The notes under the pieces are model-generated. The model was not told the origin of the DNA and made no database searches. It saw only the letters and a program-made list of their open reading frames with translations. Both the position numbers and the translations under genes were made by a program. A stretch of 64,000 nucleotides of DNA from Aureimonas pseudogalii (GTDB taxonomy: Bacteria; Pseudomonadota; Alphaproteobacteria; Rhizobiales; Rhizobiaceae). Positions 1-64,000 of the stretch are shown one piece after another; the stretch's first letter is position 1, and the number at the start of each line of letters is the position of its first letter. The stretch is from assembly GCF_014196835.1 (NCBI RefSeq), contig NZ_JACIEK010000005.1, positions 1 through 64,000 on the forward strand, in the 5' to 3' direction.

Positions 1-407
1 GCTGACCAGACCCGCTTCGCCGGCCAAGCTACCGCTAGCGCAGAGACCAACCCTGAACTAACTTTCCAACCGGACCATTCAGTGGGGGCCGATCAGCACC
101 GCGCAGCCGCGACCTTGCTTATCATTCGCGCCCTGCGGGACGTCATCAGTCCGAAGCTGGTCCGCACAAAGCCGGCTGCCGCCCCGGTCCCGCATTATCT
201 TTCAAGATAGCGCGAAACGTCGCCGGCAAGCGCAAGGCAAACCGTCAGCCGCCGTCAGTGCGTGACATATGCGGGATTCGAAAAGTCCTGCTGGCTGGAA
301 CTTTGATAGAATAGGGAACGAAAGACTCGATCACTCTATACTGAGGATCGACCATCAGCTCATGTCGACACAACCACTTGCCAAGAGCGCAAACGGGCGG
401 TTCGGTC
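1..407. other. Left flank of the element, no gene seen
   Basis: I see no convincing reading frame, RNA or repeat in this stretch. If the 17-bp repeat at 408 is the left attachment site, this is the chromosome that originally followed the 3' end of the tRNA-Ser gene. It could instead belong to a second element inserted in tandem; the window is too short on this side to tell. Confidence 0.5.
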
Positions 408-424
408 TGGCGGAGAGAGCGGGA
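408..424. repeat. Left attachment site core (attL)
   Basis: The 17-mer TGGCGGAGAGAGCGGGA is identical to the 3' terminal 17 bases of the tRNA-Ser gene (39791-39807) and in the same orientation. Similarity stops on both sides (next bases GCGCTTCC here, TTCGAACC in the tRNA), as expected for a strand-exchange core duplicated by integration. Confidence 0.75.
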
Positions 425-480
425 GCGCTTCCTGCCGAATCCTAGAACCCTTTGACCACGCTTCGGAAATCACCGCCGGA

Positions 481-511
481 TGGGTATTTGAGTGGGTACG
501 GACTCGGGTAC
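481..511. repeat. Candidate integrase arm-type sites, left end
   Basis: Three heptamers TGGGTAT (481), TGGGTAC (493) and CGGGTAC (505) follow one another at exactly 12-bp intervals, about 60-90 bp inside attL. The same pair with the same 12-bp phase occurs at 39724-39742 beside attR. Phased short direct repeats near the ends are typical of arm sites bound by the N-terminal domain of tyrosine integrases; binding here is inferred. Confidence 0.5.
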
Positions 512-548
512 AGGACACGGTCGGGCGTTGTCAACAATTCTGACGAGG

Positions 549-915
549 ACTCAGAGCACCGGAGCGGCGAGCATGGCGGTCGATCACGGCGACGCGGGAG
601 TCTCGGGTGCGAGATCGGCTTGCCGGGTAGCCGCAGGAGCGACGCCGAAGGCGGGGCGGGATCGACTGCTCCCGACGAGCACTCCATTCTCCCGGTAGGG
701 GTCTCCGGGACCCGTTGGCCTCCTCTCGATCCTTGGACCGTCCACGACGACGAAGAAGACGGTTCGGGCGGTGTCTAAGTGCCACCGAGGGGTCGAAGCG
801 CTCCAGACGGCTCTCCTGCGAGCCTCCAGAGCGACGAGTCCTTGTCGGGTGGCATCTTTCCACCCCGGCAAATCCTTGCGGTGTGGCAAGCATGCCCATG
901 CCGTTAGATGACCGA
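549..915. repeat. Degenerate ~365-bp direct repeat, copy 1
   Basis: This non-coding segment matches 6557-6922 along nearly its whole length. Long blocks are near identical (for example around 594-627 and 629-665) and diverged blocks lie between. The two copies bracket the AraC/ABC-exporter module. Its open frames on both strands look like high-GC artefacts, although both copies can be read on the minus strand as a similar Arg/Pro/Ala-rich peptide. No inverted termini or transposase are seen, so its mobility is unknown. Confidence 0.7.
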
Positions 916-1071
916 CGGACTGCGCTTGTCCGTCCTCGATCGGCGAACGGGCAGGCAGACGCACCTCACCTCGTCGCTCGAACGAAGGTGCCTTGAACGG
1001 ACCAAGCGTCGGGCATGACCTTTCCGCTCGAAGGGAGACGAACCGAACGGACCTTGGTATGCCTCGTGCCC

Positions 1072-2175
1072 ATGCCGTCGATCCCGTTGCCGTTCGTCAT
1101 CTCTCTGGTCCTGTGCCTCCTCCTTGTCCGCATGGTCCGGCAGGATGAAGGACGGCTCGGCCTGTTCCCGCTCCTCGTCGGGGCCTTCGCCCTTCAGGCG
1201 ACTCTATCCGGCCTGAACTGGAGCCTCGGCTGGCACCCGGTCCGGCTCTTGCAGCCGATTCTCGCGGCCGTCCTGCCGGCTCTCGCCTTCGTCGCGTTCG
1301 AGCACCTGCGCCGCAGCGGCAGGCCCGACCCGACGCGGTTCTGGCCGCATCTCGCACCCGCCGGTCTCGTCGCCGGTCTCGTCGCCCTCCGGCGCGAGCC
1401 GATCGACCTCGTCCTCTTCGCGGTCTACCTCGGCTACGGGGCCGCGCTCCTGAGGATGGGCCGGGCGGGGCCGGGGGCGCTCGCCGCGACGCGCATCGGC
1501 GACGAACGCGTCGCCCATCGGGCGCTCGTCGCCCTCGGTGCTTTGCTCGTCGCCACCGCCTTCGTCGACGCCGCCGTCTCTCTCGACCTTGCCTTCGGCG
1601 GCGGCCGGCTCGCCGGGACGATCCTCACCGTGTCCGGCGTCCTGTGGCTCGCCGCCGCCGGCTATGCCGCGACCGCCGCGGAGGGCAGCCGCCCCGCGTC
1701 CGAACCCGACGCGATCCCGGACGCGCCGACATCGTCGACATCGCCGACGGCACCGATCGAGGCGGGGATGGAGGCCGGGCCACCGGAGGACGCCGCCATC
1801 GTCACGCGGATCGATCTCCTGATGCGCGAGCACCATCTCTACCGCGATCCCGACCTGACGCTCGAACGCCTCGCCCGCCGCGCGGGCGTGCCGGCCCGCC
1901 AGATCTCGGCGGCGCTGAACCGCGTCCATGGCCGCAACGTCTCGCAGGTCGTCAACGAGTACCGGGTGGCCGAGGCGCGCAGGCGCCTCGTCGATACGCG
2001 AGAGCCGGTGACGACCGTCATGCTGGAATCGGGCTTCGGGACCAAGTCGAACTTCAACCGCGAGTTCCTGCGCGTCACGGGCATGAGTCCGAGCGCCTAC
2101 CGTCGGTCCAGCGGCGGCACCTCTGCCGAAGCGGCCCCGGCGGTCGGGACGCAATCGCCTGCGCCGACGTCCTGA
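1072..2175 (+). CDS. AraC-family transcriptional regulator with membrane N-terminus
   Basis: Predicted 367-residue protein. The first ~215 residues form several hydrophobic segments (five to seven likely membrane helices), followed by a Pro/Ser/Thr-rich linker and a C-terminal AraC-type double helix-turn-helix. The first HTH reads LTLERLARRAGVPARQISAA; the second contains VMLESGFGTKSNFNREF and ends in the usual P-SAYR pattern. This layout matches membrane-bound AraC regulators that sense an envelope signal. A start at 1015 is also open; I prefer 1072 because the hydrophobic region begins right after it. It lies 124 bp upstream of an exporter operon on the same strand and probably controls it. 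Confidence 0.8.
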   Translation: MPSIPLPFVISLVLCLLLVRMVRQDEGRLGLFPLLVGAFALQATLSGLNWSLGWHPVRLLQPILAAVLPALAFVAFEHLRRSGRPDPTRFWPHLAPAGLVAGLVALRREPIDLVLFAVYLGYGAALLRMGRAGPGALAATRIGDERVAHRALVALGALLVATAFVDAAVSLDLAFGGGRLAGTILTVSGVLWLAAAGYAATAAEGSRPASEPDAIPDAPTSSTSPTAPIEAGMEAGPPEDAAIVTRIDLLMREHHLYRDPDLTLERLARRAGVPARQISAALNRVHGRNVSQVVNEYRVAEARRRLVDTREPVTTVMLESGFGTKSNFNREFLRVTGMSPSAYRRSSGGTSAEAAPAVGTQSPAPTS

Positions 2176-2299
2176 GCTTTCTCGCAGGGGCCTGAGCGCC
2201 AAGGGGCTCCCGACCCCGCCCCGACCCCGATCGCGATCTCGGACGTCCTCGATCCTGTTCGAGGTCGAGGGCAGGGCGGCGACCCGCCATCGTCGGGGC

Positions 2300-3415
2300 A
2301 TGAACGCACACGCCCATCCCGACCCCCGCCTGTCCGAGAAGCTCAGCGCTCTCTCCCTGACCCCGGCTCCCGCCGGCTCCCGTCCGCCGAAGCATCGGGG
2401 CGGACGGACCCTTTCCATCCTTTGCATCGTCGCGCTCACCGTCGCCGCCGCTGCCGTCCCGATCCTGTCGGGAGTCCGGCTCGACGCGGTCCTCGACAGC
2501 CTCGGCTCGCGTGCCGACGAAGCCTCGCGGCCGGGTGCATTGGCCTCCGATGAGGCAACGAAGGCGACGGATACCAAGGCGACTGCAACCCGCACGCCGA
2601 CACCGCCGCCTCCCGCCGTGCCGGCCGTCACCGGCTCCGGCCATGTCGTCGCGCTGGCGGAGGCCATGGTCCATCCCCGGCGCGGCGGCACCATCGTCGC
2701 GCTCGACGCCGATGTCGGCGATCGGGTGCGGGCGGGCCAGGTCCTCCTGCGGCTCGACGATCCCGAGACGGTCTTCGCGCGGCAGGCCGCCGAGCTTGCC
2801 CAGGACCGCGCACGTCTCGTCCTCGCCGCCCGCCGTTTCGATCGGGACGAGGCGGATGCGAGCGCCCGGCGCATGGCGGGGCTGGCGAGGAGCGGCGCCG
2901 TCAATGCCCAAACGGCGATCGACACGGACGGCGCTGCCCGCCGGGCTGCCAACCTCGTCGATCAGGGCGCGCAAGACCTCGCCGGGGCCGACCTTGCTCT
3001 TGAACGAGCGCGACAGGCCGTCTCGGACCTCACCATCACCGCCCCCATCGCGGGGGTCGTGACGGCCCGGAGCGCGCGCCTCGGCGAAGCCATCCTCGCC
3101 CAGATCGACGCGCGGGGCGACGCGCCGCTCTTCACGATCACCGACCCCGATCGTCTCGGCATCGACGTCGACATCGCCGAGACCGCCGTTGCCGCCCTGC
3201 GGCCGGGGCTTCGAGGCGAAGCGGTGCTCGACGGCTATCCCGACCAACCTTTCGCCGTCGAGGTCGCACGGATCGCGCCCGTCGCCTCCGCCGAGCGCGG
3301 CACCGTGAGCTTACGCCTCACACCCCTCTCGCCGCCTCCCGGCATCCGCCCCGCCATGGCCGTGCGGGTCCGCATCGAAACGGATGTCGCCACCGCCACC
3401 AGTCAAGGACACTGA
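2300..3415 (+). CDS. HlyD/MacA-type periplasmic adaptor protein
   Basis: A 371-residue membrane fusion protein. One membrane anchor lies at about residues 36-55. A Pro/Thr-rich stretch follows, then a biotinyl-lipoyl hairpin half (GGTIVALDADVGDRVRAGQV, about 130-150), an alpha-helical hairpin rich in Arg/Ala/Asp, the second lipoyl half (ITAPIAGVVTARSARLGEAI) and a beta-barrel domain. It would link the inner-membrane ABC transporter to an outer-membrane channel or stabilise the substrate path. It is first in a run with an ATPase 4 bp downstream and two FtsX-like permeases. No TolC-type gene is nearby. The substrate cannot be told from sequence. Confidence 0.85.
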   Translation: MNAHAHPDPRLSEKLSALSLTPAPAGSRPPKHRGGRTLSILCIVALTVAAAAVPILSGVRLDAVLDSLGSRADEASRPGALASDEATKATDTKATATRTPTPPPPAVPAVTGSGHVVALAEAMVHPRRGGTIVALDADVGDRVRAGQVLLRLDDPETVFARQAAELAQDRARLVLAARRFDRDEADASARRMAGLARSGAVNAQTAIDTDGAARRAANLVDQGAQDLAGADLALERARQAVSDLTITAPIAGVVTARSARLGEAILAQIDARGDAPLFTITDPDRLGIDVDIAETAVAALRPGLRGEAVLDGYPDQPFAVEVARIAPVASAERGTVSLRLTPLSPPPGIRPAMAVRVRIETDVATATSQGH

Positions 3416-3419
3416 ACCC

Positions 3420-4136
3420 ATGAGCGCCGAGAACAGTCCCTTCATCGCCCTTTCGGGCGTCACCAAGAGCTTCGGCAGGGGGGAGGACCGGATCGCGATC
3501 TTCTCCGACCTTTCGCTCGACATTCCCCGCGGCGACTTCGTCGCGATCATGGGTCCGTCCGGGTCGGGCAAGTCGACCCTGCTCAATCTCCTCGCCGGCC
3601 TCGACGGCGTCGAAGCCGGCCGGGTGGCGATCGACGGATGCGACATCGGTGCGATGGGCGAAGGGGACCGGGCAAGCTGGCGGACGCAGACGCTCGGCAT
3701 CGTCTTCCAGTTCTACAATCTCCTGCCCATGCTGACGGCGGCGGAGAATGTCGAGCTGCCGCTTCTCCTCAAGCCACTCTCCCGCCGGGAGCGGCGCGAG
3801 CGTGTCGAGACCGTTCTAGGCCTCGTCGGGCTGTCCGAGCGGGCACGGCACTATCCGCGCCAGATGTCGGGCGGGCAGCAGCAGCGCGTCGGCATCGCCC
3901 GCGCGATCGTCGGCGACCCCGCGCTCCTCCTCTGCGACGAGCCGACGGGCGATCTCGACCGCCGCTCGGCAGACGAGGCGCTGGAGATGCTCGGCCTCCT
4001 CAACCGCGAGCTCGGCAAGACCATCGTCATGGTGACGCACGATCCCGCCGCCGCCAAAGCCGCCCGGCGCACGCTCCATCTCGACAAGGGCGTGTTCCAC
4101 GACGAGGTCGGGACCGGGGAGGGAGCCGCGCGATGA
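3420..4136 (+). CDS. MacB/LolD-type ABC transporter ATPase
   Basis: A 238-residue nucleotide-binding protein with all canonical motifs: Walker [10 protein letters not shown] (about residue 40), Q-loop in [10 protein letters not shown], signature [14 protein letters not shown], Walker [13 protein letters not shown] and H-loop VMVTHD. The sequence clearly fits the LolD/MacB/FtsE branch that pairs with FtsX-like permeases. The start at 3420 sits 4 bp after the adaptor stop; an upstream ATG at 3384 would overlap the adaptor and adds an unconserved leader. The stop overlaps the next start as ATGA. Confidence 0.92.
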
Positions 4137-5275
4137 GCTTCTTCCGCCTCATGCGGCTGAACGCCTGGCGCCGGCCGCTGCGCACCGTCCTGATGATGCT
4201 CTGCGTCGCTGTCGCCTTCCTCATCCACGGCCTCGGCGCCGGCTTCCTCGCGGGTTCGCAAGGGTCGGGGGGCGCTGACGAGAGCCGCCTCGTCGTCGCC
4301 AGCCGCAGCGGTCGGGCGCAGCCCCTGCCGCTCAGCCACTTCGCCCGCATCGCGGCCGACCCCGACGTGGCATTCGCCGCCTACTCGGCCCGCATCCGGG
4401 GCTTCGTGGAAACGGAGCGGAACGTCGCCGTCGCCAGCGCCGTCGATCCCGCTTCCATGGCCGCGACGATGGGCGACGAACTCGGCCTGACGCCGGACCT
4501 CCTCGCCGGGCTGGCGGGCGCACGCGACAGGGTGCTCGTCGGCCGGGCGCTGGCCGAGACCATGGGCTGGAGCGTCGGCCAGCGGTTCGCCTTTACGCCG
4601 TTCCAGACGATGCGGGCGGACGGCGCGAGGACCTGGAGCTTCGAGATCGCTGGGATCTTCGACGGCGCGCGGACCGACGTCGACACGCACTTCATGTTGG
4701 CCCGCTACGACTACGTGAACGCCGCCCGGGCGCGGGACCGGGACACGGTCGACGGCATCGTCGTCGTGCCGCGCCCCGGCATGTCGCCGGGCGTCCTCGC
4801 CGCCCGGATCGACGCGATGTTCGCAAGCTCCGCGGCCCCGACGCGGACGCAGTCCGAGAAGGCCTTCCTCGAGGCGCTGATCCGCCAGATCGCCGATTTC
4901 GGGCTGATCGTGACCCTCGTCACCTCGGCCGCCTTCGTCACGATCCTGATGATCGTGGTCAACACCATGGTCTTCGCGATCCGCGAGCGGACGTTCGAGA
5001 TCGGCGTCCTCAAGGTGCTGGGCTTCTCGCGCCGGCGGGTCATGGCGCTGGTGCTCGGCGAGACGCTCTTCGTCTTCCTCGTCGGGGGTCTCGCGGGCCT
5101 CGGTCTCGCCAAGGCCGGCTCGCTCCTCCTCGGCGCCGAATTCGGCCTCGCTCTGCCGCCGGTCGTCCTCGCCAAGGCCGTCGCCATCCTTCTCGCGCTC
5201 GGCCTTCTCGCGGGCCTCGTTCCCGCCATACAGGCCATGCGCATGCCCATCGCCAACGCCCTGAAGTCGAGGTAG
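4133..5275 (+). CDS. FtsX-like ABC transporter permease (first of two)
   Basis: A 380-residue permease of the MacB/LolC/FtsX type. An N-terminal membrane helix (about 15-35) is followed by a large periplasmic domain and three C-terminal helices starting near residue 258 ([20 protein letters not shown]), with the conserved [19 protein letters not shown] segment between helices. ATGA overlap with the ATPase gene indicates translational coupling. It probably forms a heterodimer with the next gene product, since both are full-length FtsX-like subunits. Confidence 0.88.
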
Positions 5276-5279
5276 CCGC

Positions 5280-6476
5280 ATGTCCTCCCTTCCACGCCAG
5301 ATGCTCGTCCTGACGAGAGCCTCGCTCGCCAGCCTGCCGCGCCGGACCGCGATCTCGCTTTCCATGGTCCTCTCGGTCGCCCTCGTCGTCGCCGTGCTGA
5401 TCGGCTTCCTGTTCATGGCCGCCGGTCTTCGCCAGACGCTCGGCACCGGCGGCTCGCCCGACGTCGCCATCGTCCTCGGCGGCGGCACTCAGGAGGTCGG
5501 CTCCAGCATTCCCCCGGAAGCCGCCCGTAGCCTTGCGGCTGCCGGCACCTCCGGCGGCATCGCGGACGATCCGGCCGGACACCTTCTCCTCTCGCGCGAG
5601 ATCCTCGTTCCGGTGGAGGCGACGGGCGTGGACGGCACGTCCCGGATGATCGCTCTACGGGGCATGGAGACGGCCGGCCCGGCCCTGCGCGCAAGCGCGT
5701 CGATCGGCGAAGGTCGCGTCTTCGCGCCGGAATCGCGCGAGATCGTGGTCGGCGCCCGTCTCGCCCGCGATCTCGGCGGCCTCGTGCCGGGGAAGACGAT
5801 CCGCCTCGGCCCCGTCGACTGGACCGTCGCCGGCATCCTCTCGGCCGACGGCGGCATGGCGGAGTCCGAAATCTGGGCCGACCTCGATGCCGTCCGCTCG
5901 GCCTTCGACCGTCTGGGGGAAATCCAGACGCTGCGCGCCCGGCTCGCCGGGCCGGACGGCCTCGCCACGCTTCAGGCCTCCTTGCCGACGATCTCGACGA
6001 CACCGTTGACCGTCGTCTCCGAGGCCGAGTTCCTGGCGGGCCAGTCGGCGCGGACGGAGCGCCTCGTCACCCTCTTCGGCTGGCCGATCGCGCTCCTCAT
6101 GGCGGTCGGCGCAACGGCGGGCGCGCTCAACACGATGATGAGTTCGGTCTCCGACCGTTCGGTCGAGATCGCGACGCTCCGCGTCCTCGGCTTCAGCCGC
6201 GTGGCAGCCTTCACCGCGACCTTCACGGAGGCGGCGCTGCTCTCGCTTGCCGGAGGCCTGCTTGGCGCCGTCGCGTCCTGGGGGATCCTCGACGGCTGGC
6301 AGGCCTCGACGCTTGGAGCCAACGACACGCAACTGGCCTTCCGGCTCAGCGTCACGCCTCTCGCCATGCTTCAGGCCGGGACCTTGGCCCTCCTCGTCGG
6401 ATGCCTCGGGGGGGCGCTGCCCGCCTTCGCGGCCACGCGGCTGCCGCTCGTCTCGGCGCTACGGGGCAACGGCTGA
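5280..6476 (+). CDS. FtsX-like ABC transporter permease (second of two)
   Basis: A 398-residue paralogue of the preceding permease. An N-terminal helix lies at about 25-45, the periplasmic domain extends to about 255, and three C-terminal helices follow, with [21 protein letters not shown] as the conserved interhelical segment. Starts 4 bp after the preceding stop. Adaptor, ATPase and two permeases make a complete export or lipoprotein-extraction type complex. The following sequence is the second copy of the ~365-bp repeat, so the module ends here. Confidence 0.88.
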
Positions 6477-6556
6477 GGTGTCCGGGACTTGTTCGCTACG
6501 TCGTACCGACTTGGCGCTCGGCTGACAGAAGGTTGCCGAGTGGGTCCACCGAAGGA

Positions 6557-6922
6557 ACTCAGAGTACCGGAGCGGCGAGCATAGCGACGGCATCGCCGGC
6601 GACGCGGGAGTCTCGGGTGCGAGATCGGCCCTCGGGGTAGCCGCAGGAGCGACGCCGAAGGCGGGGCGGGACCGACTGCCCCCGACGAGCACGCCGCAAC
6701 CCCGTCAAGGGTCATCCCTGCCTCGTTGGCCTCCTCATGCGCTTCGGCGTTCCGGCAGGGCGACGAGAGCCGTTCCGGGGTGTCCGAGTGCCGCCGAGGG
6801 GTCGAAGGGCTTAAAACGGCCTTCCTGCGAGCCGCCTGAGCGACAAGTCGGAGGCGGGTGGCACTTTCCTGCTCCGGCGATCAACGCGACGTGGCAGGAC
6901 CGCCCATGATGTCAGACGGCAC
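6557..6922. repeat. Degenerate ~365-bp direct repeat, copy 2
   Basis: Matches 549-915 in the same orientation, with blocks of near identity (around 6600-6634 and 6637-6673). It fills the space between the exporter operon and the 3' end of the next minus-strand gene. No coding capacity is evident. The arrangement suggests the AraC/ABC module entered, or can leave, by recombination between the two copies. Confidence 0.7.
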
Positions 6923-7662
6923 TACCAGCGTTCGGGGAAGGCTTCGGGCGGCGGTGGAAGTTCCGTCAGAGGATCAATGCGCTTCCAGTCCCCGAACCTC
7001 GTCAGCATCTCGGTAGATCGCGATGAAACGCCTTGGCCGAGCGGATGTCCATGCGCCCAACGAACCACATGATCCCAGATGCGTCCGGTATGCCCAAGGC
7101 AATCGGAGAGCATGAGCTGACCGAGGCCGCCGTCATCCCCTAGAAGTTGCCAGGACTGCGGAACTGGATGGCCGCCGAGTTCACAGTGGTAACCGTAGTC
7201 GACGCCACGAAACCGCCCGTCCGCCGCTTTCCGCAATTTCGCTGGGGTAAAGAACGTCATTCGCTCCCCGTGGGTGCTGCGCAACCACCGAGCGGCTTCC
7301 TCGCTCTTGGTCTCGAAGGCCCAGGCGAGGTACTCGATCTCTACCAACTGGCGGATGAGCGCCGAACCCGCATAGGCGCGCCCATCTGCAATAAGGTCCG
7401 AGCTCGCGGAAACAAGTTCGCTTCCGATCCGGAGGAGCATGGAGACAGCAACGGTAGCGTCATCCCCGTGACCGAACGGCGACGTCCCGTTCGTCCGATC
7501 CGAGCCGATCAGGTGCCCAACTACGTGCAGTTCCCTGCCGACGTCGTGAAACACCTCGGAGGCGAAGGTAGCCAACCTATGGCGGGTCTCGATGATCGTT
7601 TCATTCAAGGCAGCCTCACGGATCGCCTGCCGCTGCGAATCAAGTTCCGTATGCTGTTCCAT
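6922..7662 (-). CDS. Hypothetical protein, mostly helical
   Basis: A 246-residue soluble protein I do not recognise with certainty. A long helical N-terminal half contains LIADGRAYAGSALIRQLVEIEYLAWAFE, and a His-rich second half contains CLGHTGRIWDHVVRWAHGHP. The pattern of an Arg-Gln-Leu-Glu helix followed by a WAF motif resembles DUF5677/AbiV-like helical proteins, but this is a weak impression. GGAG lies about 10 bases before the ATG. It is alone, between the repeat and the mobilisation module, and on the opposite strand from the exporter. Confidence 0.6.
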   Translation of the reverse strand: MEQHTELDSQRQAIREAALNETIIETRHRLATFASEVFHDVGRELHVVGHLIGSDRTNGTSPFGHGDDATVAVSMLLRIGSELVSASSDLIADGRAYAGSALIRQLVEIEYLAWAFETKSEEAARWLRSTHGERMTFFTPAKLRKAADGRFRGVDYGYHCELGGHPVPQSWQLLGDDGGLGQLMLSDCLGHTGRIWDHVVRWAHGHPLGQGVSSRSTEMLTRFGDWKRIDPLTELPPPPEAFPERW

Positions 7663-7720
7663 GCGGCATCGCTCCTACCCATAGCGGGACCTTAATGCCT
7701 CGATGGCTGGCCGCAACGCT

Positions 7721-8191
7721 TCAGACAGCCGCGAGGCTCCGCTTGCCCGTTCCCCGCGCCGCGAACCGCCCGGCGAGGGTTCCGCCCTCCGCTCCGGGTT
7801 CGCCGGACACGGCGGCGAGAAGACGCCGGCCGCGCGCGCGCCAGTCCGTCAGGCAGCGCGACGGGGCGCGATCGGCTTCGAGGTAGAGGCGTCGCCATGC
7901 GCTGAGGTCGTCGTCGGCGAGGGTGGCGAAGACGGCCTGGAGAAGGTCGTCGCGCGCAATCGAGAGGTCCCGGCCGAGGGTCCCGCACCATGGCTCCGAG
8001 GGCTGACGGACGCGACGCCACGCGCGGCCAGACGTAGTGGCCGTCACTTCGTCGGCGGCGAGCCACGCTCCGAGGCGGTCGTCGTAGACCGCCCACTCGG
8101 TCGCGCCACGGCCAGCGGCGCGCTCGCGGACGTACCGCCGCAGAGTGTTCGCGTCCCGGCGGGATTCGAGAGCGTCCGCGATGCCGGTCAT
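7721..8191 (-). CDS. Small protein of the mobilisation operon
   Basis: A 156-residue Arg/Asp/Ala-rich protein beginning MTGIADALESRRD, with no signal peptide or membrane segment. It contains a repeated motif style (LADDDLSAWRRLYLEADRAP, LTDWRARGRRLLAA) also seen in the upstream gene (LPDWRERGRALLAR), so the two may be distant paralogues. The start at 8191 overlaps the previous stop as ATGA. It is the last gene of the relaxase operon. Function is unknown; it may be a mobilisation accessory. Confidence 0.6.
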   Translation of the reverse strand: MTGIADALESRRDANTLRRYVRERAAGRGATEWAVYDDRLGAWLAADEVTATTSGRAWRRVRQPSEPWCGTLGRDLSIARDDLLQAVFATLADDDLSAWRRLYLEADRAPSRCLTDWRARGRRLLAAVSGEPGAEGGTLAGRFAARGTGKRSLAAV

Positions 8192-8739
8192 CGGTAGTAC
8201 CTGCCCGGCGCGTCGCCCTCCTCGTAGTCGCGGATGTCGTCGTCTGCCTCGTGCTCGGATTCGTCGCAGTCCTCGTCGCCGACGTACTCCACGCGGTCCT
8301 CCGCAAGGGCCTCGGCGTAGGACGCGAGATCGGCTGCGGCCTCTGCGACGGACATGCAGCTCCGGTCGGTGGTATCCCATCTCGACGCGCGGGCGAGGTC
8401 CGGCTCGCCGTGCCCGCCCTCGACGGATGCCCGCAGGCGATCGCGCGCCGCGTCGTCGCCCGCCTGCGCGGCGGCGTAGTCCGACACGAGCGCGGTGTCG
8501 CGGGCGAGGAGCGCGCGGCCGCGTTCCCGCCAGTCGGGCAGCCGGGCGGCGAGGTTATCGGGATCGGCATCCGCGATCCGATGCCAGTCGCCCGCGCGGA
8601 GGTCGGCCGCGAAGCGGCGGAGGTCTGGGTCGTCGCGCAGCGCGACGCCGTGACCGACGCGGGGGTCGGCCGCGAAGGCCTGGAGGTCCCGCACGATCTG
8701 GCGGGACCGATAGTCGGGGGCGAGGTCGTGGGCGGGCAT
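8188..8739 (-). CDS. Acidic small protein of the mobilisation operon
   Basis: A 183-residue protein with a strongly acidic C-terminus (runs of D and E from about residue 150). The middle contains LPDWRERGRALLARDTALVS, similar in style to the next gene. It starts 10 bp after the relaxase stop and overlaps the following gene by 4 bases. I do not recognise a family. Acidic small proteins next to relaxases can be accessory DNA-processing or antirestriction factors, but nothing here shows that directly. Confidence 0.6.
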   Translation of the reverse strand: MPAHDLAPDYRSRQIVRDLQAFAADPRVGHGVALRDDPDLRRFAADLRAGDWHRIADADPDNLAARLPDWRERGRALLARDTALVSDYAAAQAGDDAARDRLRASVEGGHGEPDLARASRWDTTDRSCMSVAEAAADLASYAEALAEDRVEYVGDEDCDESEHEADDDIRDYEEGDAPGRYYR

Positions 8740-8749
8740 CCTGGTCTCC

Positions 8750-10636
8750 TCAGTCGGCGATAGTCGAGCGTCGCCCGAATACGGGCGCGGCGTCCTGCGC
8801 CGGCGGCGGGGTGGCGGTGCCTGGCTTCGCCGGGCCCTCCGTGAGCCAGGAGCGTCCGGCCAGGCGATCGGCTTTCTGGCGTGCCAGTTCCGTTGCGCCG
8901 ATCGAGCGGAACTCGCCGAGTACGGCGACGATCTCTTCGCGGTCGGCCTTCACGAGGTCGCGGCGCTGATCGTCGTCCAGATGGCCGGTCACGAAAGCCC
9001 GGAGGGCGGGTTCCAACTTCTTAAGGCTCGCAACGTCGCCTGCTGCCGCGCCGAGGAGGAGGTCGGCTTCGGCGGTCTCGGAGCGGACGGCGCGAAGTTT
9101 CGTCGCGGTGTCGGCAACGGAACCCGACTCGGCCGCCCAGGCTGCCGCAACGGCGGGCGGCGGTGTGTAGTCTGCGAGGGTCACGCCCTGGCGCTGGCAC
9201 TCCAACCAGAGTCGGGCCTGAGCCTCGGCCGGCCATGGACCGTCCAGCGTCAAGCTGCCCGACCAGTCTTCGGCGGCCTTGCTGGCGAGAGCGCGCAAGG
9301 ATTCGTCGCTGACGGGGCCGTGGAGGTCCACGTGATCGCCGCTGTCGAGGAGGCGGCTGCGTCCGCCGAGACCCACGCGGACCCCCGCGGGACTTTCCGT
9401 CACGTCGGAGAAGCCCCGGCGACGCCATTTGTCGGCCAAGCTGATCGCTTCGTCCTCGGAAACCACTGATTTCCTGCGGGTCTTGCCAGGCTTCGCGGCG
9501 GAGGCGGTGCGCTCAACGCGGTCGATGCCGTAGCCGGTGGAAGCGCTGATCGCTTCGGCGAGGGCGGCGGCGTTCTGAGAGCGCGGTCCCCATAAGGAGA
9601 CGGTGCCGGACTCGTCGTCGCTCTCGACCCACGCGCCGTCGCGGAGGAGCGTCCTGGTTCGACGCGGGTCGCGTACGTCAACGAGGTACAAGGATTCGCC
9701 GATCGTGGGTGAGAGGACGGCATCGGGGAAACGGTCCTTCAACAAGCCGAGCTTGTAGTCCTGCTGGTGCGGTTCGCGGGTTTTGCGGGCGGGGGCGCGG
9801 GGGAATCCGCGGGCAGACAAAGCCATGATCTTCTCCGTTTCGATGAGTTCGTTTTCGATGCGTCGGGTCTCGCGAAGGCCGGTCACGACCGCTGATCGGC
9901 GATCGTGCGTCCGTCGACGTCGGACGGCGGCAACGCGCTGCTCGCCCATCGGCGGCTCGGGGGTCCGAGGGTCCCCGCGAGCCTCGTACGATCGTGAGTC
10001 CGCGCGGCGCTTGGAACCAGTGGCGCGGAGATGCGTGTTGATGATCGTCGCGACGCGCTCGCGCTCTCGCTTCAGGGCATCGCCACGGGCCCCGCCACCA
10101 TGGCTCCCGCCGGATGTCAGGAGTGCGGAGACGGCGGCGTTCCTGGTCGAGGCGAATCCGGTCGGGGACGCGGGATCAAGTGCCCGGACCGTAATGAGGA
10201 TGTGGACGTGCGGCTGCTCGCCCCTGTCCGCCGCGCGCGGCTCGTGGAGGGCGACGTCGAGCACGGCCCCGGCGGCGAGGTAGGGAGCGCCGACGTCGCC
10301 GATGAAGGCACCCCAGGCGCTGCGCGGCAGATCACGCGGAATCGCGATTTGCAGTTCTCTCGCGGTCTGGGCATCGCGGCGTTTCTCGGCAAGTTCGACG
10401 CGCGACCAGAGCTGCTCTCGGTCGTAGACCCAGGCGGCGGACCCGGCCGGGGCCATGACGTAGGAATCCGTGACTTGGCGCTTCCGACTGTAGTCCCACG
10501 TCTGCCCGGTGCGGGCATCGGTCAGACGCGCGGCGGCGCGGTAGGCGGCGGCCGCAACGCTACTCTTGCCGCGCGAGCGCTGGATGATCGACGCGCGGAC
10601 GTGGCAAAGGGCTTCGTGGTCCAGAAGGGAGGTCAC
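8750..10636 (-). CDS. MobA/MobL-family relaxase
   Basis: A 628-residue conjugative relaxase (MOBQ type). The N-terminal ~240 residues carry the MobA/MobL signature: RASIIQRSRGKSSVAAAAYR, a tyrosine-rich early stretch (QTWDYSRKR) and the metal-binding histidine cluster EQPHVHILITVRAL. The C-terminal ~380 residues are a variable extension. It nicks oriT and covalently pilots the strand. The GTG start at 10636 overlaps the stop of the preceding small gene as GTGA; the longer frame to 10792 lies over that gene and is Arg-rich noise. The divergent transfer genes and the candidate oriT lie just upstream. Confidence 0.85.
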   Translation of the reverse strand: MTSLLDHEALCHVRASIIQRSRGKSSVAAAAYRAAARLTDARTGQTWDYSRKRQVTDSYVMAPAGSAAWVYDREQLWSRVELAEKRRDAQTARELQIAIPRDLPRSAWGAFIGDVGAPYLAAGAVLDVALHEPRAADRGEQPHVHILITVRALDPASPTGFASTRNAAVSALLTSGGSHGGGARGDALKRERERVATIINTHLRATGSKRRADSRSYEARGDPRTPEPPMGEQRVAAVRRRRTHDRRSAVVTGLRETRRIENELIETEKIMALSARGFPRAPARKTREPHQQDYKLGLLKDRFPDAVLSPTIGESLYLVDVRDPRRTRTLLRDGAWVESDDESGTVSLWGPRSQNAAALAEAISASTGYGIDRVERTASAAKPGKTRRKSVVSEDEAISLADKWRRRGFSDVTESPAGVRVGLGGRSRLLDSGDHVDLHGPVSDESLRALASKAAEDWSGSLTLDGPWPAEAQARLWLECQRQGVTLADYTPPPAVAAAWAAESGSVADTATKLRAVRSETAEADLLLGAAAGDVASLKKLEPALRAFVTGHLDDDQRRDLVKADREEIVAVLGEFRSIGATELARQKADRLAGRSWLTEGPAKPGTATPPPAQDAAPVFGRRSTIAD

Positions 10637-10935
10637 TCGTGGCCCCACTCCACTCCCGAGAAATCGAAGTCGCCGTCGGCGTAGAAGCCGAACTCGAGTT
10701 CGTCGTCCGCGCCGTAGTCGAGCGCGGCAAGTGTTGCGGAAACGTTCCGCCGCCTCTCCTCGCGCCGGGCGCGCTCGATGGCGCGGAGCCATGTGTCCCG
10801 CACTTCGTCGCGATAGTCCGTCAGCGCATCGCGCTCGCGCGACGAGATAGCCACGCCCGCATTACGCTGGAGCGCCGAGGCATGGTGCCAGGCTGCTCCC
10901 GCGGCTTCGACGATCCGGCGATGGGTGGACGGCAT
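10633..10935 (-). CDS. Small protein upstream of the relaxase
   Basis: A 100-residue protein with an N-terminal Arg/Ala-rich helix and a Glu/Arg-rich middle (RAIERARREERRRN), ending in an acidic tail. AGGAGAG precedes the ATG at 10935 with normal spacing. First gene of the relaxase operon and coupled to it by a GTGA overlap, as many relaxosome accessory proteins are. No ribbon-helix-helix motif is clearly visible. A role as relaxosome helper is inferred from position only. Confidence 0.65.
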   Translation of the reverse strand: MPSTHRRIVEAAGAAWHHASALQRNAGVAISSRERDALTDYRDEVRDTWLRAIERARREERRRNVSATLAALDYGADDELEFGFYADGDFDFSGVEWGHE

Positions 10936-11244
10936 GCGATCTCTCCTCGTCGGCGACGGGGAGGTCCTGGCCCGCAGGGCGCGAAAGTTGAACGCAGTCC
11001 AACTTATAATCGCGCCTTCGCCAGGAACTGGTTTCCCCACGTCGATGCTTGGGCGCCGATTTGCTCGACGCAAGCGGATGCCTGACGCTTGTCCTCGGGC
11101 GTCCCGCTTGGGGCGCCTCCGGGCCTCGTGAAACCTCGGAAAACCGATGGGAGGCCTGATCGACGGGGGCGGACTCTTCCGCTCCACGAACGAGGAATCC
11201 GCCGGCGGAATGGCTGACCGGCGTGACGGGGGAGGACAGGTGCG
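10936..11244. other. Candidate oriT between divergent mobilisation operons
   Basis: On the minus strand an inverted repeat (10985-11005; AAGTTG and CAACTT arms) is followed at once by TTTCGCGCCCTG, with GCGCCCT at 976-982 of the 10 kb block (10976-10982). RSF1010/MOBQ origins of transfer have the same order: an inverted repeat and then a nick region ending GCGCCCT. The relaxase here is of that family and starts close by. A TATAAT hexamer at 11005-11010 may belong to a promoter. Nick position would be near 10979/10980; this is inference. Confidence 0.55.
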
Positions 11245-11514
11245 ATGGTTGTGGACTTGGCAAAGCTCGGGCAGCGGAAGGCGCGGCTTGAGGCAAGCCT
11301 CGCGGCGGCGACGACGACGCTACGCGATGCTGAGCGGCGGGCGGATTCGCGCCGCAAGATCGTGGCCGGTGCGGCTCTCCTATCGGCCGTGCGGGAAGGT
11401 GCGGTCCCGGCCGAGGTGCTGGTGACACTGGTCGCACGGATGTCGGCTCGCGATGCCGAACTCTTCGTCGGCAGCACGTCGGCCGCGCAGCACGACGTGG
11501 AGCCGAGCCAGTGA
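11245..11514 (+). CDS. TraD-like small mobilisation protein
   Basis: An 89-residue protein with a Lys/Arg/Ala-rich coiled N-terminal half (GQRKARLEASLAAATTTLRD) and the block RRKIVAGAALLSAVREG, which fits the small TraD/TraC-type conjugal transfer proteins of rhizobial plasmids, thought to act with the relaxase at oriT. This TraD is not the VirD4-like coupling protein. It is divergent from the relaxase operon across the candidate oriT. Its stop overlaps the GTG start of the next gene (GTGA). Confidence 0.7.
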   Translation: MVVDLAKLGQRKARLEASLAAATTTLRDAERRADSRRKIVAGAALLSAVREGAVPAEVLVTLVARMSARDAELFVGSTSAAQHDVEPSQ

Positions 11515-13643
11515 ATCCCGCCGACCTCTTTCGCGAGCCGCCGGCGACGGATGTCGCCTGGAAGATCGCGACGACAATCCTGCCGATGGGCGACGACGTG
11601 ACGGCATTCGCGACCGTCATCCGCTACCTCTCGGCGACGCTCGTCGTCGTCGCCACGATTTACCTCGGGTACTCGATCCTGATGGCGATCGTGCGCGCGG
11701 CGAGGAAGGGCGAGGCACTGTCCGACCAGCAGTCGGGCGCCATGGCGATGGTCCGCGTGGTCGTCGGACTCGGGTGTCTCGTGCCGATCGGCGCGGGCGG
11801 TCTCTCGACGGTCCACTACATCTTGAGGGATGGATTCGTTCGCCCCGGGATCAACGCCGCGAACGCGGCGGCGGGGTCGGCCGCCGAATTCATCTTGCGC
11901 GACGGCCATCCGCTGTCGCCGGTCTCGGCGGGCGGGCGCGACGTCGTCCTCGCGGTGGTCGAAAGCGAGGTCTGCGCGCGGACCTACGCGGTGTCGCGGA
12001 CGTGGCAGGTGATCGACGGTGCCGGGGCGGCCGCGCAGCCGTCGCCGGCCGGAGAGGAGGTCCGTTCGCCGGCTCGGGAGTCTTGGTTCCCATGGGGGAC
12101 CGACGAGCCGGAACGGGTGACCGGCTACGCCTGGGATTGGGGTCGGGCCTGCGGGTCCCTGATGCTGACGACGGCGGCCGGGTTCGGAGACGGGGCGTTC
12201 GGTGCGGCCCGTCGTCAGGCGGTCGCGACCGTGGTCTCCGAGGTGCGCGCGCTGCCCTTCGTCGATCGTCTCGCCGAGGCCGCGCGGACGGCATCCTCGA
12301 CGCATGTCGCCGGGCCAGACGCGGACGCGGCCTATGCTGGACTTGGCATCCTGCGATCGGCCGTCGACGCCGAGCTGCGCGCTGCGGGCGAGCGGTACGA
12401 CAGGGGCCTCTCGAAGGTCGCAGCGGGCCTCTCGACGGGCGACGACGCCGGCATGAGGCAGACCGTGCTCCGGGACATCGAGGAGCGCGGATTCTACGCG
12501 CTCGGCTCGTACTACAGGGTGATGGCGCATGCCTCCCTCGCGTCCGCCGAGGCGGTGTCGGAGCGGGCGCAGCGGACGGCGCCGGACCCGGCCGCGTGGG
12601 AGTCCATGGCAGGTCCAGTCGGCACGGCGCTGGCGCTCGTGGACGGCCAGCTACGGCGGGAGTCGGCGGTCTCGGCACTGGCGACCGGAACCGAGCTCAC
12701 GGGCAAAGCCGCCGAGGGCGGGAACTTCCTGGCGACGATCGAGCAGTCGGTCACGGTGCCTCTGACCGACTATCTGACCGGGTACGAGGGGCCGCGCGCC
12801 GATCCGATCGGGGACCTCATGAGCCTCGGCGGCATCCTCATGGTGTCCGCGCAAGCGGCGTGGGGGCTGGCGCTCGCGGCCTACACCGCGTCCGGCATCT
12901 TCGGCGGGATCGGCGGCGGCGTCCTCGACTTCCTGATGATCGCGGGTTGGCCGATCATCGGCGGTGCCTGGGTCGTCGGCGCGATGCTGGCCTACGTGGT
13001 CCCGATCATTCCATTCGTGTTCATGACGTTCGCGCTCGTCGCCTGGGCTTGGGAGGTGGTCAAGGCGGCGATCGCGGTCGTGATCTGGGCTTTTCTGCAT
13101 GTACGGATCGACGAGCCGGAACTCGTCGGACAGGCGCAGAAACAAGGCTACATCAGCCTGCTCGTCGGGATCATGCTTCGACCCATCGTCACGGTCGCCG
13201 CCTTCGTGGCGATGCACATGATGAACATCACGATCCTCAACATTTTCCTTACCGGATACAACGCCGCCTTCAAGGGATCGCAGGTCGGATACACAATCGG
13301 GGGAACCGGGGTGCTGATCTCCGTCGCGGTGATGCTGTACGTCGAGTGGCAGATCATCCTTTGGAGCTACAAAACGGTGACGACGATGCCTCAGAAGGTG
13401 GCGGAGTTCATCGGCTATTCCGCGTCTGGATGGGGCGACGACGACGCTGGATCGTCAGTGGTCGGCGCGATCTCGGGCGGGCATCGGCACGTCCCGAAGC
13501 CCGGCTCCGGGAAGTCCGGCAAGGGCGGAGGCGGCGACGACGCCGCGAAGGGCGCTACCGAGAGCGCGGCCAAGCTCGGGGCCTCGGCGGCAGGCGGTCC
13601 GGCCGTAGGTGCAGCGGCGGGGGCGGCGGCGGACAAGGTGTAG
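11511..13643 (+). CDS. DotA/TraY-like integral membrane protein
   Basis: A 710-residue polytopic protein. Helices are visible near 40-62, 80-105 and in a long C-terminal hydrophobic block from about 425 to 620; a soluble, probably periplasmic domain lies between about 110 and 420; the tail is Gly/Ala/Lys rich. The early segment AMVRVVVGLGCLVPIGAGGL and the helix arrangement resemble DotA/TraY of I-type secretion systems. GTG start, coupled to the TraD-like gene. Notably no other Dot/Tra component occurs in the window, so it may act as a stand-alone mobilisation or mating-pore-interaction protein. A strong terminator follows. Confidence 0.65.
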   Translation: MNPADLFREPPATDVAWKIATTILPMGDDVTAFATVIRYLSATLVVVATIYLGYSILMAIVRAARKGEALSDQQSGAMAMVRVVVGLGCLVPIGAGGLSTVHYILRDGFVRPGINAANAAAGSAAEFILRDGHPLSPVSAGGRDVVLAVVESEVCARTYAVSRTWQVIDGAGAAAQPSPAGEEVRSPARESWFPWGTDEPERVTGYAWDWGRACGSLMLTTAAGFGDGAFGAARRQAVATVVSEVRALPFVDRLAEAARTASSTHVAGPDADAAYAGLGILRSAVDAELRAAGERYDRGLSKVAAGLSTGDDAGMRQTVLRDIEERGFYALGSYYRVMAHASLASAEAVSERAQRTAPDPAAWESMAGPVGTALALVDGQLRRESAVSALATGTELTGKAAEGGNFLATIEQSVTVPLTDYLTGYEGPRADPIGDLMSLGGILMVSAQAAWGLALAAYTASGIFGGIGGGVLDFLMIAGWPIIGGAWVVGAMLAYVVPIIPFVFMTFALVAWAWEVVKAAIAVVIWAFLHVRIDEPELVGQAQKQGYISLLVGIMLRPIVTVAAFVAMHMMNITILNIFLTGYNAAFKGSQVGYTIGGTGVLISVAVMLYVEWQIILWSYKTVTTMPQKVAEFIGYSASGWGDDDAGSSVVGAISGGHRHVPKPGSGKSGKGGGGDDAAKGATESAAKLGASAAGGPAVGAAAGAAADKV

Positions 13644-13666
13644 GCCAGAAGTCCGGTACGGTCGGC

Positions 13667-13705
13667 GAACGAAAGGGTACCCGCGTGGGTGCCCTTTTCT
13701 CGTTC
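13667..13705 (+). terminator. Rho-independent terminator after the DotA/TraY-like gene
   Basis: Near-perfect stem: GAACGAAAGGGTACCC pairs with GGGTGCCCTTTTCTCGTTC around a GCGT loop, starting 23 bp after the stop. The minus-strand gene cluster converges on it from the right, so it may work in both directions. Confidence 0.8.
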
Positions 13706-13716
13706 TGCCAGTGCCG

Positions 13717-14250
13717 CTACAGGATGGCATAGATGTCGCCTCCGCCGGGACCCGCCCCGGCCTCCCGCGAGGACGCGAAGGCGCGGGTTCCGATGGTGAT
13801 CGAGAGGCCGGCGCCGCCATCGACACCGATCGGCTGCCCGAGAAGCGCCTCCCGCCATCGATTGACGGCGTAGGATCGCACCTCGACGGCGCGGCAGGCC
13901 GACAGGGGCAACGATGCCTCGCGATACCACCACGCCGCTGGCGATGCGCTCTTCGCGGCTTCGAGCCGCTCGACGTGGTCGGCGGTCCAGCCCGGCAGGC
14001 TGTCGCGGGTATCCGCCCAACGAGCGAAGTCAACGGCATCGAGGACGAAGCGGACGTGCCAGAGCGCACCGCGGCGCCAGTAGTCGCCACGGTGCGCGCT
14101 TGCCGTCCGGTCTCCCTGCGGGTCCGACGTCGCCCACAGGAAGTCCGGCTCCGGGAATCCGCCGATGGCATTCCGACCGGGACGAAGCTCGCCACTCTGG
14201 ATGATCCAGGGCAGGCGGGCCGTGTCGCTGTAGTGGTAGAGGACCGTCAT
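13717..14250 (-). CDS. Hypothetical protein with HYS-type N-terminus
   Basis: A 177-residue soluble protein opening MTVLYHYSDTARLPWIIQSG and followed by LRPG and FLWATSDP. The pattern of an early H-Y, an I-x-x-S-G-x-L turn and a later S-x-P resembles ADP-ribosyltransferase-like folds such as DarT or KptA, but the similarity is short and the later catalytic Glu cannot be assigned. Starts 1 bp after a 48-residue membrane protein gene, so the two probably form a pair. The C-terminus is Gly-rich. Confidence 0.6.
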   Translation of the reverse strand: MTVLYHYSDTARLPWIIQSGELRPGRNAIGGFPEPDFLWATSDPQGDRTASAHRGDYWRRGALWHVRFVLDAVDFARWADTRDSLPGWTADHVERLEAAKSASPAAWWYREASLPLSACRAVEVRSYAVNRWREALLGQPIGVDGGAGLSITIGTRAFASSREAGAGPGGGDIYAIL

Positions 14251-14251
14251 C

Positions 14252-14398
14252 CTAGCGGACGAGGACCCAGATGGCCGCGACCATCAACGGGAAGCCGAGG
14301 AGCATGATGACCGGGGAGGCCATGAGGGCGAGGACGGCGAGGCCACGAAGCCAGCGGTTCTCGATGCCTGCGGTGATTGCGAGTGCTGCCGATCCCAT
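14252..14398 (-). CDS. Very small membrane protein (48 aa)
   Basis: A 48-residue frame beginning MGSAALAITAGIENRWLRG, followed by a hydrophobic stretch rich in Leu, Val, Ile and Met that would span the membrane once or twice. AGGAGA lies 6-7 bases before the ATG. It ends 1 bp before the following gene, which supports expression as one transcript. No family is recognised. Confidence 0.55.
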   Translation of the reverse strand: MGSAALAITAGIENRWLRGLAVLALMASPVIMLLGFPLMVAAIWVLVR

Positions 14399-14573
14399 GT
14401 CCGATCTCCTGTCGTTCTCTTGGCCGCCCCTGTGGCCGTTCCGGCCTCGCTTTGCGGCATCCCCGCCGGGGGTAGCTGCCTCGGCCGCGCAGCGATCGAC
14501 GCCCCGCGCTTGGGCATGAGCGTCAGCCCCGGAAGAATGCCGTAGAGGTGTTGAGGAACGGCGTCCAGGAAGG

Positions 14574-14828
14574 TCAGGATTCGATCGGATCGGGCTTGCA
14601 GGCAGTACGGATCGCGTCGCGGAGTTCGTAGGTCCCGATCATCGCGAAGAGTCCTCCGCAGAGCCAGTAACCGGACGCGAGGGTGACGTCGCTCAAAGCG
14701 GGTCCAGTGTTGAAGAGCGCGACACCGTAGACGACGGCAATAGCCCCGCCGAGATACCCGGCGAGGCTGAGAAGGCGGCGTAGTGCCGTTCGGCGGCAGA
14801 GGGCGAGGACAAGGGTCGTCGGTAGCAT
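14574..14828 (-). CDS. Small two-helix membrane protein
   Basis: An 84-residue protein with two hydrophobic segments (about 20-40 and 48-64), a conserved-looking LASGYWLCGGLFAMIGTYEL block and a charged tail. AGGAG precedes the ATG with 6-base spacing. It lies in the run of small accessory genes on the minus strand. Function unknown. Confidence 0.6.
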   Translation of the reverse strand: MLPTTLVLALCRRTALRRLLSLAGYLGGAIAVVYGVALFNTGPALSDVTLASGYWLCGGLFAMIGTYELRDAIRTACKPDPIES

Positions 14829-14888
14829 GGGGGGTCTCCTGAGTGGGTCAGGAGACCAGCGTGCGGGCGGTCGGCGACGGCGTCCAGG

Positions 14889-15203
14889 TCAGGCGGCGAG
14901 GATGTCGCCGACGAGGGCAACCGCGGCCACAATGGCGCATGCCTTCGCATCGTCCATCGTGGCCGCGATGCCGTGAAGCAGGGTATCGTCGGCCCGGCCG
15001 ACGATGGTCCACACGTAGCCGTCCGCGGCACGCGACGGCTCGATCTCGACGGAGAGCAAGACGCCGCCGATCTCGATCTCGGCCCAGGCTGCACCGACAA
15101 CGGCATTGCGGTCGGTCTGGCCAGGGAGGTTCACATCCCAGACGACGGGCAGGAGCATGCCTGCCTCGATCGCGCGAAGGGTGGCGGGGAGCTGGAGCTT
15201 CAT
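14889..15203 (-). CDS. Hypothetical protein
   Basis: A 104-residue mostly beta-looking protein (MKLQLPATLRAIEAGMLLPV at the start) ending in an Ala/Val helix. TAGGAG precedes the ATG. The upstream gene stops 11 bp earlier. A longer frame reaching 15635 lies over that gene and is not used. No family recognised. Confidence 0.6.
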   Translation of the reverse strand: MKLQLPATLRAIEAGMLLPVVWDVNLPGQTDRNAVVGAAWAEIEIGGVLLSVEIEPSRAADGYVWTIVGRADDTLLHGIAATMDDAKACAIVAAVALVGDILAA

Positions 15204-15214
15204 GCGCGCGGCTC

Positions 15215-15469
15215 CTACATGTACCTCGACGGGCCGTCGAACTCGGCCGCGCGGAAGGTGGGGTTCTCGGCGCGCACGATGGCGCGCTGAGCGTCGTTCA
15301 GGCGGTCCCAGGCTGCTTCGTTGGCCTCGTATCCGGTGCCCTCGAGTCCGTCGTACCGCGCCAGCGCGAGGCACAGCGTCAGCCACTCGCTGGTCGATGC
15401 CGTTCCGTAGTCGCTGATCGTCCGCTCGCCGGACTTGATGGCCGCGATCGCGGCGGATTCGCTTCTCAT
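15215..15469 (-). CDS. Hypothetical protein
   Basis: An 84-residue protein beginning MRSESAAIAAIKSGERTISD, with the motif WDRLNDAQRAIVRAENPTF; soluble and mixed charge. A ~90-bp spacer with a GC-rich hairpin separates it from the preceding gene. One of a series of small plasmid-type genes; no family recognised. Confidence 0.55.
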   Translation of the reverse strand: MRSESAAIAAIKSGERTISDYGTASTSEWLTLCLALARYDGLEGTGYEANEAAWDRLNDAQRAIVRAENPTFRAAEFDGPSRYM

Positions 15470-15558
15470 GGTCGATGTCTCCGGAAGGAAAGCCCTTCGC
15501 CGAGCCGTCGCGCTGCGCGGCGGCCGGGAGAAGGGCGGGCAAGATGCCCGCCGCCTCG

Positions 15559-15948
15559 TCAGCCCTTCGCGGCCCGATAGACGCCCGTTGCCGCGTCCGC
15601 CTCGCGGGCGATTTCGGGATGCCGCGCGCGGACACGCTCCGCCCCGTCGCTCGTGCCGCCCCACATGCCCCGGCCGTACTCGTCCATCGCCACCCGCCAC
15701 CAAGCCTGTCGCGTGCTGTCGAGCGCGATGTCGGTGTCGCCCAGCGGGATCGCCGCGCCCTGGGTGAGGACGAGGAAGAGGCGCGCCATCGCGCGGCCCG
15801 ATGAGCAGCCCGCCGTCCCGCCCGTGGCGAAGGCCAAAATCTGGTCGGCGACCGTACCGGACTTCCGGCCTACGGTCTGGAGGTCCAAGGCGTGGCGGAT
15901 CGCACCCGCGCGGACGCGCGGGGGCATTGCAGTTTCAACGATGTCCAT
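15559..15948 (-). CDS. Hypothetical protein
   Basis: A 129-residue soluble protein beginning MDIVETAMPPRVRAGAIRHA, with the segment STRQAWWRVAMDEYGRGMWG. Its leader is one of three copies of a ~90-bp repeated spacer (15950-16041, 16423-16517, 16920-17008), and it shares the MDI start with the two downstream-positioned paralogues, though the rest is different. Function unknown. Confidence 0.6.
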   Translation of the reverse strand: MDIVETAMPPRVRAGAIRHALDLQTVGRKSGTVADQILAFATGGTAGCSSGRAMARLFLVLTQGAAIPLGDTDIALDSTRQAWWRVAMDEYGRGMWGGTSDGAERVRARHPEIAREADAATGVYRAAKG

Positions 15949-15949
15949 T

Positions 15950-16041
15950 GGTTCTCTCCGGAACTTCGCGTCCCGCTGCGGCGCCGGTGATCCCCGGCGG
16001 CTTGGTGGAGGGCGGCGGGCGCGAGGCCGCCGTGGTCGTAG
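15950..16041 (-). repeat. Repeated intergenic spacer, copy 1
   Basis: Carries the same order of blocks as the spacers at 16423-16517 and 16920-17008: a Shine-Dalgarno-bearing CTCTCCGGAA segment, GCGTCCCG-TGCGGCGCCGGT, and CCCGGCGGCTTGGT. Each copy separates a gene's stop from the next gene's start on the minus strand. Confidence 0.7.
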
Positions 16042-16422
16042 TCAGGCAGCCTCACGCTGCTCCCACATCTCGGCGGCAAGATCGCGCGGCTCCCAGATGT
16101 AACGGCGGTAGAGGTCCATCCTCGCCGCGATGTCGTCGGGCCGGCTCACGACCGAAACCGTGCCCTGCCTCTCGGCGGGCGGGTAGAACATGGCGATCGC
16201 CTCGCCGTCGTCCACGCAGAGGTGGACGGTCCAGCCGTGCGGCATGCCGACGACGTGATCGACAGCGATGCCGGTCATCGTGTGGGGGTATGCGTCCGAC
16301 CAGAAACGCGGGTCCTTGGAGCGCAGGTGGACGCGCATCCAGTCGGACAGGGTGTGCCACCTGTCGGCATAGGGCGGCCGATCGCCCTCGCGCGAGGGCG
16401 TCAAATCTTTCTCGATGTCCAT
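16042..16422 (-). CDS. Hypothetical protein, paralogue A of a tandem pair
   Basis: A 126-residue protein beginning MDIEKDLTPSREGDRPPYAD. It is nearly identical to the neighbouring gene product over residues 1-30 and again at the C-terminus (RRYIWEP, DLAAEMWE), with a diverged centre. Soluble, acidic, no recognised family. The pair plus the shared spacer shows a recent tandem duplication of gene and leader together. The diverged centre may be the functional or target-binding part. Confidence 0.65.
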   Translation of the reverse strand: MDIEKDLTPSREGDRPPYADRWHTLSDWMRVHLRSKDPRFWSDAYPHTMTGIAVDHVVGMPHGWTVHLCVDDGEAIAMFYPPAERQGTVSVVSRPDDIAARMDLYRRYIWEPRDLAAEMWEQREAA

Positions 16423-16517
16423 GGGGTGTCTCTCCGGAACTCCGCGTCCCGATGCGGCGCCGGTGATCCCCGGCGGCTTGGTGGAGGGCGGCGCACCGTA
16501 GCCCGCCGGGGTCGGTG
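16423..16517 (-). repeat. Repeated intergenic spacer, copy 2
   Basis: Second copy of the spacer; closest to copy 1 in the CGGTGATCCCCGGCGG and TTGGTGGAGGGCGGCG blocks. Confidence 0.7.
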
Positions 16518-16919
16518 TCAGGCAGCCCTGGCTTCGCGCCGCTCCCACATCTCTGCGGCGAGGTCGTGTGGCTCCCATATGTATCGACGGTAGAAGTCCT
16601 TGCGCGCCGCGATGTCGTCGGGCATCTGCACGACCGAGACCGTGACAGAGCGATCGGGCGCGAAGAAGAACGCGCGGACCTCGGCGCGGACCTCATCGTC
16701 GCTGTCGATCACGAAGAGCTGGACCGTCCACCCCCTCGGCACGCCTGCGACACCTTCGATCTCGGTCCCGGTGACCTCGTGGGGAAATTCGGCGGTCCAG
16801 TAGCGCGGGTCCTTGGAGCGCATGTTCACACGCATCCAGTCGGACAGGGTGTGCCACCTGTCGGCATAGGGCGGCCGATCGCCCTCGCGCGAGGGCGTCA
16901 AATCTTTCTCGATGTCCAT
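16518..16919 (-). CDS. Hypothetical protein, paralogue B of a tandem pair
   Basis: A 133-residue protein sharing the first ~30 residues (MDIEKDLTPSREGDRPPYAD onward) and the C-terminal RRYIWEPHDLAAEMWE block with paralogue A. The central region (FVIDSDDEVRAEVRAFFFAP) differs and is more acidic. The 5' ends of the two genes are almost identical at the DNA level (16330-16422 and 16827-16919), pointing to recent duplication or gene conversion. Confidence 0.65.
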   Translation of the reverse strand: MDIEKDLTPSREGDRPPYADRWHTLSDWMRVNMRSKDPRYWTAEFPHEVTGTEIEGVAGVPRGWTVQLFVIDSDDEVRAEVRAFFFAPDRSVTVSVVQMPDDIAARKDFYRRYIWEPHDLAAEMWERREARAA

Positions 16920-17008
16920 GTTGTCTCTCCGGAAGTCCGCGTCCCGTTGCGGCGCCGGTCAGCCCGGCGGCTTGGTAAAGGGCGAAGGGCCGTAGCCCGC
17001 CGGGTTCG
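16920..17008 (-). repeat. Repeated intergenic spacer, copy 3
   Basis: Third, more diverged copy (TCTCTCCGGAAGTCCGCGTC and GCGGCGCCGGTCAGCCCGGC blocks). It precedes paralogue B. Confidence 0.65.
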
Positions 17009-17560
17009 TCAATTCACGGAACGGCGGTCGGGGGCGGTGATGTCGATCTCGGCTCCCTCCGTTGCTGCCATGAGGCCCAGCCGGGTCATGAAGGCCGTTG
17101 CCTCCTCCTCCGTCGAGAAGCGCTCGATGGTGTAGCGCTCGCGGCCGAACTCCTCTGGCCCGACCTCCCGCACGACCGCGTCCGGATACGCCGTGACGAG
17201 GAAGAACGGCCAGTTCGGCTCAGACGGCACGTAGAGGTAGACCGTTAGGTCCGACACCCGCAGTCGGCTCCGCCGGGAGCAGGTACGGTCGGGGCCGTCG
17301 CGGAAATCGACGAGGTCGCCGTTCACCGGGACGGGCTTCTCCAGAGCGGCGAGCAGCGCCGCGCGCTCACCCGGCGTCTCCACGTAGAACAGCTTGTACG
17401 GCTGCTCGAACGACGCGGGGAGCCGCCCGATGAGGAGGTCGGGCATCCCGTCCATGTAGCCGGGATACCAAAGCGTCGGCATCCAGGCGGAGAGCGGCTT
17501 CGTCAGGTCAAGTTCGTCCGTTCGGGGCGGCTGGATGCCGCCCGCGGGATGCAGGTTCAT
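17009..17560 (-). CDS. Hypothetical protein
   Basis: A 183-residue soluble protein starting MNLHPAGGIQPPRTDELDLT, with tryptophan/tyrosine-rich parts (MPTLWYPGYMDGMPDLLIG). The start at 17560 is supported by GGAGA six bases upstream; a longer frame to 17638 crosses a GC-rich hairpin. The C-terminal part (ERFSTEEEATAFMTRLGL) shares with the small genes nearby a style of short, charged helices. No family recognised. Confidence 0.6.
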   Translation of the reverse strand: MNLHPAGGIQPPRTDELDLTKPLSAWMPTLWYPGYMDGMPDLLIGRLPASFEQPYKLFYVETPGERAALLAALEKPVPVNGDLVDFRDGPDRTCSRRSRLRVSDLTVYLYVPSEPNWPFFLVTAYPDAVVREVGPEEFGRERYTIERFSTEEEATAFMTRLGLMAATEGAEIDITAPDRRSVN

Positions 17561-17653
17561 TGATATCTCCAGTGGTTGGGAAGGTCTTTCGCCCTTCATC
17601 CCAGGGCCGGCTGCGGCCTTCGGATGAAGGGCGGGCATGAAGCCCGCCGCTGT

Positions 17654-18229
17654 TCAGGCGTCGTCTTCGGCAGCGTCCTCGCGGACCTCCCGCAGGAAGG
17701 CACCGACGTTGCCGACGAGCACGATCTCCTGCGCGACGGCATCCGCCCTGAGCGCTTCTTCGATCCGGACGAGGTCGTCGTCTGTCGTGTCCGACGCGAT
17801 GCCGAGGTCGCCCGCCGAGTCTCCGACGTGGTCCACGACATGTTCGATGCGGGCGCCGTCGTTCTCCCCGAACCCGCGCCGTCCCGCTTCGGTCCTCATG
17901 CTCTCCAGGAGTTCCAGGGCCTCCTCGTTGAAGGTGCCGTCCGCCACACCGTCGAAGATCGCTTTGAGATCGGTCGCGAGGCGACGGAGGAGTTCGACCA
18001 GCGCATCGCGGCGGATGCCGCCGTAGACCGGAACGAGCGCCTTCGAGAACCCGTCCTCGACGGGGCTGTAGGGGTCCAGGATGTCCGGCATAAGTGCGAG
18101 CCATCCGGAGGGGAAAAGTCCGATCGCAGCCGTTCGCGGCTCGTCGGAACCGTAGGCGTGGAGCGGCGCGTCCCAGGCCCGCCCGCTCTTCTCGAGGTGC
18201 TCGATCGTGCTCTCGATCTGCGAGCGCAT
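17654..18229 (-). CDS. Hypothetical acidic protein
   Basis: A 191-residue acidic, helical protein starting MRSQIESTIEHLEKSGRAWD; the C-terminus is Asp/Glu rich. It begins 1 bp after the stop of the preceding gene, so they are coupled. A GC hairpin (GGGCGGGC, ATGAA loop, GCCCGCC; about 17627-17646) follows the gene. No family recognised. Confidence 0.6.
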   Translation of the reverse strand: MRSQIESTIEHLEKSGRAWDAPLHAYGSDEPRTAAIGLFPSGWLALMPDILDPYSPVEDGFSKALVPVYGGIRRDALVELLRRLATDLKAIFDGVADGTFNEEALELLESMRTEAGRRGFGENDGARIEHVVDHVGDSAGDLGIASDTTDDDLVRIEEALRADAVAQEIVLVGNVGAFLREVREDAAEDDA

Positions 18230-18230
18230 G

Positions 18231-18539
18231 TCAGGCCTCCTCGACTTCGAAGAAGGCCTCGACGGTCTCCGCGTCGGCGTTCTCCTCGGCGAAGTCGCGG
18301 GCCTCCTCGACGGTGACGGGGATCAAACCCTCGCCACCGGTCAACCCATCGCTGACACGCTTCCCCCAGCGCGAGCGGGCGCCGCCCTCTCCGGCGAGAA
18401 AGAACGCACCTTTGGACGTGCGGTACAGGGCGGTCTCCTCGGTGCTCCAGTCGCCCGGACGCCCCTTCGAGAGACGGCAGATTTCCTCGGCCTTGGCGGT
18501 GTCGTAGCGCAGTCCGCCGACGACCTTGGTGATGTGCAT
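18231..18539 (-). CDS. Conserved plasmid-type hypothetical protein
   Basis: A 102-residue protein: MHITKVVGGLRYDTAKAEEI, then ETALYRTSKGAFFLAGEGGA and a C-terminal helix VEEARDFAEENADAE. The order 'GLRYDT..AEEIC ... LYRT.KGAFFLAGEGG..S.W' matches a widespread small protein found on plasmids and conjugative elements of many bacteria, whose function is not established as far as I know. It lies 12 bp downstream of the preceding gene and 1 bp before the next. Confidence 0.65.
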   Translation of the reverse strand: MHITKVVGGLRYDTAKAEEICRLSKGRPGDWSTEETALYRTSKGAFFLAGEGGARSRWGKRVSDGLTGGEGLIPVTVEEARDFAEENADAETVEAFFEVEEA

Positions 18540-18551
18540 GGTCGCTCCGCC

Positions 18552-18998
18552 TTAGAGAACAGGTGCGGCGTCGATGATCGACGCGGCAGAGGGGATGGGG
18601 AGGCTGGTGCCCTTCGCAAGCTCACGGGCGGCGCGCAGCGCCTTGGCGGCGGTGTCGTGCTGCTCGGCGGTCATGCGCTCCTCGCTGTCCGTGTCGAGGA
18701 CAAGGAAGTAGCGGCGATCGTAGTGGCGGTTCCCGCCGCTCGTGACGTAGTCGCCGCCGAGCTCGATGACCTGCCCCGGCTGCACGTCGGACACGTCCAC
18801 CGTCGCCCCGCGGGCGGCGAGGAACGTGCGTTGCATGCGGGCGGCGTTCGGGCCGCTGAGGACGGCACCCCAGTTCCGGCCGCGCTTGTGGCTCACGAAC
18901 GCGGGGTTTTCGAGCGCCCCGCCGTCCAAGGCGATCACCTCGCCCCGGGTCGTCTGCGCCGCGTCGCCCGCGGCCTGCATGTCGTCCACGTCGGACAT
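18552..18998 (-). CDS. Hypothetical protein, first gene of the accessory run
   Basis: A 148-residue protein beginning MSDVDDMQAAGDAAQTTRGE with a mostly beta centre (VDVSDVQPGQVIELGGDYVT) and an Ala-rich helix near the end. It is the most upstream member of the minus-strand series that extends to 13.7 kb; the AGGAGA before the ATG is good. Likely promoter in the 19.0-kb region beside the AT-rich tract. No family recognised. Confidence 0.6.
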   Translation of the reverse strand: MSDVDDMQAAGDAAQTTRGEVIALDGGALENPAFVSHKRGRNWGAVLSGPNAARMQRTFLAARGATVDVSDVQPGQVIELGGDYVTSGGNRHYDRRYFLVLDTDSEERMTAEQHDTAAKALRAARELAKGTSLPIPSAASIIDAAPVL

Positions 18999-19083
18999 CG
19001 CATTCTCCTATCAGGTTGCATCTTCTCGATCGACGGACTTGCCTGCGACCAAGCGGCTCCGTCACCTCCTAACGTGCCCCGCG

Positions 19084-19400
19084 TCCGTCCCGCCGTGCAA
19101 TTGATTTATTTTATAAAATTCAGCAGATACAGACACTTGTACCAATTTGATTACTTGAAATATCTTGCTCGAAACGAGGATACGGAGGGCATCTGGAAGG
19201 ACGCATACAAGGATTCGATCGGAGGAAAAATCCTCGAAAGGACCGGATTCCGGTAAGAAATTCTCAGTAAGAATTCAGATTGCAATCAGGGGTAATCATT
19301 GACAAGAACTCGAATTTTCGAGGGATCGCGCTTTGATTGCACCTGCGCGTTGACAAGGATTCGCGGCGCGATGGCAAGGATTCGCGGCCGTGTCAGTCCT
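19084..19400. other. Candidate replication origin: AT-rich tract plus iteron-like repeats
   Basis: A short AT-rich tract (19094-19125, including TTGATTTATTTTATAAAATT) stands out in otherwise GC-rich DNA. It is followed by repeats of (T/G)GACAAG(G/A)A(T/C)TCG at 19206, 19300, 19351 and 19372; the last two are 21 bp apart and nearly identical (ACAAGGATTCGCGG versus GCAAGGATTCGCGG). The 3' end of the Rep-like gene is only 34 bp further on. AT-rich melting region, 21-bp-phased repeats and a Rep gene are the parts of an iteron-controlled origin. Function is inferred. Confidence 0.45.
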
Positions 19401-19433
19401 TTCCGGCCATGCCGACCGGACGGTGCCGATGGC

Positions 19434-20762
19434 CTAGAACGGCGCGCCGTACTTGATCCAAGAGTCTGCGGACCAAGTTCCATCCCGCTCCTCGCGGGCG
19501 AGGCGGTCGCACAGTTTGAGCGCGGTGCTGCCGTCGATCCAGCCGTCGGCATCGGATACGTCGACGATCGCTTGGAATGCCTCGATCCGGGCGCGCGCAT
19601 CGTCATCGAAGCATTCGATGAAAGCCACGCCGCGCGACTCGAACGAGAGCAGGGTCTGCACCGTGTCAAAGGCGGAGCGGCCCCAGCATCCATCCTCCTC
19701 CAGCATCGTAATGCGGCAGCCGATCTCGCTGAGTGCATGGCTGACGGTCGGCTCCGTCCGGATGCCCCATTTCCCGACGGCCGCCAGGGCGAAGAAGGAC
19801 GGAAGGTCATTGCACCAGTGGTTGATGCTGCCGCTGATCCGATGAGCGAAGTGGTAGATGCCCATGACCGCGCGTCCGTCATGCACGAGGCGCTGGATGG
19901 CAAGGAAGTCCTCGAACACGTCTGGACGGTCGCCACCCCTGAGGGAGACGCGGAGGGTAGCTATCAGGCCCCTGACCTCGGCGGACTCCCAGAACAAGCC
20001 CTTGTCCCGCGGGACGGGGAGAGGCGCGACGCGGCCGGGCTTCTCGGCCGCGGCTGCCAGGCGAGCGGCGGCATCCTCGGGCTTCCATTTTCGGCCGCGG
20101 CGGAGGGCCAAGAGGTCGCCCTTGGCAACGACATGGAACGACAGCAGCGCAAGCGGCGCGAACGCCTTCAGGAGCCTCTCTCGCCGCTTGCGACGGGCGG
20201 CATCCGTCTCCGCCGGGTCCGACCATAGGCGAGCCGCGATGTCGCTCGCGCGAAGGACGCAGAAGCCATCGACGGGGAGGAGCGCCTCCGCGATCTCGTG
20301 AAGGATGCGTCCGTGCCCGTCCAACGCGGCCACGCGGGCGTCGCGCTTCGGAGCGCCCCGGCCCGTCGCCAGCGCGCGCGATGCCTTGCGCTCGCTCACG
20401 TCGAGGTGCTGCGCGACGGCCTTGGCAGTCACCGGTTGTCCAATTTCCTCAAGGTAGTCGGGGACGACGGCGCTGATGATCCTCTTCTCCACGGCGCGTC
20501 CCTCGGCTGTCGTGCGGGGCGCCGGCCGAGAACGCTTCTGGCCGTACCGCTCGACCATGTAGCGCGCGACATCGTTCGCCGTCCGCCCGAGCTGCGCGTC
20601 GGAGAGGTCGCCGCCGTCCGGTCGCCCTTCGCGCCAGTGAGTAAGGGCCGATGCGCCCCACGCGGCGATCTCACCCGCCTGGCGCTCGGCCTTCGGCATC
20701 CTGCCCCAGCGCTCGTATGCCTGCGCGCGAAGCCACTCGAAGGCCTCCGGCGCTATGCTCAT
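19434..20762 (-). CDS. Putative replication initiator-like DNA-binding protein
   Basis: A 442-residue soluble protein I cannot assign firmly. It starts MSIAPEAFEWLRAQAYERWG; a helix-turn-helix-like segment TAKAVAQHLDVSERKASRAL lies at about residues 115-135, followed by a basic stretch (AARRKRRERLLKAFAPLALL) and a long C-terminal half with FLAIQRLVHDGRAVMGIYHF. Position favours a Rep role: iteron-like repeats at its 3' side and a palindrome-rich region at its 5' side. The start at 20762 is preferred over 20855, which adds an unsupported leader. It could also be another element-specific regulator. Confidence 0.5.
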   Translation of the reverse strand: MSIAPEAFEWLRAQAYERWGRMPKAERQAGEIAAWGASALTHWREGRPDGGDLSDAQLGRTANDVARYMVERYGQKRSRPAPRTTAEGRAVEKRIISAVVPDYLEEIGQPVTAKAVAQHLDVSERKASRALATGRGAPKRDARVAALDGHGRILHEIAEALLPVDGFCVLRASDIAARLWSDPAETDAARRKRRERLLKAFAPLALLSFHVVAKGDLLALRRGRKWKPEDAAARLAAAAEKPGRVAPLPVPRDKGLFWESAEVRGLIATLRVSLRGGDRPDVFEDFLAIQRLVHDGRAVMGIYHFAHRISGSINHWCNDLPSFFALAAVGKWGIRTEPTVSHALSEIGCRITMLEEDGCWGRSAFDTVQTLLSFESRGVAFIECFDDDARARIEAFQAIVDVSDADGWIDGSTALKLCDRLAREERDGTWSADSWIKYGAPF

Positions 20763-20870
20763 GCCTTGACGGGTGCGGCTCGATCGCGCATCGTCACCTC
20801 CACAGAACCGCATCAAAGACCCGGCCGGGACGGCAATCCCATATGGCCGGGTCATTTGCGTTTCAGGGTC

Positions 20871-20887
20871 AGGCCCGGACGGGCCTT
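20871..20887. terminator. Short GC hairpin upstream of the Rep-like gene
   Basis: AGGCCCG and CGGGCCTT flank a two-base loop. It lies in the leader region of the Rep-like gene on the minus strand, where it could attenuate transcription or be an operator. The loop is small, so assignment as a terminator is weak. Confidence 0.3.
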
Positions 20888-21060
20888 CGTCAAGCGCCCG
20901 ACTGCGTCGGCCGAAGACGGGCCGACCGTCGCTCCGCTCCTAACGGCCCTACCCAAAGACCCTCCCTAACTAATAAAGGCATTTCGGCGAAGACGGCTGT
21001 CACGCCGGGTAAGAGCCTGTAGCGTATCGCGATTTTCGGAAATCGGCTCGTCACATGGCC

Positions 21061-21310
21061 GGACGTCGAAGGCGCAAAACGCTTCGAAAGTCGAAACATT
21101 CGGTTCGAAACTCCCGAACGCTCGACCATCTCCATTGTTCGAGAATCCCGAACCGTCGAACCATCCGGCTTCGTGTTGTCGTTCGATAGTTCGGGATGTT
21201 CGAACTAACCGCTCGGTCGTCGATCCGGCCTCGGTCACGAACGTTTCGAAACTCGAAGCATCTAGTTCGGGATTCCCGAACCGTCGAAGCTCCGCGTTTC
21301 GGCGTCGATC
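21061..21310. repeat. TCGA-rich inverted-repeat array
   Basis: At least four related units of the form GTTCGA-A-TCCCGAAC-GTCGA occur: forward at 21103-21125, 21137-21160 and 21267-21288, and reversed at 21181-21204. A perfect palindrome TTCGGGATTCCCGAA sits at 21266-21280 and further TTCGAA sites at 21083, 21104, 21199 and 21245. The array fills the gap between the Rep-like gene and a divergent exported protein. Likely bound by a dimeric protein: an operator, an origin or a centromere-like site. Confidence 0.65.
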
Positions 21311-21391
21311 CGTGAGAATGCGAGTGGCTTCGGCAACCGAAGGTTTCCTCGATCGTGGCAGGGTGACGGCTCCACGATCGACGGAGTCCTC

Positions 21392-22228
21392 ATGCGTCTA
21401 GCCGCCAGCGTCCTGACCATTGCCGCCATGCTCGCCCTGTCGCCCGCCGCGATGGCCGGTCCCGATCTGTCGCGGTCGGTCTCGGCGGGGGCGGAGCGGG
21501 GTGCAGCCGCCTTCCGCGGCATCTACGGCGAGGGCGGGATCAGCGGCGCCGCCGAGGCGGTCGAGACGTGCTACGGGTCCCTCAAGAGGACAGCAACCGT
21601 GGAGAAGCTGGCGGAGTGCGCCGCGCTCGACATCACCGCCGCCAACGTCGATGGGCAGGCGGTCGCGAGCCTGGGGGTTCCTGCGTATTCTTTCTTCTCC
21701 GGACCTAAGCTCGAACGGCGCGTCGGCGCCGGAATGAAGGCTGCGGGCCTGACCAAGGCCGAGCGCGCCGCCTTCGATCGCGCGATCATGGCGGCGCTGG
21801 GCGGCGGGGAGGAGGAGCCGACGCCGTCCTCGTCGACAAAGGCCGACGTGGTCTCCCTGAACTCGCTCGACGGCCTGCCATACGACCACAACGGGTCCGA
21901 GATGATCGTCGACGCCGGGAAGGGTGTGATCGTGTACGCGAAGCCAAAGGCCTCGATCGCCGGGACCGTGAAGCCGGGGACGGTGCTCTACCGCGGTCGG
22001 CCGTGGAGCCTGGACCCGAGGTCGGTGCCGATCCGCGGGACCGCCTTCGTCTACAAGAAGGGCTGCGCGCCTGCGCCATACGAAGTCCGGGGGGAGTACC
22101 GGGGCCAGGGATTCAGCCTGTCCGGGGCCGCCCCCGTCCGGTCGAAGACCTCGTGCGACATCACCGGCGTCAGCACCTCGTCGGGGAACGCGAGGCTGGC
22201 GTTCGAGAGCACGTACATGGACGAATGA
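21392..22228 (+). CDS. Exported hypothetical protein
   Basis: A 278-residue protein with a clear signal peptide (MRLAASVLTIAAMLALSPAA then MAG; likely cleavage after AMA at about residue 22). A helical N-terminal domain with LAECAALDITAANVDGQAVA, a Ser/Thr/Glu-rich linker near 138-150 and a beta-rich C-terminal domain with three cysteines follow. The N-terminal half recalls the small exported proteins of conjugative and mobilisable elements, but I cannot name the family. It is divergent from the Rep-like gene across the inverted-repeat array, and thus may be controlled from it. Confidence 0.65.
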   Translation: MRLAASVLTIAAMLALSPAAMAGPDLSRSVSAGAERGAAAFRGIYGEGGISGAAEAVETCYGSLKRTATVEKLAECAALDITAANVDGQAVASLGVPAYSFFSGPKLERRVGAGMKAAGLTKAERAAFDRAIMAALGGGEEEPTPSSSTKADVVSLNSLDGLPYDHNGSEMIVDAGKGVIVYAKPKASIAGTVKPGTVLYRGRPWSLDPRSVPIRGTAFVYKKGCAPAPYEVRGEYRGQGFSLSGAAPVRSKTSCDITGVSTSSGNARLAFESTYMDE

Positions 22229-22324
22229 AGTTGCAGGGCCACTGACAATCAGGCCCGCGTGGCGTAACTGATTCCTCCATGACGTGGTCGGCACTCTTGC
22301 GGCCAGCATGGAGCGCCTCGCGAC

Positions 22325-24037
22325 ATGACCCGCATCAGGAAGCTAAGCGTGCAGAATTTCCGAGGGATCCGCTCGCTCGAGTGGCTTCCGGAAGAAGGCA
22401 TCAACTGCCTTGTCGGTCCCGGCGACAGCGGGAAGTCGACCGTCCTCGAAGCGATCGACCTATGCCTTGGTGCGCGCAGGGCGCCACAGATCGGGGATGC
22501 CGACTTCCACCTGCTCGACTGCGGGCGCGAGATCGTGATCTCCGCCACGTTGGGGGCATTGGACGGAAACCTCATGGCGCTGGAGTCCTACGGCCAGTTC
22601 CTGCGCGGCTTCGACCGCACGGTCGGCCTGCTGGAGGACGAGCCGGGGCAGGGCCTCGAGACCGTGATCACCGTCGAGATGCGGATCGGCGAGGACCTCG
22701 AGCCTCAGTGGTCGCTGGTCTCGGACCGCGCGTCCCGACAAGGGCTGACCAAGAACCTGTCTTGGGGCGACAGGACACGCATCGCGCCGACTCGGCTGGC
22801 GGGAGCCGGCGGCCATAATCTCGGCTGGCGTCGCGGATCGGTCCTCAGCAAGGTTTCCGACGAGAAGGTCGATGTGTCTTCCGTGCTGAGCCGGGCAGCA
22901 CGCGACGCCCGGACCACGTTCGGCGAGGAGGCCGCGAAGGACCTCGCCTCGGCGCTCCAGTCCGTCCAGGGCCTGTCAGATCGGCTGGGGGTGCCGGTGG
23001 GCACTGGGGTCACGGCAATGCTCGACCCGCGATCGATGGACATCCGCAGCGGGACCGTGTCGCTACACGATTCCGACGGGGTCCCCCTCCAGGGCCTTGG
23101 GCTTGGCTCGTCCCGTCTTCTGGTCGTCGGCTTGCAGAGGCTCGTCGCCGAACAAGCATCCATGATCCTGGTGGACGAACTCGAGCACGGACTGGAGCCG
23201 CACCGCATCCACCGCCTACTCTCGGAACTGGGGTCGAAGGAGCAGGTCCCGCCGCTCCAAGCCTTCCTGACGACCCACTCGCCGGTCGCGGTCAAGGAAC
23301 TCACGACGCATCAGCTCCAGGTCGTCCGACGCACCTCGTCCGGAGAGGTGTCGATCGTTCGGGTCTCGGTCGCGGGCGACGTGCAGGGTGCCGTGCGGCT
23401 CGCGCCCGACGCGCTCCTGTCGCGGTCGGTGCTGGTCTGCGAGGGAGCGACGGAGGTCGGGTTCGTCCGGGGCCTCGATCGCTACCGGACGGATCACGGC
23501 TATCCATCTTTGACCGCCCATGGTGTCGGCTTGGTGGACGGTGGCGGAAGCAACACCTTCGCGCGCGCCTCAGCGTTCATCGCCATGGGCTATCGCACCG
23601 CCGTCCTTCGGGATAGCGACAGGCCGTCTGGACCCGAGGAGGGCGCGTTCCTCGCTCAGGGCGGCGAGGTGTTCGCTTGGCGGGCTGGCCATGCTGTTGA
23701 GGACGAACTGTTCCTCGGCCTCGGCGACGCGGCGGTTGGCGCTCTGCTGGAGAGCGCAGTCGCGATGAAGGAGGCCGATCTCGTCGATCAGCACATCAAA
23801 TCGACTTCGGCAGGGAGACACGGACTAGAGCATCTACGTACCTTGATTGCCTTCGGCGGGCTGGGCCTCGACGAGCGGGGTGCGCTGGCATCCGCCGCGA
23901 AGAAGGGCGGCTGGTTCAAGCAAATCACCGCTATGGAAGACGCGGCTCATGACGTAGTGGGGCCGAACCTCAGGACGGCCGACGCTCAGTTGACCAAGGT
24001 CGTAATCGATGCGTTCAAATGGATCGACGGAGTCTAA
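22325..24037 (+). CDS. gajA: Gabija-like GajA: OLD-family ATPase with TOPRIM nuclease
   Basis: A 570-residue protein, close to the usual length of GajA (about 580). It has an N-terminal SMC-like ATPase with Walker A GPGDSGKS (31-38), Walker B MILVDELEHGLEP (about 280-292) and the H-switch FLTTHSPVAVKEL. The C-terminal TOPRIM domain shows the acidic centre VLVCEGATEVGFVRG (Glu about 371) and the D-x-D step LRDSDRP (about 429-431). Known: GajA nicks DNA and is held off by nucleotides, and GajB is activated by DNA ends. It is followed within 6 bp by a UvrD-like helicase, the Gabija gene order. A class 2 OLD system outside Gabija is the alternative. Confidence 0.8.
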   Translation: MTRIRKLSVQNFRGIRSLEWLPEEGINCLVGPGDSGKSTVLEAIDLCLGARRAPQIGDADFHLLDCGREIVISATLGALDGNLMALESYGQFLRGFDRTVGLLEDEPGQGLETVITVEMRIGEDLEPQWSLVSDRASRQGLTKNLSWGDRTRIAPTRLAGAGGHNLGWRRGSVLSKVSDEKVDVSSVLSRAARDARTTFGEEAAKDLASALQSVQGLSDRLGVPVGTGVTAMLDPRSMDIRSGTVSLHDSDGVPLQGLGLGSSRLLVVGLQRLVAEQASMILVDELEHGLEPHRIHRLLSELGSKEQVPPLQAFLTTHSPVAVKELTTHQLQVVRRTSSGEVSIVRVSVAGDVQGAVRLAPDALLSRSVLVCEGATEVGFVRGLDRYRTDHGYPSLTAHGVGLVDGGGSNTFARASAFIAMGYRTAVLRDSDRPSGPEEGAFLAQGGEVFAWRAGHAVEDELFLGLGDAAVGALLESAVAMKEADLVDQHIKSTSAGRHGLEHLRTLIAFGGLGLDERGALASAAKKGGWFKQITAMEDAAHDVVGPNLRTADAQLTKVVIDAFKWIDGV

Positions 24038-24042
24038 GGCTC

Positions 24043-25440
24043 ATGGACCTTTTGTCGATCGAGCGCGGTTCGGTCGTCGCACCCGCGGGATGCGGCAAGA
24101 CCGAACTGATCGCCACGGCGTTGCTCCGCCATGCCCGGCCGTTGCCAATCCTTGTTCTCACGCACACGCACGCGGGCGTCGCAGCACTTCGCCGCAGGCT
24201 TGAGCGGTCGGGGGTCTCCCGTCGGGCCTACAGGCTGTCGACGATCGACGGGTGGGCGATGAGGCTCATATCGACGTTCCCCGCGCGTTCGGGCCATGAC
24301 CCAGCGATCGTCGAGGCGGCACGTCCCGACTATGCGGAGGCGAGGAGAGCTGCGGCCGGGCTGCTTGCCGCCGGGCATGTCGACGACGTGATCCGGGCCA
24401 GCTACGACAGGCTGATCGTCGATGAGTACCAGGACTGCTCCTGCCTCCAGCATGCCACCGTCGCAGGGATCGCGGCTCTCGTTCCGACGGCGGTGCTGGG
24501 CGACCCGATGCAGGCGATCTTCAACTTCGGCAAGATCGACTGCATGGCGGACTGGGTCGGCGACGTCCTCGCGACGTTTCCGGTGGCGGAGACCTTGGAC
24601 ACCCCATGGCGCTGGATCAACGCGGGAGCGCACGATCTCGGCGCTTGGCTCCTGGAGGTTCGCGCGACCCTGGAGACTGGCGGCCGCGTTGATGTGAGGA
24701 ACGGGCCGAACGTCACCTGGGTGCGGCTCGACGGGTCGGGAAGCGACCACCCATCCCAACTGCGCGCCTGCCTCACCAAGTCCCCCGTCGCGGGCGGCAA
24801 CGTGCTGATCATCGGCGAGAGCACCAATCCGGCCTCGCAACGAGCGTTCGCCAGCCAGACACCCGGCGCGGTGACCGTCGAAGCCGTCGACCTCCAGGAC
24901 CTCGTCATGTTCTCGCAGCGGCTCGACCTGTCGGCACCGAACGCGCTCGAGGTGATCGTGGACTTCGCCGAGAGCGTCATGAACAACGTCGGGGGCAAGG
25001 ACTTCGTCCGACGGGTTCAGGTGCTTCGGGGTGGACGTGCGCGGAAGGAGGCCAGCGATGCCGAGTCTGCCGCGATGGCGTTCGAGGACGATCGGTGCCA
25101 CGGGCGCGTCCTCGCTCTCCTGTCGGAGATCAACGGACAGTCGGGCGTCAGGGTCTACCGCCCTGCCGTCCATCGAGCCTGCATGCAGGCGCTTCGCCAG
25201 TGCACTGATGCCGACGGCTTTCGTGCTGCCTGCGTCCGGATGCGCGAGGAGCATCGCCAACTCGGCAGGGATCTACCGAACCGAGCTGTCGGGAGCACCT
25301 TGCTCCTGAAGGGGCTGGAGGCCGATGTCGCGGTGATCCTCTCAGCGGACAAGATGGATGCCCGGCACCTGTATGTCGCCATGACGCGCGGTGCACGTAA
25401 GCTGGTGATCTGCTCGCGTGTTCCAACGCTGGGCTTTTGA
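24043..25440 (+). CDS. gajB: Gabija-like GajB: UvrD-like SF1 helicase
   Basis: A 465-residue helicase. Walker A is VVAPAGCGKTE (about 11-21), motif II is LIVDEYQDCS (about 130), motif III contains GDPMQAIF, and the last motif is YVAMTRGARKLVI. The length and the early, short form (no large 2B insertion) fit GajB of Gabija more than a housekeeping UvrD. The ATG at 24043 has GGAG ten bases upstream; the ATG at 24019 overlaps gajA and lacks one. The pair lies in a mobile element beside other defence genes, as Gabija often does. Confidence 0.78.
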   Translation: MDLLSIERGSVVAPAGCGKTELIATALLRHARPLPILVLTHTHAGVAALRRRLERSGVSRRAYRLSTIDGWAMRLISTFPARSGHDPAIVEAARPDYAEARRAAAGLLAAGHVDDVIRASYDRLIVDEYQDCSCLQHATVAGIAALVPTAVLGDPMQAIFNFGKIDCMADWVGDVLATFPVAETLDTPWRWINAGAHDLGAWLLEVRATLETGGRVDVRNGPNVTWVRLDGSGSDHPSQLRACLTKSPVAGGNVLIIGESTNPASQRAFASQTPGAVTVEAVDLQDLVMFSQRLDLSAPNALEVIVDFAESVMNNVGGKDFVRRVQVLRGGRARKEASDAESAAMAFEDDRCHGRVLALLSEINGQSGVRVYRPAVHRACMQALRQCTDADGFRAACVRMREEHRQLGRDLPNRAVGSTLLLKGLEADVAVILSADKMDARHLYVAMTRGARKLVICSRVPTLGF

Positions 25441-25665
25441 TAAGGGCATCCTGTTGATGGCGTAGCGCGTTTGTTTACGGGTGAGCGCCTTTCGGGCGCA
25501 AAATGCAGAAGCTGCCATTCGATCCGCCTCGTGAATTACCGACAAACAGGTAGACGTGGTCTCGCTACTCCGTCCGCCCAGAGAGGCGACGTCGTCGATG
25601 TCGACACCAGCCTTCATGAGGATGCATGCGACCTCCGTCGAGCTGGTTAAGTGGAGCGCCGTCAT
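25441..25665 (-). pseudogene. Possible ankyrin-repeat remnant
   Basis: A minus-strand frame beginning MTALHLTSSTEVACILMKAG and continuing VDIDD resembles one ankyrin unit (G-x-TALH-A ... A-x-x-L-x-x-x-G-A-D), then loses the pattern. No intact gene is present and the frame runs into the 3' end of gajB on the other strand. Very short, so chance similarity is possible. Confidence 0.25.
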
Positions 25666-25687
25666 CCCGTCCGATGTCCGAGGTGGA

Positions 25688-26680
25688 TCAGTTCGGGATC
25701 AGCATTTGAAGGACGGCCAGCGCACCGTCGGTGTTCTCCGGGTCTAGGGGGTACCTCGTCCGTGGATCTCGAATGTTAAGATAGGCGGTCGGCAACTTCG
25801 GGAAGGTGCCAGTCGCAGGATCGCGTCGGTAAGCCTTATAGCAATAGCCGTTCGTGACGATGACCACCTCGCACGCCGGGATCTTCGAGGCGTAGCGGTT
25901 CACTTGGTCCGTCGCGTAGAAAAGCCCTTGGCTGAGGTTCTTGGTCTCGATGAGGATCGAACAGTCCTCGTCCCCCTTCCGCACGGGCTTCCGGAAACAG
26001 GCGATGTCGGCCCGGCCGACGTCGGGAATCGTCCATTCGATCTGGATGCGCTGCTCCGCCCACCCGAGAGCCTGCAACAGCGGGATGACGAGGAACGTCC
26101 GGGCCTCGTGCTCCTTGGTCAGGTCCCACTTCCGGCCGAGATAGAAACCCGCCAGGAGGCGGATGCGCCGAAGCGCTACGGTCAGCTCCTCGGCGGCGCC
26201 CGGCCGAAGCCCGTGGTCGATCAGGTCGCGCGTCATCTGGTCGTCGGTCAAGCGCGCCGTATCGGCGGGTTCCGGGTCGTAGGAGGCCTTGGCCGGAACG
26301 TCCGCGAGGATGCGATCGGCCTCGGCAACGATGTGACCCTGGTTGACCCGCTGGATCGTGGCTCGCGTCAGGCCGTTCACCGGGACAGGCTTGTCGGGCT
26401 CGTGCCAGTCCACGAAGCACCAGGCCCGCAGCTCCCAGCCGTCGAAATCCATCAGCCAATGCTTGTCGTTGAGACCGGAGTGCCGGCCGTCCCGCTCGAC
26501 GACGCGGCCGACCGCGAGAATGCTGGTCATGCCCTGCTTGAGGACGACGACATCGCCGGGCTGCACGCCGGCCATCGTCTTCACCTGCGCGTCGCCACCG
26601 ACGAACGCCATGCCGTGACGCGTGAAGCGGTCGGCGTAGGTCCGTTGGTCCGAGCCTGCCGCTATCTGCCAGTATGCCAT
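25688..26680 (-). CDS. HsdR_N-type nuclease with EVE/PUA-like N-terminal domain
   Basis: A 330-residue two-domain protein. The N-terminal ~110 residues (MAYWQIAAGSDQRTYADRFT, later QPGDVVVLKQGMTSILAVGR) have the look of an EVE/PUA-like modified-base reader. The C-terminal ~150 residues contain the PD-(D/E)xK pattern of type I restriction R-subunit N-termini: E in TKEHEARTFLVIPLLQALGW, D in IPDVGRADIACFRKP and ETK in SILIETKNLSQG. No helicase part follows. Good GGGAGA before the ATG. Inferred: a type IV-like modification-dependent restriction enzyme. It stands alone, transcribed toward gajB. Confidence 0.65.
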   Translation of the reverse strand: MAYWQIAAGSDQRTYADRFTRHGMAFVGGDAQVKTMAGVQPGDVVVLKQGMTSILAVGRVVERDGRHSGLNDKHWLMDFDGWELRAWCFVDWHEPDKPVPVNGLTRATIQRVNQGHIVAEADRILADVPAKASYDPEPADTARLTDDQMTRDLIDHGLRPGAAEELTVALRRIRLLAGFYLGRKWDLTKEHEARTFLVIPLLQALGWAEQRIQIEWTIPDVGRADIACFRKPVRKGDEDCSILIETKNLSQGLFYATDQVNRYASKIPACEVVIVTNGYCYKAYRRDPATGTFPKLPTAYLNIRDPRTRYPLDPENTDGALAVLQMLIPN

Positions 26681-26941
26681 GCGTTCTCCCATGCCTCTGG
26701 GCGGGCTAGGACCGCCCGCGGAGACTAGCCACTGCCAAGCGACTTCCAAGGCCGAGCTCCACCAAGACAAGAGTCTTTACGGCATTCGGTAGCGAAGGCC
26801 ACCAATCCAGCAGGCGGCCTAGAACTGAGCGGGAAGCGATTGACTGGTCCGGGTGGCAAGGCGACCGTCCGCTTCCGGACGAGCATCGGCGAAAGCTGAT
26901 GGCGGGTCTACAGCGGCAGGGCCTTGGTGCTGTTGCCTCGA

Positions 26942-27712
26942 TCAGATGAAATCTTCGATGGCCATCACGATCCTGCGGATGTCGCACTCGTACCAGCCGG
27001 CTGAGTTGAAGTTGTTGAACTCGACGATCCGCATGCCCTCGTCGGTCTCCGCGACATCGAGCACGCAGACGCGGTCAGGTGTCCATACCCGCGCCTGCTG
27101 ACGAGCGAATGCTTCCACCGCAAGGGAAACCTGCCCATCATAGCGAACGCGCCCGCCCACCTTGTAGAGGCTGCCGGTGATGACCTCGCTGTCGACTACG
27201 ACAAAACGGGTTTCCGTTTGGATCGTCTTCAAGGCGGAAACGATGACCTTGGTGTCCGGCGTGACCGTCCATGTCGAGTCCGCCGAGGCGATTTTGGCTT
27301 GCCACTCGGCGAAGTCGGAGCGATCCATGACCGTGCCGGCGAACAGCTTCCCATCGTCGTCCGGCCGAATGAAAAAGGCTTCCATGTCGTGGTCGAGCGC
27401 GTCGGCAAAGCGAACGACACGGGCCTCATGGTTCAGCATGAGGTCGCCGAATGCTTCGATGTAGGCTTCGTAGCCGAAGCCCTCGGCCTTCATCCACGCC
27501 CCGGGTGTCCAACCTTTGCGCACGGCATGTCGCGACAGAGACATAGAGCCAACGACGACCGCTGGTTCGGAAACTTCGATGTCAGGCTCGAGCCCGCCGT
27601 CGAAAGGGATGACTTTGACGGATGTATGCTTGATGTCGAGTTGCGAGAGCGTTTTCGCTAAACGCTCGACCGCCTTCTCCCAGAACATGTTCTCCTGGAT
27701 GATCCAATGCAT
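26942..27712 (-). CDS. R2K-clade ATP-grasp protein
   Basis: A 256-residue protein that fits the R2K clade of ATP-grasp enzymes (formerly DUF4343). Indicators are the N-terminal DxxxG-type domain, ETRFVVVDSEVITGSLYKVG (core Glu and the R2K-region), the DVAETDEG strand-turn, and the terminal EFNNFNSAGWY with the Asn residues that bind Mg-ATP. Members are found in phage and conflict loci and are proposed to form amide or peptide bonds on proteins or small molecules; the substrate is unknown. It is alone on the minus strand with ~160 bp of non-coding sequence on its upstream side. Confidence 0.7.
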   Translation of the reverse strand: MHWIIQENMFWEKAVERLAKTLSQLDIKHTSVKVIPFDGGLEPDIEVSEPAVVVGSMSLSRHAVRKGWTPGAWMKAEGFGYEAYIEAFGDLMLNHEARVVRFADALDHDMEAFFIRPDDDGKLFAGTVMDRSDFAEWQAKIASADSTWTVTPDTKVIVSALKTIQTETRFVVVDSEVITGSLYKVGGRVRYDGQVSLAVEAFARQQARVWTPDRVCVLDVAETDEGMRIVEFNNFNSAGWYECDIRRIVMAIEDFI

Positions 27713-27873
27713 GGGACGCCTCGGTAACGCTCGCTGAGTTTGACGATGGTAAAATAGCTGCGTTCTGGAAGCGGCAGCTTACGGGAAACGACAACAGGCA
27801 GGCAGATGTCTTAGAAGGGTCGATAGCGGTCGACCAGTCGCTCGTCATCGTACCGGAGAAGTCCATGACGGCT

Positions 27874-28443
27874 TCAGCCGAGTCCTGACCTCGCATCCGC
27901 CACGATACGACTTACCGTCGGCTGACTCACTTGGTAGAGCCGCGCCATGTCGGCTGCCGTCCGCCTGCCCGACAGGACACTCTCGGCGATCTCCTCGCGC
28001 TGACGAGTGGTGAGCTTGCTCCGACGCCCGCCGACGCGGCCCTCGAGTTTGGCTTGTCGGAGACCGGCCGCGGTTCGCTCGCGGATCATCCCGCGTTCGA
28101 ACTCGGCGAAGGCGGCGACCATGTGCATCATCATCCGGCCGGCCGGGGTCGTCGTGTCGATCGCCTCGGTCAGGGATCGGAACCCGGCGCCGGTCTTCTC
28201 CACCTTCTCCATGATGGCGAGGGCGTCTTTCAGAGACCTCGACAGGCGGTCCAGCTTCCACACGACCAAGCTATCGCCCGGCCGCAGGTGATCGAGCAGC
28301 CGATGCAGTTCCGGGCGATCCCAGCGCCCGCCGGACGCGACCTCCTCAAACACGCGATCGCACCCGGCGTCGCGCAGCGCGCGGGCCTGGGCGGTAGTGG
28401 ACTGGTCGTCGGTGGTGGAGACGCGGGCGTAGCCGAGGAGCAT
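27874..28443 (-). CDS. Serine recombinase (resolvase/invertase family)
   Basis: A 189-residue small serine recombinase. The N-terminal catalytic domain opens MLLGYARVSTTDDQ with the nucleophile Ser9 and Arg7; VVWKLDRLSRSLKDA supplies the further arginines; ERGMIRERTAAGL is the E-helix; the C-terminal HTH is TAADMARLYQVSQPTVSRIV. Full length for the Tn3-resolvase/Pin group. The start at 28443 is preferred; the frame continues upstream to 28665 without domain content. It may resolve or invert a segment of the element; two related 14-bp sequences lie directly upstream. Confidence 0.88.
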   Translation of the reverse strand: MLLGYARVSTTDDQSTTAQARALRDAGCDRVFEEVASGGRWDRPELHRLLDHLRPGDSLVVWKLDRLSRSLKDALAIMEKVEKTGAGFRSLTEAIDTTTPAGRMMMHMVAAFAEFERGMIRERTAAGLRQAKLEGRVGGRRSKLTTRQREEIAESVLSGRRTAADMARLYQVSQPTVSRIVADARSGLG

Positions 28444-28464
28444 GGGAGGAGCCTTTCGCAAACG

Positions 28465-28565
28465 GCCGTTTTCGGAACGGCGCGAAGGGCGACGGCGGCG
28501 CCGGCACTTCGGCCTTTCACAATCCTCTTGCGATGGCACGGCAAGCCGCAAGCCGTTTCCGGAAC
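28465..28565. repeat. Pair of 14-bp direct repeats upstream of the recombinase
   Basis: GCCGTTTTCGGAAC at 28465-28478 and GCCGTTTCCGGAAC at 28552-28565 differ at one base and are 87 bp apart. Resolvases usually act at sub-sites next to their own gene, so these could be part of a res-like region or operators. The second lies within the 3' end of the convergent-side gene, so this is tentative. Confidence 0.3.
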
Positions 28566-28601
28566 AATTCCACGATGTCTCGACCCTTCGGTCTCCCGGG
28601 C

Positions 28602-29000
28602 TTACGGGTGCTGTCGGCCCCGTCGAGCGGCTACGGTCTTCAGCTTTTGCGAAACGGGCTTCCAACGATTGGCGGGTAGCGGCGTGAAGTCGGCGACCGC
28701 ATGGGCGGCGTTCGCAGGCTCCGTCGGCGTCGCCTCAATCGGGTCGGGGCGGCATTCGACCAAGACCTCGGCGAACTCTTCGACGCTCACGCCCCAGGTC
28801 CCGGCAGTCGCCAACTGCTTTACGTCGGCATGGAGAGCGTAGCTGTCATGTGCGGTACACAAGGTCGAGCGGTCGACGGACAGACTGCCCGCGTCCTTCG
28901 GCGTCGGCCGGAAACCCTGACTGGTCGGAAGACCGTCCTGGACCCATTCGGGATGGATCTGACGGAAGAGAACCTCGTCGCCGTTCATCTCCTCGCTCAA
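28602..29000 (-). CDS. Hypothetical protein, second gene of an unknown pair
   Basis: A 132-residue protein (128 if started at the ATG at 28988). The core MNGDEVLFRQIHPEWVQDGL, followed by TSQGFRPTPKDAGSLSVDRS, looks like a conserved family centred on an HP...G..TSQ.F.PTPKD..LLSV signature; I do not know a function. The TTG start at 29000 overlaps the upstream stop as TTGA and has GGGAG at good spacing. It is translationally coupled to the 384-residue protein upstream, which suggests the two act together. Within a defence island. Confidence 0.65.
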   Translation of the reverse strand: MSEEMNGDEVLFRQIHPEWVQDGLPTSQGFRPTPKDAGSLSVDRSTLCTAHDSYALHADVKQLATAGTWGVSVEEFAEVLVECRPDPIEATPTEPANAAHAVADFTPLPANRWKPVSQKLKTVAARRGRQHP

Positions 29001-30151
29001 GAGAAGACTCCCGTCGTCGGGTATGCGCCGACCCGGTCATCAAGCTCCTCTAGGAACGCCTCGTCGATTCCCTCGTAGGTGCTCGGGTCGAAATCCGCAG
29101 TTCCATCAAGACGTGACCCGTAGAACTCGACCTCGCCGTTTGCCGACATTTCGACCGACAACTCCCAGCCTCCAGCTTCGAACTCGATCTGCACGCCACC
29201 CTCAAGGGTCGGGTAAATCCGGAACGACGTGGCCAGTGTCGAGCGTCGCGCGAGAAGGTGCTGAGCATTCTTGATGGATCGATCCGCGATCGCGACGCCC
29301 TCTCCATCCTTCCAGCCATCTTCCAAGGTCTTGAGGTGCGACAGGCGGGTTTCCGCCTTCTCGATTGCCTGATCGACCTCCTCGTCGATCATCGCGACGT
29401 CGTGCGCTTCGGCGACCGAACGGACCGCATCCTCGCGATCGAAAATCACGGAGAGGTCGAACCGCACCCGCTGGCGCGTGTTCCCATCGAAGGCCTGATG
29501 AACCTCATCGCCATCTACAGGGATGCGTAGCGACCCATGTTGATCGGTCTGGACTTCGATCCATCCGGCCTCAGTGCTCAGTCCAGAAAGCCAGCCGATA
29601 CCTTCCACGCGAAGCGTGTAGGTATCCTTGACCTTCTTCAGGAACTGCCGTCGACGCTCTGGCGTGATCGAAACGACGTTGCCGTCGCGGCCGGCGCTCC
29701 CGAGGAATTCGATCCGTTCGTCCTCACGAAGAGACGAGCCGAAGCGGTCCAGCGCCCGAACGGCGGCTACGCTGAGCGCCCCGGCGGGATAGTCGCCCCG
29801 GGCAGCGCGATCCATCAGGTCAACGGCTTGTTGATAAGCGGCGTCGACGACCGTATCGATGTAGTCGGACATCGTTGGCAGCGGCACCTGGGCGGACTCA
29901 CGGCTCCATGCGAGGCAAGGAACGGCGCTCCCGTCCTCCAGCGCGACGAGATCGAACCCCAGCGCTTGGTCGAACCCCTTCGGCAGCCGGACACGGCCGT
30001 GGTTCTCGGCGCGCCAGATATCCTTTGCGAACGCGACGACGAGGTTTCGAAAGGCTGGCAGATCAGAAATGACGTCGAGCGGAAGCCTCGCTCCCTCGAA
30101 CCGTTGTCCGACGTAGCGTAGCCTGAACTCCCGCCCTTCCTTGGTTTCCAT
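28997..30151 (-). CDS. Hypothetical protein, first gene of an unknown pair
   Basis: A 384-residue soluble protein starting METKEGREFRLRYVGQRFEG. The first ~110 residues have an alpha/beta look with LPLDVISDLPAFRNLVVAFA and DLVALEDGSAVPCLAW; the middle holds an OB- or beta-rich part (RQRVRFDLSVIFDRED); a long helical linker with EEVDQAIEKAETRLSHLKTL follows; the last ~90 residues (FRIYPTLEGGVQIEFEAGGW) are beta rich. GGAGG precedes the ATG at 30151. Divergent from the methylase operon with 231 bp between starts. No family function is known to me; a defence role is inferred from position. Confidence 0.65.
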   Translation of the reverse strand: METKEGREFRLRYVGQRFEGARLPLDVISDLPAFRNLVVAFAKDIWRAENHGRVRLPKGFDQALGFDLVALEDGSAVPCLAWSRESAQVPLPTMSDYIDTVVDAAYQQAVDLMDRAARGDYPAGALSVAAVRALDRFGSSLREDERIEFLGSAGRDGNVVSITPERRRQFLKKVKDTYTLRVEGIGWLSGLSTEAGWIEVQTDQHGSLRIPVDGDEVHQAFDGNTRQRVRFDLSVIFDREDAVRSVAEAHDVAMIDEEVDQAIEKAETRLSHLKTLEDGWKDGEGVAIADRSIKNAQHLLARRSTLATSFRIYPTLEGGVQIEFEAGGWELSVEMSANGEVEFYGSRLDGTADFDPSTYEGIDEAFLEELDDRVGAYPTTGVFS

Positions 30152-30382
30152 GTCGCCTCCGAGTCGAACCTCAAGTAGCATGCGCGTGCGTCCCGTCCAA
30201 CGAGATCGGCGGGTCATGCTTTCCCGTCGCCCTTCTCTACCTCGCCAGTTCGCAGGCGTGCGCAGATGGGACTGGTTGACTCGCCTTGCCGGATGTCGTG
30301 CGGTGCGTGCAGCGGCGATCGACGTTCGGGACACCGGGCGGCGAAACGCTTGGCTCGTCCGTCATCCAACCGAAACGTGCGC

Positions 30383-33031
30383 ATGCTGACCCCGACCGAG
30401 ATCTACGACAATGTTGAGGCATTAGCCTCCAAGCGTCCCGAGGGCGCCGAGTTCGGTCTCGAACTGATGGAAGCCGTCGGCGCTCCGCGCGCGACCATCA
30501 CCAGGCTTCGGGAGGAGGCGGCGAGCGGGACCTTCAATTGGACGCGCATGCTGCGGTTCGAGGCGGTTGGACAGGGCGATGCCGGCCCGGCACTCGACCG
30601 GATGCGGATCGATGCCGAAGGTCGTCCGAAGGCCAAGCGTCCCCGTATCCTGCTCGCCTACGATGGCGAGGTGGTCGCCGTGCGCGATACCAAGATCGGC
30701 GACGAGCAAAGGGTCGGCCTCGACGCGCTCGCCTACGAAGCGGACATCCTGTTTCCGCTAGGCGGACATGAACGCCATGTTCCGGACCCCGAGCGGCTCG
30801 CGGACGTTCGTGCTACCAAGCACCTGTCACGCCTCTTCGACGCGGTGCGTGACGCGAACCCAGGCTGGAACACCTCCCGCGATCGGCACGCGCTGAACGT
30901 GTTCATGGCGCGTCTCCTGTTCTGCCTCTTCTCCGACGACGTCGGCATCTTCGATAAGGACGCCTTCGAGACAGCCGTCCAACAGTCGACGCGCCCCGAC
31001 GGGTCGGATCTGAAGGAGTTCCTCGAAGGCGCCTTCGACCACATGGATACCGACCCGAGCGCTGGCCCGCGGCCAGCTCGCGGATGGTCCAAACTCCCCT
31101 ACGTGAACGGAAGCCTCTTCACCGAAGTCAGTCCCGTGCCGACGCTGGACGGGCGGTGCCGCCGCCATCTCCTCGACTGTGCGCGTCTCGACTGGCGGGA
31201 CATCAACCCGGACATTTTTGGCTCCATGCTCCAAGGCGTGGTGGACACGGAGAAGCGCGGCGAGCTGGGGATGCACTACACATCGCCGAGCAACATCATG
31301 AAGGTGCTTCGGCCAATCCTTCTCGATGACCTGAACGCCGAACTGGACCGCGCTGGGGCGAACAAGGAACGCCTTCGAGCTTTCCTGAAGCGCCTTGCCA
31401 ACGTGCGTGTCTTCGACCCAGCCTGCGGGTCGGGCAACTTCCTGATCATCGCCTACAAGACGCTCCGAGAGATGGAGATGGAGGCGTTTAAGCGTCTCGG
31501 TGAACTGCCCCATGACGTCGTGACGCTCGATGGCTTCTTCGGCTTGGAGATCGACGATTTCGCCTGCCAGACAGCTCGGCTCGGCCTCTGGATAGCGCAG
31601 TACCAAATGGACGAGCTGTTCCGGAAGGAACTCGGCCGTACCCGACCCTTCCTTCCGCTGAGCCAAGCAGGACGGATCACACACGGCAATGCCGCTATGG
31701 ACGACTGGCTCATTGCCTGCCCCGCCAAAGCCGGAAGCGAGACGGTTCTGGTCGGCAACCCGCCATTCAAAGGTTCGAAGCACACCTCGCCAGCCCAGCG
31801 GGAAGACATGAAGGCCGTGTTTTCGGGGCGTGTTCCGAACTCGGGCGAACTCGATTACGTCGCGATCTGGTTCCTCAGAGGAGCCGACTATGCGAAAGCG
31901 ACGGGCACACCCTTTGCGCTCGTCTCCACCAACTCGATCGTCCAAGGCGCGTCCGTCTCGACGCTCTGGCCACACCTCCTGGATGGGCTGGTGATCCGCT
32001 TCGCACACCGCTCATTCAAATGGTCGAACCTTGCGTCGAAGAATGCAGGAGTTACCTGCGTCATCGTCGGCCTCGGCGCTGCCACGCAAGCCACCAAGGG
32101 TCTGTATGACGGCGACACGGTGCGGCAAGTCGACCTGATAGGCCCCTACCTCGCTCCAAACGTGACGACTATCGTCTCCAAGCGATCTCGGCCGGTCGCG
32201 CCAGACCTGGGCCAAATGGTGTTTGGCAACATGCCGAACAACGGCGAAGCCTTGCTCCTCGATCGCGGTGAACGCGATGACCTCCTCCATGCTCATCCGG
32301 AAGCAGCACGGTTCGTTCGTCGGCTCTACGGAAGCCAGGAGTTGATGAAGGGCATCGAGCGCTGGTGCCTGTGGGTGCGTCCGGAGGAGGTCGCTGTGGC
32401 TCGTGCAATCATTCCATTGGAAGAGCGGTTTCAGAGAGTGCGCGAGCTACGCCTCGCAAGTACAAGGTCACAGAGCGTCCGCCTTGCGGAGGTTCCTTGG
32501 GCGTTTGACCCTCAGAACGAAGCGGCATCCCACACCATCATGGTGCCGCGCGTTTCCTCCGAAAACCGCATCTGGTTGCCAGTCGATGTCATGGACGAAA
32601 CGGCTATCGTCCACGATCGCCTTTTCGCTCTCTACGATGGAGAAATCTGGCAAGCCGCGGTTCTCTCTTCACGTCTCCATCGTCTTTGGCTCGAAACTGT
32701 CGGCGGACGATTGAAAGAAGACCCTTCCTACTCAAACCAGCTCGTGTGGAACACCTTCCCCTTGCCCGGCCTCACGGATCATCGGAAGGCGGAACTTGAG
32801 GAGCACTGGTGGGAGATTGACCGCGCTCGGAAGGAAGCAGGCTTCGGTCGAACGCTAGGCGACCTCTACGTCCCGAAGACGATGCCCGCCGACTTGCGTC
32901 GTGCCCATGAGGACCTCGATGCGACGGTCGAGAAGATTTTCGGTGCCCGGCGCTACCGTTCGGATGCTGATCGAATTGAGCATCTCCTCCAGCTTTACGA
33001 AGCGGCGATCGAAGGAAAGGGCGGACGATGA
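30383..33031 (+). CDS. MmeI-like adenine DNA methyltransferase
   Basis: An 882-residue enzyme. An N-terminal domain of ~150 residues is followed by a helical spacer (ALNVFMARLLFCLFSDDVGI), the N6-adenine methyltransferase core with motif I VFDPACGSGNFLI (about 353-365) and motif IV VLVGNPPFKG (about 457-466), then a target-recognition region and a C-terminal helical part (SYSNQLVWNTFPLPGLTD). This is the MmeI/type IIL architecture, but the N-terminal domain shows no D-x(n)-ExK nuclease motif; cleavage is presumably done by the partners. ATGA overlap with the helicase gene. The start could be a few codons earlier. Confidence 0.85.
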   Translation: MLTPTEIYDNVEALASKRPEGAEFGLELMEAVGAPRATITRLREEAASGTFNWTRMLRFEAVGQGDAGPALDRMRIDAEGRPKAKRPRILLAYDGEVVAVRDTKIGDEQRVGLDALAYEADILFPLGGHERHVPDPERLADVRATKHLSRLFDAVRDANPGWNTSRDRHALNVFMARLLFCLFSDDVGIFDKDAFETAVQQSTRPDGSDLKEFLEGAFDHMDTDPSAGPRPARGWSKLPYVNGSLFTEVSPVPTLDGRCRRHLLDCARLDWRDINPDIFGSMLQGVVDTEKRGELGMHYTSPSNIMKVLRPILLDDLNAELDRAGANKERLRAFLKRLANVRVFDPACGSGNFLIIAYKTLREMEMEAFKRLGELPHDVVTLDGFFGLEIDDFACQTARLGLWIAQYQMDELFRKELGRTRPFLPLSQAGRITHGNAAMDDWLIACPAKAGSETVLVGNPPFKGSKHTSPAQREDMKAVFSGRVPNSGELDYVAIWFLRGADYAKATGTPFALVSTNSIVQGASVSTLWPHLLDGLVIRFAHRSFKWSNLASKNAGVTCVIVGLGAATQATKGLYDGDTVRQVDLIGPYLAPNVTTIVSKRSRPVAPDLGQMVFGNMPNNGEALLLDRGERDDLLHAHPEAARFVRRLYGSQELMKGIERWCLWVRPEEVAVARAIIPLEERFQRVRELRLASTRSQSVRLAEVPWAFDPQNEAASHTIMVPRVSSENRIWLPVDVMDETAIVHDRLFALYDGEIWQAAVLSSRLHRLWLETVGGRLKEDPSYSNQLVWNTFPLPGLTDHRKAELEEHWWEIDRARKEAGFGRTLGDLYVPKTMPADLRRAHEDLDATVEKIFGARRYRSDADRIEHLLQLYEAAIEGKGGR

Positions 33032-35154
33032 ACGTTCTTGCCGATACGACACTGCACTACGCCGCCAACGGCTCGTCGAAGCTTACGGACCCCCTCGGCA
33101 TGAGGGCCATGCAGAGGCGTGTATGGGACGTGCGCGACGCCCGTTACATCCTGGTGAAATCGCCGCCGGCCTCCGGCAAGTCGCGCGCGGCCATGTTCAT
33201 CGCGCTGGACAAGCTCAGGAACCAAGGGCTGCGCAAGGTGATCGTGGCGGTTCCGGAGCGGTCGATCGGCGCCTCCTTCCGCGATACGAAGCTTTCGGCC
33301 GGGGGATTTCCTGACGACTGGAAGCTCGACCTAGACCTCTGCGGCATTGGCTCCGAGACAGGGTCCAAGGTCCGCGAACTGGTTGCCTTCCTTGGCTCCG
33401 ACGTCGGAACGACGGCCCTGTGCACCCATGCCACCCTTCGGTTCGCGTTCCGCGAAGCGAACCTTGAGGCATTCGACGGCTGCCTCGTGTGCATCGACGA
33501 ATTGCACCATGCGTCGAACGACGAAGACAACCGTCTCGGCAACTTTCTACGCGGGCTGATGGACCGCGGAAGCGCCCACGTGCTTGCGATGACCGGGTCC
33601 TACTTCCGAGGCGATGGCGAGGCGATCTTCCATCCGGACGACGAGGCTCGCTTCGAGAAGGTCATCTACACCTACTACGAACAGCTCAACGGCTACGAGC
33701 ACCTGAAGGAGCTGCATATCGGCTTCCGCTTCTATCAGGGCCGGTACCTCGATGCGATCGGCGATGCCCTCGACCCTCAGCTCAAGACCATCGTCCATAT
33801 CCCGCATGTCGGCTCCTCGGAAGCGGCGGTCGACAAGATGTTCGCGGTCGACGCGATCATCTCAGCGCTCGGCGAGCCGTTGGGGCAGGATGCCGCGACG
33901 GGCTTCGAGAGGGTTCGGGCCGGCCGGCGGGTGCTGAAGGTTGCCAACCTCGTCGACGACGGCCCCGGCCGTGAAAAGGTCATGGCTTCCCTGCGCAACG
34001 TGCGCAAGCGCGACGACGTCGACGTCATCATCGCGCTCGGCATGGCCAAGGAGGGTTTCGACTGGATCTGGTGCGAGCACGTCCTGACCGTCGGCTATCG
34101 AGGCTCGTTGACGGAGATCGTCCAGATCATCGGCCGGGCGACGCGCGATGCCCCGGGCAAGACCTCCGCCCGTTTCACGAACCTCGTTTCGGCGCCCTTT
34201 GCGAACGACGACGCGGTGTCGCGCGCCGTGAACGACATGCTGAAGGCGATTTCCGTTTCGCTCCTGATGGAACAGGTCATGGCGCCGGTCTTTCGCTTCC
34301 GGACCTTCAAGGGCGCCGACGAGTTCGACGGCACGCCAGCGGGCGACGGGCAGCGCGTTCCGGTCACCAACATGGGCGAGATCGAGATCGTCGGAATGCC
34401 GCCGGTCGACCGGGACGCGGCAAGGGTCATCGAGACCGACTTCCCCGACCTCTTTGCCGACGTCCAGTCCGATCCCCGCACGATGACGGTGATGATCAAT
34501 CCGGACGATCACCATGCCGATGTGATCTACGACATGGTCGTGACGGATGTGATCCGGACGCGGTACCCCGGTTTCTCCGAGGAGCAAGTCAGTGACGCCA
34601 CGACCCTCTTCGGCATCCGCTCGGGGCTGGCGCGCGCCGTGAACGAGGAGCCAGACGTGATCCACACCGGATCACCCGAGTCGGAGGGAAGCACCTCTTC
34701 GCTGTTCGGCGAACCGTCATTGGAGGCCGGGACAACAACACCGGACCGCAAGGGTGGTTTGGGTGCAGGGGACCGTTTCGTACGCGACACGCGACGCTTC
34801 ATCGACGTTCGGGAACTTCAGGTCGATCTACTGGGTAGCCGTCGGGAGTTCGACGACGCCTACGAGCTTCTTTCCAAGGCCCTGAGCGAGGAGGTGTTGG
34901 CGCGGCTGCACGGCGAGGTTCGGGCCATGAAGGTCACGATGTCCCAAGACGAGGCTGAGAAGCTCATGCCGCGTATTCGTGAGTTCATTTCACGGGAAGG
35001 ACGCGAGCCGAACCTGAACTCGCCGAACGGCCGCGAGGTGCGCCTTGCCGATGGCCTCGCGTTCCTCAGACGGCTTTCGCGCCAACGTCGGGCGGACATG
35101 GGCGGTGCCGACGGCGCGACGACGGGGCAGCCCGGAGCGAGCGTGAATGTCTGA
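33028..35154 (+). CDS. SF2 DEAD/DEAH-type helicase of a restriction-like operon
   Basis: A 708-residue helicase. Walker A is VKSPPASGKSRAAMF (about 47-60), motif II is VCIDELHHASNDEDN (DELH), and the second RecA domain ends in motif VI QIIGRATRDAPGK. The C-terminal ~270 residues are specific and include a proline/serine-rich stretch around 540-570. The motor is most like the translocase part of restriction and DISARM-type helicases. It lies between the methylase (4-bp overlap) and the GIY-YIG gene (8-bp overlap), so the three proteins are made from one coupled message. Confidence 0.85.
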   Translation: MNVLADTTLHYAANGSSKLTDPLGMRAMQRRVWDVRDARYILVKSPPASGKSRAAMFIALDKLRNQGLRKVIVAVPERSIGASFRDTKLSAGGFPDDWKLDLDLCGIGSETGSKVRELVAFLGSDVGTTALCTHATLRFAFREANLEAFDGCLVCIDELHHASNDEDNRLGNFLRGLMDRGSAHVLAMTGSYFRGDGEAIFHPDDEARFEKVIYTYYEQLNGYEHLKELHIGFRFYQGRYLDAIGDALDPQLKTIVHIPHVGSSEAAVDKMFAVDAIISALGEPLGQDAATGFERVRAGRRVLKVANLVDDGPGREKVMASLRNVRKRDDVDVIIALGMAKEGFDWIWCEHVLTVGYRGSLTEIVQIIGRATRDAPGKTSARFTNLVSAPFANDDAVSRAVNDMLKAISVSLLMEQVMAPVFRFRTFKGADEFDGTPAGDGQRVPVTNMGEIEIVGMPPVDRDAARVIETDFPDLFADVQSDPRTMTVMINPDDHHADVIYDMVVTDVIRTRYPGFSEEQVSDATTLFGIRSGLARAVNEEPDVIHTGSPESEGSTSSLFGEPSLEAGTTTPDRKGGLGAGDRFVRDTRRFIDVRELQVDLLGSRREFDDAYELLSKALSEEVLARLHGEVRAMKVTMSQDEAEKLMPRIREFISREGREPNLNSPNGREVRLADGLAFLRRLSRQRRADMGGADGATTGQPGASVNV

Positions 35155-36238
35155 TATCGACTATCTGAACGACCCGCTCCTCTTCACGCCCGACGAGAAG
35201 CCGAAGGCTGCTCGGACGCCCGTCGTCGAGAGGGCTGCCGAAGTGCTGGCGCGTATCAACGCATACGTCGATGAGATGGGCGTCGAGCCAGTTTCGACAA
35301 AGGGCAGGAGCGTGCGCGAACGCATGCTGGCGAACGAGCTTGCTGGCTTGCGAGCCTCTCGCGTCGATCTGGCCGGCCTTGAGGTCTTCGACGCACATGG
35401 CTTGGTCTTCGGGGGCCAGAAGCCGACTGATCCCTTGGATGACCCGCTCCTGGCAGGTGGGGACGACATCTTCCAGGTGCGCGAAAGCCTGAAGCCGAAG
35501 GCCGAACCCGACTACGTCGCCGACCGACGTCCCTGTCCGGACTTTGATCGGTTCCGGTCGGCCTTCGACGCCGTTCGCCAAGCCGTCGAAGAAGGAAGCC
35601 GACGACCGCAACCGTTCCATCAGGAGCGCGTCGAGCTGGGCGAGTTCTTCGTCCTCAAGGGGCAGCTCGTTCACGTCGCCGACGTGAGGGACGACCACCG
35701 CCGCAACGGCAAGCCCGACGCCCGCCTTAGGGTCATCTTCGACAACGAGACCGAGTCCAACCTCCTGATGTCCTCGCTCGTCCGCCGTCTTTATGAGGAC
35801 AAGGATGCGCGAAGGATCGGTCAGACAAGTGCAGGACCGTTGTTCGAGGGTGCCCATACGGGGTTCGTGTACGTGCTACGGTCTCTCTCAAGCCGTCCCG
35901 AGGTGCGCGGTCTCCTGAAGGTCGGCACCACCGCGGGCGCCGTGGAGGACAGGATCGCGCGGGCCGAAACGCAGGGCGCGTTCCTGTTCGCCCCCGTCAG
36001 GATCGTCGAAACCTACGGCCTTGTCGGCTACTCCGCAAAGGAAGCCGAACGCTTGGTTCACGAAACCCTCCGACCATTCCACGTGGCCTTGAAGGTTACG
36101 GGACCCGACGGACGGTCCTTCAACGCCACAGAGTGGTTCCGGACGGACACGGAGACCATCGCCGCCGCTGTTCGGCATTGCTTTCCGCACAAGGGCAAGC
36201 GGGCCGGAAACGCCCCCGTCGAAGTTGATGAGGCTTAG
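35147..36238 (+). CDS. GIY-YIG nuclease of the T5orf172/MUG113 type
   Basis: A 363-residue protein. The C-terminal domain has the GIY-YIG scaffold: FVYVLRSLSSRPEVRGLLKV then GTTAGAVEDRIARAE (the second tyrosine position is replaced in the LLKVG step, as is usual in this subgroup), with the catalytic-type Glu in KEAERLVHETL and the terminal TEWFRTD. The N-terminal ~230 residues are specific, containing a DPLLAGGDDIF-type acidic segment and a beta-rich domain with GEFFVLKGQLVHVADVRDDH. It overlaps the helicase gene by 8 bases. Inferred: the cutting subunit of the operon. Confidence 0.8.
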   Translation: MSDIDYLNDPLLFTPDEKPKAARTPVVERAAEVLARINAYVDEMGVEPVSTKGRSVRERMLANELAGLRASRVDLAGLEVFDAHGLVFGGQKPTDPLDDPLLAGGDDIFQVRESLKPKAEPDYVADRRPCPDFDRFRSAFDAVRQAVEEGSRRPQPFHQERVELGEFFVLKGQLVHVADVRDDHRRNGKPDARLRVIFDNETESNLLMSSLVRRLYEDKDARRIGQTSAGPLFEGAHTGFVYVLRSLSSRPEVRGLLKVGTTAGAVEDRIARAETQGAFLFAPVRIVETYGLVGYSAKEAERLVHETLRPFHVALKVTGPDGRSFNATEWFRTDTETIAAAVRHCFPHKGKRAGNAPVEVDEA

Positions 36239-36273
36239 CTTCGAACGCGCCTGAAAAATTGGGCATGACGGCA

Positions 36274-36305
36274 GGCCCGTCCCCGTTTTCCAGCCCGGAC
36301 GGGCC
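36274..36305 (+). terminator. Hairpin after the GIY-YIG gene
   Basis: GGCCCGTCC and GGACGGGCC form a 9-bp stem around a 14-base loop, 36 bp after the stop. No U-tract follows, so it may be a processing or weak termination signal. The rest of the 252-bp gap up to the cytosine methylase holds nothing I recognise. Confidence 0.4.
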
Positions 36306-36490
36306 GGAGCCGAAGGCGGAGCAGGCGGGGCGCACCGCGCTCTTGAGGTGGCGCCGAAGGTGCGCTCCGCCTGTGGTAAACGGGGGCGGGTCGGATCGAT
36401 CGCCACCAACGATTCACCCTTTCCATTGACCGGACTCGAACTGCTTCCCGGGTAGGCCAGCGTCAGGAATGAATCCATGACGGGGGTGCC

Positions 36491-37888
36491 ATGCGCGCGG
36501 TCGATCTTTTTTGTGGTGCCGGCGGGATGTCGCTTGGCCTGAAGCGTGCCGGGTTCGATATCGTCCGTGCATATGACGCGAACGGCGAAGCGCTTCGCGT
36601 GCACAGAGCGAACCTCGGGACGTCGGCCGAGCGCGTCTTTCGGGTCGCTCGTCACCGCAAAGCGGATCTGGCGAACCTGCTGGAGATGGCGCCGACGATC
36701 GCGGAGTTCCATCCCGACATCATCGTGGGCGGGCCTCCTTGTCAAGATTTCTCCTCGGCGGGGAAGCGAACCGAAGGCCGAAACGCCAGCCTGACGCTCG
36801 GCTTCGCGATCGCGATCGTGACGGCCAGGCCGACGTGGTTCGTCATGGAAAACGTCCCGCGCGCCCGGAAAACCCAAACCTATTCGCGTGCCCGCGCTCT
36901 CTTCGTGAAGGCCGGCTATGGCCTCACGGAGGTAGTCCTCGACGGCAGTCGCTATGGCACACCTCAGATGCGCAAACGATTCTTCTCGATTGGTCGCCTT
37001 GGCGAGGCTGACGGGTTCCTCGAGTCCGCCCTAGCCGATGCCGCTGCTCCTCGACGGATGTCAGTCCGGGATGCGCTGGGCGACGATGTGGGTATCCACC
37101 CCGGCGGGAACCACCCGCCCGAGGCCCGCGCCTTCTTCATGCGTCCGTACACCGGACATTCGGGGGTTCGATCGATCGACCTTCCGTGCCCGACGCTCCT
37201 GCGCAGCGCGCACGAGGGGCCGCAGAACTGGTACAAGGACCACGAGCGGGACATGGGGCCGTCGGCGAACATTCCCCCGCTGCCGATGGATATACTTTCG
37301 CGCATCCAGGGTTTCCCGGCGGATTGGAACTGGCTCGACATTCCGGCGAGCCGGAAACGGATGTTGATGATCGCGAACGCGGTTCCGCCGGCGCTCGCCG
37401 AAGCGGTCGGGCGCGCGATCCTTGCCCGTTCGCGAGGGGAGACGATCCCGACGACCGAGAAGGCGTTCGACAAGTGGCTTCAGAAGGGCCGCAAGGGCCT
37501 CAAAGACCAAGCGCTCCGGAACCGCCGCTTGAGCCTCAAGAAGGCGCGCCGTCTGTTGGGCGGTCGGGTCGTCGCCGATATTGACGCCGAAATCGCGCTG
37601 CTCGAGAAGGCGAAGGGCTTCGCGGAACTTTCCGTCCGGTCTCGGTCCGAACTGCGCGGAGCGCTGCGCTCCCATGCGAAATGGCGAACTGAGGTCGCCG
37701 CGGCGAAGGCGTTGAAGGTCGAGCGCAAGCTATATGACGGGCTGACCAAAGCCGAGTTCAACGCGCGAGCTCAGGATGACGCGGGCCACAAGGAGGAGCA
37801 CGTTCCCTTCAACACGAGGGTGGCCGCGTCGCTTGAAGCTGGGCGAGCGAGCGCAAAGAAGCCGTCCTGTATGGTTGAGGCATCCTGA
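36491..37888 (+). CDS. C5-cytosine DNA methyltransferase
   Basis: A 465-residue Dcm-type enzyme with the ordered motifs I DLFCGAGGMSLGLKRAGFD (5-23), IV GGPPCQDFSSAGKR with the catalytic Cys at about 85, VI MENVPRARK, VIII QMRKRFFSIG, and X near ANAVPPALAEAVGRAI. The C-terminal ~140 residues form an unusual basic helical extension (KAFDKWLQKGRKGLKDQALR, KKARRLLGGR). It is on the same strand as the adenine methylase operon, 252 bp away. It may add a second modification that protects host DNA from this operon or from the EVE-nuclease, or be a separate orphan. Confidence 0.88.
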   Translation: MRAVDLFCGAGGMSLGLKRAGFDIVRAYDANGEALRVHRANLGTSAERVFRVARHRKADLANLLEMAPTIAEFHPDIIVGGPPCQDFSSAGKRTEGRNASLTLGFAIAIVTARPTWFVMENVPRARKTQTYSRARALFVKAGYGLTEVVLDGSRYGTPQMRKRFFSIGRLGEADGFLESALADAAAPRRMSVRDALGDDVGIHPGGNHPPEARAFFMRPYTGHSGVRSIDLPCPTLLRSAHEGPQNWYKDHERDMGPSANIPPLPMDILSRIQGFPADWNWLDIPASRKRMLMIANAVPPALAEAVGRAILARSRGETIPTTEKAFDKWLQKGRKGLKDQALRNRRLSLKKARRLLGGRVVADIDAEIALLEKAKGFAELSVRSRSELRGALRSHAKWRTEVAAAKALKVERKLYDGLTKAEFNARAQDDAGHKEEHVPFNTRVAASLEAGRASAKKPSCMVEAS

Positions 37889-37916
37889 TCCCCCTCCCGA
37901 ACTAGCGTTCGGCTCC

Positions 37917-37939
37917 GACCCTCCCCCCTGGGGAGGGTC
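37917..37939. terminator. Terminator between methyltransferase and integrase
   Basis: GACCCTCCCC pairs perfectly with GGGGAGGGTC around a three-base loop, lying between two convergent genes. A bidirectional terminator is likely, although U-tracts are short. Confidence 0.65.
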
Positions 37940-37985
37940 TCACGCTCCTCGCGGGACGTTGCCGGGTTCGCCCGGCTCGCGCCGG

Positions 37986-39710
37986 CTACGCCGTCACTCC
38001 CCGGTCGCGTAGATGGTCCGGAACGCGCTTCCGCTTGAGAGGTCGCTTCGGGCCGCGCGTGTCGCGGTAGGGCGACAGGTCTAGCCCCTCGGGCAACGAC
38101 ATCGCCGCAAGCACCTCGACCTCGTCGGCTCGAAGAAGCTTCGAACCGTAGGACTCCTCGACGGTCTTGAAGGCGTGCCCTGTCTGCATGCTTGACGTTC
38201 GGGGATCGACCTTGGCGACGCGCAAGATGTCCTTCGCGCTGTGGCGCGACGAATGGAATACCGTCGCGAGGCGTGTGTGCAGCCCGTAGATTCGAAGTCG
38301 CGTCCCTTGGCGCTTCGAGGCCGTGTCGGCGGGATCGGAGATGTTGCGATGGAGGTGCGGGAACACCCACTCGCCGTTGCGGCGCGCCTTTGCATAGGCG
38401 ACAAAGCCGACATCCACGAGTTCCTGGTGCAGAGCAAAGAGGCGACGCGAGGTCACGTTCTTGATATCGCGGGTCTCAGCCTTCCCGCCGATCGTCAAGT
38501 CGGTCGTGAGGTTCGCGACCCACAGGCCCGGCCGGATTTCCTGGATGTCGCCGCCCTGAAGGTAGGCCAACTCGCCGATGCGGGCGCCGGTGAGGGTCCC
38601 AAGCAGCGGGAGCCAGTAGTCGTCGGGGCGGGCCTCCTTCGTGGCGTGAAGGAACCACTTGTTCAGCGCCTCGACGGTGAACGGTTCGCGCACTATCGCC
38701 TTCGGTGCATGGCCGGGCGCGCTGACGCGAAGGTCCGCAAATGGGGAGCGGACGTTGTGCTCGACCGCGATCCAGCGAAAGACACCCGCGACGGCGGCGA
38801 CGTAGGTCGCGATCGTCGTTTCGGACTGGCAGGCCGGAACAGGCTTTCCGGCCTCGCGCAAGGCGGCGATCTTCGCCACGATCTCCGGCGAGGTGGAGCC
38901 CCTGAACGCTCGTAGCTTCGTCCAGTTGGTGGGCAGGTCGGCCAAGGTCTTCGCGAAGGTCTTCAAGTCGCGCGGAACGTAGTCCGTGATGGCGCGGTCC
39001 CCGGCGAGAGCGACGAACTCGCGGCACTTAGCTACCAAGCCGTTCGCGTACTCAAGGCGCTTGCCGTCCTCCAACAGGTCCGCGAGATAGGCGTCCAGGC
39101 ACGCGCTGAGTAGTAGGGGAAGGGCTTGGGGCGGCGACTCCGGCAATGGCGGTGGTGCGACGGGAGCCACAGCCACGACAGCAGAGGGCGCGTCGATGCG
39201 TTGGCCGACAGTCAACGCCCGATCGACGGTCCACTCGAAGTTCGCCCGTTCCGACTTCCATGCGACGTCGTCCTGGGCCAGCGCCGCGCCGACGATGTCG
39301 AGCCTCGTCCGGATCGACTTCAGCGCCTTTCGGCGGGCATCCTGCGCGGCGGCGGCTGAGCGATAGTGCGCGGCGATTTCCCGCGAGTCGGGGTCGTCGC
39401 GCGCGCCGTGCTGATCGGCCTCCGACCATGCGGACTCGGCCTTCAGCCCGGCCCATCGAATCCCGCGGTCGAGCGTGTCCAGTTCGGCAGCGAGGGCTGT
39501 CAGGCTGCGGGTCAGGGTTTCGCGGTCGGCCATGCCAGAGTCCCAAAGCGCGTGACAGTGAGCCGCGAGCCTAGTCGCTCTGCGTTGAGCTTCCGTTGCC
39601 GTCAGCGGACCAAGCGAAACGCGGATCGGCGAACGCCCGAAGGATTCGCGATGAAGGGTTGGGACCCGCAGTTGGAACCGATAGCCAGATGGTCGCCGGG
39701 AAAGGTGCAT
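37986..39710 (-). CDS. Tyrosine recombinase (integrase of the element)
   Basis: A 574-residue phage/ICE-type integrase. The start MHLSRRPSGYRFQLRVPTLH is that of the DUF6538-type arm-binding N-terminus. A helical middle with a proline-rich linker (about 190-215) is followed by a core-binding domain and the catalytic domain with Arg in TGARIGEL (about 376), Lys in DIKNVTSRR, H-x-x-R in FHSSRHS (about 487-490), His in TGHAF (about 512) and Tyr in EESYG (about 521). It is transcribed away from the tRNA-Ser whose end is the attachment site. It would catalyse integration and excision of the 408-39807 element. Confidence 0.92.
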   Translation of the reverse strand: MHLSRRPSGYRFQLRVPTLHRESFGRSPIRVSLGPLTATEAQRRATRLAAHCHALWDSGMADRETLTRSLTALAAELDTLDRGIRWAGLKAESAWSEADQHGARDDPDSREIAAHYRSAAAAQDARRKALKSIRTRLDIVGAALAQDDVAWKSERANFEWTVDRALTVGQRIDAPSAVVAVAPVAPPPLPESPPQALPLLLSACLDAYLADLLEDGKRLEYANGLVAKCREFVALAGDRAITDYVPRDLKTFAKTLADLPTNWTKLRAFRGSTSPEIVAKIAALREAGKPVPACQSETTIATYVAAVAGVFRWIAVEHNVRSPFADLRVSAPGHAPKAIVREPFTVEALNKWFLHATKEARPDDYWLPLLGTLTGARIGELAYLQGGDIQEIRPGLWVANLTTDLTIGGKAETRDIKNVTSRRLFALHQELVDVGFVAYAKARRNGEWVFPHLHRNISDPADTASKRQGTRLRIYGLHTRLATVFHSSRHSAKDILRVAKVDPRTSSMQTGHAFKTVEESYGSKLLRADEVEVLAAMSLPEGLDLSPYRDTRGPKRPLKRKRVPDHLRDRGVTA

Positions 39711-39723
39711 AGGAAGGCCGCCC

Positions 39724-39742
39724 TGGGTACGCGGCTGGGTAC
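39724..39742. repeat. Candidate integrase arm-type sites, right end
   Basis: TGGGTAC (39724-39730), GCGGC, TGGGTAC (39736-39742): two copies 12 bp apart, matching heptamer and phase of the left-end set at 481-511. Lie between the integrase start and attR. Confidence 0.5.
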
Positions 39743-39790
39743 ATCAGCCGTTTGGGCGGAGATTTCGTAAGCAAAATCAACGGGTTGCGA

Positions 39791-39807
39791 TGGCGGAGAG
39801 AGCGGGA
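39791..39807. repeat. Right attachment site core (attR)
   Basis: Last 17 bases of the tRNA-Ser gene, identical to 408-424. The tRNA stays intact because the element end supplies the same sequence. Confidence 0.75.
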
Positions 39808-39880
39808 TTCGAACCCGCGTTACGCTTTCACGTAAACACACTTTCCAGGCGTGCGCCTTCAACCACTCGGCCACCTCTCC
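39791..39880 (-). tRNA. tRNA-Ser (anticodon GGA)
   Basis: 90 nt including an encoded CCA. The acceptor stem GGAGAGG pairs with CTCTCC at the 3' end, a D-arm with GGCCGAGTGG follows, the anticodon loop reads CTGGAAA (GGA), a long class II variable arm (GTTTACGTGAAAGCGTAAC region) comes next, and then the T-arm with GGTTCGAATCC. It reads UCC/UCU serine codons and is the integration target of the element. Confidence 0.95.
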
Positions 39881-40319
39881 AGAACCGGATCGCTCGACGG
39901 CCGGCGCAAGCGCCGTGTCGCGGTCTCGTCAGGTGTCCCTGACCGGTCGGCGCGGACTATAGCCAGAACGCGAGACGGCACAAGCGGCGAAATGCAGGCC
40001 GCGATGTTTTCGCGTGATGCGGAAGGCGGGGTTGTCTCGCCCCCTGGAAACGCGCGGTGGTGGCAAGCCTCTGTCGCCTATGGCAAAGCCGCTTGCGACC
40101 GCGGCGGCCCATTCCGCGACGGTGCTGGTGGCACCGGTTGTCGGCTTGGCTCCCACACGAGTGGCCGTGGCGGTCCGCCGGCTACCTTTTCGCTCGCGCG
40201 TTCGTTGCCGCACGCGGCTTGCGGTTCCATATCTCGGGTGGTGGTGATTCGTGTCGCGTTGTCCGGTTCGCGCCCGAGCCGAGATTCCGGCTGACCTGCC
40301 CACACGAGGGAGATGCCCG
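39881..40319. other. Gene-free stretch right of the tRNA
   Basis: About 440 bases without a gene I can support; the open frames here have no family resemblance and poor starts. It should contain the tRNA promoter next to 39881 (minus strand) and the promoter of the small membrane protein at 40320. Confidence 0.5.
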
Positions 40320-40676
40320 ATGAAGATGGTTGCCTGGGTCCTGCGCGTGGTCGGCTGCCTCGTGCTGGCGGCCGGTACGGTCCTTGCCGTCGGCGACGTC
40401 GCCCGGTCGCTGGCCTCCGACCGGGTGCGCCTCATGACGATCGGGGAGGCCGTGCGCGTCGCGGGCTTCGGAGCGGCGAGCGCGGAGGATGGCCGGATTG
40501 ACCCAGCGCGCGCCGGCGTCTTTGCCACGGATGGGCGAGGCGCCGACCCGATGGCGGTGCTGGCGATCCAGCCGGCCTCGGTCGTGCTCGGCGCGGCCGG
40601 CATCGCCCTGCTCTTCATCGGCCGCTCGGGGCGACGCTCCACCGACCGGGAGCGACTGCGCGGCGGGCCGCACTGA
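40320..40676 (+). CDS. Small membrane protein beside the tRNA
   Basis: A 118-residue protein with two membrane segments, one near the N-terminus (VAWVLRVVGCLVLAAGTVLA) and one near the C-terminus (VVLGAAGIALLFIG), separated by a conserved-looking periplasmic loop (SLASDRVRLMTIGEAVRVAG). GAGGGAG lies just before the ATG. Such short two-helix proteins are common near tRNA-Ser in alphaproteobacteria, but I know no function. Confidence 0.7.
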   Translation: MKMVAWVLRVVGCLVLAAGTVLAVGDVARSLASDRVRLMTIGEAVRVAGFGAASAEDGRIDPARAGVFATDGRGADPMAVLAIQPASVVLGAAGIALLFIGRSGRRSTDRERLRGGPH

Positions 40677-40900
40677 GGTCGGCGAGCCAGTGGGTTTCCC
40701 GGATCGAGGAGACGGGTGCGTGACCAGCCTCAGCGGCGATGAAAGTGCCTCCTGCCGTTGCGCGGGGGAACGCTGCCGATTTTAGATGCGGACGCGGGGC
40801 GCTCGTGCCAGTTTGCGCAAGGATCTGTCCGGCCGGGCTTCGGGCGGGCAGTCGGATCGGGCTCGGCCCGCGATCATCGCAACAGGGATACGCTAGACCC

Positions 40901-41899
40901 ATGAAGCACGTTCTCGCCGGCCTTCTCGCCGCCTGCCTCCTCTCCACCGCCGGCGCCGCTCTCGCGGCCGATCTGAAGCCCGCCGTGATCTTCGATCTCG
41001 GCGGCAAGTTCGACAAGTCGTTCAACGAGGCGGCCTTCGCCGGGGCCGAGCGCTTCAAGGCCGAGACGGGCACGGCCTATCGCGAGTTCGAGATGCAGAA
41101 CGAGACGCAGCGCGAGCAGGTGCTGCGCCGCTTCGCGCGCGACGGAAACTCGCCGATCATCGCGGTGGGCTTCGCCCAGCAGGCGGCGCTCACCAACGTC
41201 GCCAAGGAATATCCCGACCTGCAGTTCGCCATCATCGACACGGTGGTGGATCTGCCGAACGTGCGCTCGATCCTCTTCAAGGAGGAGGAGGGCTCCTACC
41301 TCGTCGGCCTGCTCGCCGCGATGCAGTCGAAGACCGGAACGGTGGGCTTCGTCGGCGGCATGGACATTCCGCTGATCCGCAACTTCGCCTGCGGCTACAA
41401 GGGCGGCGTCCTGTCGGTGAAGACGGACGCCAAGTATCTCGAGAACATGACGGGCACCACGGCCGCCGCCTGGAACGATCCCGTGCGCGGCGGCGAGCTG
41501 GCGCGCTCGCAGATGGACCAGGGCGCCGACGTCGTGTTCCACGCGGCGGGCGCGACGGGCGTCGGCGTGCTGCAGGCGGTGGCGGATGCCGGCAAGTACG
41601 GCATCGGCGTCGATTCCAATCAGAACATGCTGCATCCCGGCCACGTGCTCACCTCGATGGTGAAGCGCGTCGACAACGCCGTCTACCAGACCTTCGCCGA
41701 TGCCAAGGACGGCAAGTTCACCGGCGGCACGCAGACCCTCGGCCTCAAGGAAGAGGGCGTCGGCTATGCGGTGGACGACAACAACAAGGCGCTGCTGACG
41801 CCCGAGATGACGGCCGCGGCCGAAAAGGCCAAGGCCGACATCATCGCCGGCACGATCAAGGTCCACAACTACAACACCGACAATTCCTGCCCGTACTGA
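40901..41899 (+). CDS. BMP-family nucleoside-binding ABC substrate protein
   Basis: A 332-residue periplasmic protein of the basic membrane protein (BMP/Med) family. The signal peptide ends AALAA at about residue 22 (no lipobox). The mature start ADLKPAVIFDLGGKFDKSFN and VGFVGGMDIPLIRNFACGYK are family signatures, as is the VDSNQNMLHPGHVLTSMVKR stretch. It captures nucleosides for the transporter encoded at 43.8-47.9 kb; here it is separated from it by a nucleoside hydrolase and two minus-strand genes. Start chosen at 40901 because the signal peptide begins there. A strong terminator follows. Confidence 0.9.
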   Translation: MKHVLAGLLAACLLSTAGAALAADLKPAVIFDLGGKFDKSFNEAAFAGAERFKAETGTAYREFEMQNETQREQVLRRFARDGNSPIIAVGFAQQAALTNVAKEYPDLQFAIIDTVVDLPNVRSILFKEEEGSYLVGLLAAMQSKTGTVGFVGGMDIPLIRNFACGYKGGVLSVKTDAKYLENMTGTTAAAWNDPVRGGELARSQMDQGADVVFHAAGATGVGVLQAVADAGKYGIGVDSNQNMLHPGHVLTSMVKRVDNAVYQTFADAKDGKFTGGTQTLGLKEEGVGYAVDDNNKALLTPEMTAAAEKAKADIIAGTIKVHNYNTDNSCPY

Positions 41900-41917
41900 G
41901 GCAGGTCGATCGAGGCG

Positions 41918-41944
41918 ACCCGTCGGCTTCGGCCGGCGGGTTTT
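41918..41944 (+). terminator. Rho-independent terminator after the BMP gene
   Basis: ACCCGTCGGC, TTCG loop, GCCGGCGGGT, then TTTT: a 10-bp stem with one G-U pair and a stable tetraloop, 19 bp after the stop. Confidence 0.9.
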
Positions 41945-42041
41945 GATCGTCGGCAGGCCGCCTCGCAATCTCGGCCGCGCCTCGACCCCGCTTCTACACG
42001 GTGCTATCGGCTCGCTCGAAACATGACGCGGGAGCCGGCCG

Positions 42042-42980
42042 ATGCGCAAGGTGATCTTCGATACCGATCCGGGGCAGGACGATGCCGTGGCGATCCTCGC
42101 CGCGCTCGGCTCGCCCGAGGAGATCGAGGTGCTCGGTCTCGTCGCCGTCGCCGGCAACATTCCGCTGCACCACACCGCCAACAATGCGCTGCGCCTCGTG
42201 GAACTGGCCGGTCGCGCCGACATCCCCGTCCATGCCGGCGCCGACCGCCCCTTCACCCGCCGCCTCGTGACGGCCGAGCACGTGCACGGCACGACCGGGC
42301 TCGACGGGCCGAACCTGCCGCAACCCACGACGAAACTGCGCGAGGGCCACGGCGCGGACTTCCTCATCGACACCGTGCGCGCCCATCCGGCGAGAAGCGT
42401 CACGATCGCCGCGCTCGGGCCGCTGACCAACGTCGCGCTGGCGCTGCTGAAGGCCCCGGACATCGCCGAACGCTTGCAGGGCATCGTCCTGATGGGCGGC
42501 GCCTATTTCGAGGTCGGCAACATCACGCCGACCGCCGAGTTCAACATCTATGTCGATCCCGAAGCCGCCGCCGTGGTCTTTGCGAGCGGCACCGACATCA
42601 CCGTGCTGCCGCTCGACGTGACCCACGCCATGCGCGCGACGCCGGCCCGCATCGACGCCTTCCGCCGCATCGGCAACAAGGCCGGCGCGGCGGTGACGGC
42701 GATGCTGACCTTCTCCGAGACGTTCGACCTGAAGAAATACGGCTGGGACGGCGCGCCGCTGCACGACCCCACGGTGACGGCCTTCCTCATCCGGCCCGAG
42801 CTCTTCGAGGGCCGGCGGATCAATGTCGAGATCGAGACGTCGAGCTCGCTGACGCGGGGCATGACTGTGGCCGACTATTGGGGCGTCACCGACCGGCCGA
42901 AGAACGCCTTCTTCGTGCGCTCGGGCGATGCCGACGGCTTCTTCGCGCTGCTCGCGGAGCGGATCGCCCGCCTGCCGTAA
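42042..42980 (+). CDS. Nucleoside hydrolase (IunH/RihA type)
   Basis: A 312-residue enzyme that splits ribonucleosides into base and ribose. The N-terminal Ca-binding signature is VIFDTDPGQDDAVAIL (4-19); GPLTNVALAL and LMGGAYFEVGNITPTAEFNI then DPEAA supply the remaining metal and ribose ligands, and the late loop DPTVTAFLI contains the conserved Asp. Complete length for the family. Stands between the binding protein and transporter of the nucleoside locus; whether it prefers purines or pyrimidines cannot be told. Confidence 0.93.
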   Translation: MRKVIFDTDPGQDDAVAILAALGSPEEIEVLGLVAVAGNIPLHHTANNALRLVELAGRADIPVHAGADRPFTRRLVTAEHVHGTTGLDGPNLPQPTTKLREGHGADFLIDTVRAHPARSVTIAALGPLTNVALALLKAPDIAERLQGIVLMGGAYFEVGNITPTAEFNIYVDPEAAAVVFASGTDITVLPLDVTHAMRATPARIDAFRRIGNKAGAAVTAMLTFSETFDLKKYGWDGAPLHDPTVTAFLIRPELFEGRRINVEIETSSSLTRGMTVADYWGVTDRPKNAFFVRSGDADGFFALLAERIARLP

Positions 42981-42987
42981 TCCGGCG

Positions 42988-43194
42988 TCAGTAGTGCGGC
43001 GGCCGGGTGATCTCGGCGCGCGGCGCGGCCGATTCTTCCAGTTCGAGGAAGCGCTCGGCCAGCGCCTTCAGCGTCTTCTGCAGCCGGTCGAGCAACTCGC
43101 CCTGCCGGGCCATCTCGCCCGACATCTCCTCGATCGTGTGGCTCTGATGGGCGAGCGCGATTTCCAGCTCGGTGATGCGCGTGTCGTCGCTCAT
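42988..43194 (-). CDS. slyX: SlyX family protein
   Basis: A 68-residue coiled-coil protein: ITELEIALAHQSHTIEEMSG followed by LLDRLQKTLKALAERFLELE, and the typical C-terminal PPHY. Its start overlaps the thioesterase stop (ATGA), so the two are cotranslated. Function of SlyX is not known; it is a common companion gene in proteobacteria. Confidence 0.85.
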   Translation of the reverse strand: MSDDTRITELEIALAHQSHTIEEMSGEMARQGELLDRLQKTLKALAERFLELEESAAPRAEITRPPHY

Positions 43195-43631
43195 GCGAGG
43201 ATCGTCTCCAGGATGGGGCGCACCGCCGCCGGCAGCGGCGCCGGCCGGCGCGTCGCGGCGTCGACATGCACGTGGACGAACAGGCCCTCGGCCGCCGCGG
43301 TCTGCGCATCGTTGCGGAAGAGGCCGATCTCGTAGGCGATCGACGAGGTGCCGAGCCGCGCGATGCGAAGGCCGACGGCCACCCGGTCGGGATAGCCGAT
43401 CTCCGAGAGGTAGCGGCAGCCCGTCTCGGCCACGAAGAACATCGAGCCCTTCGGGGCGGCGGCGAGCCCGGCCGAAATCAGCCAGCTCGTCACCGCCGTG
43501 TCGAAGAACGTGTAGTAGGCGGCGTTGTTCATGTGTCCGTACATGTCGTTGTCGGACCAGCGGGTCGTGACCTCGACGAAGGCGCGGTAGTCGGTGCGCC
43601 TCTGGGGCGCGGGGCGGGCAAGCGTCGGCAT
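43191..43631 (-). CDS. 4HBT-type acyl-CoA thioesterase
   Basis: A 146-residue hotdog-fold thioesterase. The signature VTTRWSDNDMYGHMNNAAYY with the catalytic Asp lies at about 21-40, followed by the usual FFDTAVTSWLI helix and strands to FVHVHVDAATRRPAPLP. It hydrolyses an acyl-CoA whose chain is not predictable. Second gene of the pair with slyX. The long frame to 45125 that contains it is antisense to the ABC ATPase gene and is not coding; the ATG at 43631 starts the domain at the proper place. Confidence 0.88.
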   Translation of the reverse strand: MPTLARPAPQRRTDYRAFVEVTTRWSDNDMYGHMNNAAYYTFFDTAVTSWLISAGLAAAPKGSMFFVAETGCRYLSEIGYPDRVAVGLRIARLGTSSIAYEIGLFRNDAQTAAAEGLFVHVHVDAATRRPAPLPAAVRPILETILA

Positions 43632-43793
43632 CGGGTTTCGATCTGTCGAGGACGGGGCCGCCCGACATGACGTAAGGGGCGGGGGTAGGGCAAGCCCCGC
43701 GTCGAAGGGGACGGCCGTCTGCGGCCGCTGGCGTTCTCGCCGGAGCCCCGATAGGCTGGCGGGAACGAGCCTGAAACGGAGACCGGAATCGGC

Positions 43794-45323
43794 ATGGCGG
43801 CTGCGATCGAACTGGTCGGGATCAGCAAGACCTTCGGGGCGGTGCGCGCCAACCGGGACATCGACCTCAAGGTCGAGAAGGGCACGATCCACGGCATCGT
43901 CGGCGAGAACGGCGCCGGCAAGTCCACGCTCATGTCGATCCTCTACGGCTTCTACCAGGCCGATGCCGGCGAGATCCGGGTGGACGGAAAGCCGCTGGTC
44001 ATCGCCGACTCGAACGCCGCCATCGCCGCGGGCATCGGCATGGTCCACCAGCACTTCATGCTGGTGGAGAACTTCACCGTGGTGGAAAACGTCATGCTCG
44101 GCGCCGAGCAGTCCGGCCTGCTGGCGCCCGGCATCCGCAAGGTGCGGGCCGAACTGATGCGGCTGGAAAAGGCGCATGGCCTCGCGATCGACCCCGACGC
44201 CACCGTGGAAAGCCTGCCGGTGGGCCTGCAGCAGCGGGTGGAGATCCTGAAGGCCCTTTATCGCGGCGCGCGCATCCTCATCCTCGACGAGCCGACGGGC
44301 GTGCTGACCCCGGCCGAGGCTGATCAGCTCTTCGAAGTGCTGCGCCATCTGCGCGACGAGGGCGTGACGGTCATCCTCATCACCCACAAGCTGCGCGAGA
44401 TCATGGCCGTCACCGACGAGGTCTCGGTGATGCGCCGCGGCGAGATCGTCGCGACCCGGCGCACGGCCGAGACCAGTGCCGGCGAACTCGCCGAGCTGAT
44501 GGTCGGGCGCCGGGTGTTGCTGCGCGTCGACAAGGGCGAGGCGGCCCCGGCCGCACCGGCGTTGGAGGTGTCGAACCTCACGGTGCGCGACGCGCGCGGC
44601 GTGGTGATGGTGGACGACGTGTCCTTCACCGTGCGGGCCGGCGAGATCGTCGGCATCGCCGGGGTGGCCGGCAACGGGCAGTCGGAGCTTCTGGAGGCGC
44701 TCGCCGGCATTCGCCGCACGGAGCGCGGCGCGATCCGCCTGAACGGCGAGGCGCTCGATCCGACCCGCGATCTCGACCCGGCCGCGCTGCGCGCCAAGGG
44801 TCTCGCGCACGTGCCGGAAGACCGGCACCACATGGGCCTCGTGCTGCAGTTCCAGGAGTGCGAGAACGCCATTCTCGGCTATCACCGCGACCCCGCCTAC
44901 GCCGCCGGCCCCTTTCTCGACGTAACGGCGATGCGCGACGACGCGAAGGCGAAGATCGCGGCCTACGACATCCGCCCGCCCTCCTGCGAGCTGAAGACCG
45001 CCAACTTCTCCGGCGGGAACCAGCAGAAGATCGTGCTGGCACGCGAGATGGAGCGCGACCCGTCGGTGCTGCTCATCGGCCAGCCGACGCGCGGCGTCGA
45101 TGTCGGCGCCATCGAGTTCATCCACCAGCGCATCGTCGAGATGCGCGACGCCGGCAAGGCGATCCTTCTCGTCTCGGTGGAGCTCGACGAGATCCGCGCT
45201 TTGTCCGACCGCATCCTCGTGATGTTCGCCGGCCGCGTCGTCGGCGAGCGCGGGGCGGAGGCGGACGAGGGCGATCTCGGCCTGCTCATGGCGGGCGCGG
45301 GTCGCGCGGAGGCTGCGCGATGA
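43794..45323 (+). CDS. Nucleoside ABC transporter ATPase (two NBDs)
   Basis: A 509-residue protein with two nucleotide-binding domains in one chain, as in sugar/nucleoside (RbsA/YufO-type) importers. The first NBD has Walker A GENGAGKST (about 37-45), the signature LPVGLQQRVEI and Walker B LILDEPTGVLTP; the second has a degenerate Walker A (GVAGNGQSE, about 288) and signature FSGGNQQKIVLARE. It powers the two permeases at 45787 and 46923. The stop overlaps the VOC gene start (ATGA). Family knowledge assigns the substrate class because of the BMP partner and the salvage genes around. Confidence 0.92.
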   Translation: MAAAIELVGISKTFGAVRANRDIDLKVEKGTIHGIVGENGAGKSTLMSILYGFYQADAGEIRVDGKPLVIADSNAAIAAGIGMVHQHFMLVENFTVVENVMLGAEQSGLLAPGIRKVRAELMRLEKAHGLAIDPDATVESLPVGLQQRVEILKALYRGARILILDEPTGVLTPAEADQLFEVLRHLRDEGVTVILITHKLREIMAVTDEVSVMRRGEIVATRRTAETSAGELAELMVGRRVLLRVDKGEAAPAAPALEVSNLTVRDARGVVMVDDVSFTVRAGEIVGIAGVAGNGQSELLEALAGIRRTERGAIRLNGEALDPTRDLDPAALRAKGLAHVPEDRHHMGLVLQFQECENAILGYHRDPAYAAGPFLDVTAMRDDAKAKIAAYDIRPPSCELKTANFSGGNQQKIVLAREMERDPSVLLIGQPTRGVDVGAIEFIHQRIVEMRDAGKAILLVSVELDEIRALSDRILVMFAGRVVGERGAEADEGDLGLLMAGAGRAEAAR

Positions 45324-45790
45324 CCGACGCCCGGGTCACGCTGGTGACGCTCGGCGTCGCCGATCTCGCCCGCGCCGCAAGCTTCTACGAGGCGATCGGC
45401 TGGCGGCGCACCGCGGCCGGCAACGAGAGCGTCGTCTTCCTGCAAGGGGAGGGGATCGTCCTTTCGCTCTTCGGCCGCGACGATCTCGCCGCCGATGCGG
45501 GTCTGCCCGCCAGCGAGCGGCTGCCGCGCTTTCGCGGGATGGCGCTGGCGATCAACCTGTCGAGCGAGGCCGAGACCGATCGACTCTTCAAGCAGGCCGT
45601 CGTGGCGGGCGCCGAGCCCGTGAAGCCGCCGCATAAGGTCTTCTGGGGCGGCTATTCCGGCTATTTCGCCGATCCGGACGGCCACCTTTGGGAACTCGCG
45701 CACAATCCGTTCTTCGCGCTGGATGCGGACGGGCGCCTCGACCTTCTGGCCATCCCGTCCGATCCGGCGCCATCCGAGGATTCCGCATGA
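45320..45790 (+). CDS. VOC/glyoxalase-like protein inside the transporter operon
   Basis: A 156-residue VOC-superfamily protein: TLGVADLARAASFYEAIGWR (first beta-alpha-beta unit) and FADPDGHLWELAHNPFFALD (metal Glu and signature of the last strand). It overlaps both neighbours by 4 bases, with the ATPase upstream and the permease downstream. VOC proteins are not components of ABC importers; a role in processing an imported compound or its toxic by-product is a guess. Confidence 0.85.
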   Translation: MTDARVTLVTLGVADLARAASFYEAIGWRRTAAGNESVVFLQGEGIVLSLFGRDDLAADAGLPASERLPRFRGMALAINLSSEAETDRLFKQAVVAGAEPVKPPHKVFWGGYSGYFADPDGHLWELAHNPFFALDADGRLDLLAIPSDPAPSEDSA

Positions 45791-46923
45791 GCCGACCCTA
45801 TGCGAAACTGCCGGGCTGGGTCGATCACGGCGTCATTCCGCTGATCAACGTGGCCGTGGCCTTTCTCGTCGCCGGGCTGGTGGTGCTGGCGGTCGGCGAG
45901 AGCCCGGTGGAGGCCGCGCGGCTGATGATCCGCGGCGCCTTCGGCTATGGCGAGGGCTTCGGCTTCACGCTCTTCTACATGACGAATTTCGTCTTCACCG
46001 GGCTCGCGGTCGCGGTCGCCTTCCATGGCGGACTGTTCAATATCGGCGGTGAGGGGCAGGCCTATGTCGGCGGCCTCGGCGTCGCGCTGGTGGCGATGAC
46101 GCTCGGCGGCATCCTGCCCTGGTATGTGAACCTGCCGCTGGCGATGCTCGCCTCCTTCGCCTTCGGCGCGGCCTGGGCCTTCCTGCCGGGCGTGCTGCAG
46201 GCCAAGCGCGGCAGCCACGTCGTGATCACCACGATCATGTTCAACTTCATCGCCTCGGCGTTGATGGTCTATCTTCTCGTCAACGTGCTGCGCCCGATCG
46301 GCTCGATGCAGCCGGAGACGCGGGCCTTCGCCGAAGGCGGCCAACTGCCGAAGCTCGACGCGCTGTTCGCGGCGCTGGGCATGGATCTCGGCGGCGCGCC
46401 GCTGAACGTCACCTTCTTCGTCTGCCTCCTCGCCGCGCTCGCCGTCTGGGTGCTGATCTGGCGCACGCGCCTCGGCTACGAGATCCGCACGCTGGGATTT
46501 AGCCCGCAGGCGGCGCGCTATGCCGGCATGCGCGAGACGCGGCTCGTGATCACCATCATGTTGATCTCCGGCGGGCTCGCGGGGCTGATGGCGCTGAATT
46601 CAGTGATGGGCGACCAGTACCGGCTGCAGCTAAACTTCCCGGCCGGCGCCGGCTTTGTCGGCATCGCCGTGGCGCTGATGGGGCGCGGCCACCCGCTCGG
46701 CATCCTGCCGGCGGCGCTGCTCTTCGGTGTGCTCTACCAGGGCGGCGCCGAGCTCGCCTTCGACATGCCCACCATCTCGCGCGACATGATCGTCATCATC
46801 CAGGGCCTCGTCATCCTCTTCGCGGGCGCGCTGGAGAACATGCTGCGACCGGGCATCGGTCGCGCCTACGGCTTCATGGCGCTGCGTCTGACCAAGCCCG
46901 TGCCGGCGGCGGAGGCGCGCTGA
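45787..46923 (+). CDS. Nucleoside ABC transporter permease (YufP type)
   Basis: A 378-residue permease of the BPD_transp_2 family with about eight to ten hydrophobic segments, starting near residue 15 (VIPLINVAVAFLVAGLVVLA). The conserved cytoplasmic stretch TLGFSPQAARYAGM and the following ITIMLISGGLAGLMALN identify the family. Overlap ATGA with the VOC gene; its last base overlaps the next start (TGATG). Forms the heteromeric pore with the next gene product. Confidence 0.92.
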   Translation: MSRPYAKLPGWVDHGVIPLINVAVAFLVAGLVVLAVGESPVEAARLMIRGAFGYGEGFGFTLFYMTNFVFTGLAVAVAFHGGLFNIGGEGQAYVGGLGVALVAMTLGGILPWYVNLPLAMLASFAFGAAWAFLPGVLQAKRGSHVVITTIMFNFIASALMVYLLVNVLRPIGSMQPETRAFAEGGQLPKLDALFAALGMDLGGAPLNVTFFVCLLAALAVWVLIWRTRLGYEIRTLGFSPQAARYAGMRETRLVITIMLISGGLAGLMALNSVMGDQYRLQLNFPAGAGFVGIAVALMGRGHPLGILPAALLFGVLYQGGAELAFDMPTISRDMIVIIQGLVILFAGALENMLRPGIGRAYGFMALRLTKPVPAAEAR

Positions 46924-47891
46924 TGGATTCGCTCGGCCTTCTCAACCTCCTCGATTCCACCATTCGCCTCTCGACGCCGCTGATCTTCGCCGCGCTCGCC
47001 GGCCTCTATTCGGAGCGCGCCGGCGTCTTCGACATCGGGCTGGAAGGCAAGATGCTGGCGGCCGCCTTCGCCTCGGCGGCCGCGGCCGGCGTCACCGGCT
47101 CGGCCTTCGCCGGGCTCGGCGCCGGCGTCGCGGTGGCCGTCGTCTTCTCGCTCGTGCATGGGCTGGCGTCGATCACCTATCGCGGCAACCAGATCGTTTC
47201 GGGCGTCGCGCTCAACTTCGTGGCGTCGGGCCTGACGATCATCCTCGGTTCGGCCTGGTTCGGCATGGGTGGTGGAACGCCGACCTTGACGGCGGCCGGT
47301 CGCTTCCTCGACATCGACCTGCCCGGCGCCGAGGCGCTTCGCGACGTGCCCGTGGTCGGCTTCCTCTATTCCGGCCTCGTGTCGGGGCAGAACCTCCTCG
47401 TCTACGTCGCCTTCCTGGCGGTGCCGCTGACCTGGTGGATCCTCTTCCGCACCCGCTTCGGCCTGCGGCTGCGAGCGGTGGGCGAAAACCCGGCGGCGGT
47501 GGATACGGCCGGCATCTCGGTGGCGTGGCTGCGCTACCGCGCGGTGCTGATCTGCGGCGTGCTCACCGGGCTCGCCGGCACCTATCTCGCCATCGCGCAG
47601 TCGGCAGGCTTTGCGCGCGAGATGACGGCGGGGCGCGGCTACATCGCGCTCGCCGCACTGATCTTCGCCAACTGGAAGCCGGTACCGATGCTTCTCGCCT
47701 GTCTCCTCTTCGGCTTCCTCGACGCCGCCTCGATCCGGCTGCAGACGACGGCCTTGCCTGTCATCGGCCAGATCCCACCCCAGTTCGTGCAGGCGCTGCC
47801 CTATATCCTCACCGTGATCCTGCTCGCGGGCTTCGTCGGCAAGTCGACCCCGCCCAAAGCCGGCGGCGTGCCCTACGTCAAGGAGCGCTGA
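46923..47891 (+). CDS. Nucleoside ABC transporter permease (YufQ type)
   Basis: A 322-residue partner permease with ~9 hydrophobic segments; STPLIFAALAGLYSERAGVF and GLEGKMLAAAFASAAAAGVT are strong signatures of this family, as is RAVGENPAAVDTAGISVAWL. Coupled to the previous gene by TGATG overlap. The cytidine deaminase follows after 57 bp containing a short GGCTCGCGAGCC palindrome. Confidence 0.92.
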   Translation: MDSLGLLNLLDSTIRLSTPLIFAALAGLYSERAGVFDIGLEGKMLAAAFASAAAAGVTGSAFAGLGAGVAVAVVFSLVHGLASITYRGNQIVSGVALNFVASGLTIILGSAWFGMGGGTPTLTAAGRFLDIDLPGAEALRDVPVVGFLYSGLVSGQNLLVYVAFLAVPLTWWILFRTRFGLRLRAVGENPAAVDTAGISVAWLRYRAVLICGVLTGLAGTYLAIAQSAGFAREMTAGRGYIALAALIFANWKPVPMLLACLLFGFLDAASIRLQTTALPVIGQIPPQFVQALPYILTVILLAGFVGKSTPPKAGGVPYVKER

Positions 47892-47948
47892 GGGCTCGCG
47901 AGCCCCTGCGCTTGTCCCCTCCCGCAAGAGCCGGAAAGGCCGCATCGC

Positions 47949-48344
47949 ATGTCCGACGATCTCTTCTCCAAGGCGCGCTCGGCGATGAGGAAGTGCCACG
48001 CGCCCTATTCGCAGTTTCCGGTGGGCGCGGCGCTGCGCACCGAGGACGGGCGCATCTATGCCGGCTGCAACGTCGAGGTGGTGAGCTTTCCCGAGGGCTG
48101 GTGCGCCGAGACCACCGCCATCGCTCACATGGTGATGGACGGCGGCGGCGTCATCGCCGAGATCGCCGTGGTGGCCGAGCGGCTCCGCGGCTGCTCGCCC
48201 TGCGGTGGCTGCCGTCAGCGCATCGCCGAGTTCGCGCGGCCGGACACCCGCGTCTTCCTTTGCGACGCCGCAGAAGGGGTGATCGAAACCATCCTGATGG
48301 GGGATCTCCTGCCGAAATCCTTCCAGACGGACTCGCTCTCTTGA
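47949..48344 (+). CDS. cdd: Cytidine deaminase
   Basis: A 131-residue zinc deaminase converting cytidine and deoxycytidine to uridine forms. The motif is CNVEVVSFPEGWCAETTAIA, with the zinc Cys and catalytic Glu in CAE, plus CSPCGGCRQRIAEFARPDTR for the other zinc cysteines. Length is typical of tetrameric Cdd. The stop overlaps the TTG start of the following phosphorylase. Confidence 0.95.
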   Translation: MSDDLFSKARSAMRKCHAPYSQFPVGAALRTEDGRIYAGCNVEVVSFPEGWCAETTAIAHMVMDGGGVIAEIAVVAERLRGCSPCGGCRQRIAEFARPDTRVFLCDAAEGVIETILMGDLLPKSFQTDSLS

Positions 48345-49141
48345 GCCGTGCTGTCAGGGCGCTGATCGAACGGCTGGGCGAGCGCCGCCCGCGCGTCGCC
48401 CTCGTGCTGGGCTCGGGCCTCGGGGCGCTCGTCGATGCCGTCGAGGCCCCGTTGCGCATCCCCTATGCCGAGATCCCCGGCTTTCCCGTCTCGGCCGTGT
48501 CGGGCCATGCCGACGAGATCGTCGCCGGGCGGCTGGCGGGGGTCGAAGTGCTGATCCTCTCCGGGCGCATCCACTACTACGAGAGCGGCGACGCCGCGGC
48601 CATGCGCCCGATGCTGGAGGCGCTGAAGGCGGTCGGCGTCGAGATCCTCGTGCTGACCAACGCCGCCGGCTCGGTGAACGCCGCGATCGCGCCGGGCGAG
48701 GTGATGCTGATCGACGACCACATCAACTTTTCCGGCCGCAACCCACTGATCTCCGAGCCCAGCGACGCGCGCTTCACGGGCATGACCACGGCCTACGACG
48801 CGGCGCTGCGCGAGACGCTCGCGGCCGCGGCGGCCGATGTCGGCGAGACGCTGCATCGCGGCGTCTACATGTGGTTCTCCGGCCCCTCGTTCGAGACGCC
48901 GGCCGAGATCCGCATGGCGCGGGTGCTCGGCGCCGATGCCGTGGGCATGTCCACCGTGCCCGAGACGATTCTCGCGCGCTTCCTCGGCCTTCGCGTCGTC
49001 GCGGCCTCGGTCGTCACCAACTACGGCGCCGGCATGACGGGCGACGAGCTCTCCCACACCGAAACCAAGGACGTGGCTCCGCGCGGCGGCGCCAAGCTCG
49101 CGCGCATTCTCGCCGCGGCCCTGCCGGAGATCGCCACATGA
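48341..49141 (+). CDS. punA: Purine nucleoside phosphorylase (trimeric type)
   Basis: A 266-residue phosphorylase. Phosphate site: VLGSGLGALVDAV (GSGLG) and the loop GRIHYYESGD; NAAGSVNAAIAPGEVMLIDD; purine site WFSGPSFETPAEIRM with the later MSTVPET and the Asn in VVTNYGAGM. The start is a TTG at 48341 overlapping the cdd stop (TTGA); no later ATG gives a complete N-terminus. It phosphorolyses purine (deoxy)nucleosides to base and (deoxy)ribose-1-phosphate, substrate for DeoB. ATGA overlap with deoC follows. Confidence 0.93.
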   Translation: MSRAVRALIERLGERRPRVALVLGSGLGALVDAVEAPLRIPYAEIPGFPVSAVSGHADEIVAGRLAGVEVLILSGRIHYYESGDAAAMRPMLEALKAVGVEILVLTNAAGSVNAAIAPGEVMLIDDHINFSGRNPLISEPSDARFTGMTTAYDAALRETLAAAAADVGETLHRGVYMWFSGPSFETPAEIRMARVLGADAVGMSTVPETILARFLGLRVVAASVVTNYGAGMTGDELSHTETKDVAPRGGAKLARILAAALPEIAT

Positions 49142-49893
49142 CCGATGCCGCCGCCGACGCCCGGCGCCTGATCGCCTCCCTCGACCTCACCAACCTCGAC
49201 GATGGCTGCACTTCGGCCGACATCGACGCGTTGGTGGCCCGCGCCTCGACGCCGGCCGGGCCGGTCGCGGCGATCTGCATTTGGCCGCGCTTCGTTAAAC
49301 AGGCGCGGGCCATCCTGCCGCCCGGCATCCGGCTCGCCACCGTCGTCAACTTTCCCGCCGGCGGCGAGGATGTGGCGGCGACCCTCGCCGAGACGCGGCA
49401 GGCGGTGGCGGACGGGGCCGACGAGATCGACCTCGTCGTCGCCTACCGGCGCGTCGCCGCCGATCCCGCCTTCGTCGAGGGGCAGGTGCGGGCAGTGAAG
49501 TCGGCCGCCGGCGCGGCAACGCTGAAGACCATCCTCGAGACCGGCGAACTCGCCGATCCCGATCTCATCCTCTCGGCCTGCGAGGCGGCATTGGCCGGCG
49601 GGGCCGACTTCCTCAAGACCTCCACCGGCAAGACCCCTGTCAGCGCGACGCCGGAGGCCGCCCGCATCCTGCTTCAGGCCATCGCGGCGCATGGCGGATC
49701 AGTCGGCTTCAAGCCCTCGGGTGGCATCAAGAGCTTCGAGGATGCCAAGCGGTTCCGCGACATGGCGGCCGAGATCTGCGGTGAGGGCTATCCCGATCCG
49801 TCGAGGTTCCGGCTCGGCGCTTCCGGCGTCCTGACCGATCTCCTCGCCGTGGCGGCCGGGGAGCGACGCGTCGAGGCGAAGGCGGGCTACTGA
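49138..49893 (+). CDS. deoC: Deoxyribose-phosphate aldolase
   Basis: A 251-residue class I aldolase splitting deoxyribose-5-phosphate to glyceraldehyde-3-phosphate and acetaldehyde. It has LDLTNLDDGCTSADIDALVA at the N-terminus (with the substrate Asp), VVNFPAGGED, and the Schiff-base lysine in DFLKTSTGK; the second lysine is in GFKPSGGIKSFED. Overlaps its neighbours by 4 and 1 bases, so it is made with PNP and DeoA as one unit. Confidence 0.95.
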   Translation: MTDAAADARRLIASLDLTNLDDGCTSADIDALVARASTPAGPVAAICIWPRFVKQARAILPPGIRLATVVNFPAGGEDVAATLAETRQAVADGADEIDLVVAYRRVAADPAFVEGQVRAVKSAAGAATLKTILETGELADPDLILSACEAALAGGADFLKTSTGKTPVSATPEAARILLQAIAAHGGSVGFKPSGGIKSFEDAKRFRDMAAEICGEGYPDPSRFRLGASGVLTDLLAVAAGERRVEAKAGY

Positions 49894-51206
49894 TGCGGTT
49901 TCTGCCGCAGGAGATCATCCGCGCCAAGCGCGACGGCGAGCGGCTGCGACGCGAGGCGATCGCCGATTTGGTCGCCGGCATTGGCGAGGGCGGGGTGGCC
50001 GACGCGCAGATCGCCGCCTTCGCCATGGCCGTGTTCCTGCGGGGCATGGAGCCCGGCGAGACGGTGGCGCTGACCGAGGCGATGCGCGATTCCGGCGAGG
50101 TGCTGGACTGGCGCGACATCGGGCGGCCCGTGATCGACAAGCACTCCACCGGCGGCGTCGGCGACAACGTCTCGCTCATGCTCGCGCCGATCGTGGCGGC
50201 CTGCGGCGCGGCGGTGCCGATGATATCCGGGCGCGGGCTCGGCCACACCGGCGGCACGCTCGACAAGCTCGAAGCCATTCCGGGCTACCGGGTGACGCCC
50301 GACGACGTCCGGCTTCGCGCCGTGGTGCGCGCGGTCGGCTGCGCCATCGTCGGGCAGACCGCGCGCCTCGCCCCGGCGGACGGGCGGATCTATGCCGTGC
50401 GCGACACCACGGCGACGGTCGAGTCGGTGCCGCTGATCGTCGCCTCCATCCTGTCGAAGAAGCTCGCCGCGGGGCTCGGCGGTCTCGTGCTCGACGTGAA
50501 GACCGGATCGGGCGCCTTCATGCCCGAGATCGACGACGCCCGCGCGCTGATGCGGGCGCTGGTCGAGGTCGCCGTCGGCGCGGGGTTGCCAACCACCGCG
50601 CTTCTCACCGCCATGGACGAGCCGCTGGCAAGCGCGGCCGGCAACGCGGCGGAGATCCGCAACGCCGTCCGCTTCCTCGACGGCACGCAACGCGATCCCC
50701 GCCTCCTCGCGGTGACGCTGGCGCTGGCCGGCGAGATGTTGGTGCTTGCAAGCCTTGCGCCCGATCCCGACGCGGGCGAGCGTCTGGCGCTGGCGGCGCT
50801 CGACGACGGTCGCGCCCTCGAACGCTTCGCCCGGATGGTCGCGGGGCTCGGCGGTCCCGCGGATTTCGTGGAGCGGATGGACGCGCATCTGCCACGCGCG
50901 CCCGTGTCACGCCCGGCGACGGCGCTCGCGGACGGCGTCGTCGCGGCCATCGAAACCCGCGATCTCGGGCTCGCCGTGGTGCGGCTCGGCGGCGGGCGCA
51001 CGCGGCCAGGCGACCCCGTGGACCCGGCGGTCGGCCTGACCGAGATCGCGGCGATCGGCACGCAGGTGCGGGCGGGCGATCCGCTGGCCGTGGTCCACGC
51101 ACGCGACGAGGGGTCGGCGGCTGCGGCGGTCGCGGTGGTGCGGGCGGCGATGCAGGTCGGCAACGCCGCGCCGATGCGCCAAGCGGTGATCGAGCGCTTC
51201 GGCTGA
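49893..51206 (+). CDS. deoA: Thymidine phosphorylase
   Basis: A 437-residue pyrimidine-nucleoside phosphorylase. It shows KHSTGGVGDNVSLMLAPIVA (phosphate-binding signature, about 86-105), SGRGLGHTGGTLDKLEAIPG, and DVKTGSGAFMP with the active-site lysine. It has the C-terminal domain with the GGGRTRPGD hammerhead. It frees deoxyribose-1-phosphate from thymidine or deoxyuridine for DeoB and DeoC. Last gene of the plus-strand operon; three bases separate it from a convergent gene. Confidence 0.95.
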   Translation: MRFLPQEIIRAKRDGERLRREAIADLVAGIGEGGVADAQIAAFAMAVFLRGMEPGETVALTEAMRDSGEVLDWRDIGRPVIDKHSTGGVGDNVSLMLAPIVAACGAAVPMISGRGLGHTGGTLDKLEAIPGYRVTPDDVRLRAVVRAVGCAIVGQTARLAPADGRIYAVRDTTATVESVPLIVASILSKKLAAGLGGLVLDVKTGSGAFMPEIDDARALMRALVEVAVGAGLPTTALLTAMDEPLASAAGNAAEIRNAVRFLDGTQRDPRLLAVTLALAGEMLVLASLAPDPDAGERLALAALDDGRALERFARMVAGLGGPADFVERMDAHLPRAPVSRPATALADGVVAAIETRDLGLAVVRLGGGRTRPGDPVDPAVGLTEIAAIGTQVRAGDPLAVVHARDEGSAAAAVAVVRAAMQVGNAAPMRQAVIERFG

Positions 51207-51209
51207 CGC

Positions 51210-51749
51210 CTACTGCACGAGCGTCAGCCGGCCGTTCTCCACTGCGAAACGCTTCAGCTTCTTGAGAAAGCTCATGCCGAGAAGCGTGGTGCCGAGCGCG
51301 TCGCCCTTGGCCACCATCGCCTCGACGTCGCGCACCTCGACGCCGCCGAGCGTCAGCCGGTCGATGCGGGCCATGGCGACGGGCATCGGGCCGTTCGCGG
51401 TCTGTGCGGTGTAGCGGAAGTCGGACGGGCCGACGCGCACGCCGAGCCGCCGGGCCGTGGCGTCGCTGATCGCCACGTATGTGGCGCCGGTGTCGACGAG
51501 AACGCTCTCGCTGCGACCGTTGAAGCGCGCGTCGGCGCGGAAGTGTCCGTCCTCGTCGGCCGTCAGGTGGATCGTCCGCCGGCCTGCGGGCGCGAAAGGC
51601 GGCGAGGCTGCGGCCTCCACCACGGACGGCGCGGGGTCGAGCCGTTCGTCCTCGCCGGCGACGAGCTGCGTGCGGTAGCGCTCGTAGACGGAGGGGAACG
51701 CGAGGGCCAGGACCGAGGCCATCATGATGAGGTTGAGAAGCTTCGACAT
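51210..51749 (-). CDS. Clan AA aspartic protease (TIGR02281 type)
   Basis: A 179-residue retroviral-like aspartyl protease. An N-terminal membrane anchor lies at about 4-20 (LNLIMMASVLALAFPSVYER), followed by a Pro/Ser linker and the protease domain with the single catalytic VLVDTGATYVAISD motif (Asp at about 86), to function as a dimer. Common in alphaproteobacteria; the substrates are unknown. It converges on deoA and is probably unrelated to salvage. Confidence 0.85.
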   Translation of the reverse strand: MSKLLNLIMMASVLALAFPSVYERYRTQLVAGEDERLDPAPSVVEAAASPPFAPAGRRTIHLTADEDGHFRADARFNGRSESVLVDTGATYVAISDATARRLGVRVGPSDFRYTAQTANGPMPVAMARIDRLTLGGVEVRDVEAMVAKGDALGTTLLGMSFLKKLKRFAVENGRLTLVQ

Positions 51750-51897
51750 GCGGCGGCGGGCCCTCGGCGGAGCGGTCCGCGCGCGTGAGACGGTGTCGCA
51801 GTCTCACCCGCTCGTGGTTACCCGACCCTGAAGACCGGGGTTCCCGCGCGGGATCGCCGCTCCGATCGCCGCGCGTAGGGTTAGCGAAGCCTGAAGC

Positions 51898-52527
51898 TCA
51901 CTTGGTGCCGTACATCCGATCTCCGGCATCGCCGAGGCCGGGCATGATGTAGCCCTTCTCGTTCAATTCGCGATCGATCGAAGCCGTGAAGATGGGGATG
52001 TCCGGGTGCGCGTCGCGGAACCGTCGTATGCCTTCGGGCGTGGCGAGCAGGCAGAGAAAGCGGATGTTGCGCGCGCCGCGATCCTTTAGCCTCTGCAGCG
52101 CCGCCGTCGCCGAATTGGCGGTGGCGAGCATCGGATCGACCACGATGATCAGGCGGTTCTCGAGATCCTCGGGTGCCTTGAAGTAGTATTCCACCGGCTC
52201 CAGCGTGTCGTGGTCGCGGTACATGCCGATATGGGCGACGCGCGCGGCCGGCACGAGATCGAGCATGCCCTCGAGCAGGCCGTTGCCGGCGCGCAGGATC
52301 GAGGCGAACACCATCTTCTTGCCTTCGAGGATGGGGGATTCCATCTGCTCCATCGGCGTGTCGATCACCATCGTCGTGAGATCGAGGTCGCGCGTCACCT
52401 CGTAGCAGAGCAGCGTCGAGATCTCGCGCAGGAGGCGCCGAAAGCTGGCGGTCGAGGTTTCCTTGCGGCGCATCAGCGTCAGCTTGTGCTGCACCAGAGG
52501 GTGGTCGATGACGGTGACGCCGTCCAT
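51898..52527 (-). CDS. upp: Uracil phosphoribosyltransferase
   Basis: A 209-residue enzyme joining uracil and PRPP into UMP. The PRPP loop is [20 protein letters not shown] (the usual ATG is ATA here), with [20 protein letters not shown] and the C-terminal [18 protein letters not shown] closing the uracil site. GGAGAG upstream. First of the run upp < add < deoB on the minus strand; the latter two end 52 bp upstream. Confidence 0.95.
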
Positions 52528-52578
52528 GTCGGGACTCTCCGCGGGAATTCTGGAATGCTTCGATCTCGGCGCCGATCT

Positions 52579-53625
52579 CTAGAGGCTGGCGCCCGGCGCG
52601 CCAAGCGAAATGGCTGTGAGAGTTAGCGTTTCCAGAAGTTGCCGGCGAACGCCCTCCTCGACGAAGGCCGCTTCCAGCGCGGTGCGCGTCAACGCCAGGC
52701 GCTCGGCCGGGCCGAAGCTCTGGCTCTCGGCGAAGGCGTATTCGCGCGCGAGGTTCGTTCCGAAGAAGGGCGGATCGTCGGACGAGACGGTGAGGCGCAG
52801 GCCCGCCTCGCGCAGCCGCCGGAGCGGGTAGGCATCGGCATCCGGGTAGACGCCGAGAGCGAGATTTGAGTGCGGGTAGACCTCCAGCACGATGCGCTCC
52901 CGGCGCAGCCGGTCGAGGAGCGCGGCATCCTCCACCGCACGCACCCCGTGGCCGAGCCGCGTCACCTTCAGCCGGTCGAGCGTCTCGGAGATCGCTTGCG
53001 GTCCCGCGAACTCGCCGGCATGGGCGGTGAGCCCGAGGGCCGCTTCGCCGGCGATGGCGAAAGCCCGCGCGAAGTCGGCGGGGTGGCCGGACCGCTCGTC
53101 GCCGGCGAGACCGAAGCCGGTGACGCCGCGATGCCTCGACATGGCGGCTAGGCGCGCCGCCGCTTCTGCCGCGTCGGGCCCGAGATGCCGCACGCCGACG
53201 ACGACGAGCCGGCCGACGATCCCCGCCTCGCGCTCCGCGTCCGTCGCGCCGCGGGCGACCGCTTCCAGATAGTCGTCGGGGTCGAGGCCGCTGGCGCGGG
53301 CGTGGTCGGGCGAGACGAAGAGCTCGGCGTAGACGGCGCCCCGTGCGGCGATGTCTCGCAGATAGTTCGACGCGAGCCGGCGAAAGTCGTCGGGCGTGCG
53401 AAACAGCGCGGCGACCCGGTCGTAGGCCTCGAGGAAGCCGCCGAAACCCTGCCAGCGGTAGCGATCTCCGTCCACGAGATCGTCGATCGCGACGCCGAGG
53501 CGCCGCGCCTGTTCGCGCGCGAGGGCCGGCGACGCCGTTCCTTCGAGATGCACGTGCAACTCGGCGAGCGGGACGGTGACTTGCCGCTCGCGAGCCGCCG
53601 CGGCGAGGCGCTCGGCGAGCGTCAC
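52579..53625 (-). CDS. add: Adenosine deaminase
   Basis: A 348-residue metal-dependent deaminase converting adenosine to inosine: [10 protein letters not shown] (metal H-x-H), [12 protein letters not shown] (His and catalytic Glu), RLGHGVRA, and [10 protein letters not shown] (last metal Asp). Starts with GTG at 53625, overlapping the deoB stop as GTGA. The long frame that continues to 54405 is antisense-like noise across deoB in another frame. Confidence 0.93.
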
Positions 53626-54818
53626 AGGAAGCTCCTGCCGTGGCGGCCGGGCGGCAGATCGAGATGCGCGGCGACGCTCGCGCCGATGTCGGCGAAGGTC
53701 GAGCGGCGGCCGATGTCGCGCGCGGCGATGCCGGGCCCGAAAGCGAGGATCGGCACGCATTCGCGGGTGTGGTCGGTGCCCTTCCAGGTAGGGTCGCAGC
53801 CATGGTCGGCGGTGACGATGGCGAGATCGCCCGGCCGCAGCGCCGCGATCAGTTCGGGGAGGCGGCGGTCGAAGGCTTCGAGCGCCGCCGCATAGCCGGG
53901 CACGTCGCGCCGATGGCCGTAGAGCATGTCGAAATCGACGAAGTTGGCGAAGACGAGATCGCCTGCATTGGCATCGGGCAGCGCCGCCATCATCGCGTCG
54001 AACAGCGCCATGTTGCCGTCGCCCTTGCGGACTTCCGAGACGCCGCGATGGGCGAAGATGTCGCCGATCTTGCCGATGGCGATGACGCGCCGGCCGGCCT
54101 CGACCGCACGGTCGAGAAGGGTCGCCTCGGGCGGCGGCACCGAATAGTCGCGCCGGTTGGCGGTGCGCCGAAAGCTCGTCGCGTCCTCGCCGGTGAAGGG
54201 CCGCGCGATCACCCGGCCGATGTTGAGGGCATCGACATGGCGCCGCGCGGCCCTGCAGAGGTCGTAAAGCCGCTCCAGCCCGAAATGCGTCTCGTGCGCG
54301 GCGATCTGCAGCACGCTGTCGGACGAGGTGTAGACGATCGGCCGGCCCGACCGGATGCTCGCCTCGCCGAACTCGGCGATGATGTCGGTGCCCGACGCGT
54401 GGCAATCGCCGAGAATGCCGGGGATGCCGGTGTCGTCGCGGATCGCCTCGATCAGGGCTTCGGGAAAGGTCGGGATGGTGCGGGGAAAGGTGCCCCAGTC
54501 GAAGAGAACGGGCACGCCCGCGATTTCCCAGTGGCCGGACGGCGTGTCCTTGCCGCGGGAGATCTCGGCGGCCGATCCGGTGAGACCGCCCGCCACGGCG
54601 TCCGGGCCGGGCAGGCCCGCCGCGGCCAGAAGCCCGAGGCGTTCGAGGTTCGGCAGGTGCAGCGGCCCCACGCGCAGGCCTGTGCGATCACCGGTGCCCC
54701 GAGCGCAGGCCGCGCGGATGTGCCCGAACGTGTCGGCCCCCTCGTCGCCGAAGGCGCTCGCGTCGGGCGCCTGGCCGATGCCGAAGGAGTCGAGCACGAT
54801 GAGGATGGCACGTGACAA
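53622..54818 (-). CDS. deoB: Phosphopentomutase
   Basis: A 398-residue alkaline-phosphatase-fold mutase interconverting (deoxy)ribose 1- and 5-phosphates. The start region [20 protein letters not shown] is the first metal site; the others are in GHWEIAGVP and the C-terminal [22 protein letters not shown] start at 54818 with GGGGAG upstream; the ATG at 54875 would add 19 unconserved residues. Couples PNP and DeoA products to DeoC. Confidence 0.93.
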
Positions 54819-54912
54819 GGGTCGTCTCCCCGCAATCAGGACGGGAGTCTGGCATGTGGGAGCGTACGTTTCCAAGTGGCCGTCGAACGACGCGGTCTTT
54901 CGCGGCGCAAGC

Positions 54913-55368
54913 TCAGTCCTTCGGGTTGATCATCTCTTCCCGTATTTTGAACTGTCGTGCGGCCAGCCCGAAATCATCCTGGTTGTCGCCGATGGTGACC
55001 TTCGGCTCGCATTGCGGCGAGCACGAATAGGTCGAGCGGGACGCCTGTCGGTAGACGCGGACCGAATGATCCTCGGCAGTGGTCACGGTGACGCTGTCGT
55101 CGAACACCACCTCGCCGCCCGTTCCGATCACCACGACGTTGGTCACGCCGTAGGACCGACCGGTGAGCACGAGTGTCTCGGAATCGTGGATCGCCACGTC
55201 GACGATCGAGGGATTGCCGATGATGACGGTGGCAGCGGGCGAGGGGATCTTGAGGATGCGGGCATGATCCACCGCCACCTGCATCTCGCCGGTGGCGGAT
55301 CCTGCCGCGCAGGCGAGGGTGGGAACGACGAGAAGCGCCAGACCAGCGACGAGGCGAGGGAAAACCAT
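54913..55368 (-). CDS. Orphan CpaC-N-domain (pilus assembly) protein
   Basis: A 151-residue exported protein. The signal peptide ends around ACAAG (residue 24), and the rest matches the N-terminal domain of CpaC/RcpA secretins ([20 protein letters not shown], later [16 protein letters not shown]), then a Cys pair (YSCSPQCEP) and a helical tail. No secretin core follows. It is divergent from the flp pilin genes across ~240 bp that should hold both promoters. It may help secretin assembly or compete with CpaC; this is inference from family knowledge. Confidence 0.82.
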
Positions 55369-55609
55369 GCGAGCCAAACTCCGAGGCCGACATTCCTCCA
55401 CCGGCGCGACCCGATCGTAGTCCGCCCATGTTTAAAGGGTGCTTAACGAAGCCTTCGGCTCGCCGGGCGAATGCGCGGACGCCGTTTTAGGGTTTGGTAA
55501 TCTAGTCTTTTAAGCGGATGGCAATCGCGGCCGGATAAACCTTGGTCATCCGAACGGCGACGGACTGACGATCGTCGGGGATCGGAAACACCCATCGAAG
55601 GTCCTCCTC
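55369..55609. promoter_or_regulatory. Divergent promoter region of the Flp/Tad locus
   Basis: A 241-bp gap between the divergent orphan CpaC-N gene and the first flp gene, with AT-richer parts (TTTAAAGGGTGCTTAACG; TTTGGTAATCTAGTCTTTTA). No certain -35/-10 pair can be chosen. AAGGTCC precedes the flp start. Confidence 0.4.
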
Positions 55610-55801
55610 ATGCTCAAGCTTCTCTCGCGCTTTCACAAGAACGAATCCGGCGCGACCGCCATCGAGTACGGCCTGCTCGCCGCGCTGATCGGCGTGGCCA
55701 TCATCGCCGGCGCGACAAGCGTTGGCAGCAACCTGAACACGAAGTTCAGCACGATCGCCACCACCATCCAGGGAACACCCGCGCCGGCGGCAGCCCACTA
55801 G
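55610..55801 (+). CDS. Flp-type type IVb pilin (first copy)
   Basis: A 63-residue prepilin. The leader ends NESGATAIEYGLLAALIGVA: cleavage after Gly with the Glu at +5 and the Tyr at +6 of Flp pilins, followed by the single hydrophobic helix (IGVAIIAGATSVG). The major subunit of the Flp/Tad pilus. A stable hairpin follows, separating it from the second copy. Confidence 0.95.
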   Translation: MLKLLSRFHKNESGATAIEYGLLAALIGVAIIAGATSVGSNLNTKFSTIATTIQGTPAPAAAH

Positions 55802-55819
55802 TACCGTCGCGTCCTCGAT

Positions 55820-55853
55820 GATCGGGCGAGCTTGTTCGACGTCTCGCCCGATC
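55820..55853 (+). other. Hairpin between the two flp genes
   Basis: GATCGGGCGAG and CTCGCCCGATC form a perfect 11-bp stem with a 12-base loop, 18 bp after the first pilin stop. No U-tract. It may stabilise the abundant pilin mRNA or partially end it, which would explain unequal dose of pilin and assembly genes. Confidence 0.6.
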
Positions 55854-55881
55854 CCGGTCGACATCCGTTCGGAGGCATCTC

Positions 55882-56070
55882 ATGATCCATCGCATCCAAC
55901 GGATGATCCGCAACGAGTCGGGAGCGACAGCCATCGAGTATTGTCTGCTCGCGACGCTGATCGGCTTCGTCATTGTCGCTGGTGCCGGTTCACTCGGTAC
56001 GGCCCTCGGCGCCAGGTTCGAAGCCCTCGGTACCGCGGTCAGTTCGGCCCCGACCAGCGGCGCGCACTGA
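55882..56070 (+). CDS. Flp-type type IVb pilin (second copy)
   Basis: A 62-residue prepilin similar to the first: NESGATAIEYCLLATLIGFV at the cleavage and helix start, with Cys after the Tyr in place of Gly. Either a second major pilin or a minor one. Followed 39 bp later by the prepilin peptidase. Confidence 0.93.
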   Translation: MIHRIQRMIRNESGATAIEYCLLATLIGFVIVAGAGSLGTALGARFEALGTAVSSAPTSGAH

Positions 56071-56109
56071 GCCGCGCTCTGGTACGCCCCCACGCAGAGG
56101 GCTGAATTC

Positions 56110-56622
56110 GTGACGTCACTCCTATTGTCGATTTTTCCTTTCGCGATGCTGGCCGCCGCGGCGACCGACCTTGCGACCATGACGATCCCCAACCGCCTCG
56201 TCGCCGCACTCGGCGCAGGGTTTCTGGCGTTCGCCCTCTTGTCCGGCTGGAGCGCCCCCGCCATCGGCTTGCATCTCGTGGTAGGCTTGGCCGCTCTCGC
56301 GATCACCTTCGGTTTCTTTTCCGCGGGGTGGATGGGCGGCGGCGATGCCAAGCTCGTCGCCGCCACGGCACTCTGGCTTGGGCCTGGCCCAGACCTCATG
56401 CGCTACACCGTCCTCGCCTCAATCTTCGGGGGAATTCTAACCGCGCTTCTCCTCGTGGTGCGCCTCGTGCTGAGTCCGACCACGGGCTTTGCGTCGGCCG
56501 ATCGGCTTCTCGACCGCGCGAGCGGAATACCCTACGGCGTTGCCCTCGGCGCGGCGGGGATGGTGGTGTTTCTCGAAGCCGACTGGTCGATTCCGCTGCG
56601 AGCGTTGTTGGGCGGAAGCTGA
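56110..56622 (+). CDS. cpaA: Prepilin peptidase CpaA/TadV
   Basis: A 170-residue inner-membrane aspartyl protease of the A24 family. About five helices; the two catalytic aspartates are in AAAATDLATMTIPNRLVA (first) and GWMGGGDAKLVAATALWLG (GxGD motif, second). It removes the Flp leader. Start is GTG at 56110. Confidence 0.92.
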   Translation: MTSLLLSIFPFAMLAAAATDLATMTIPNRLVAALGAGFLAFALLSGWSAPAIGLHLVVGLAALAITFGFFSAGWMGGGDAKLVAATALWLGPGPDLMRYTVLASIFGGILTALLLVVRLVLSPTTGFASADRLLDRASGIPYGVALGAAGMVVFLEADWSIPLRALLGGS

Positions 56623-56737
56623 CCTCGGCGGCCTATGTCCTGCAAGGTCTTCGCGCTTCATTAACCATGTCTTGAGAGTTTGCCGTTCATAACGCTTCAT
56701 CGGCTCCAGACGGGCCGTCCTCTTGGGGGTCGAAGCG

Positions 56738-57565
56738 ATGAATGTGGCAAGGCTGGCAATCTTCGGAGTTGCAGCGGCTTCGGCTGCCGGGGCCAGCTTC
56801 CTCGCGTTCGTCTTGTCGGCGCCGGCTCCCGAGGGGCCAATCATCATCAACGCCCAGCCGGTCGAGCCCCCGATCAAGCTCATCGAAGTGCTCGTCGCCG
56901 CCAAGGACATTCCGATGGGATCGCGCGTCGATGGCGCGCTCGACTGGATGAAATGGCCCGAAGACGGCGCGTCCGCTACGCTCGTGCGCCGCGACCAGCA
57001 TGCTCAGGCGATCGAGGACCTCAAGGGTTCGATCGCACGGCAGAGCTTCTTTTCCGGCGAGCCGATCCGCGAGGCCAAGCTGATCAAGAGCGATCGCGGC
57101 TTCATGTCGGCGATCCTGCCCGAGGGCAAGCGCGCTATCGCGGTGCAGATTTCCGCCGAGACCTCCGCCGGCGGCTTCATCCTGCCGAACGACCATGTCG
57201 ACGTGATCATGAGCCGCCAGCGGCCGTCCACCGAAAAGGACATGCCGCCGAGCCTCGAGACCGAGACCGTCCTGAAGAATCTTCGCGTCCTCGCGATCGA
57301 CCAGACCGTCGAGGAAAAGGACGGCGAGCGCGTTGTTGTCGGATCGACGGCCACACTCGAGGTGGATCCAAGGCAGGCCGAAGCTCTCACCGCGGCCCAG
57401 CAGATGTCCGACAAGCTCGTGCTCTCGCTGCGCTCGCTGTCGGACTCGATCCCGGGAACGCCGGGCTATGCAGCCTTTCTGCTCGAGCAGGAACGGGCGC
57501 CCCAGAAGGGCGTGGTCCGTCTCGTGCGTTACGGCAAGACCACCGACATCACGACGAGGAACTGA
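56738..57565 (+). CDS. cpaB: Flp pilus assembly protein CpaB
   Basis: A 275-residue protein anchored by an N-terminal helix (IFGVAAASAAGASFLAFVLS) with a SAF-type domain (VLVAAKDIPMGSRVDGALDW) and the RcpC/CpaB domain (ISAETSAGGFILPNDHVDVI). Periplasmic assembly factor working with the secretin CpaC. ATG at 56738 chosen over TTG at 56723 because of spacing from GGGGG. The next gene follows after 3 bp. Confidence 0.92.
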   Translation: MNVARLAIFGVAAASAAGASFLAFVLSAPAPEGPIIINAQPVEPPIKLIEVLVAAKDIPMGSRVDGALDWMKWPEDGASATLVRRDQHAQAIEDLKGSIARQSFFSGEPIREAKLIKSDRGFMSAILPEGKRAIAVQISAETSAGGFILPNDHVDVIMSRQRPSTEKDMPPSLETETVLKNLRVLAIDQTVEEKDGERVVVGSTATLEVDPRQAEALTAAQQMSDKLVLSLRSLSDSIPGTPGYAAFLLEQERAPQKGVVRLVRYGKTTDITTRN

Positions 57566-57568
57566 CGG

Positions 57569-59188
57569 ATGGCCCTTCGCACCTCCACCGACCGGCGGTT
57601 CCCGATCGCACGGCGTCTTCTCCAGACGAGCCTCGCCACCGTCACCTTGGCATGCAATGTTGCCCCGCTTCCCGCTTTCGCGGAAAGCTCCGTCATCGCT
57701 GTCAACCGGTCGAACCAGACGATCGCGCTCGGGCTCAGTAAGTCGAAGGTCATCGACCTCCCACGCGACGCCCACGACATCATCGTCGCCAACCCGGCAG
57801 TGGCCGACGCTGTGACGCGCACGGCTCGCCGGATCTACATCTTCGGCAAGCGGATCGGGCAGACGAACATCTTCGTCTTCGATGCGGCCGGCCGCGAGAT
57901 CGCGGTGCTGGACCTGAAGATCGAGCGCGATATCGCCAATCTCGCGTCCACCATCCGCAAGTACATCCCGACCGCCGAGGTGCGCGCCGAGATGCTCAAC
58001 GACAACGTCATCCTCACCGGTACGGTGGAGAACGCGCAGGATGCCAAGCGCGCGGAGGATCTTGCGGCGATCTTCGTGACTGGCGGCGAAGCGACGTCGG
58101 GCCAGTACATCCAGTCGGCCTCGTCTGGTGCCTCGTCAAGCGGGGGAGGAGGCGTTGCCTTTGGCGACGTGTCGCAAATCTCGCCGGAGGTGCGCCAGAG
58201 CCGGATCGTCAACCTGTTGCAGATCCAGGGTGAGGATCAGGTGACGCTCAAGGTCACGGTCGCCGAGGTGCAGCGCTCCGTGGTCAAGCAGCTCGGTCTC
58301 GACGGCGTCGTGAAGGGCTCGATCGACGGCGTCGCCTTCGCGGCGGCCACCGACAATCCCTTCGGCCTCGGCAAGGCGATCGCGGAAGCGGGCGCCGACT
58401 TCTCCAACCTGTCGGGTTCGGGGGATCTCAACGGCATCTCCGGGCAGCTGCGCGCGCTCGAACAGGCGGGCGTCATGCGCACGCTGGCCGAGCCGAGCCT
58501 CACGGCGATCTCCGGCGAAAGCGCCTCGTTCAAGGTCGGCGGCCAGTTCAACGTCGCCAGCGGCAAGGCCGAGACCCCGGCTCGACGAACGCCAATTCGC
58601 AATGCTGATGGTAACATCATCGGTTTTGACACGAACCCGGCCAGCGTGAACTATGATTCCAAGGAAATCGACTACGGCATCGGCCTCGACTTCACGCCGG
58701 TGGTTCTTTCGCCCGGCCGCATCAGCCTGAAGATCCGCACCAGCGTCTCCGAGCCGACGTTCGAGACGCCGTTCAACGTGCCCAAGGGCGTCGCGCCCGG
58801 CATGAACCTCATCGGCATCCGCAAGCGCCTCGCCGACACCACCGTTGAACTGCCGTCCGGCGGCTCGCTGGTGATCGCCGGTCTCGTGCGCGACGAGATG
58901 CGCCAGGTGATCTCGGGCCTGCCGGGCCTCGCCAAGCTGCCGATCCTCGGCACGCTCTTCCGCTCTCGCGACTTCCAGCGCTACGAGACCGAACTCGTCG
59001 TCATCGTCACGCCCTATCTCGTGCGGCCGGTGGCGCGCCAGGCGCTGGCGCGGCCGGACGACAATCTGAACTTCACGGCGGACGGCGCCGGCAACTTCCT
59101 CGGTCGCATCAACCGCGTCTACGGCGCCGCCGAGACCGCTCCTCCTCCTGGCCGCTTCCACGGCACCGTCGGGTATATCTACAAATGA
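57569..59188 (+). CDS. cpaC: Flp pilus secretin CpaC/RcpA
   Basis: A 539-residue outer-membrane secretin. A signal peptide ends at about residue 36 (PLPAFAES), an N-domain resembles the orphan protein at 54913 (DLPRDAHDIIVANPAVADAV), followed by a BON-like region and the C-terminal secretin domain with VPKGVAPGMNLIGIRKRLAD and VPLLG-type motif VISGLPGLAKLPILGTLFRS. Forms the channel for the pilus. ATGA overlap with cpaD. Confidence 0.94.
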   Translation: MALRTSTDRRFPIARRLLQTSLATVTLACNVAPLPAFAESSVIAVNRSNQTIALGLSKSKVIDLPRDAHDIIVANPAVADAVTRTARRIYIFGKRIGQTNIFVFDAAGREIAVLDLKIERDIANLASTIRKYIPTAEVRAEMLNDNVILTGTVENAQDAKRAEDLAAIFVTGGEATSGQYIQSASSGASSSGGGGVAFGDVSQISPEVRQSRIVNLLQIQGEDQVTLKVTVAEVQRSVVKQLGLDGVVKGSIDGVAFAAATDNPFGLGKAIAEAGADFSNLSGSGDLNGISGQLRALEQAGVMRTLAEPSLTAISGESASFKVGGQFNVASGKAETPARRTPIRNADGNIIGFDTNPASVNYDSKEIDYGIGLDFTPVVLSPGRISLKIRTSVSEPTFETPFNVPKGVAPGMNLIGIRKRLADTTVELPSGGSLVIAGLVRDEMRQVISGLPGLAKLPILGTLFRSRDFQRYETELVVIVTPYLVRPVARQALARPDDNLNFTADGAGNFLGRINRVYGAAETAPPPGRFHGTVGYIYK

Positions 59189-59889
59189 GCGCGCTCGCCC
59201 TTCGCCCCGTCCTTCGCGGCCTCCCGCTCGTTGGCATCCTCGCCGGCCTCGCGGCCCTCCAGGGCTGCGCCAACCTGCAGGACGGCAGCGTCGGCGCCAT
59301 CCCCGACGACTACCGCACGCGCCACCCGATCGTGGTGCGCGAGGCGACGCGCGATCTCGACCTCTTCGTCTCGTCCGCCGACACGCGGCTGACGCTCGCC
59401 GACCAGACCCGCGTCGAGGAGTTCGCCAACCGCTTCCGAGCCTCGCGCGCCGCGGTGATCCGCGTGCAGCTTCCGCAGGGCTCGCTCAACGGCGCCGCCG
59501 CGCGCCTCGTCGCCGACAATGTCGTGCGCTCGCTCGGCCGGCTCGGCGTCGCGCGTTCGCGGGTCATCGTCAGCCCCTACGATCCCGGTCCGATGGCCGA
59601 CACGCCGCCGGTGCGTCTGTCGTTCAACGCCGTGGTGGCCGAGGTCGAGCCCTGCGGTCGCTGGCCGGAGGATCTCGGCGACACCGCGCAGAACCGCAAC
59701 TACCACAATTTCGGCTGCGCCTCGCAGAGCAACCTCGCCGCCCAGATCGCCGACCCGCGCGATCTTCTGGGACCGCGCGGCATGAGCGAGATCGACGCCG
59801 AGCGCCGCACCAACGTCATCGGCCGCTACCGAGCCGGTCAAACCACCGCTTCGGACCGCTCGAGAACCGAGTCGACCTATGACTGGTAG
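59185..59889 (+). CDS. cpaD: Flp pilus lipoprotein CpaD
   Basis: A 234-residue lipoprotein-type protein with a lipobox-like GLAALQGCANLQDG (Cys about residue 28), YRTRHPIVVREATRDLDLFV and the C-terminal NFGCASQSNLAAQIADPRDL typical of CpaD family proteins. Peptidoglycan/outer membrane-linked helper for CpaC. Overlaps cpaC by 4 bases and cpaE by 11. Confidence 0.9.
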   Translation: MSALALRPVLRGLPLVGILAGLAALQGCANLQDGSVGAIPDDYRTRHPIVVREATRDLDLFVSSADTRLTLADQTRVEEFANRFRASRAAVIRVQLPQGSLNGAAARLVADNVVRSLGRLGVARSRVIVSPYDPGPMADTPPVRLSFNAVVAEVEPCGRWPEDLGDTAQNRNYHNFGCASQSNLAAQIADPRDLLGPRGMSEIDAERRTNVIGRYRAGQTTASDRSRTESTYDW

Positions 59890-61183
59890 GATGGAGACCC
59901 CCTTGGATTCCGAGACCGAAGCCTCCTATCGTCCGAGTGAGACGACGATGCGCGAGCGGCTCGACGAGCTGCGGCCGATCCCGCGCATCTCGGTTCAGGC
60001 CTTCTGCGAGACCGCGGAGGTCAGCGCCGCGATCTCGGCCGCGGCCGCCGACCGGCGCATGCTGAAGGCGCATGTCCACGTCAACACCGGCGGCATCCGT
60101 GCCGCCGCCGAGCATTTCGCCAGCGCGCCGACGCCCAATCTGGTGATCCTCGAATCCAAGTACCCGCCGGCCGAGCTCCTCGAAGAACTGGAGATGCTGG
60201 CCGACGTCTGCGACCCCGGCTCGAAGGTGGTGATCATCGGGCACTACAACGACGTGTCGCTCTATCGCGAACTGACGCGCCGCGGCATCTCGGAATACAT
60301 GCTGGCGCCGGTGCATCTGGCCGACATCATCGCCATCGTCTCGCAGCTCTTCGTGGCCGAGGGCGTCGAGCCGCTGGGGCGCTCGATGGCCTTCATCGGC
60401 GCCAAGGGCGGCGTCGGATCGTCGACCATCGCCCACAACGTCGCCTGGTCGATCTCGAAGCTCTTCTCCACCGACGTCGTGCTGGCCGATCTCGATCTGC
60501 CTTTCGGCACCGCGAACATGAACTTCGACAAGGATCCCGCGCAGGGTATCGCCGAAGCCGTGTTCTCGGCCGATCGCCTGGACGACGTCTTCCTCGACCG
60601 CCTGCTCGCACGCTGCGCCGACCACCTCTCGCTCCTCGCAGCTCCCTCGGCCCTCGACCGGACCTACGACTTCGAGACGGAGGCCTTCTCGGCGCTCATC
60701 GAGGCGGCGCGGCGCGGCACTCCGGCCGTGGTGCTCGACGTGCCGCACGTTTGGAACGACTGGACCCGCTCGGTGCTGCAGCGCGCCGACGAGGTGGTGA
60801 TCACCGCGACGCCGGATCTGGCGAACCTGCGCAACACCAAGAACCTCGTGGACACGCTGCGCAAGGCTCGGCCGAACGATCCGCCGCCGCGCCTCGTGCT
60901 CAACCAGGTCGGGATGACCAAGCGGCCCGAGATCGCGGTGGGCGAATTCGTCGAGCCGCTCGGCATCGAGGTCCTGACGACGATCGCCTTCGATCCGCTG
61001 CCCTTCGGCATGGCGGCCAACACCGGCCGGATGATGGGCGAGACCGATGCCAAGCATGTCGCCAATGCGGCCTTCGCGGAGATCGCCTACGCCCTCACCG
61101 GGCGCAGCAGCACCAAGGGGCAGGGCGCTCGCGCCGCCAAGTCCGCCAAGGGTGGGCTTCTGGCCCGCATCCGCCGCCGCTGA
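59879..61183 (+). CDS. cpaE: Pilus assembly ATPase CpaE (MinD/ParA-like)
   Basis: A 434-residue cytoplasmic protein with an N-terminal degenerate receiver-like domain (PTPNLVILESKYPPAELLEE) and a MinD-like ATPase with deviant Walker A AFIGAKGGVGSSTIAHN (about 173) and VLADLDLPFGTANM (Walker A' Asp). It positions the Tad apparatus, typically at a pole. ATG choices at 59879 and 59891 cannot be separated with confidence; 61183 stop is followed by a small GC hairpin before cpaF. Confidence 0.92.
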   Translation: MTGRMETPLDSETEASYRPSETTMRERLDELRPIPRISVQAFCETAEVSAAISAAAADRRMLKAHVHVNTGGIRAAAEHFASAPTPNLVILESKYPPAELLEELEMLADVCDPGSKVVIIGHYNDVSLYRELTRRGISEYMLAPVHLADIIAIVSQLFVAEGVEPLGRSMAFIGAKGGVGSSTIAHNVAWSISKLFSTDVVLADLDLPFGTANMNFDKDPAQGIAEAVFSADRLDDVFLDRLLARCADHLSLLAAPSALDRTYDFETEAFSALIEAARRGTPAVVLDVPHVWNDWTRSVLQRADEVVITATPDLANLRNTKNLVDTLRKARPNDPPPRLVLNQVGMTKRPEIAVGEFVEPLGIEVLTTIAFDPLPFGMAANTGRMMGETDAKHVANAAFAEIAYALTGRSSTKGQGARAAKSAKGGLLARIRRR

Positions 61184-61221
61184 CGCGGCGGTCCCATCGT
61201 CCAACACGAGGTCGGGTTTCG

Positions 61222-62672
<1,451 letters not shown>

Positions 62673-62676
<4 letters not shown>

Positions 62677-63671
62677 TCGTCGCCGCCCTCGTCTTCCTCT
62701 CGACGCTCGCGATGGCGGCGCTCGCCTACGGAATCCTGGAGCCACGCTTCCAGCGGGACAAGACCGCCAAGAACCGCCTCGCCCAGTATCGCGCGAGCGA
62801 GACCGACGCGGCGATGCGCCAGGTCGCGCGAGACCGGCTGAACGAGGTCGCCAAGCGCCGCAAGTCGCTGCAGTCTTCGCTCACGGAGCTCGAGGAAAAG
62901 GCGCGCGAACGGGGTCGCAAGGCCGCGCATGTCTCGATCGAGCGCCGGCTCCAGCAGGCCGGCCTCGACGGCACGCTCCGGGGCTTCGTGATCGTTTCGG
63001 TGGCGCTGGGTCTGGCCGCCGGTCTCGTCGTGCTCGTCGTCGGTCTCTCGCCGCTGTTCGCGCTGGCCTTTGCCGTGATCTGCGGCCTCGGCGTGCCGCG
63101 CTGGGTCCTGTCGTTCCTTCGCAAGCGTCGCCAAGCGAAGTTCGTGCTCGAGTTCGCCAATGCGATCGACGTGGTGGTTCGCGGCATCCGCTCCGGTCTT
63201 CCGCTCAACGACACGCTGCGGATGATCGCCCACGAAACGCCCGAACCCGTGCGCTCCGAGTTCGCACGCGTGGTGGAGGCGCAGCAGATGGGCATGTCGG
63301 TCTCCGAGGCGGTGCAGCGCCTGAACGAGAACATGCCGCTGCCCGAGACGAACTTCTTCGCCATCGTGGTCTCGATCCAGAGCCAGTCCGGCGGCAATCT
63401 CGGCGAGGCGCTGTCGAACCTGTCGAAGGTGCTGCGCGAACGGCGCCGGATGAAGGACAAGATCAAGGCCATGTCGATGGAGGCCAAGGCGTCCGCCTAC
63501 ATCATCGGTTCGCTTCCGGTGATCGTCGGCTTCCTCGTCTACCTGACCTCGCCCGACTACATCTCGCTTCTCTTCACCGAGTCGCTGGGCAACCTGATCC
63601 TGGGCGGCGCGGTCGGCATGATGGCGACCGGCATCTTCGTCATGCGCCAAATGATCACCTTCGACTTCTGA
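62673..63671 (+). CDS. tadB: Pilus inner-membrane platform protein TadB
   Basis: A 332-residue T2SSF-family protein with an N-terminal helix (MIVAALVFLSTLAMAALAYG), a charged coiled linker, two central helices (about 105-140) and two C-terminal ones; LEFANAIDVVVRGIRSGLPL and SIQSQSGGNLGEALSNLSKV are the conserved cytoplasmic loop. Platform for CpaF. Followed 20 bp later by tadC. Confidence 0.93.
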
Positions 63672-63691
63672 AAGCAAAGGCTCGCCGGGAC

Positions 63692-64000
63692 ATGGACTTT
63701 CTGTTTCGCGCAGTGGGACTGTCAAGCCATGCGGTTCTCGGCATTCTCGTCGGCATCGCGGTCTTCGCCACGTTCCTGACCATCGCGCTTCCGTTGCTGG
63801 GCGGGCGCGAACTGAAGACACGTATGAAGGCGGTGGCGCTCGAACGCGACCAAGTGCGCGCGCAGGCCCGCGCCCGCATGTCGAGCGACAAGGACGCCGG
63901 CCGCAAGGGGCTGCGGCAGGAGGTCGATCGCTCCTTCGCGGCCAAGGTCGTGGAGAAGCTCGACCTGCGCAAGGCGCTCGTCGACGACGCCACGCTCGCC
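63692..64000 (+). CDS. tadC: Start of TadC (partial)
   Basis: First 103 residues of the second T2SSF-family platform protein: MDFLFRAVGLSSHAVLGILV begins the first helix, followed by a basic, helical linker (ERDQVRAQARARMSSDKDAG). The frame runs off the right end of the window without a stop. Position after tadB and the helix-then-linker layout give the assignment. Confidence 0.85.
   Translation, partial: MDFLFRAVGLSSHAVLGILVGIAVFATFLTIALPLLGGRELKTRMKAVALERDQVRAQARARMSSDKDAGRKGLRQEVDRSFAAKVVEKLDLRKALVDDATLA

Follow-up and report, generated by a model that had tools for sequence, protein, structure and literature searches.

A putative IME at the tRNA-Ser(GGA) gene of Aureimonas pseudogalii carries a relaxase and a lone TraY

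The analysed stretch of DNA, hereafter the window, comprises the first 64,000 nucleotides of contig NZ_JACIEK010000005.1 (C5) of Aureimonas pseudogalii and contains a 39-kb segment bounded by two copies of TGGCGGAGAGAGCGGGA (Table 1). The copies lie on the same strand in direct orientation, without a mismatch and 39,383 bp apart. An intact tRNA-Ser(GGA) gene occupies the minus strand at the right-hand copy, and the repeat is therefore the 3' end of the tRNA. This bears out the preliminary description, which had reported a duplication of the 3' 17 bases some 39.4 kb away in the same orientation and an integrase adjoining the intact tRNA; the integrase gene lies 80 bp from it. The further claim that both ends are fixed by base had to be relaxed: a crossover cannot be placed inside 17 identical bases, and the ends are known to 17 bp. 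The window starts where the contig starts, and since positions 1-95 are found at two other places in the genome, the unique flank is 96-407 only.

Table 1. Features of the segment and its surroundings (window coordinates)
Feature	Position	Strand	Basis or remark
Multi-copy sequence, contig start	1..95		100% matches: end of G000:C11 (1-95), C8 (9-95)
Flank beyond the element	96..407		homologous to sequence adjoining uninterrupted tRNA-Ser in G010, G016
att core, distal copy	408..424	+	exact 17-mer; conserved in A. endophytica
Left att arm	425..538	+	GGGTAT at 482, GGGTAC at 494 and 506, TTGTCAACAAT at 528-538
Noncoding repeat, copy 1	549..956	+	sequence comparison
AraC regulator and HlyD/ABC/FtsX (MacB-like) exporter cassette	1015..6476	+	Pfam for 4 ORFs; 4137-5279 unclassified
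Noncoding repeat, copy 2, beside relaxase backbone	6557..6920	+	sequence comparison
Conserved small gene downstream of relaxase	7724..8190	-	frame of 7724-8380; no Pfam match
MOBQ-type relaxase	8750..10792	-	PF03389 150 bits; NCBIfam MobQ 166 bits (cut-off 200)
Predicted oriT	10985..11016	+	6-bp stem, 9-nt loop, then ATAATCGCGCC; between relaxase and 89-aa gene
89-aa protein	11245..11514	+	conserved across loci; 4-bp overlap with traY
Lone TraY/DotA, VirB6-class channel subunit, 710 aa	11511..13643	+	TIGR04346, DotA 9ngy
6-kb block: Gabija and two unknown genes	19411..25470		95% identical to G000:C11
GajA	22325-24037		within 6-kb block; PADLOC 709 bits
GajB	24019-25440		within 6-kb block; PADLOC 600 bits
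Small serine recombinase	27874..28440	-	PF00239; start estimated
PDC-M32B and PDC-M32A, candidate defence pair	28602..30334	-	PADLOC
MmeI-like type IIG restriction-modification protein, DEAD helicase-like and T5orf172 nuclease-like proteins	30266..36238	+	genes overlap
C5 cytosine DNA methylase	36491..37888	+
Tyrosine integrase, 574 aa	37986..39710	-	DUF6538; Phage_integrase below its cut-off
Right att arm	39711..39790	+	TGGGTAC at 39724 and 39736; conserved in G208 and A. endophytica
att core, integrase-proximal, within tRNA 3' end	39791..39807	+	exact 17-mer; identical in A. endophytica
tRNA-Ser(GGA), integration target, intact	39791..39880	-	ARAGORN; Rfam 57.3 bits; CCA encoded

Between these boundaries, two 0.4-kb repeat copies flank the exporter cassette, and the relaxase and TraY genes are followed by defence genes, among them a Gabija system with GajA and GajB adjacent to each other. 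The content is a mosaic: other stretches common to this element and to an element on contig C11 of the same genome are 67-88% identical, as against 95% for the Gabija block. A conserved 0.1-kb piece at 37906-38009 was considered as an element end and dropped; being noncoding and present elsewhere amid unrelated neighbours, it is read as a dispersed repeat.

The integrase residues R377, K417, H486, R489, H512 and Y521 are invariant in 12/12 aligned integrases (from 14 loci of the author's choice, with an integrase match in 11). Relatives gave 25 matches in 247 family genomes at E 1e-20, where, beyond the genome's own, only that of G208 exceeds 43% identity, and one locus in a genome contig collection; among 72,556 plasmid records, neither integrase nor relaxase had a relative at E 1e-30. 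Integration at the 3' end of tRNA-Ser(GGA) by this tyrosine integrase is strongly supported by the sequence comparisons, which can be set against two other accounts of the boundaries. A 17-bp match is short and might reflect chance, or a tRNA fragment without any tie to integration; the probability of this is negligible. At three mismatches, shuffled windows contain on average 0.69 matches (at least two in 18 of 100), so the weight of the repeat rests on its exactness: the exact 17-mer occurs at only two places in the genome (5.0 Mb, 53 contigs), where the 17-mer read backwards has no occurrence. Relatives with an uninterrupted tRNA-Ser beside the flank, which the preliminary description had proposed to look for, do exist. 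Among the 19 tRNA-Ser(GGA) loci examined in same-genus relatives (20 genomes, G019 left out), two, in G010 and G016, have a homologue of 96-407 at matching distance from the intact tRNA, aligning 36 and 21 sd above the scores of 60 base shuffles; the other 17 lie between -1.2 and 3.4 sd from shuffles. In addition, arms and cores are conserved in two sister elements. The one in Aureimonas endophytica (NZ_BMIQ01000004.1) has an integrase orthologue, carries the 17-mer at either end and shares the att arms (71% identity between 408-538 and the element end, arm sites mostly retained) and the tRNA-Ser(GGA) target; it differs in its size of 9.5 kb, its other cargo and another MobA/MobL relaxase, and no TraY was detected in it although the relaxase is present.

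Alternatively, the 39 kb could consist of at least two elements stacked at the tRNA, the exporter part (~425-6550) being a separate remnant. The repeat copies on both sides of the exporter, the varying GC along the segment and a tandem arrangement in G208 that carries the same integrase type would fit such stacking, which is nevertheless very unlikely: no third att core is found in the window even at three mismatches, and the left and right arms both fit the one integrase module seen in A. endophytica. Taken together, the unique exact repeat, the empty sites and the A. endophytica element argue that the segment is one site-specific unit. Thus, of the earlier statement that the duplication shows all these genes to be one mobile unit, the integrase-borne element bounded by a tRNA-Ser duplication stands, whereas "shows" was too strong a word for excision and transfer, which we infer.

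The relaxase passes the Pfam MobA_MobL cut-off and stays below the 200 bits that NCBIfam sets for MobQ equivalogs; on these profile scores it is named MOBQ-type rather than a MobQ equivalog. Matches of the MobA/MobL type are widespread, occurring in 71 of 247 family genomes at E 1e-20. The small gene downstream is present in 9/11 loci of one comparison and in 8/14 of another, these eight being the loci with a MOBQ-type relaxase. The oriT-like pattern occurs as a single site in 13 of 19 lone-TraY loci, with 10 different stem sequences, and is absent from the other six; Markov-random sequences of the same loci yielded none or one in total per set. The 0.4-kb repeat had been considered as oriT and was set aside, as the oriT-like hairpin is located between the relaxase and 89-aa genes. 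The 89-aa protein is a probable relaxosome accessory factor: an orthologue matches TraD weakly (E=0.014), and the copy in the window itself has no credible match to a family.

Another correction to the earlier annotation concerns the adjoining gene. The preliminary description had listed a Rep-like gene without specifying it; Rep families were matched by none of the scanned proteins, and the large 710-aa product without annotation, for which a Rep function is ruled out, is TraY. It scores 190.2 bits against TIGR04346 (DotA/TraY; curated NCBIfam cut-off 100), covering profile positions 22-656 of 656, and matches DotA 9ngy with E=6.8e-32 in a search with a 15-row profile. Selection on this lone traY is purifying, as judged from dN/dS values of 0.13-0.36 against 6/6 relatives tested and the absence of stops, and the gene is not debris. 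A tree of 27 TraYs places 16 of the lone ones in a single clade (99/98) separate from nine T4SS-linked ones, G263 being counted among the latter despite its DotH lying on a different contig. A relaxase gene lies within 2.5 kb of the lone TraY in 20/20 cases: the 16 clade members (11 with MOBQ-type, five with MobV-like relaxases) and four with MOBQ-type relaxases from an order survey, which were placed by profile similarity outside the tree; one of the 20 relaxases, G587:C45, matched only in pieces. The TraY counts omit G030 and G079 (long branches, uncertain place), G430 (partial match) and a G094 fragment row; G030, G079 and G430 bear TraY-like genes outside the lone/T4SS-linked classing. A relaxase-TraY backbone is also seen in G016, G006 and G001, which lie outside the surveyed samples and hence are not in the 20.

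Scans of 31 predicted ORFs of the element with Pfam and of 21 with NCBIfam found TraY as the sole channel part, and neither a coupling protein nor another channel part was detected; ORFs such as 14574-14828 and the coding portion of 4137-5279 lie outside these sets. A PHROGs comparison of 10 proteins was uninformative. The segment thus has the composition of an IME, namely an integrase with direct-repeat att sites, its own relaxase and a predicted oriT, and, within the scanned ORFs, an incomplete mating-pair formation system; the complete T4SS with coupling protein that defines an ICE was not found within them. The segment also has, within the scanned ORFs, the trait of channel-remodelling IMEs of the SGI1/IncP-island type, a VirB6-class subunit without the remaining channel. 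A possible helper resides in the same genome: contig C15 encodes DotH, DotI, a DotG-like protein, a VirD4-type coupling protein, a relaxase and TraY. Compared with 21 loci at E 1e-6, the proteins of the C15 transfer contig had matches only for TraY, relaxase and a resolvase and, at two loci, for one additional protein. The C15 TraY is 21-24% identical to lone TraYs over matches of >600 aa and, at E 1e-6, does not match that of the window. Of the 14 family-survey genomes whose lone TraY falls in the clade, one has DotH, the window's own. On these comparisons, the link of the IME to an I-type helper is weak, and the helper could be of a non-I type.

Several known systems resemble parts of this arrangement. 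SGI1, as far as described in the parts of PMC5389848 drawn on here, is likewise an integrated element with distant channel subunits of its own (TraN/H/G), one of which disables the entry exclusion of the helper; it differs in its F-type subunits, IncC helper and trmE target and is grouped with relaxase-less IMEs in the relevant section of PMC5704250, whereas the window element has an I-type TraY, a MOBQ-type relaxase and a tRNA-Ser target. The same section attributes TrbJ/K/L subunits to GIsul2 and an IncP island. The latter shares the plan of a relaxase plus a VirB6-class subunit (its own relaxase with TrbJ, TrbL (VirB6) and perhaps TrbK), with a MOBP relaxase and T-type subunits instead, and GIsul2 lacks a relaxase; lone-TraY loci combine a MOBQ-type or MobV-like relaxase with an I-type TraY alone. 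NBU2 also is an IME with a tyrosine integrase at a tRNA-Ser 3' end, but a Bacteroides element with a MOBP relaxase, for which that section makes no mention of TraY. The TraY of IncI plasmids, which belongs to the same DotA/TraY family (TIGR04346) and stands within a complete transfer system, unlike the window's, is recognised by ExcA according to the portion of PMC12365149 used, and DotA is the VirB6 counterpart according to that of PMC12857230.

The proposed mode of action is as follows. Recombination by the tyrosine integrase between the attP core and the tRNA-Ser(GGA) 3' end, for which sequence support is strong, restored the tRNA and left the 17-bp copy at 408. After excision, the MOBQ-type relaxase may nick the predicted oriT, and the nicked DNA presumably exits via the conjugation channel of an I-type helper. 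There, the TraY of the IME may replace that of the helper, yielding a channel biased towards the IME which, by analogy with SGI1 TraG and IncC plasmids, escapes the helper's TraY-directed entry exclusion; the anti-phage systems and the exporter would be cargo. That the IME inserts its own TraY into the channel of an I-type helper, as SGI1 does with TraG, is the reading favoured here, with moderate confidence. Counting against it are the weak helper link, the relaxase and integrase scores below curated cut-offs, the wide occurrence of MobA/MobL-type matches, the six loci that lack the oriT-like pattern and the A. endophytica relaxase without a detected TraY.

Decayed conjugative elements are common. 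The segment might accordingly be an ordinary IME whose lone TraY survives without function from an I-type conjugative element that has decayed, the more so as no other T4SS gene was detected. The purifying selection on traY, its full-length family match, the single clade and the relaxase next to it in 20/20 loci, of two different types, argue otherwise; a relic is hardly expected to persist intact on its own across so many elements, and this reading is unlikely. It is doubtful, too, that the lone TraY acts as a decoy that poisons the channel of an I-type system or keeps I-type elements from entering, instead of aiding the exit of the IME. The undetected partner subunits, the strong divergence from the C15 TraY and the company of anti-phage genes are in line with a decoy; traY, however, adjoins relaxase genes outside the defence cluster, and for both SGI1 and the IncP island, the VirB6-class subunit has been shown or proposed to help transfer, as stated in the parts of the sources cited above.

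tRNA-borne IMEs are well known and the boundary finding is ordinary by itself; the lone TraY would be the point of importance. Tentatively, and with somewhat less than an even chance, satellites of the Hyphomicrobiales that combine a relaxase with a lone TraY may parasitise I-type systems through exchange of the VirB6-class subunit, which determines exclusion. If so, the same trick would have arisen for three channel classes, together with SGI1 (F type) and the IncP island and GIsul2 (T type), and the satellites would bring precisely the subunit by which the helper recognises itself. Should the lone TraY remodel the channel of an I-type system, conjugation satellites would as a general rule steal the VirB6-class subunit. 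The idea is directly testable because one genome holds both C15, with its I-type system, and two such elements, on C5 and C11. Neither a lone TraY in an IME nor the family of lone-TraY-plus-relaxase satellites was found described in the literature searched, which included few subscription papers; TraY has no occurrence in two reviews (PMC5704250, PMC11389934).

The same transfer backbone is associated with different recombinases. Elements in G131, G067 and one of two in G208 share the relaxase, the 89-aa protein, TraY and the 0.4-kb repeat, and split a gene that, by its sequence motifs, we take to be comM/yifB; instead of the tyrosine integrase at tRNA-Ser, the one recombinase tested, that of G208, is a large serine recombinase. 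The C11 element probably is another such comM-inserted relaxase-TraY element, and the 6-kb Gabija block was shared recently between the two elements of the same cell.

The element carries a gene for a DotA/TraY protein, a channel subunit of the VirB6 class, beside its relaxase gene, and it belongs to a family characterised by a relaxase plus such a lone TraY, a description of which was not found in the literature searched. The 710-aa product matches the DotA/TraY model TIGR04346 at 190 bits (cut-off 100); the match to DotA in the PDB is weak with the single 710-aa query (E 0.011) and reaches E 6.8e-32 with a 15-row profile. Neither a coupling protein nor further T4SS parts were detected among the 31 element ORFs scanned with Pfam. 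Comparison with six orthologues over 660-670 codons yielded dN/dS values of 0.13, 0.17, 0.31, 0.33, 0.36 and 0.32 and no stop codons; the sequence shows a relaxase and, beside it, a TraY under selection.

Coordinates of features in the window
Feature	Position	Strand
17-mer, left copy	408-424	
Left arm	425-538	
Near-palindrome of the left arm	528-538	
0.4-kb noncoding repeat, two copies	549-956 and 6557-6920	
Relaxase	8750-10792	minus
Predicted oriT	10985-11016	
89-aa protein	11245-11514	plus
Lone TraY	11511-13643	plus
Diverged tandem copies	15950-17008	
Gabija block	19411-25470	
MmeI-like, helicase-like and T5orf172 genes	30266-36238	
Noncoding repeat	37906-38009	
Integrase	37986-39710	minus
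Right arm	39711-39790	
17-mer, right copy	39791-39807	
tRNA-Ser(GGA)	39791-39880	minus

In 247 genomes of the family, TIGR04346 was found in 24 and DotH, a marker of I-type systems, in 9. A tree built from 27 TraYs groups the nine labelled as T4SS-linked with one another (100/100) and, separately, 16 lone ones (99/98); the placement of two long branches, G030 and G079, is unsure. Eleven of the 16 lone TraYs accompany a MOBQ-type relaxase and five a 382-388-aa protein beside TraY, which in genome G246 matches MobV below cut-off (E 2.8e-9), the other four being 48-71% identical to it. These five (G029, G094, G098, G150 and G246) represent a second locus type with a MobV-like gene, a 224-aa-type gene and TraY; like the window, two of them (G098, G246) also carry a C5 methylase. 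Across the order (397 genomes), the lone-TraY profile has matches in six genomes at E 1e-30, and the full-length cases that were new, four in number (G492, G548 and two in G587), all have relaxase matches beside TraY, one in pieces. Altogether, a relaxase lies within 2.5 kb of the lone TraY in 20 of 20 cases. Such a lone TraY seldom shares a genome with an I-type system: this is the case in one of the 14 family-survey genomes with a lone TraY of this clade, and of the six order genomes with DotH, that of A. pseudogalii alone also has a lone-TraY match.

A predicted oriT, consisting of a perfect stem followed by TAA(T/C/G)(T/C)GCGC, is located between the relaxase and the 89-aa gene and resembles the nic sites of RSF1010 and Ti type. 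The pattern occurs once each in 13 of 19 lone-TraY loci (564 kb in total) with 10 different stems, while ten Markov-random sets contained zero or one match per whole set. It is absent from the five MobV-type loci and from one G208 locus, where the alignment contains a near match, and it was not found in A. endophytica or in contig C15 of the same genome. C15 (87 kb, gene content from 70 kb) encodes DotH, TraY, DotI and a TrbI/DotG-like protein, as well as a VirD4-type coupling protein, a weakly VirB4-like ATPase, a ParA-like protein and a MobA/MobL relaxase with helicase domains; it is a possible helper of the element. Beside its I-type transfer genes, a Fic protein (37041-38723) and a relaxase (39068-42934) each have a BID-domain match below the BID cut-off.

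These components could act together in the following manner: the element would be excised, nicked at the hairpin and transferred through an I-type channel, in which its own TraY may substitute for that of the helper and thereby bypass helper exclusion. The latter two steps are drawn by analogy. In IncI plasmids, ExcA recognises TraY (PMC12365149), and the TraG of the island SGI1 disables the entry exclusion of its helper (PMC5389848). DotA is the VirB6 counterpart and makes a pentameric protochannel (PMC12857230); TrbL, likewise of the VirB6 class, is carried by an IncP island and by GIsul2 (PMC5704250).

The preliminary description had held that a 17-bp duplication fixes both ends of the element by base. 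The 17-mer, the 3' end of tRNA-Ser(GGA) including CCA, has an exact second copy in the same orientation and no further copy in the 5.0-Mb genome. The sequence shows these att boundaries, but not to the single base: the crossover point within the 17 bp is not assignable because both copies are identical. The finding on the boundaries is correct, although taken alone it is an ordinary one. The same description had proposed searching relatives for an uninterrupted tRNA-Ser joined to a flank of the 1-407 type. Sampling covered the regions around tRNA-Ser(GGA) in 19 of the 20 relatives from the same genus, and a second own tRNA-Ser. The junction is present in two of the 19 (G010 and G016), in which window 96-407 aligns just downstream of the tRNA, 36 and 21 sd above 60 base shuffles versus -1.2 to 3.4 at the other 17 loci; aligned block and tRNA are separated by 236 bp (window), 237 bp (G010) and 238 bp (G016). 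Both relatives show the empty site. The first base of the window is also that of contig C5, and positions 1-95 are present at two other places in the genome, one being the end of contig C11.

Since a DUF6538/Phage_integrase gene adjoins the tRNA in three of the 19 relatives (G002, G015, G020) and at the second own tRNA-Ser, tRNA-Ser is a recurrent target here. This second tRNA-Ser (locus L075, contig C7, 24066) adjoins a DUF6538 integrase; an exact duplicate of its own 17-mer was not found within the 13 kb fetched. In the acceptor stem of the window's tRNA-Ser(GGA), positions 5 and 68 in our numbering form an A-U pair, versus G-C in 19 of 19 same-genus copies, and there are variable-arm changes as well; its att variant is common to A. 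endophytica.

The integrase appears intact: an alignment of 12 integrases has R377, K417, H486, R489, H512 and Y521 in all 12, and these are the residues that an active tyrosine recombinase should possess. In Aureimonas endophytica (order Hyphomicrobiales), a 70% identical integrase adjoins tRNA-Ser(GGA) in a 9.5-kb element with the identical 17-mer at both ends; its left arm, 71% identical to the window over 131 bp, has GGGTA-type sites and TTGTCAACAAT, and its right arm keeps the TGGGTAC pair. In G208, from another genus of the family, a 74-75% identical integrase adjoins tRNA-Ser(GCT), whose own 17-mer has a duplicate at a distance of 11.7 kb, and an additional right arm indicates a tandem arrangement. 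Once circularised, the element would have integrase, arms and core side by side, and these might thus be exchanged as one module. The near-palindrome TTGTCAACAAT also lies near element ends in differing target sites (L156, G131/G016, G208).

The relaxase region is shared, with gene order kept, by two G208 loci, G131, G067, G016, G006, G001, G007 and the own C11. In G131, G067 and one of the G208 loci, coding similarity to a gene that we take from its motifs to be comM/yifB ends after AAAGGHNLLMV; the GPPGSGKSM half is on the opposite side in G131 and G067, while C11 showed the second half only. The recombinase tested at a G208 backbone locus is a large serine recombinase. As the backbone is shared across tRNA-Ser- and comM-type sites with differing recombinases, one backbone moves with more than one kind of integration module; that ICEs and IMEs exchange modules of this sort was suggested previously (PMC5704250). 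One copy of the 0.4-kb repeat, which in the window flanks the exporter cassette, is found beside the backbone in eight of nine related loci, the exception being G007.

The element contains this exporter cassette with an AraC regulator, Gabija, PDC-M32, a C5 methylase and a small serine recombinase, in addition to the MOBQ-type relaxase and a type IIG protein of MmeI-like kind accompanied by a helicase-like and a T5orf172 protein. Gabija and two genes of unknown function form a 6-kb block 95% identical to C11 ~140243-146301, versus 67-88% in other stretches common to the two elements, and therefore a recent exchange of the defence block between co-resident elements is indicated. The MmeI-like, helicase-like and T5orf172 nuclease-like genes overlap and may form an undescribed restriction system, because the helicase and the nuclease match PADLOC weakly. 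For the proteins scanned from the 13.7-22.2 kb stretch, the searches that included them gave no Pfam, PADLOC or NCBIfam match. The diverged tandem copies (~0.5 kb) span two related small genes, and the noncoding repeat at 37906-38009 recurs at several sites in relatives.
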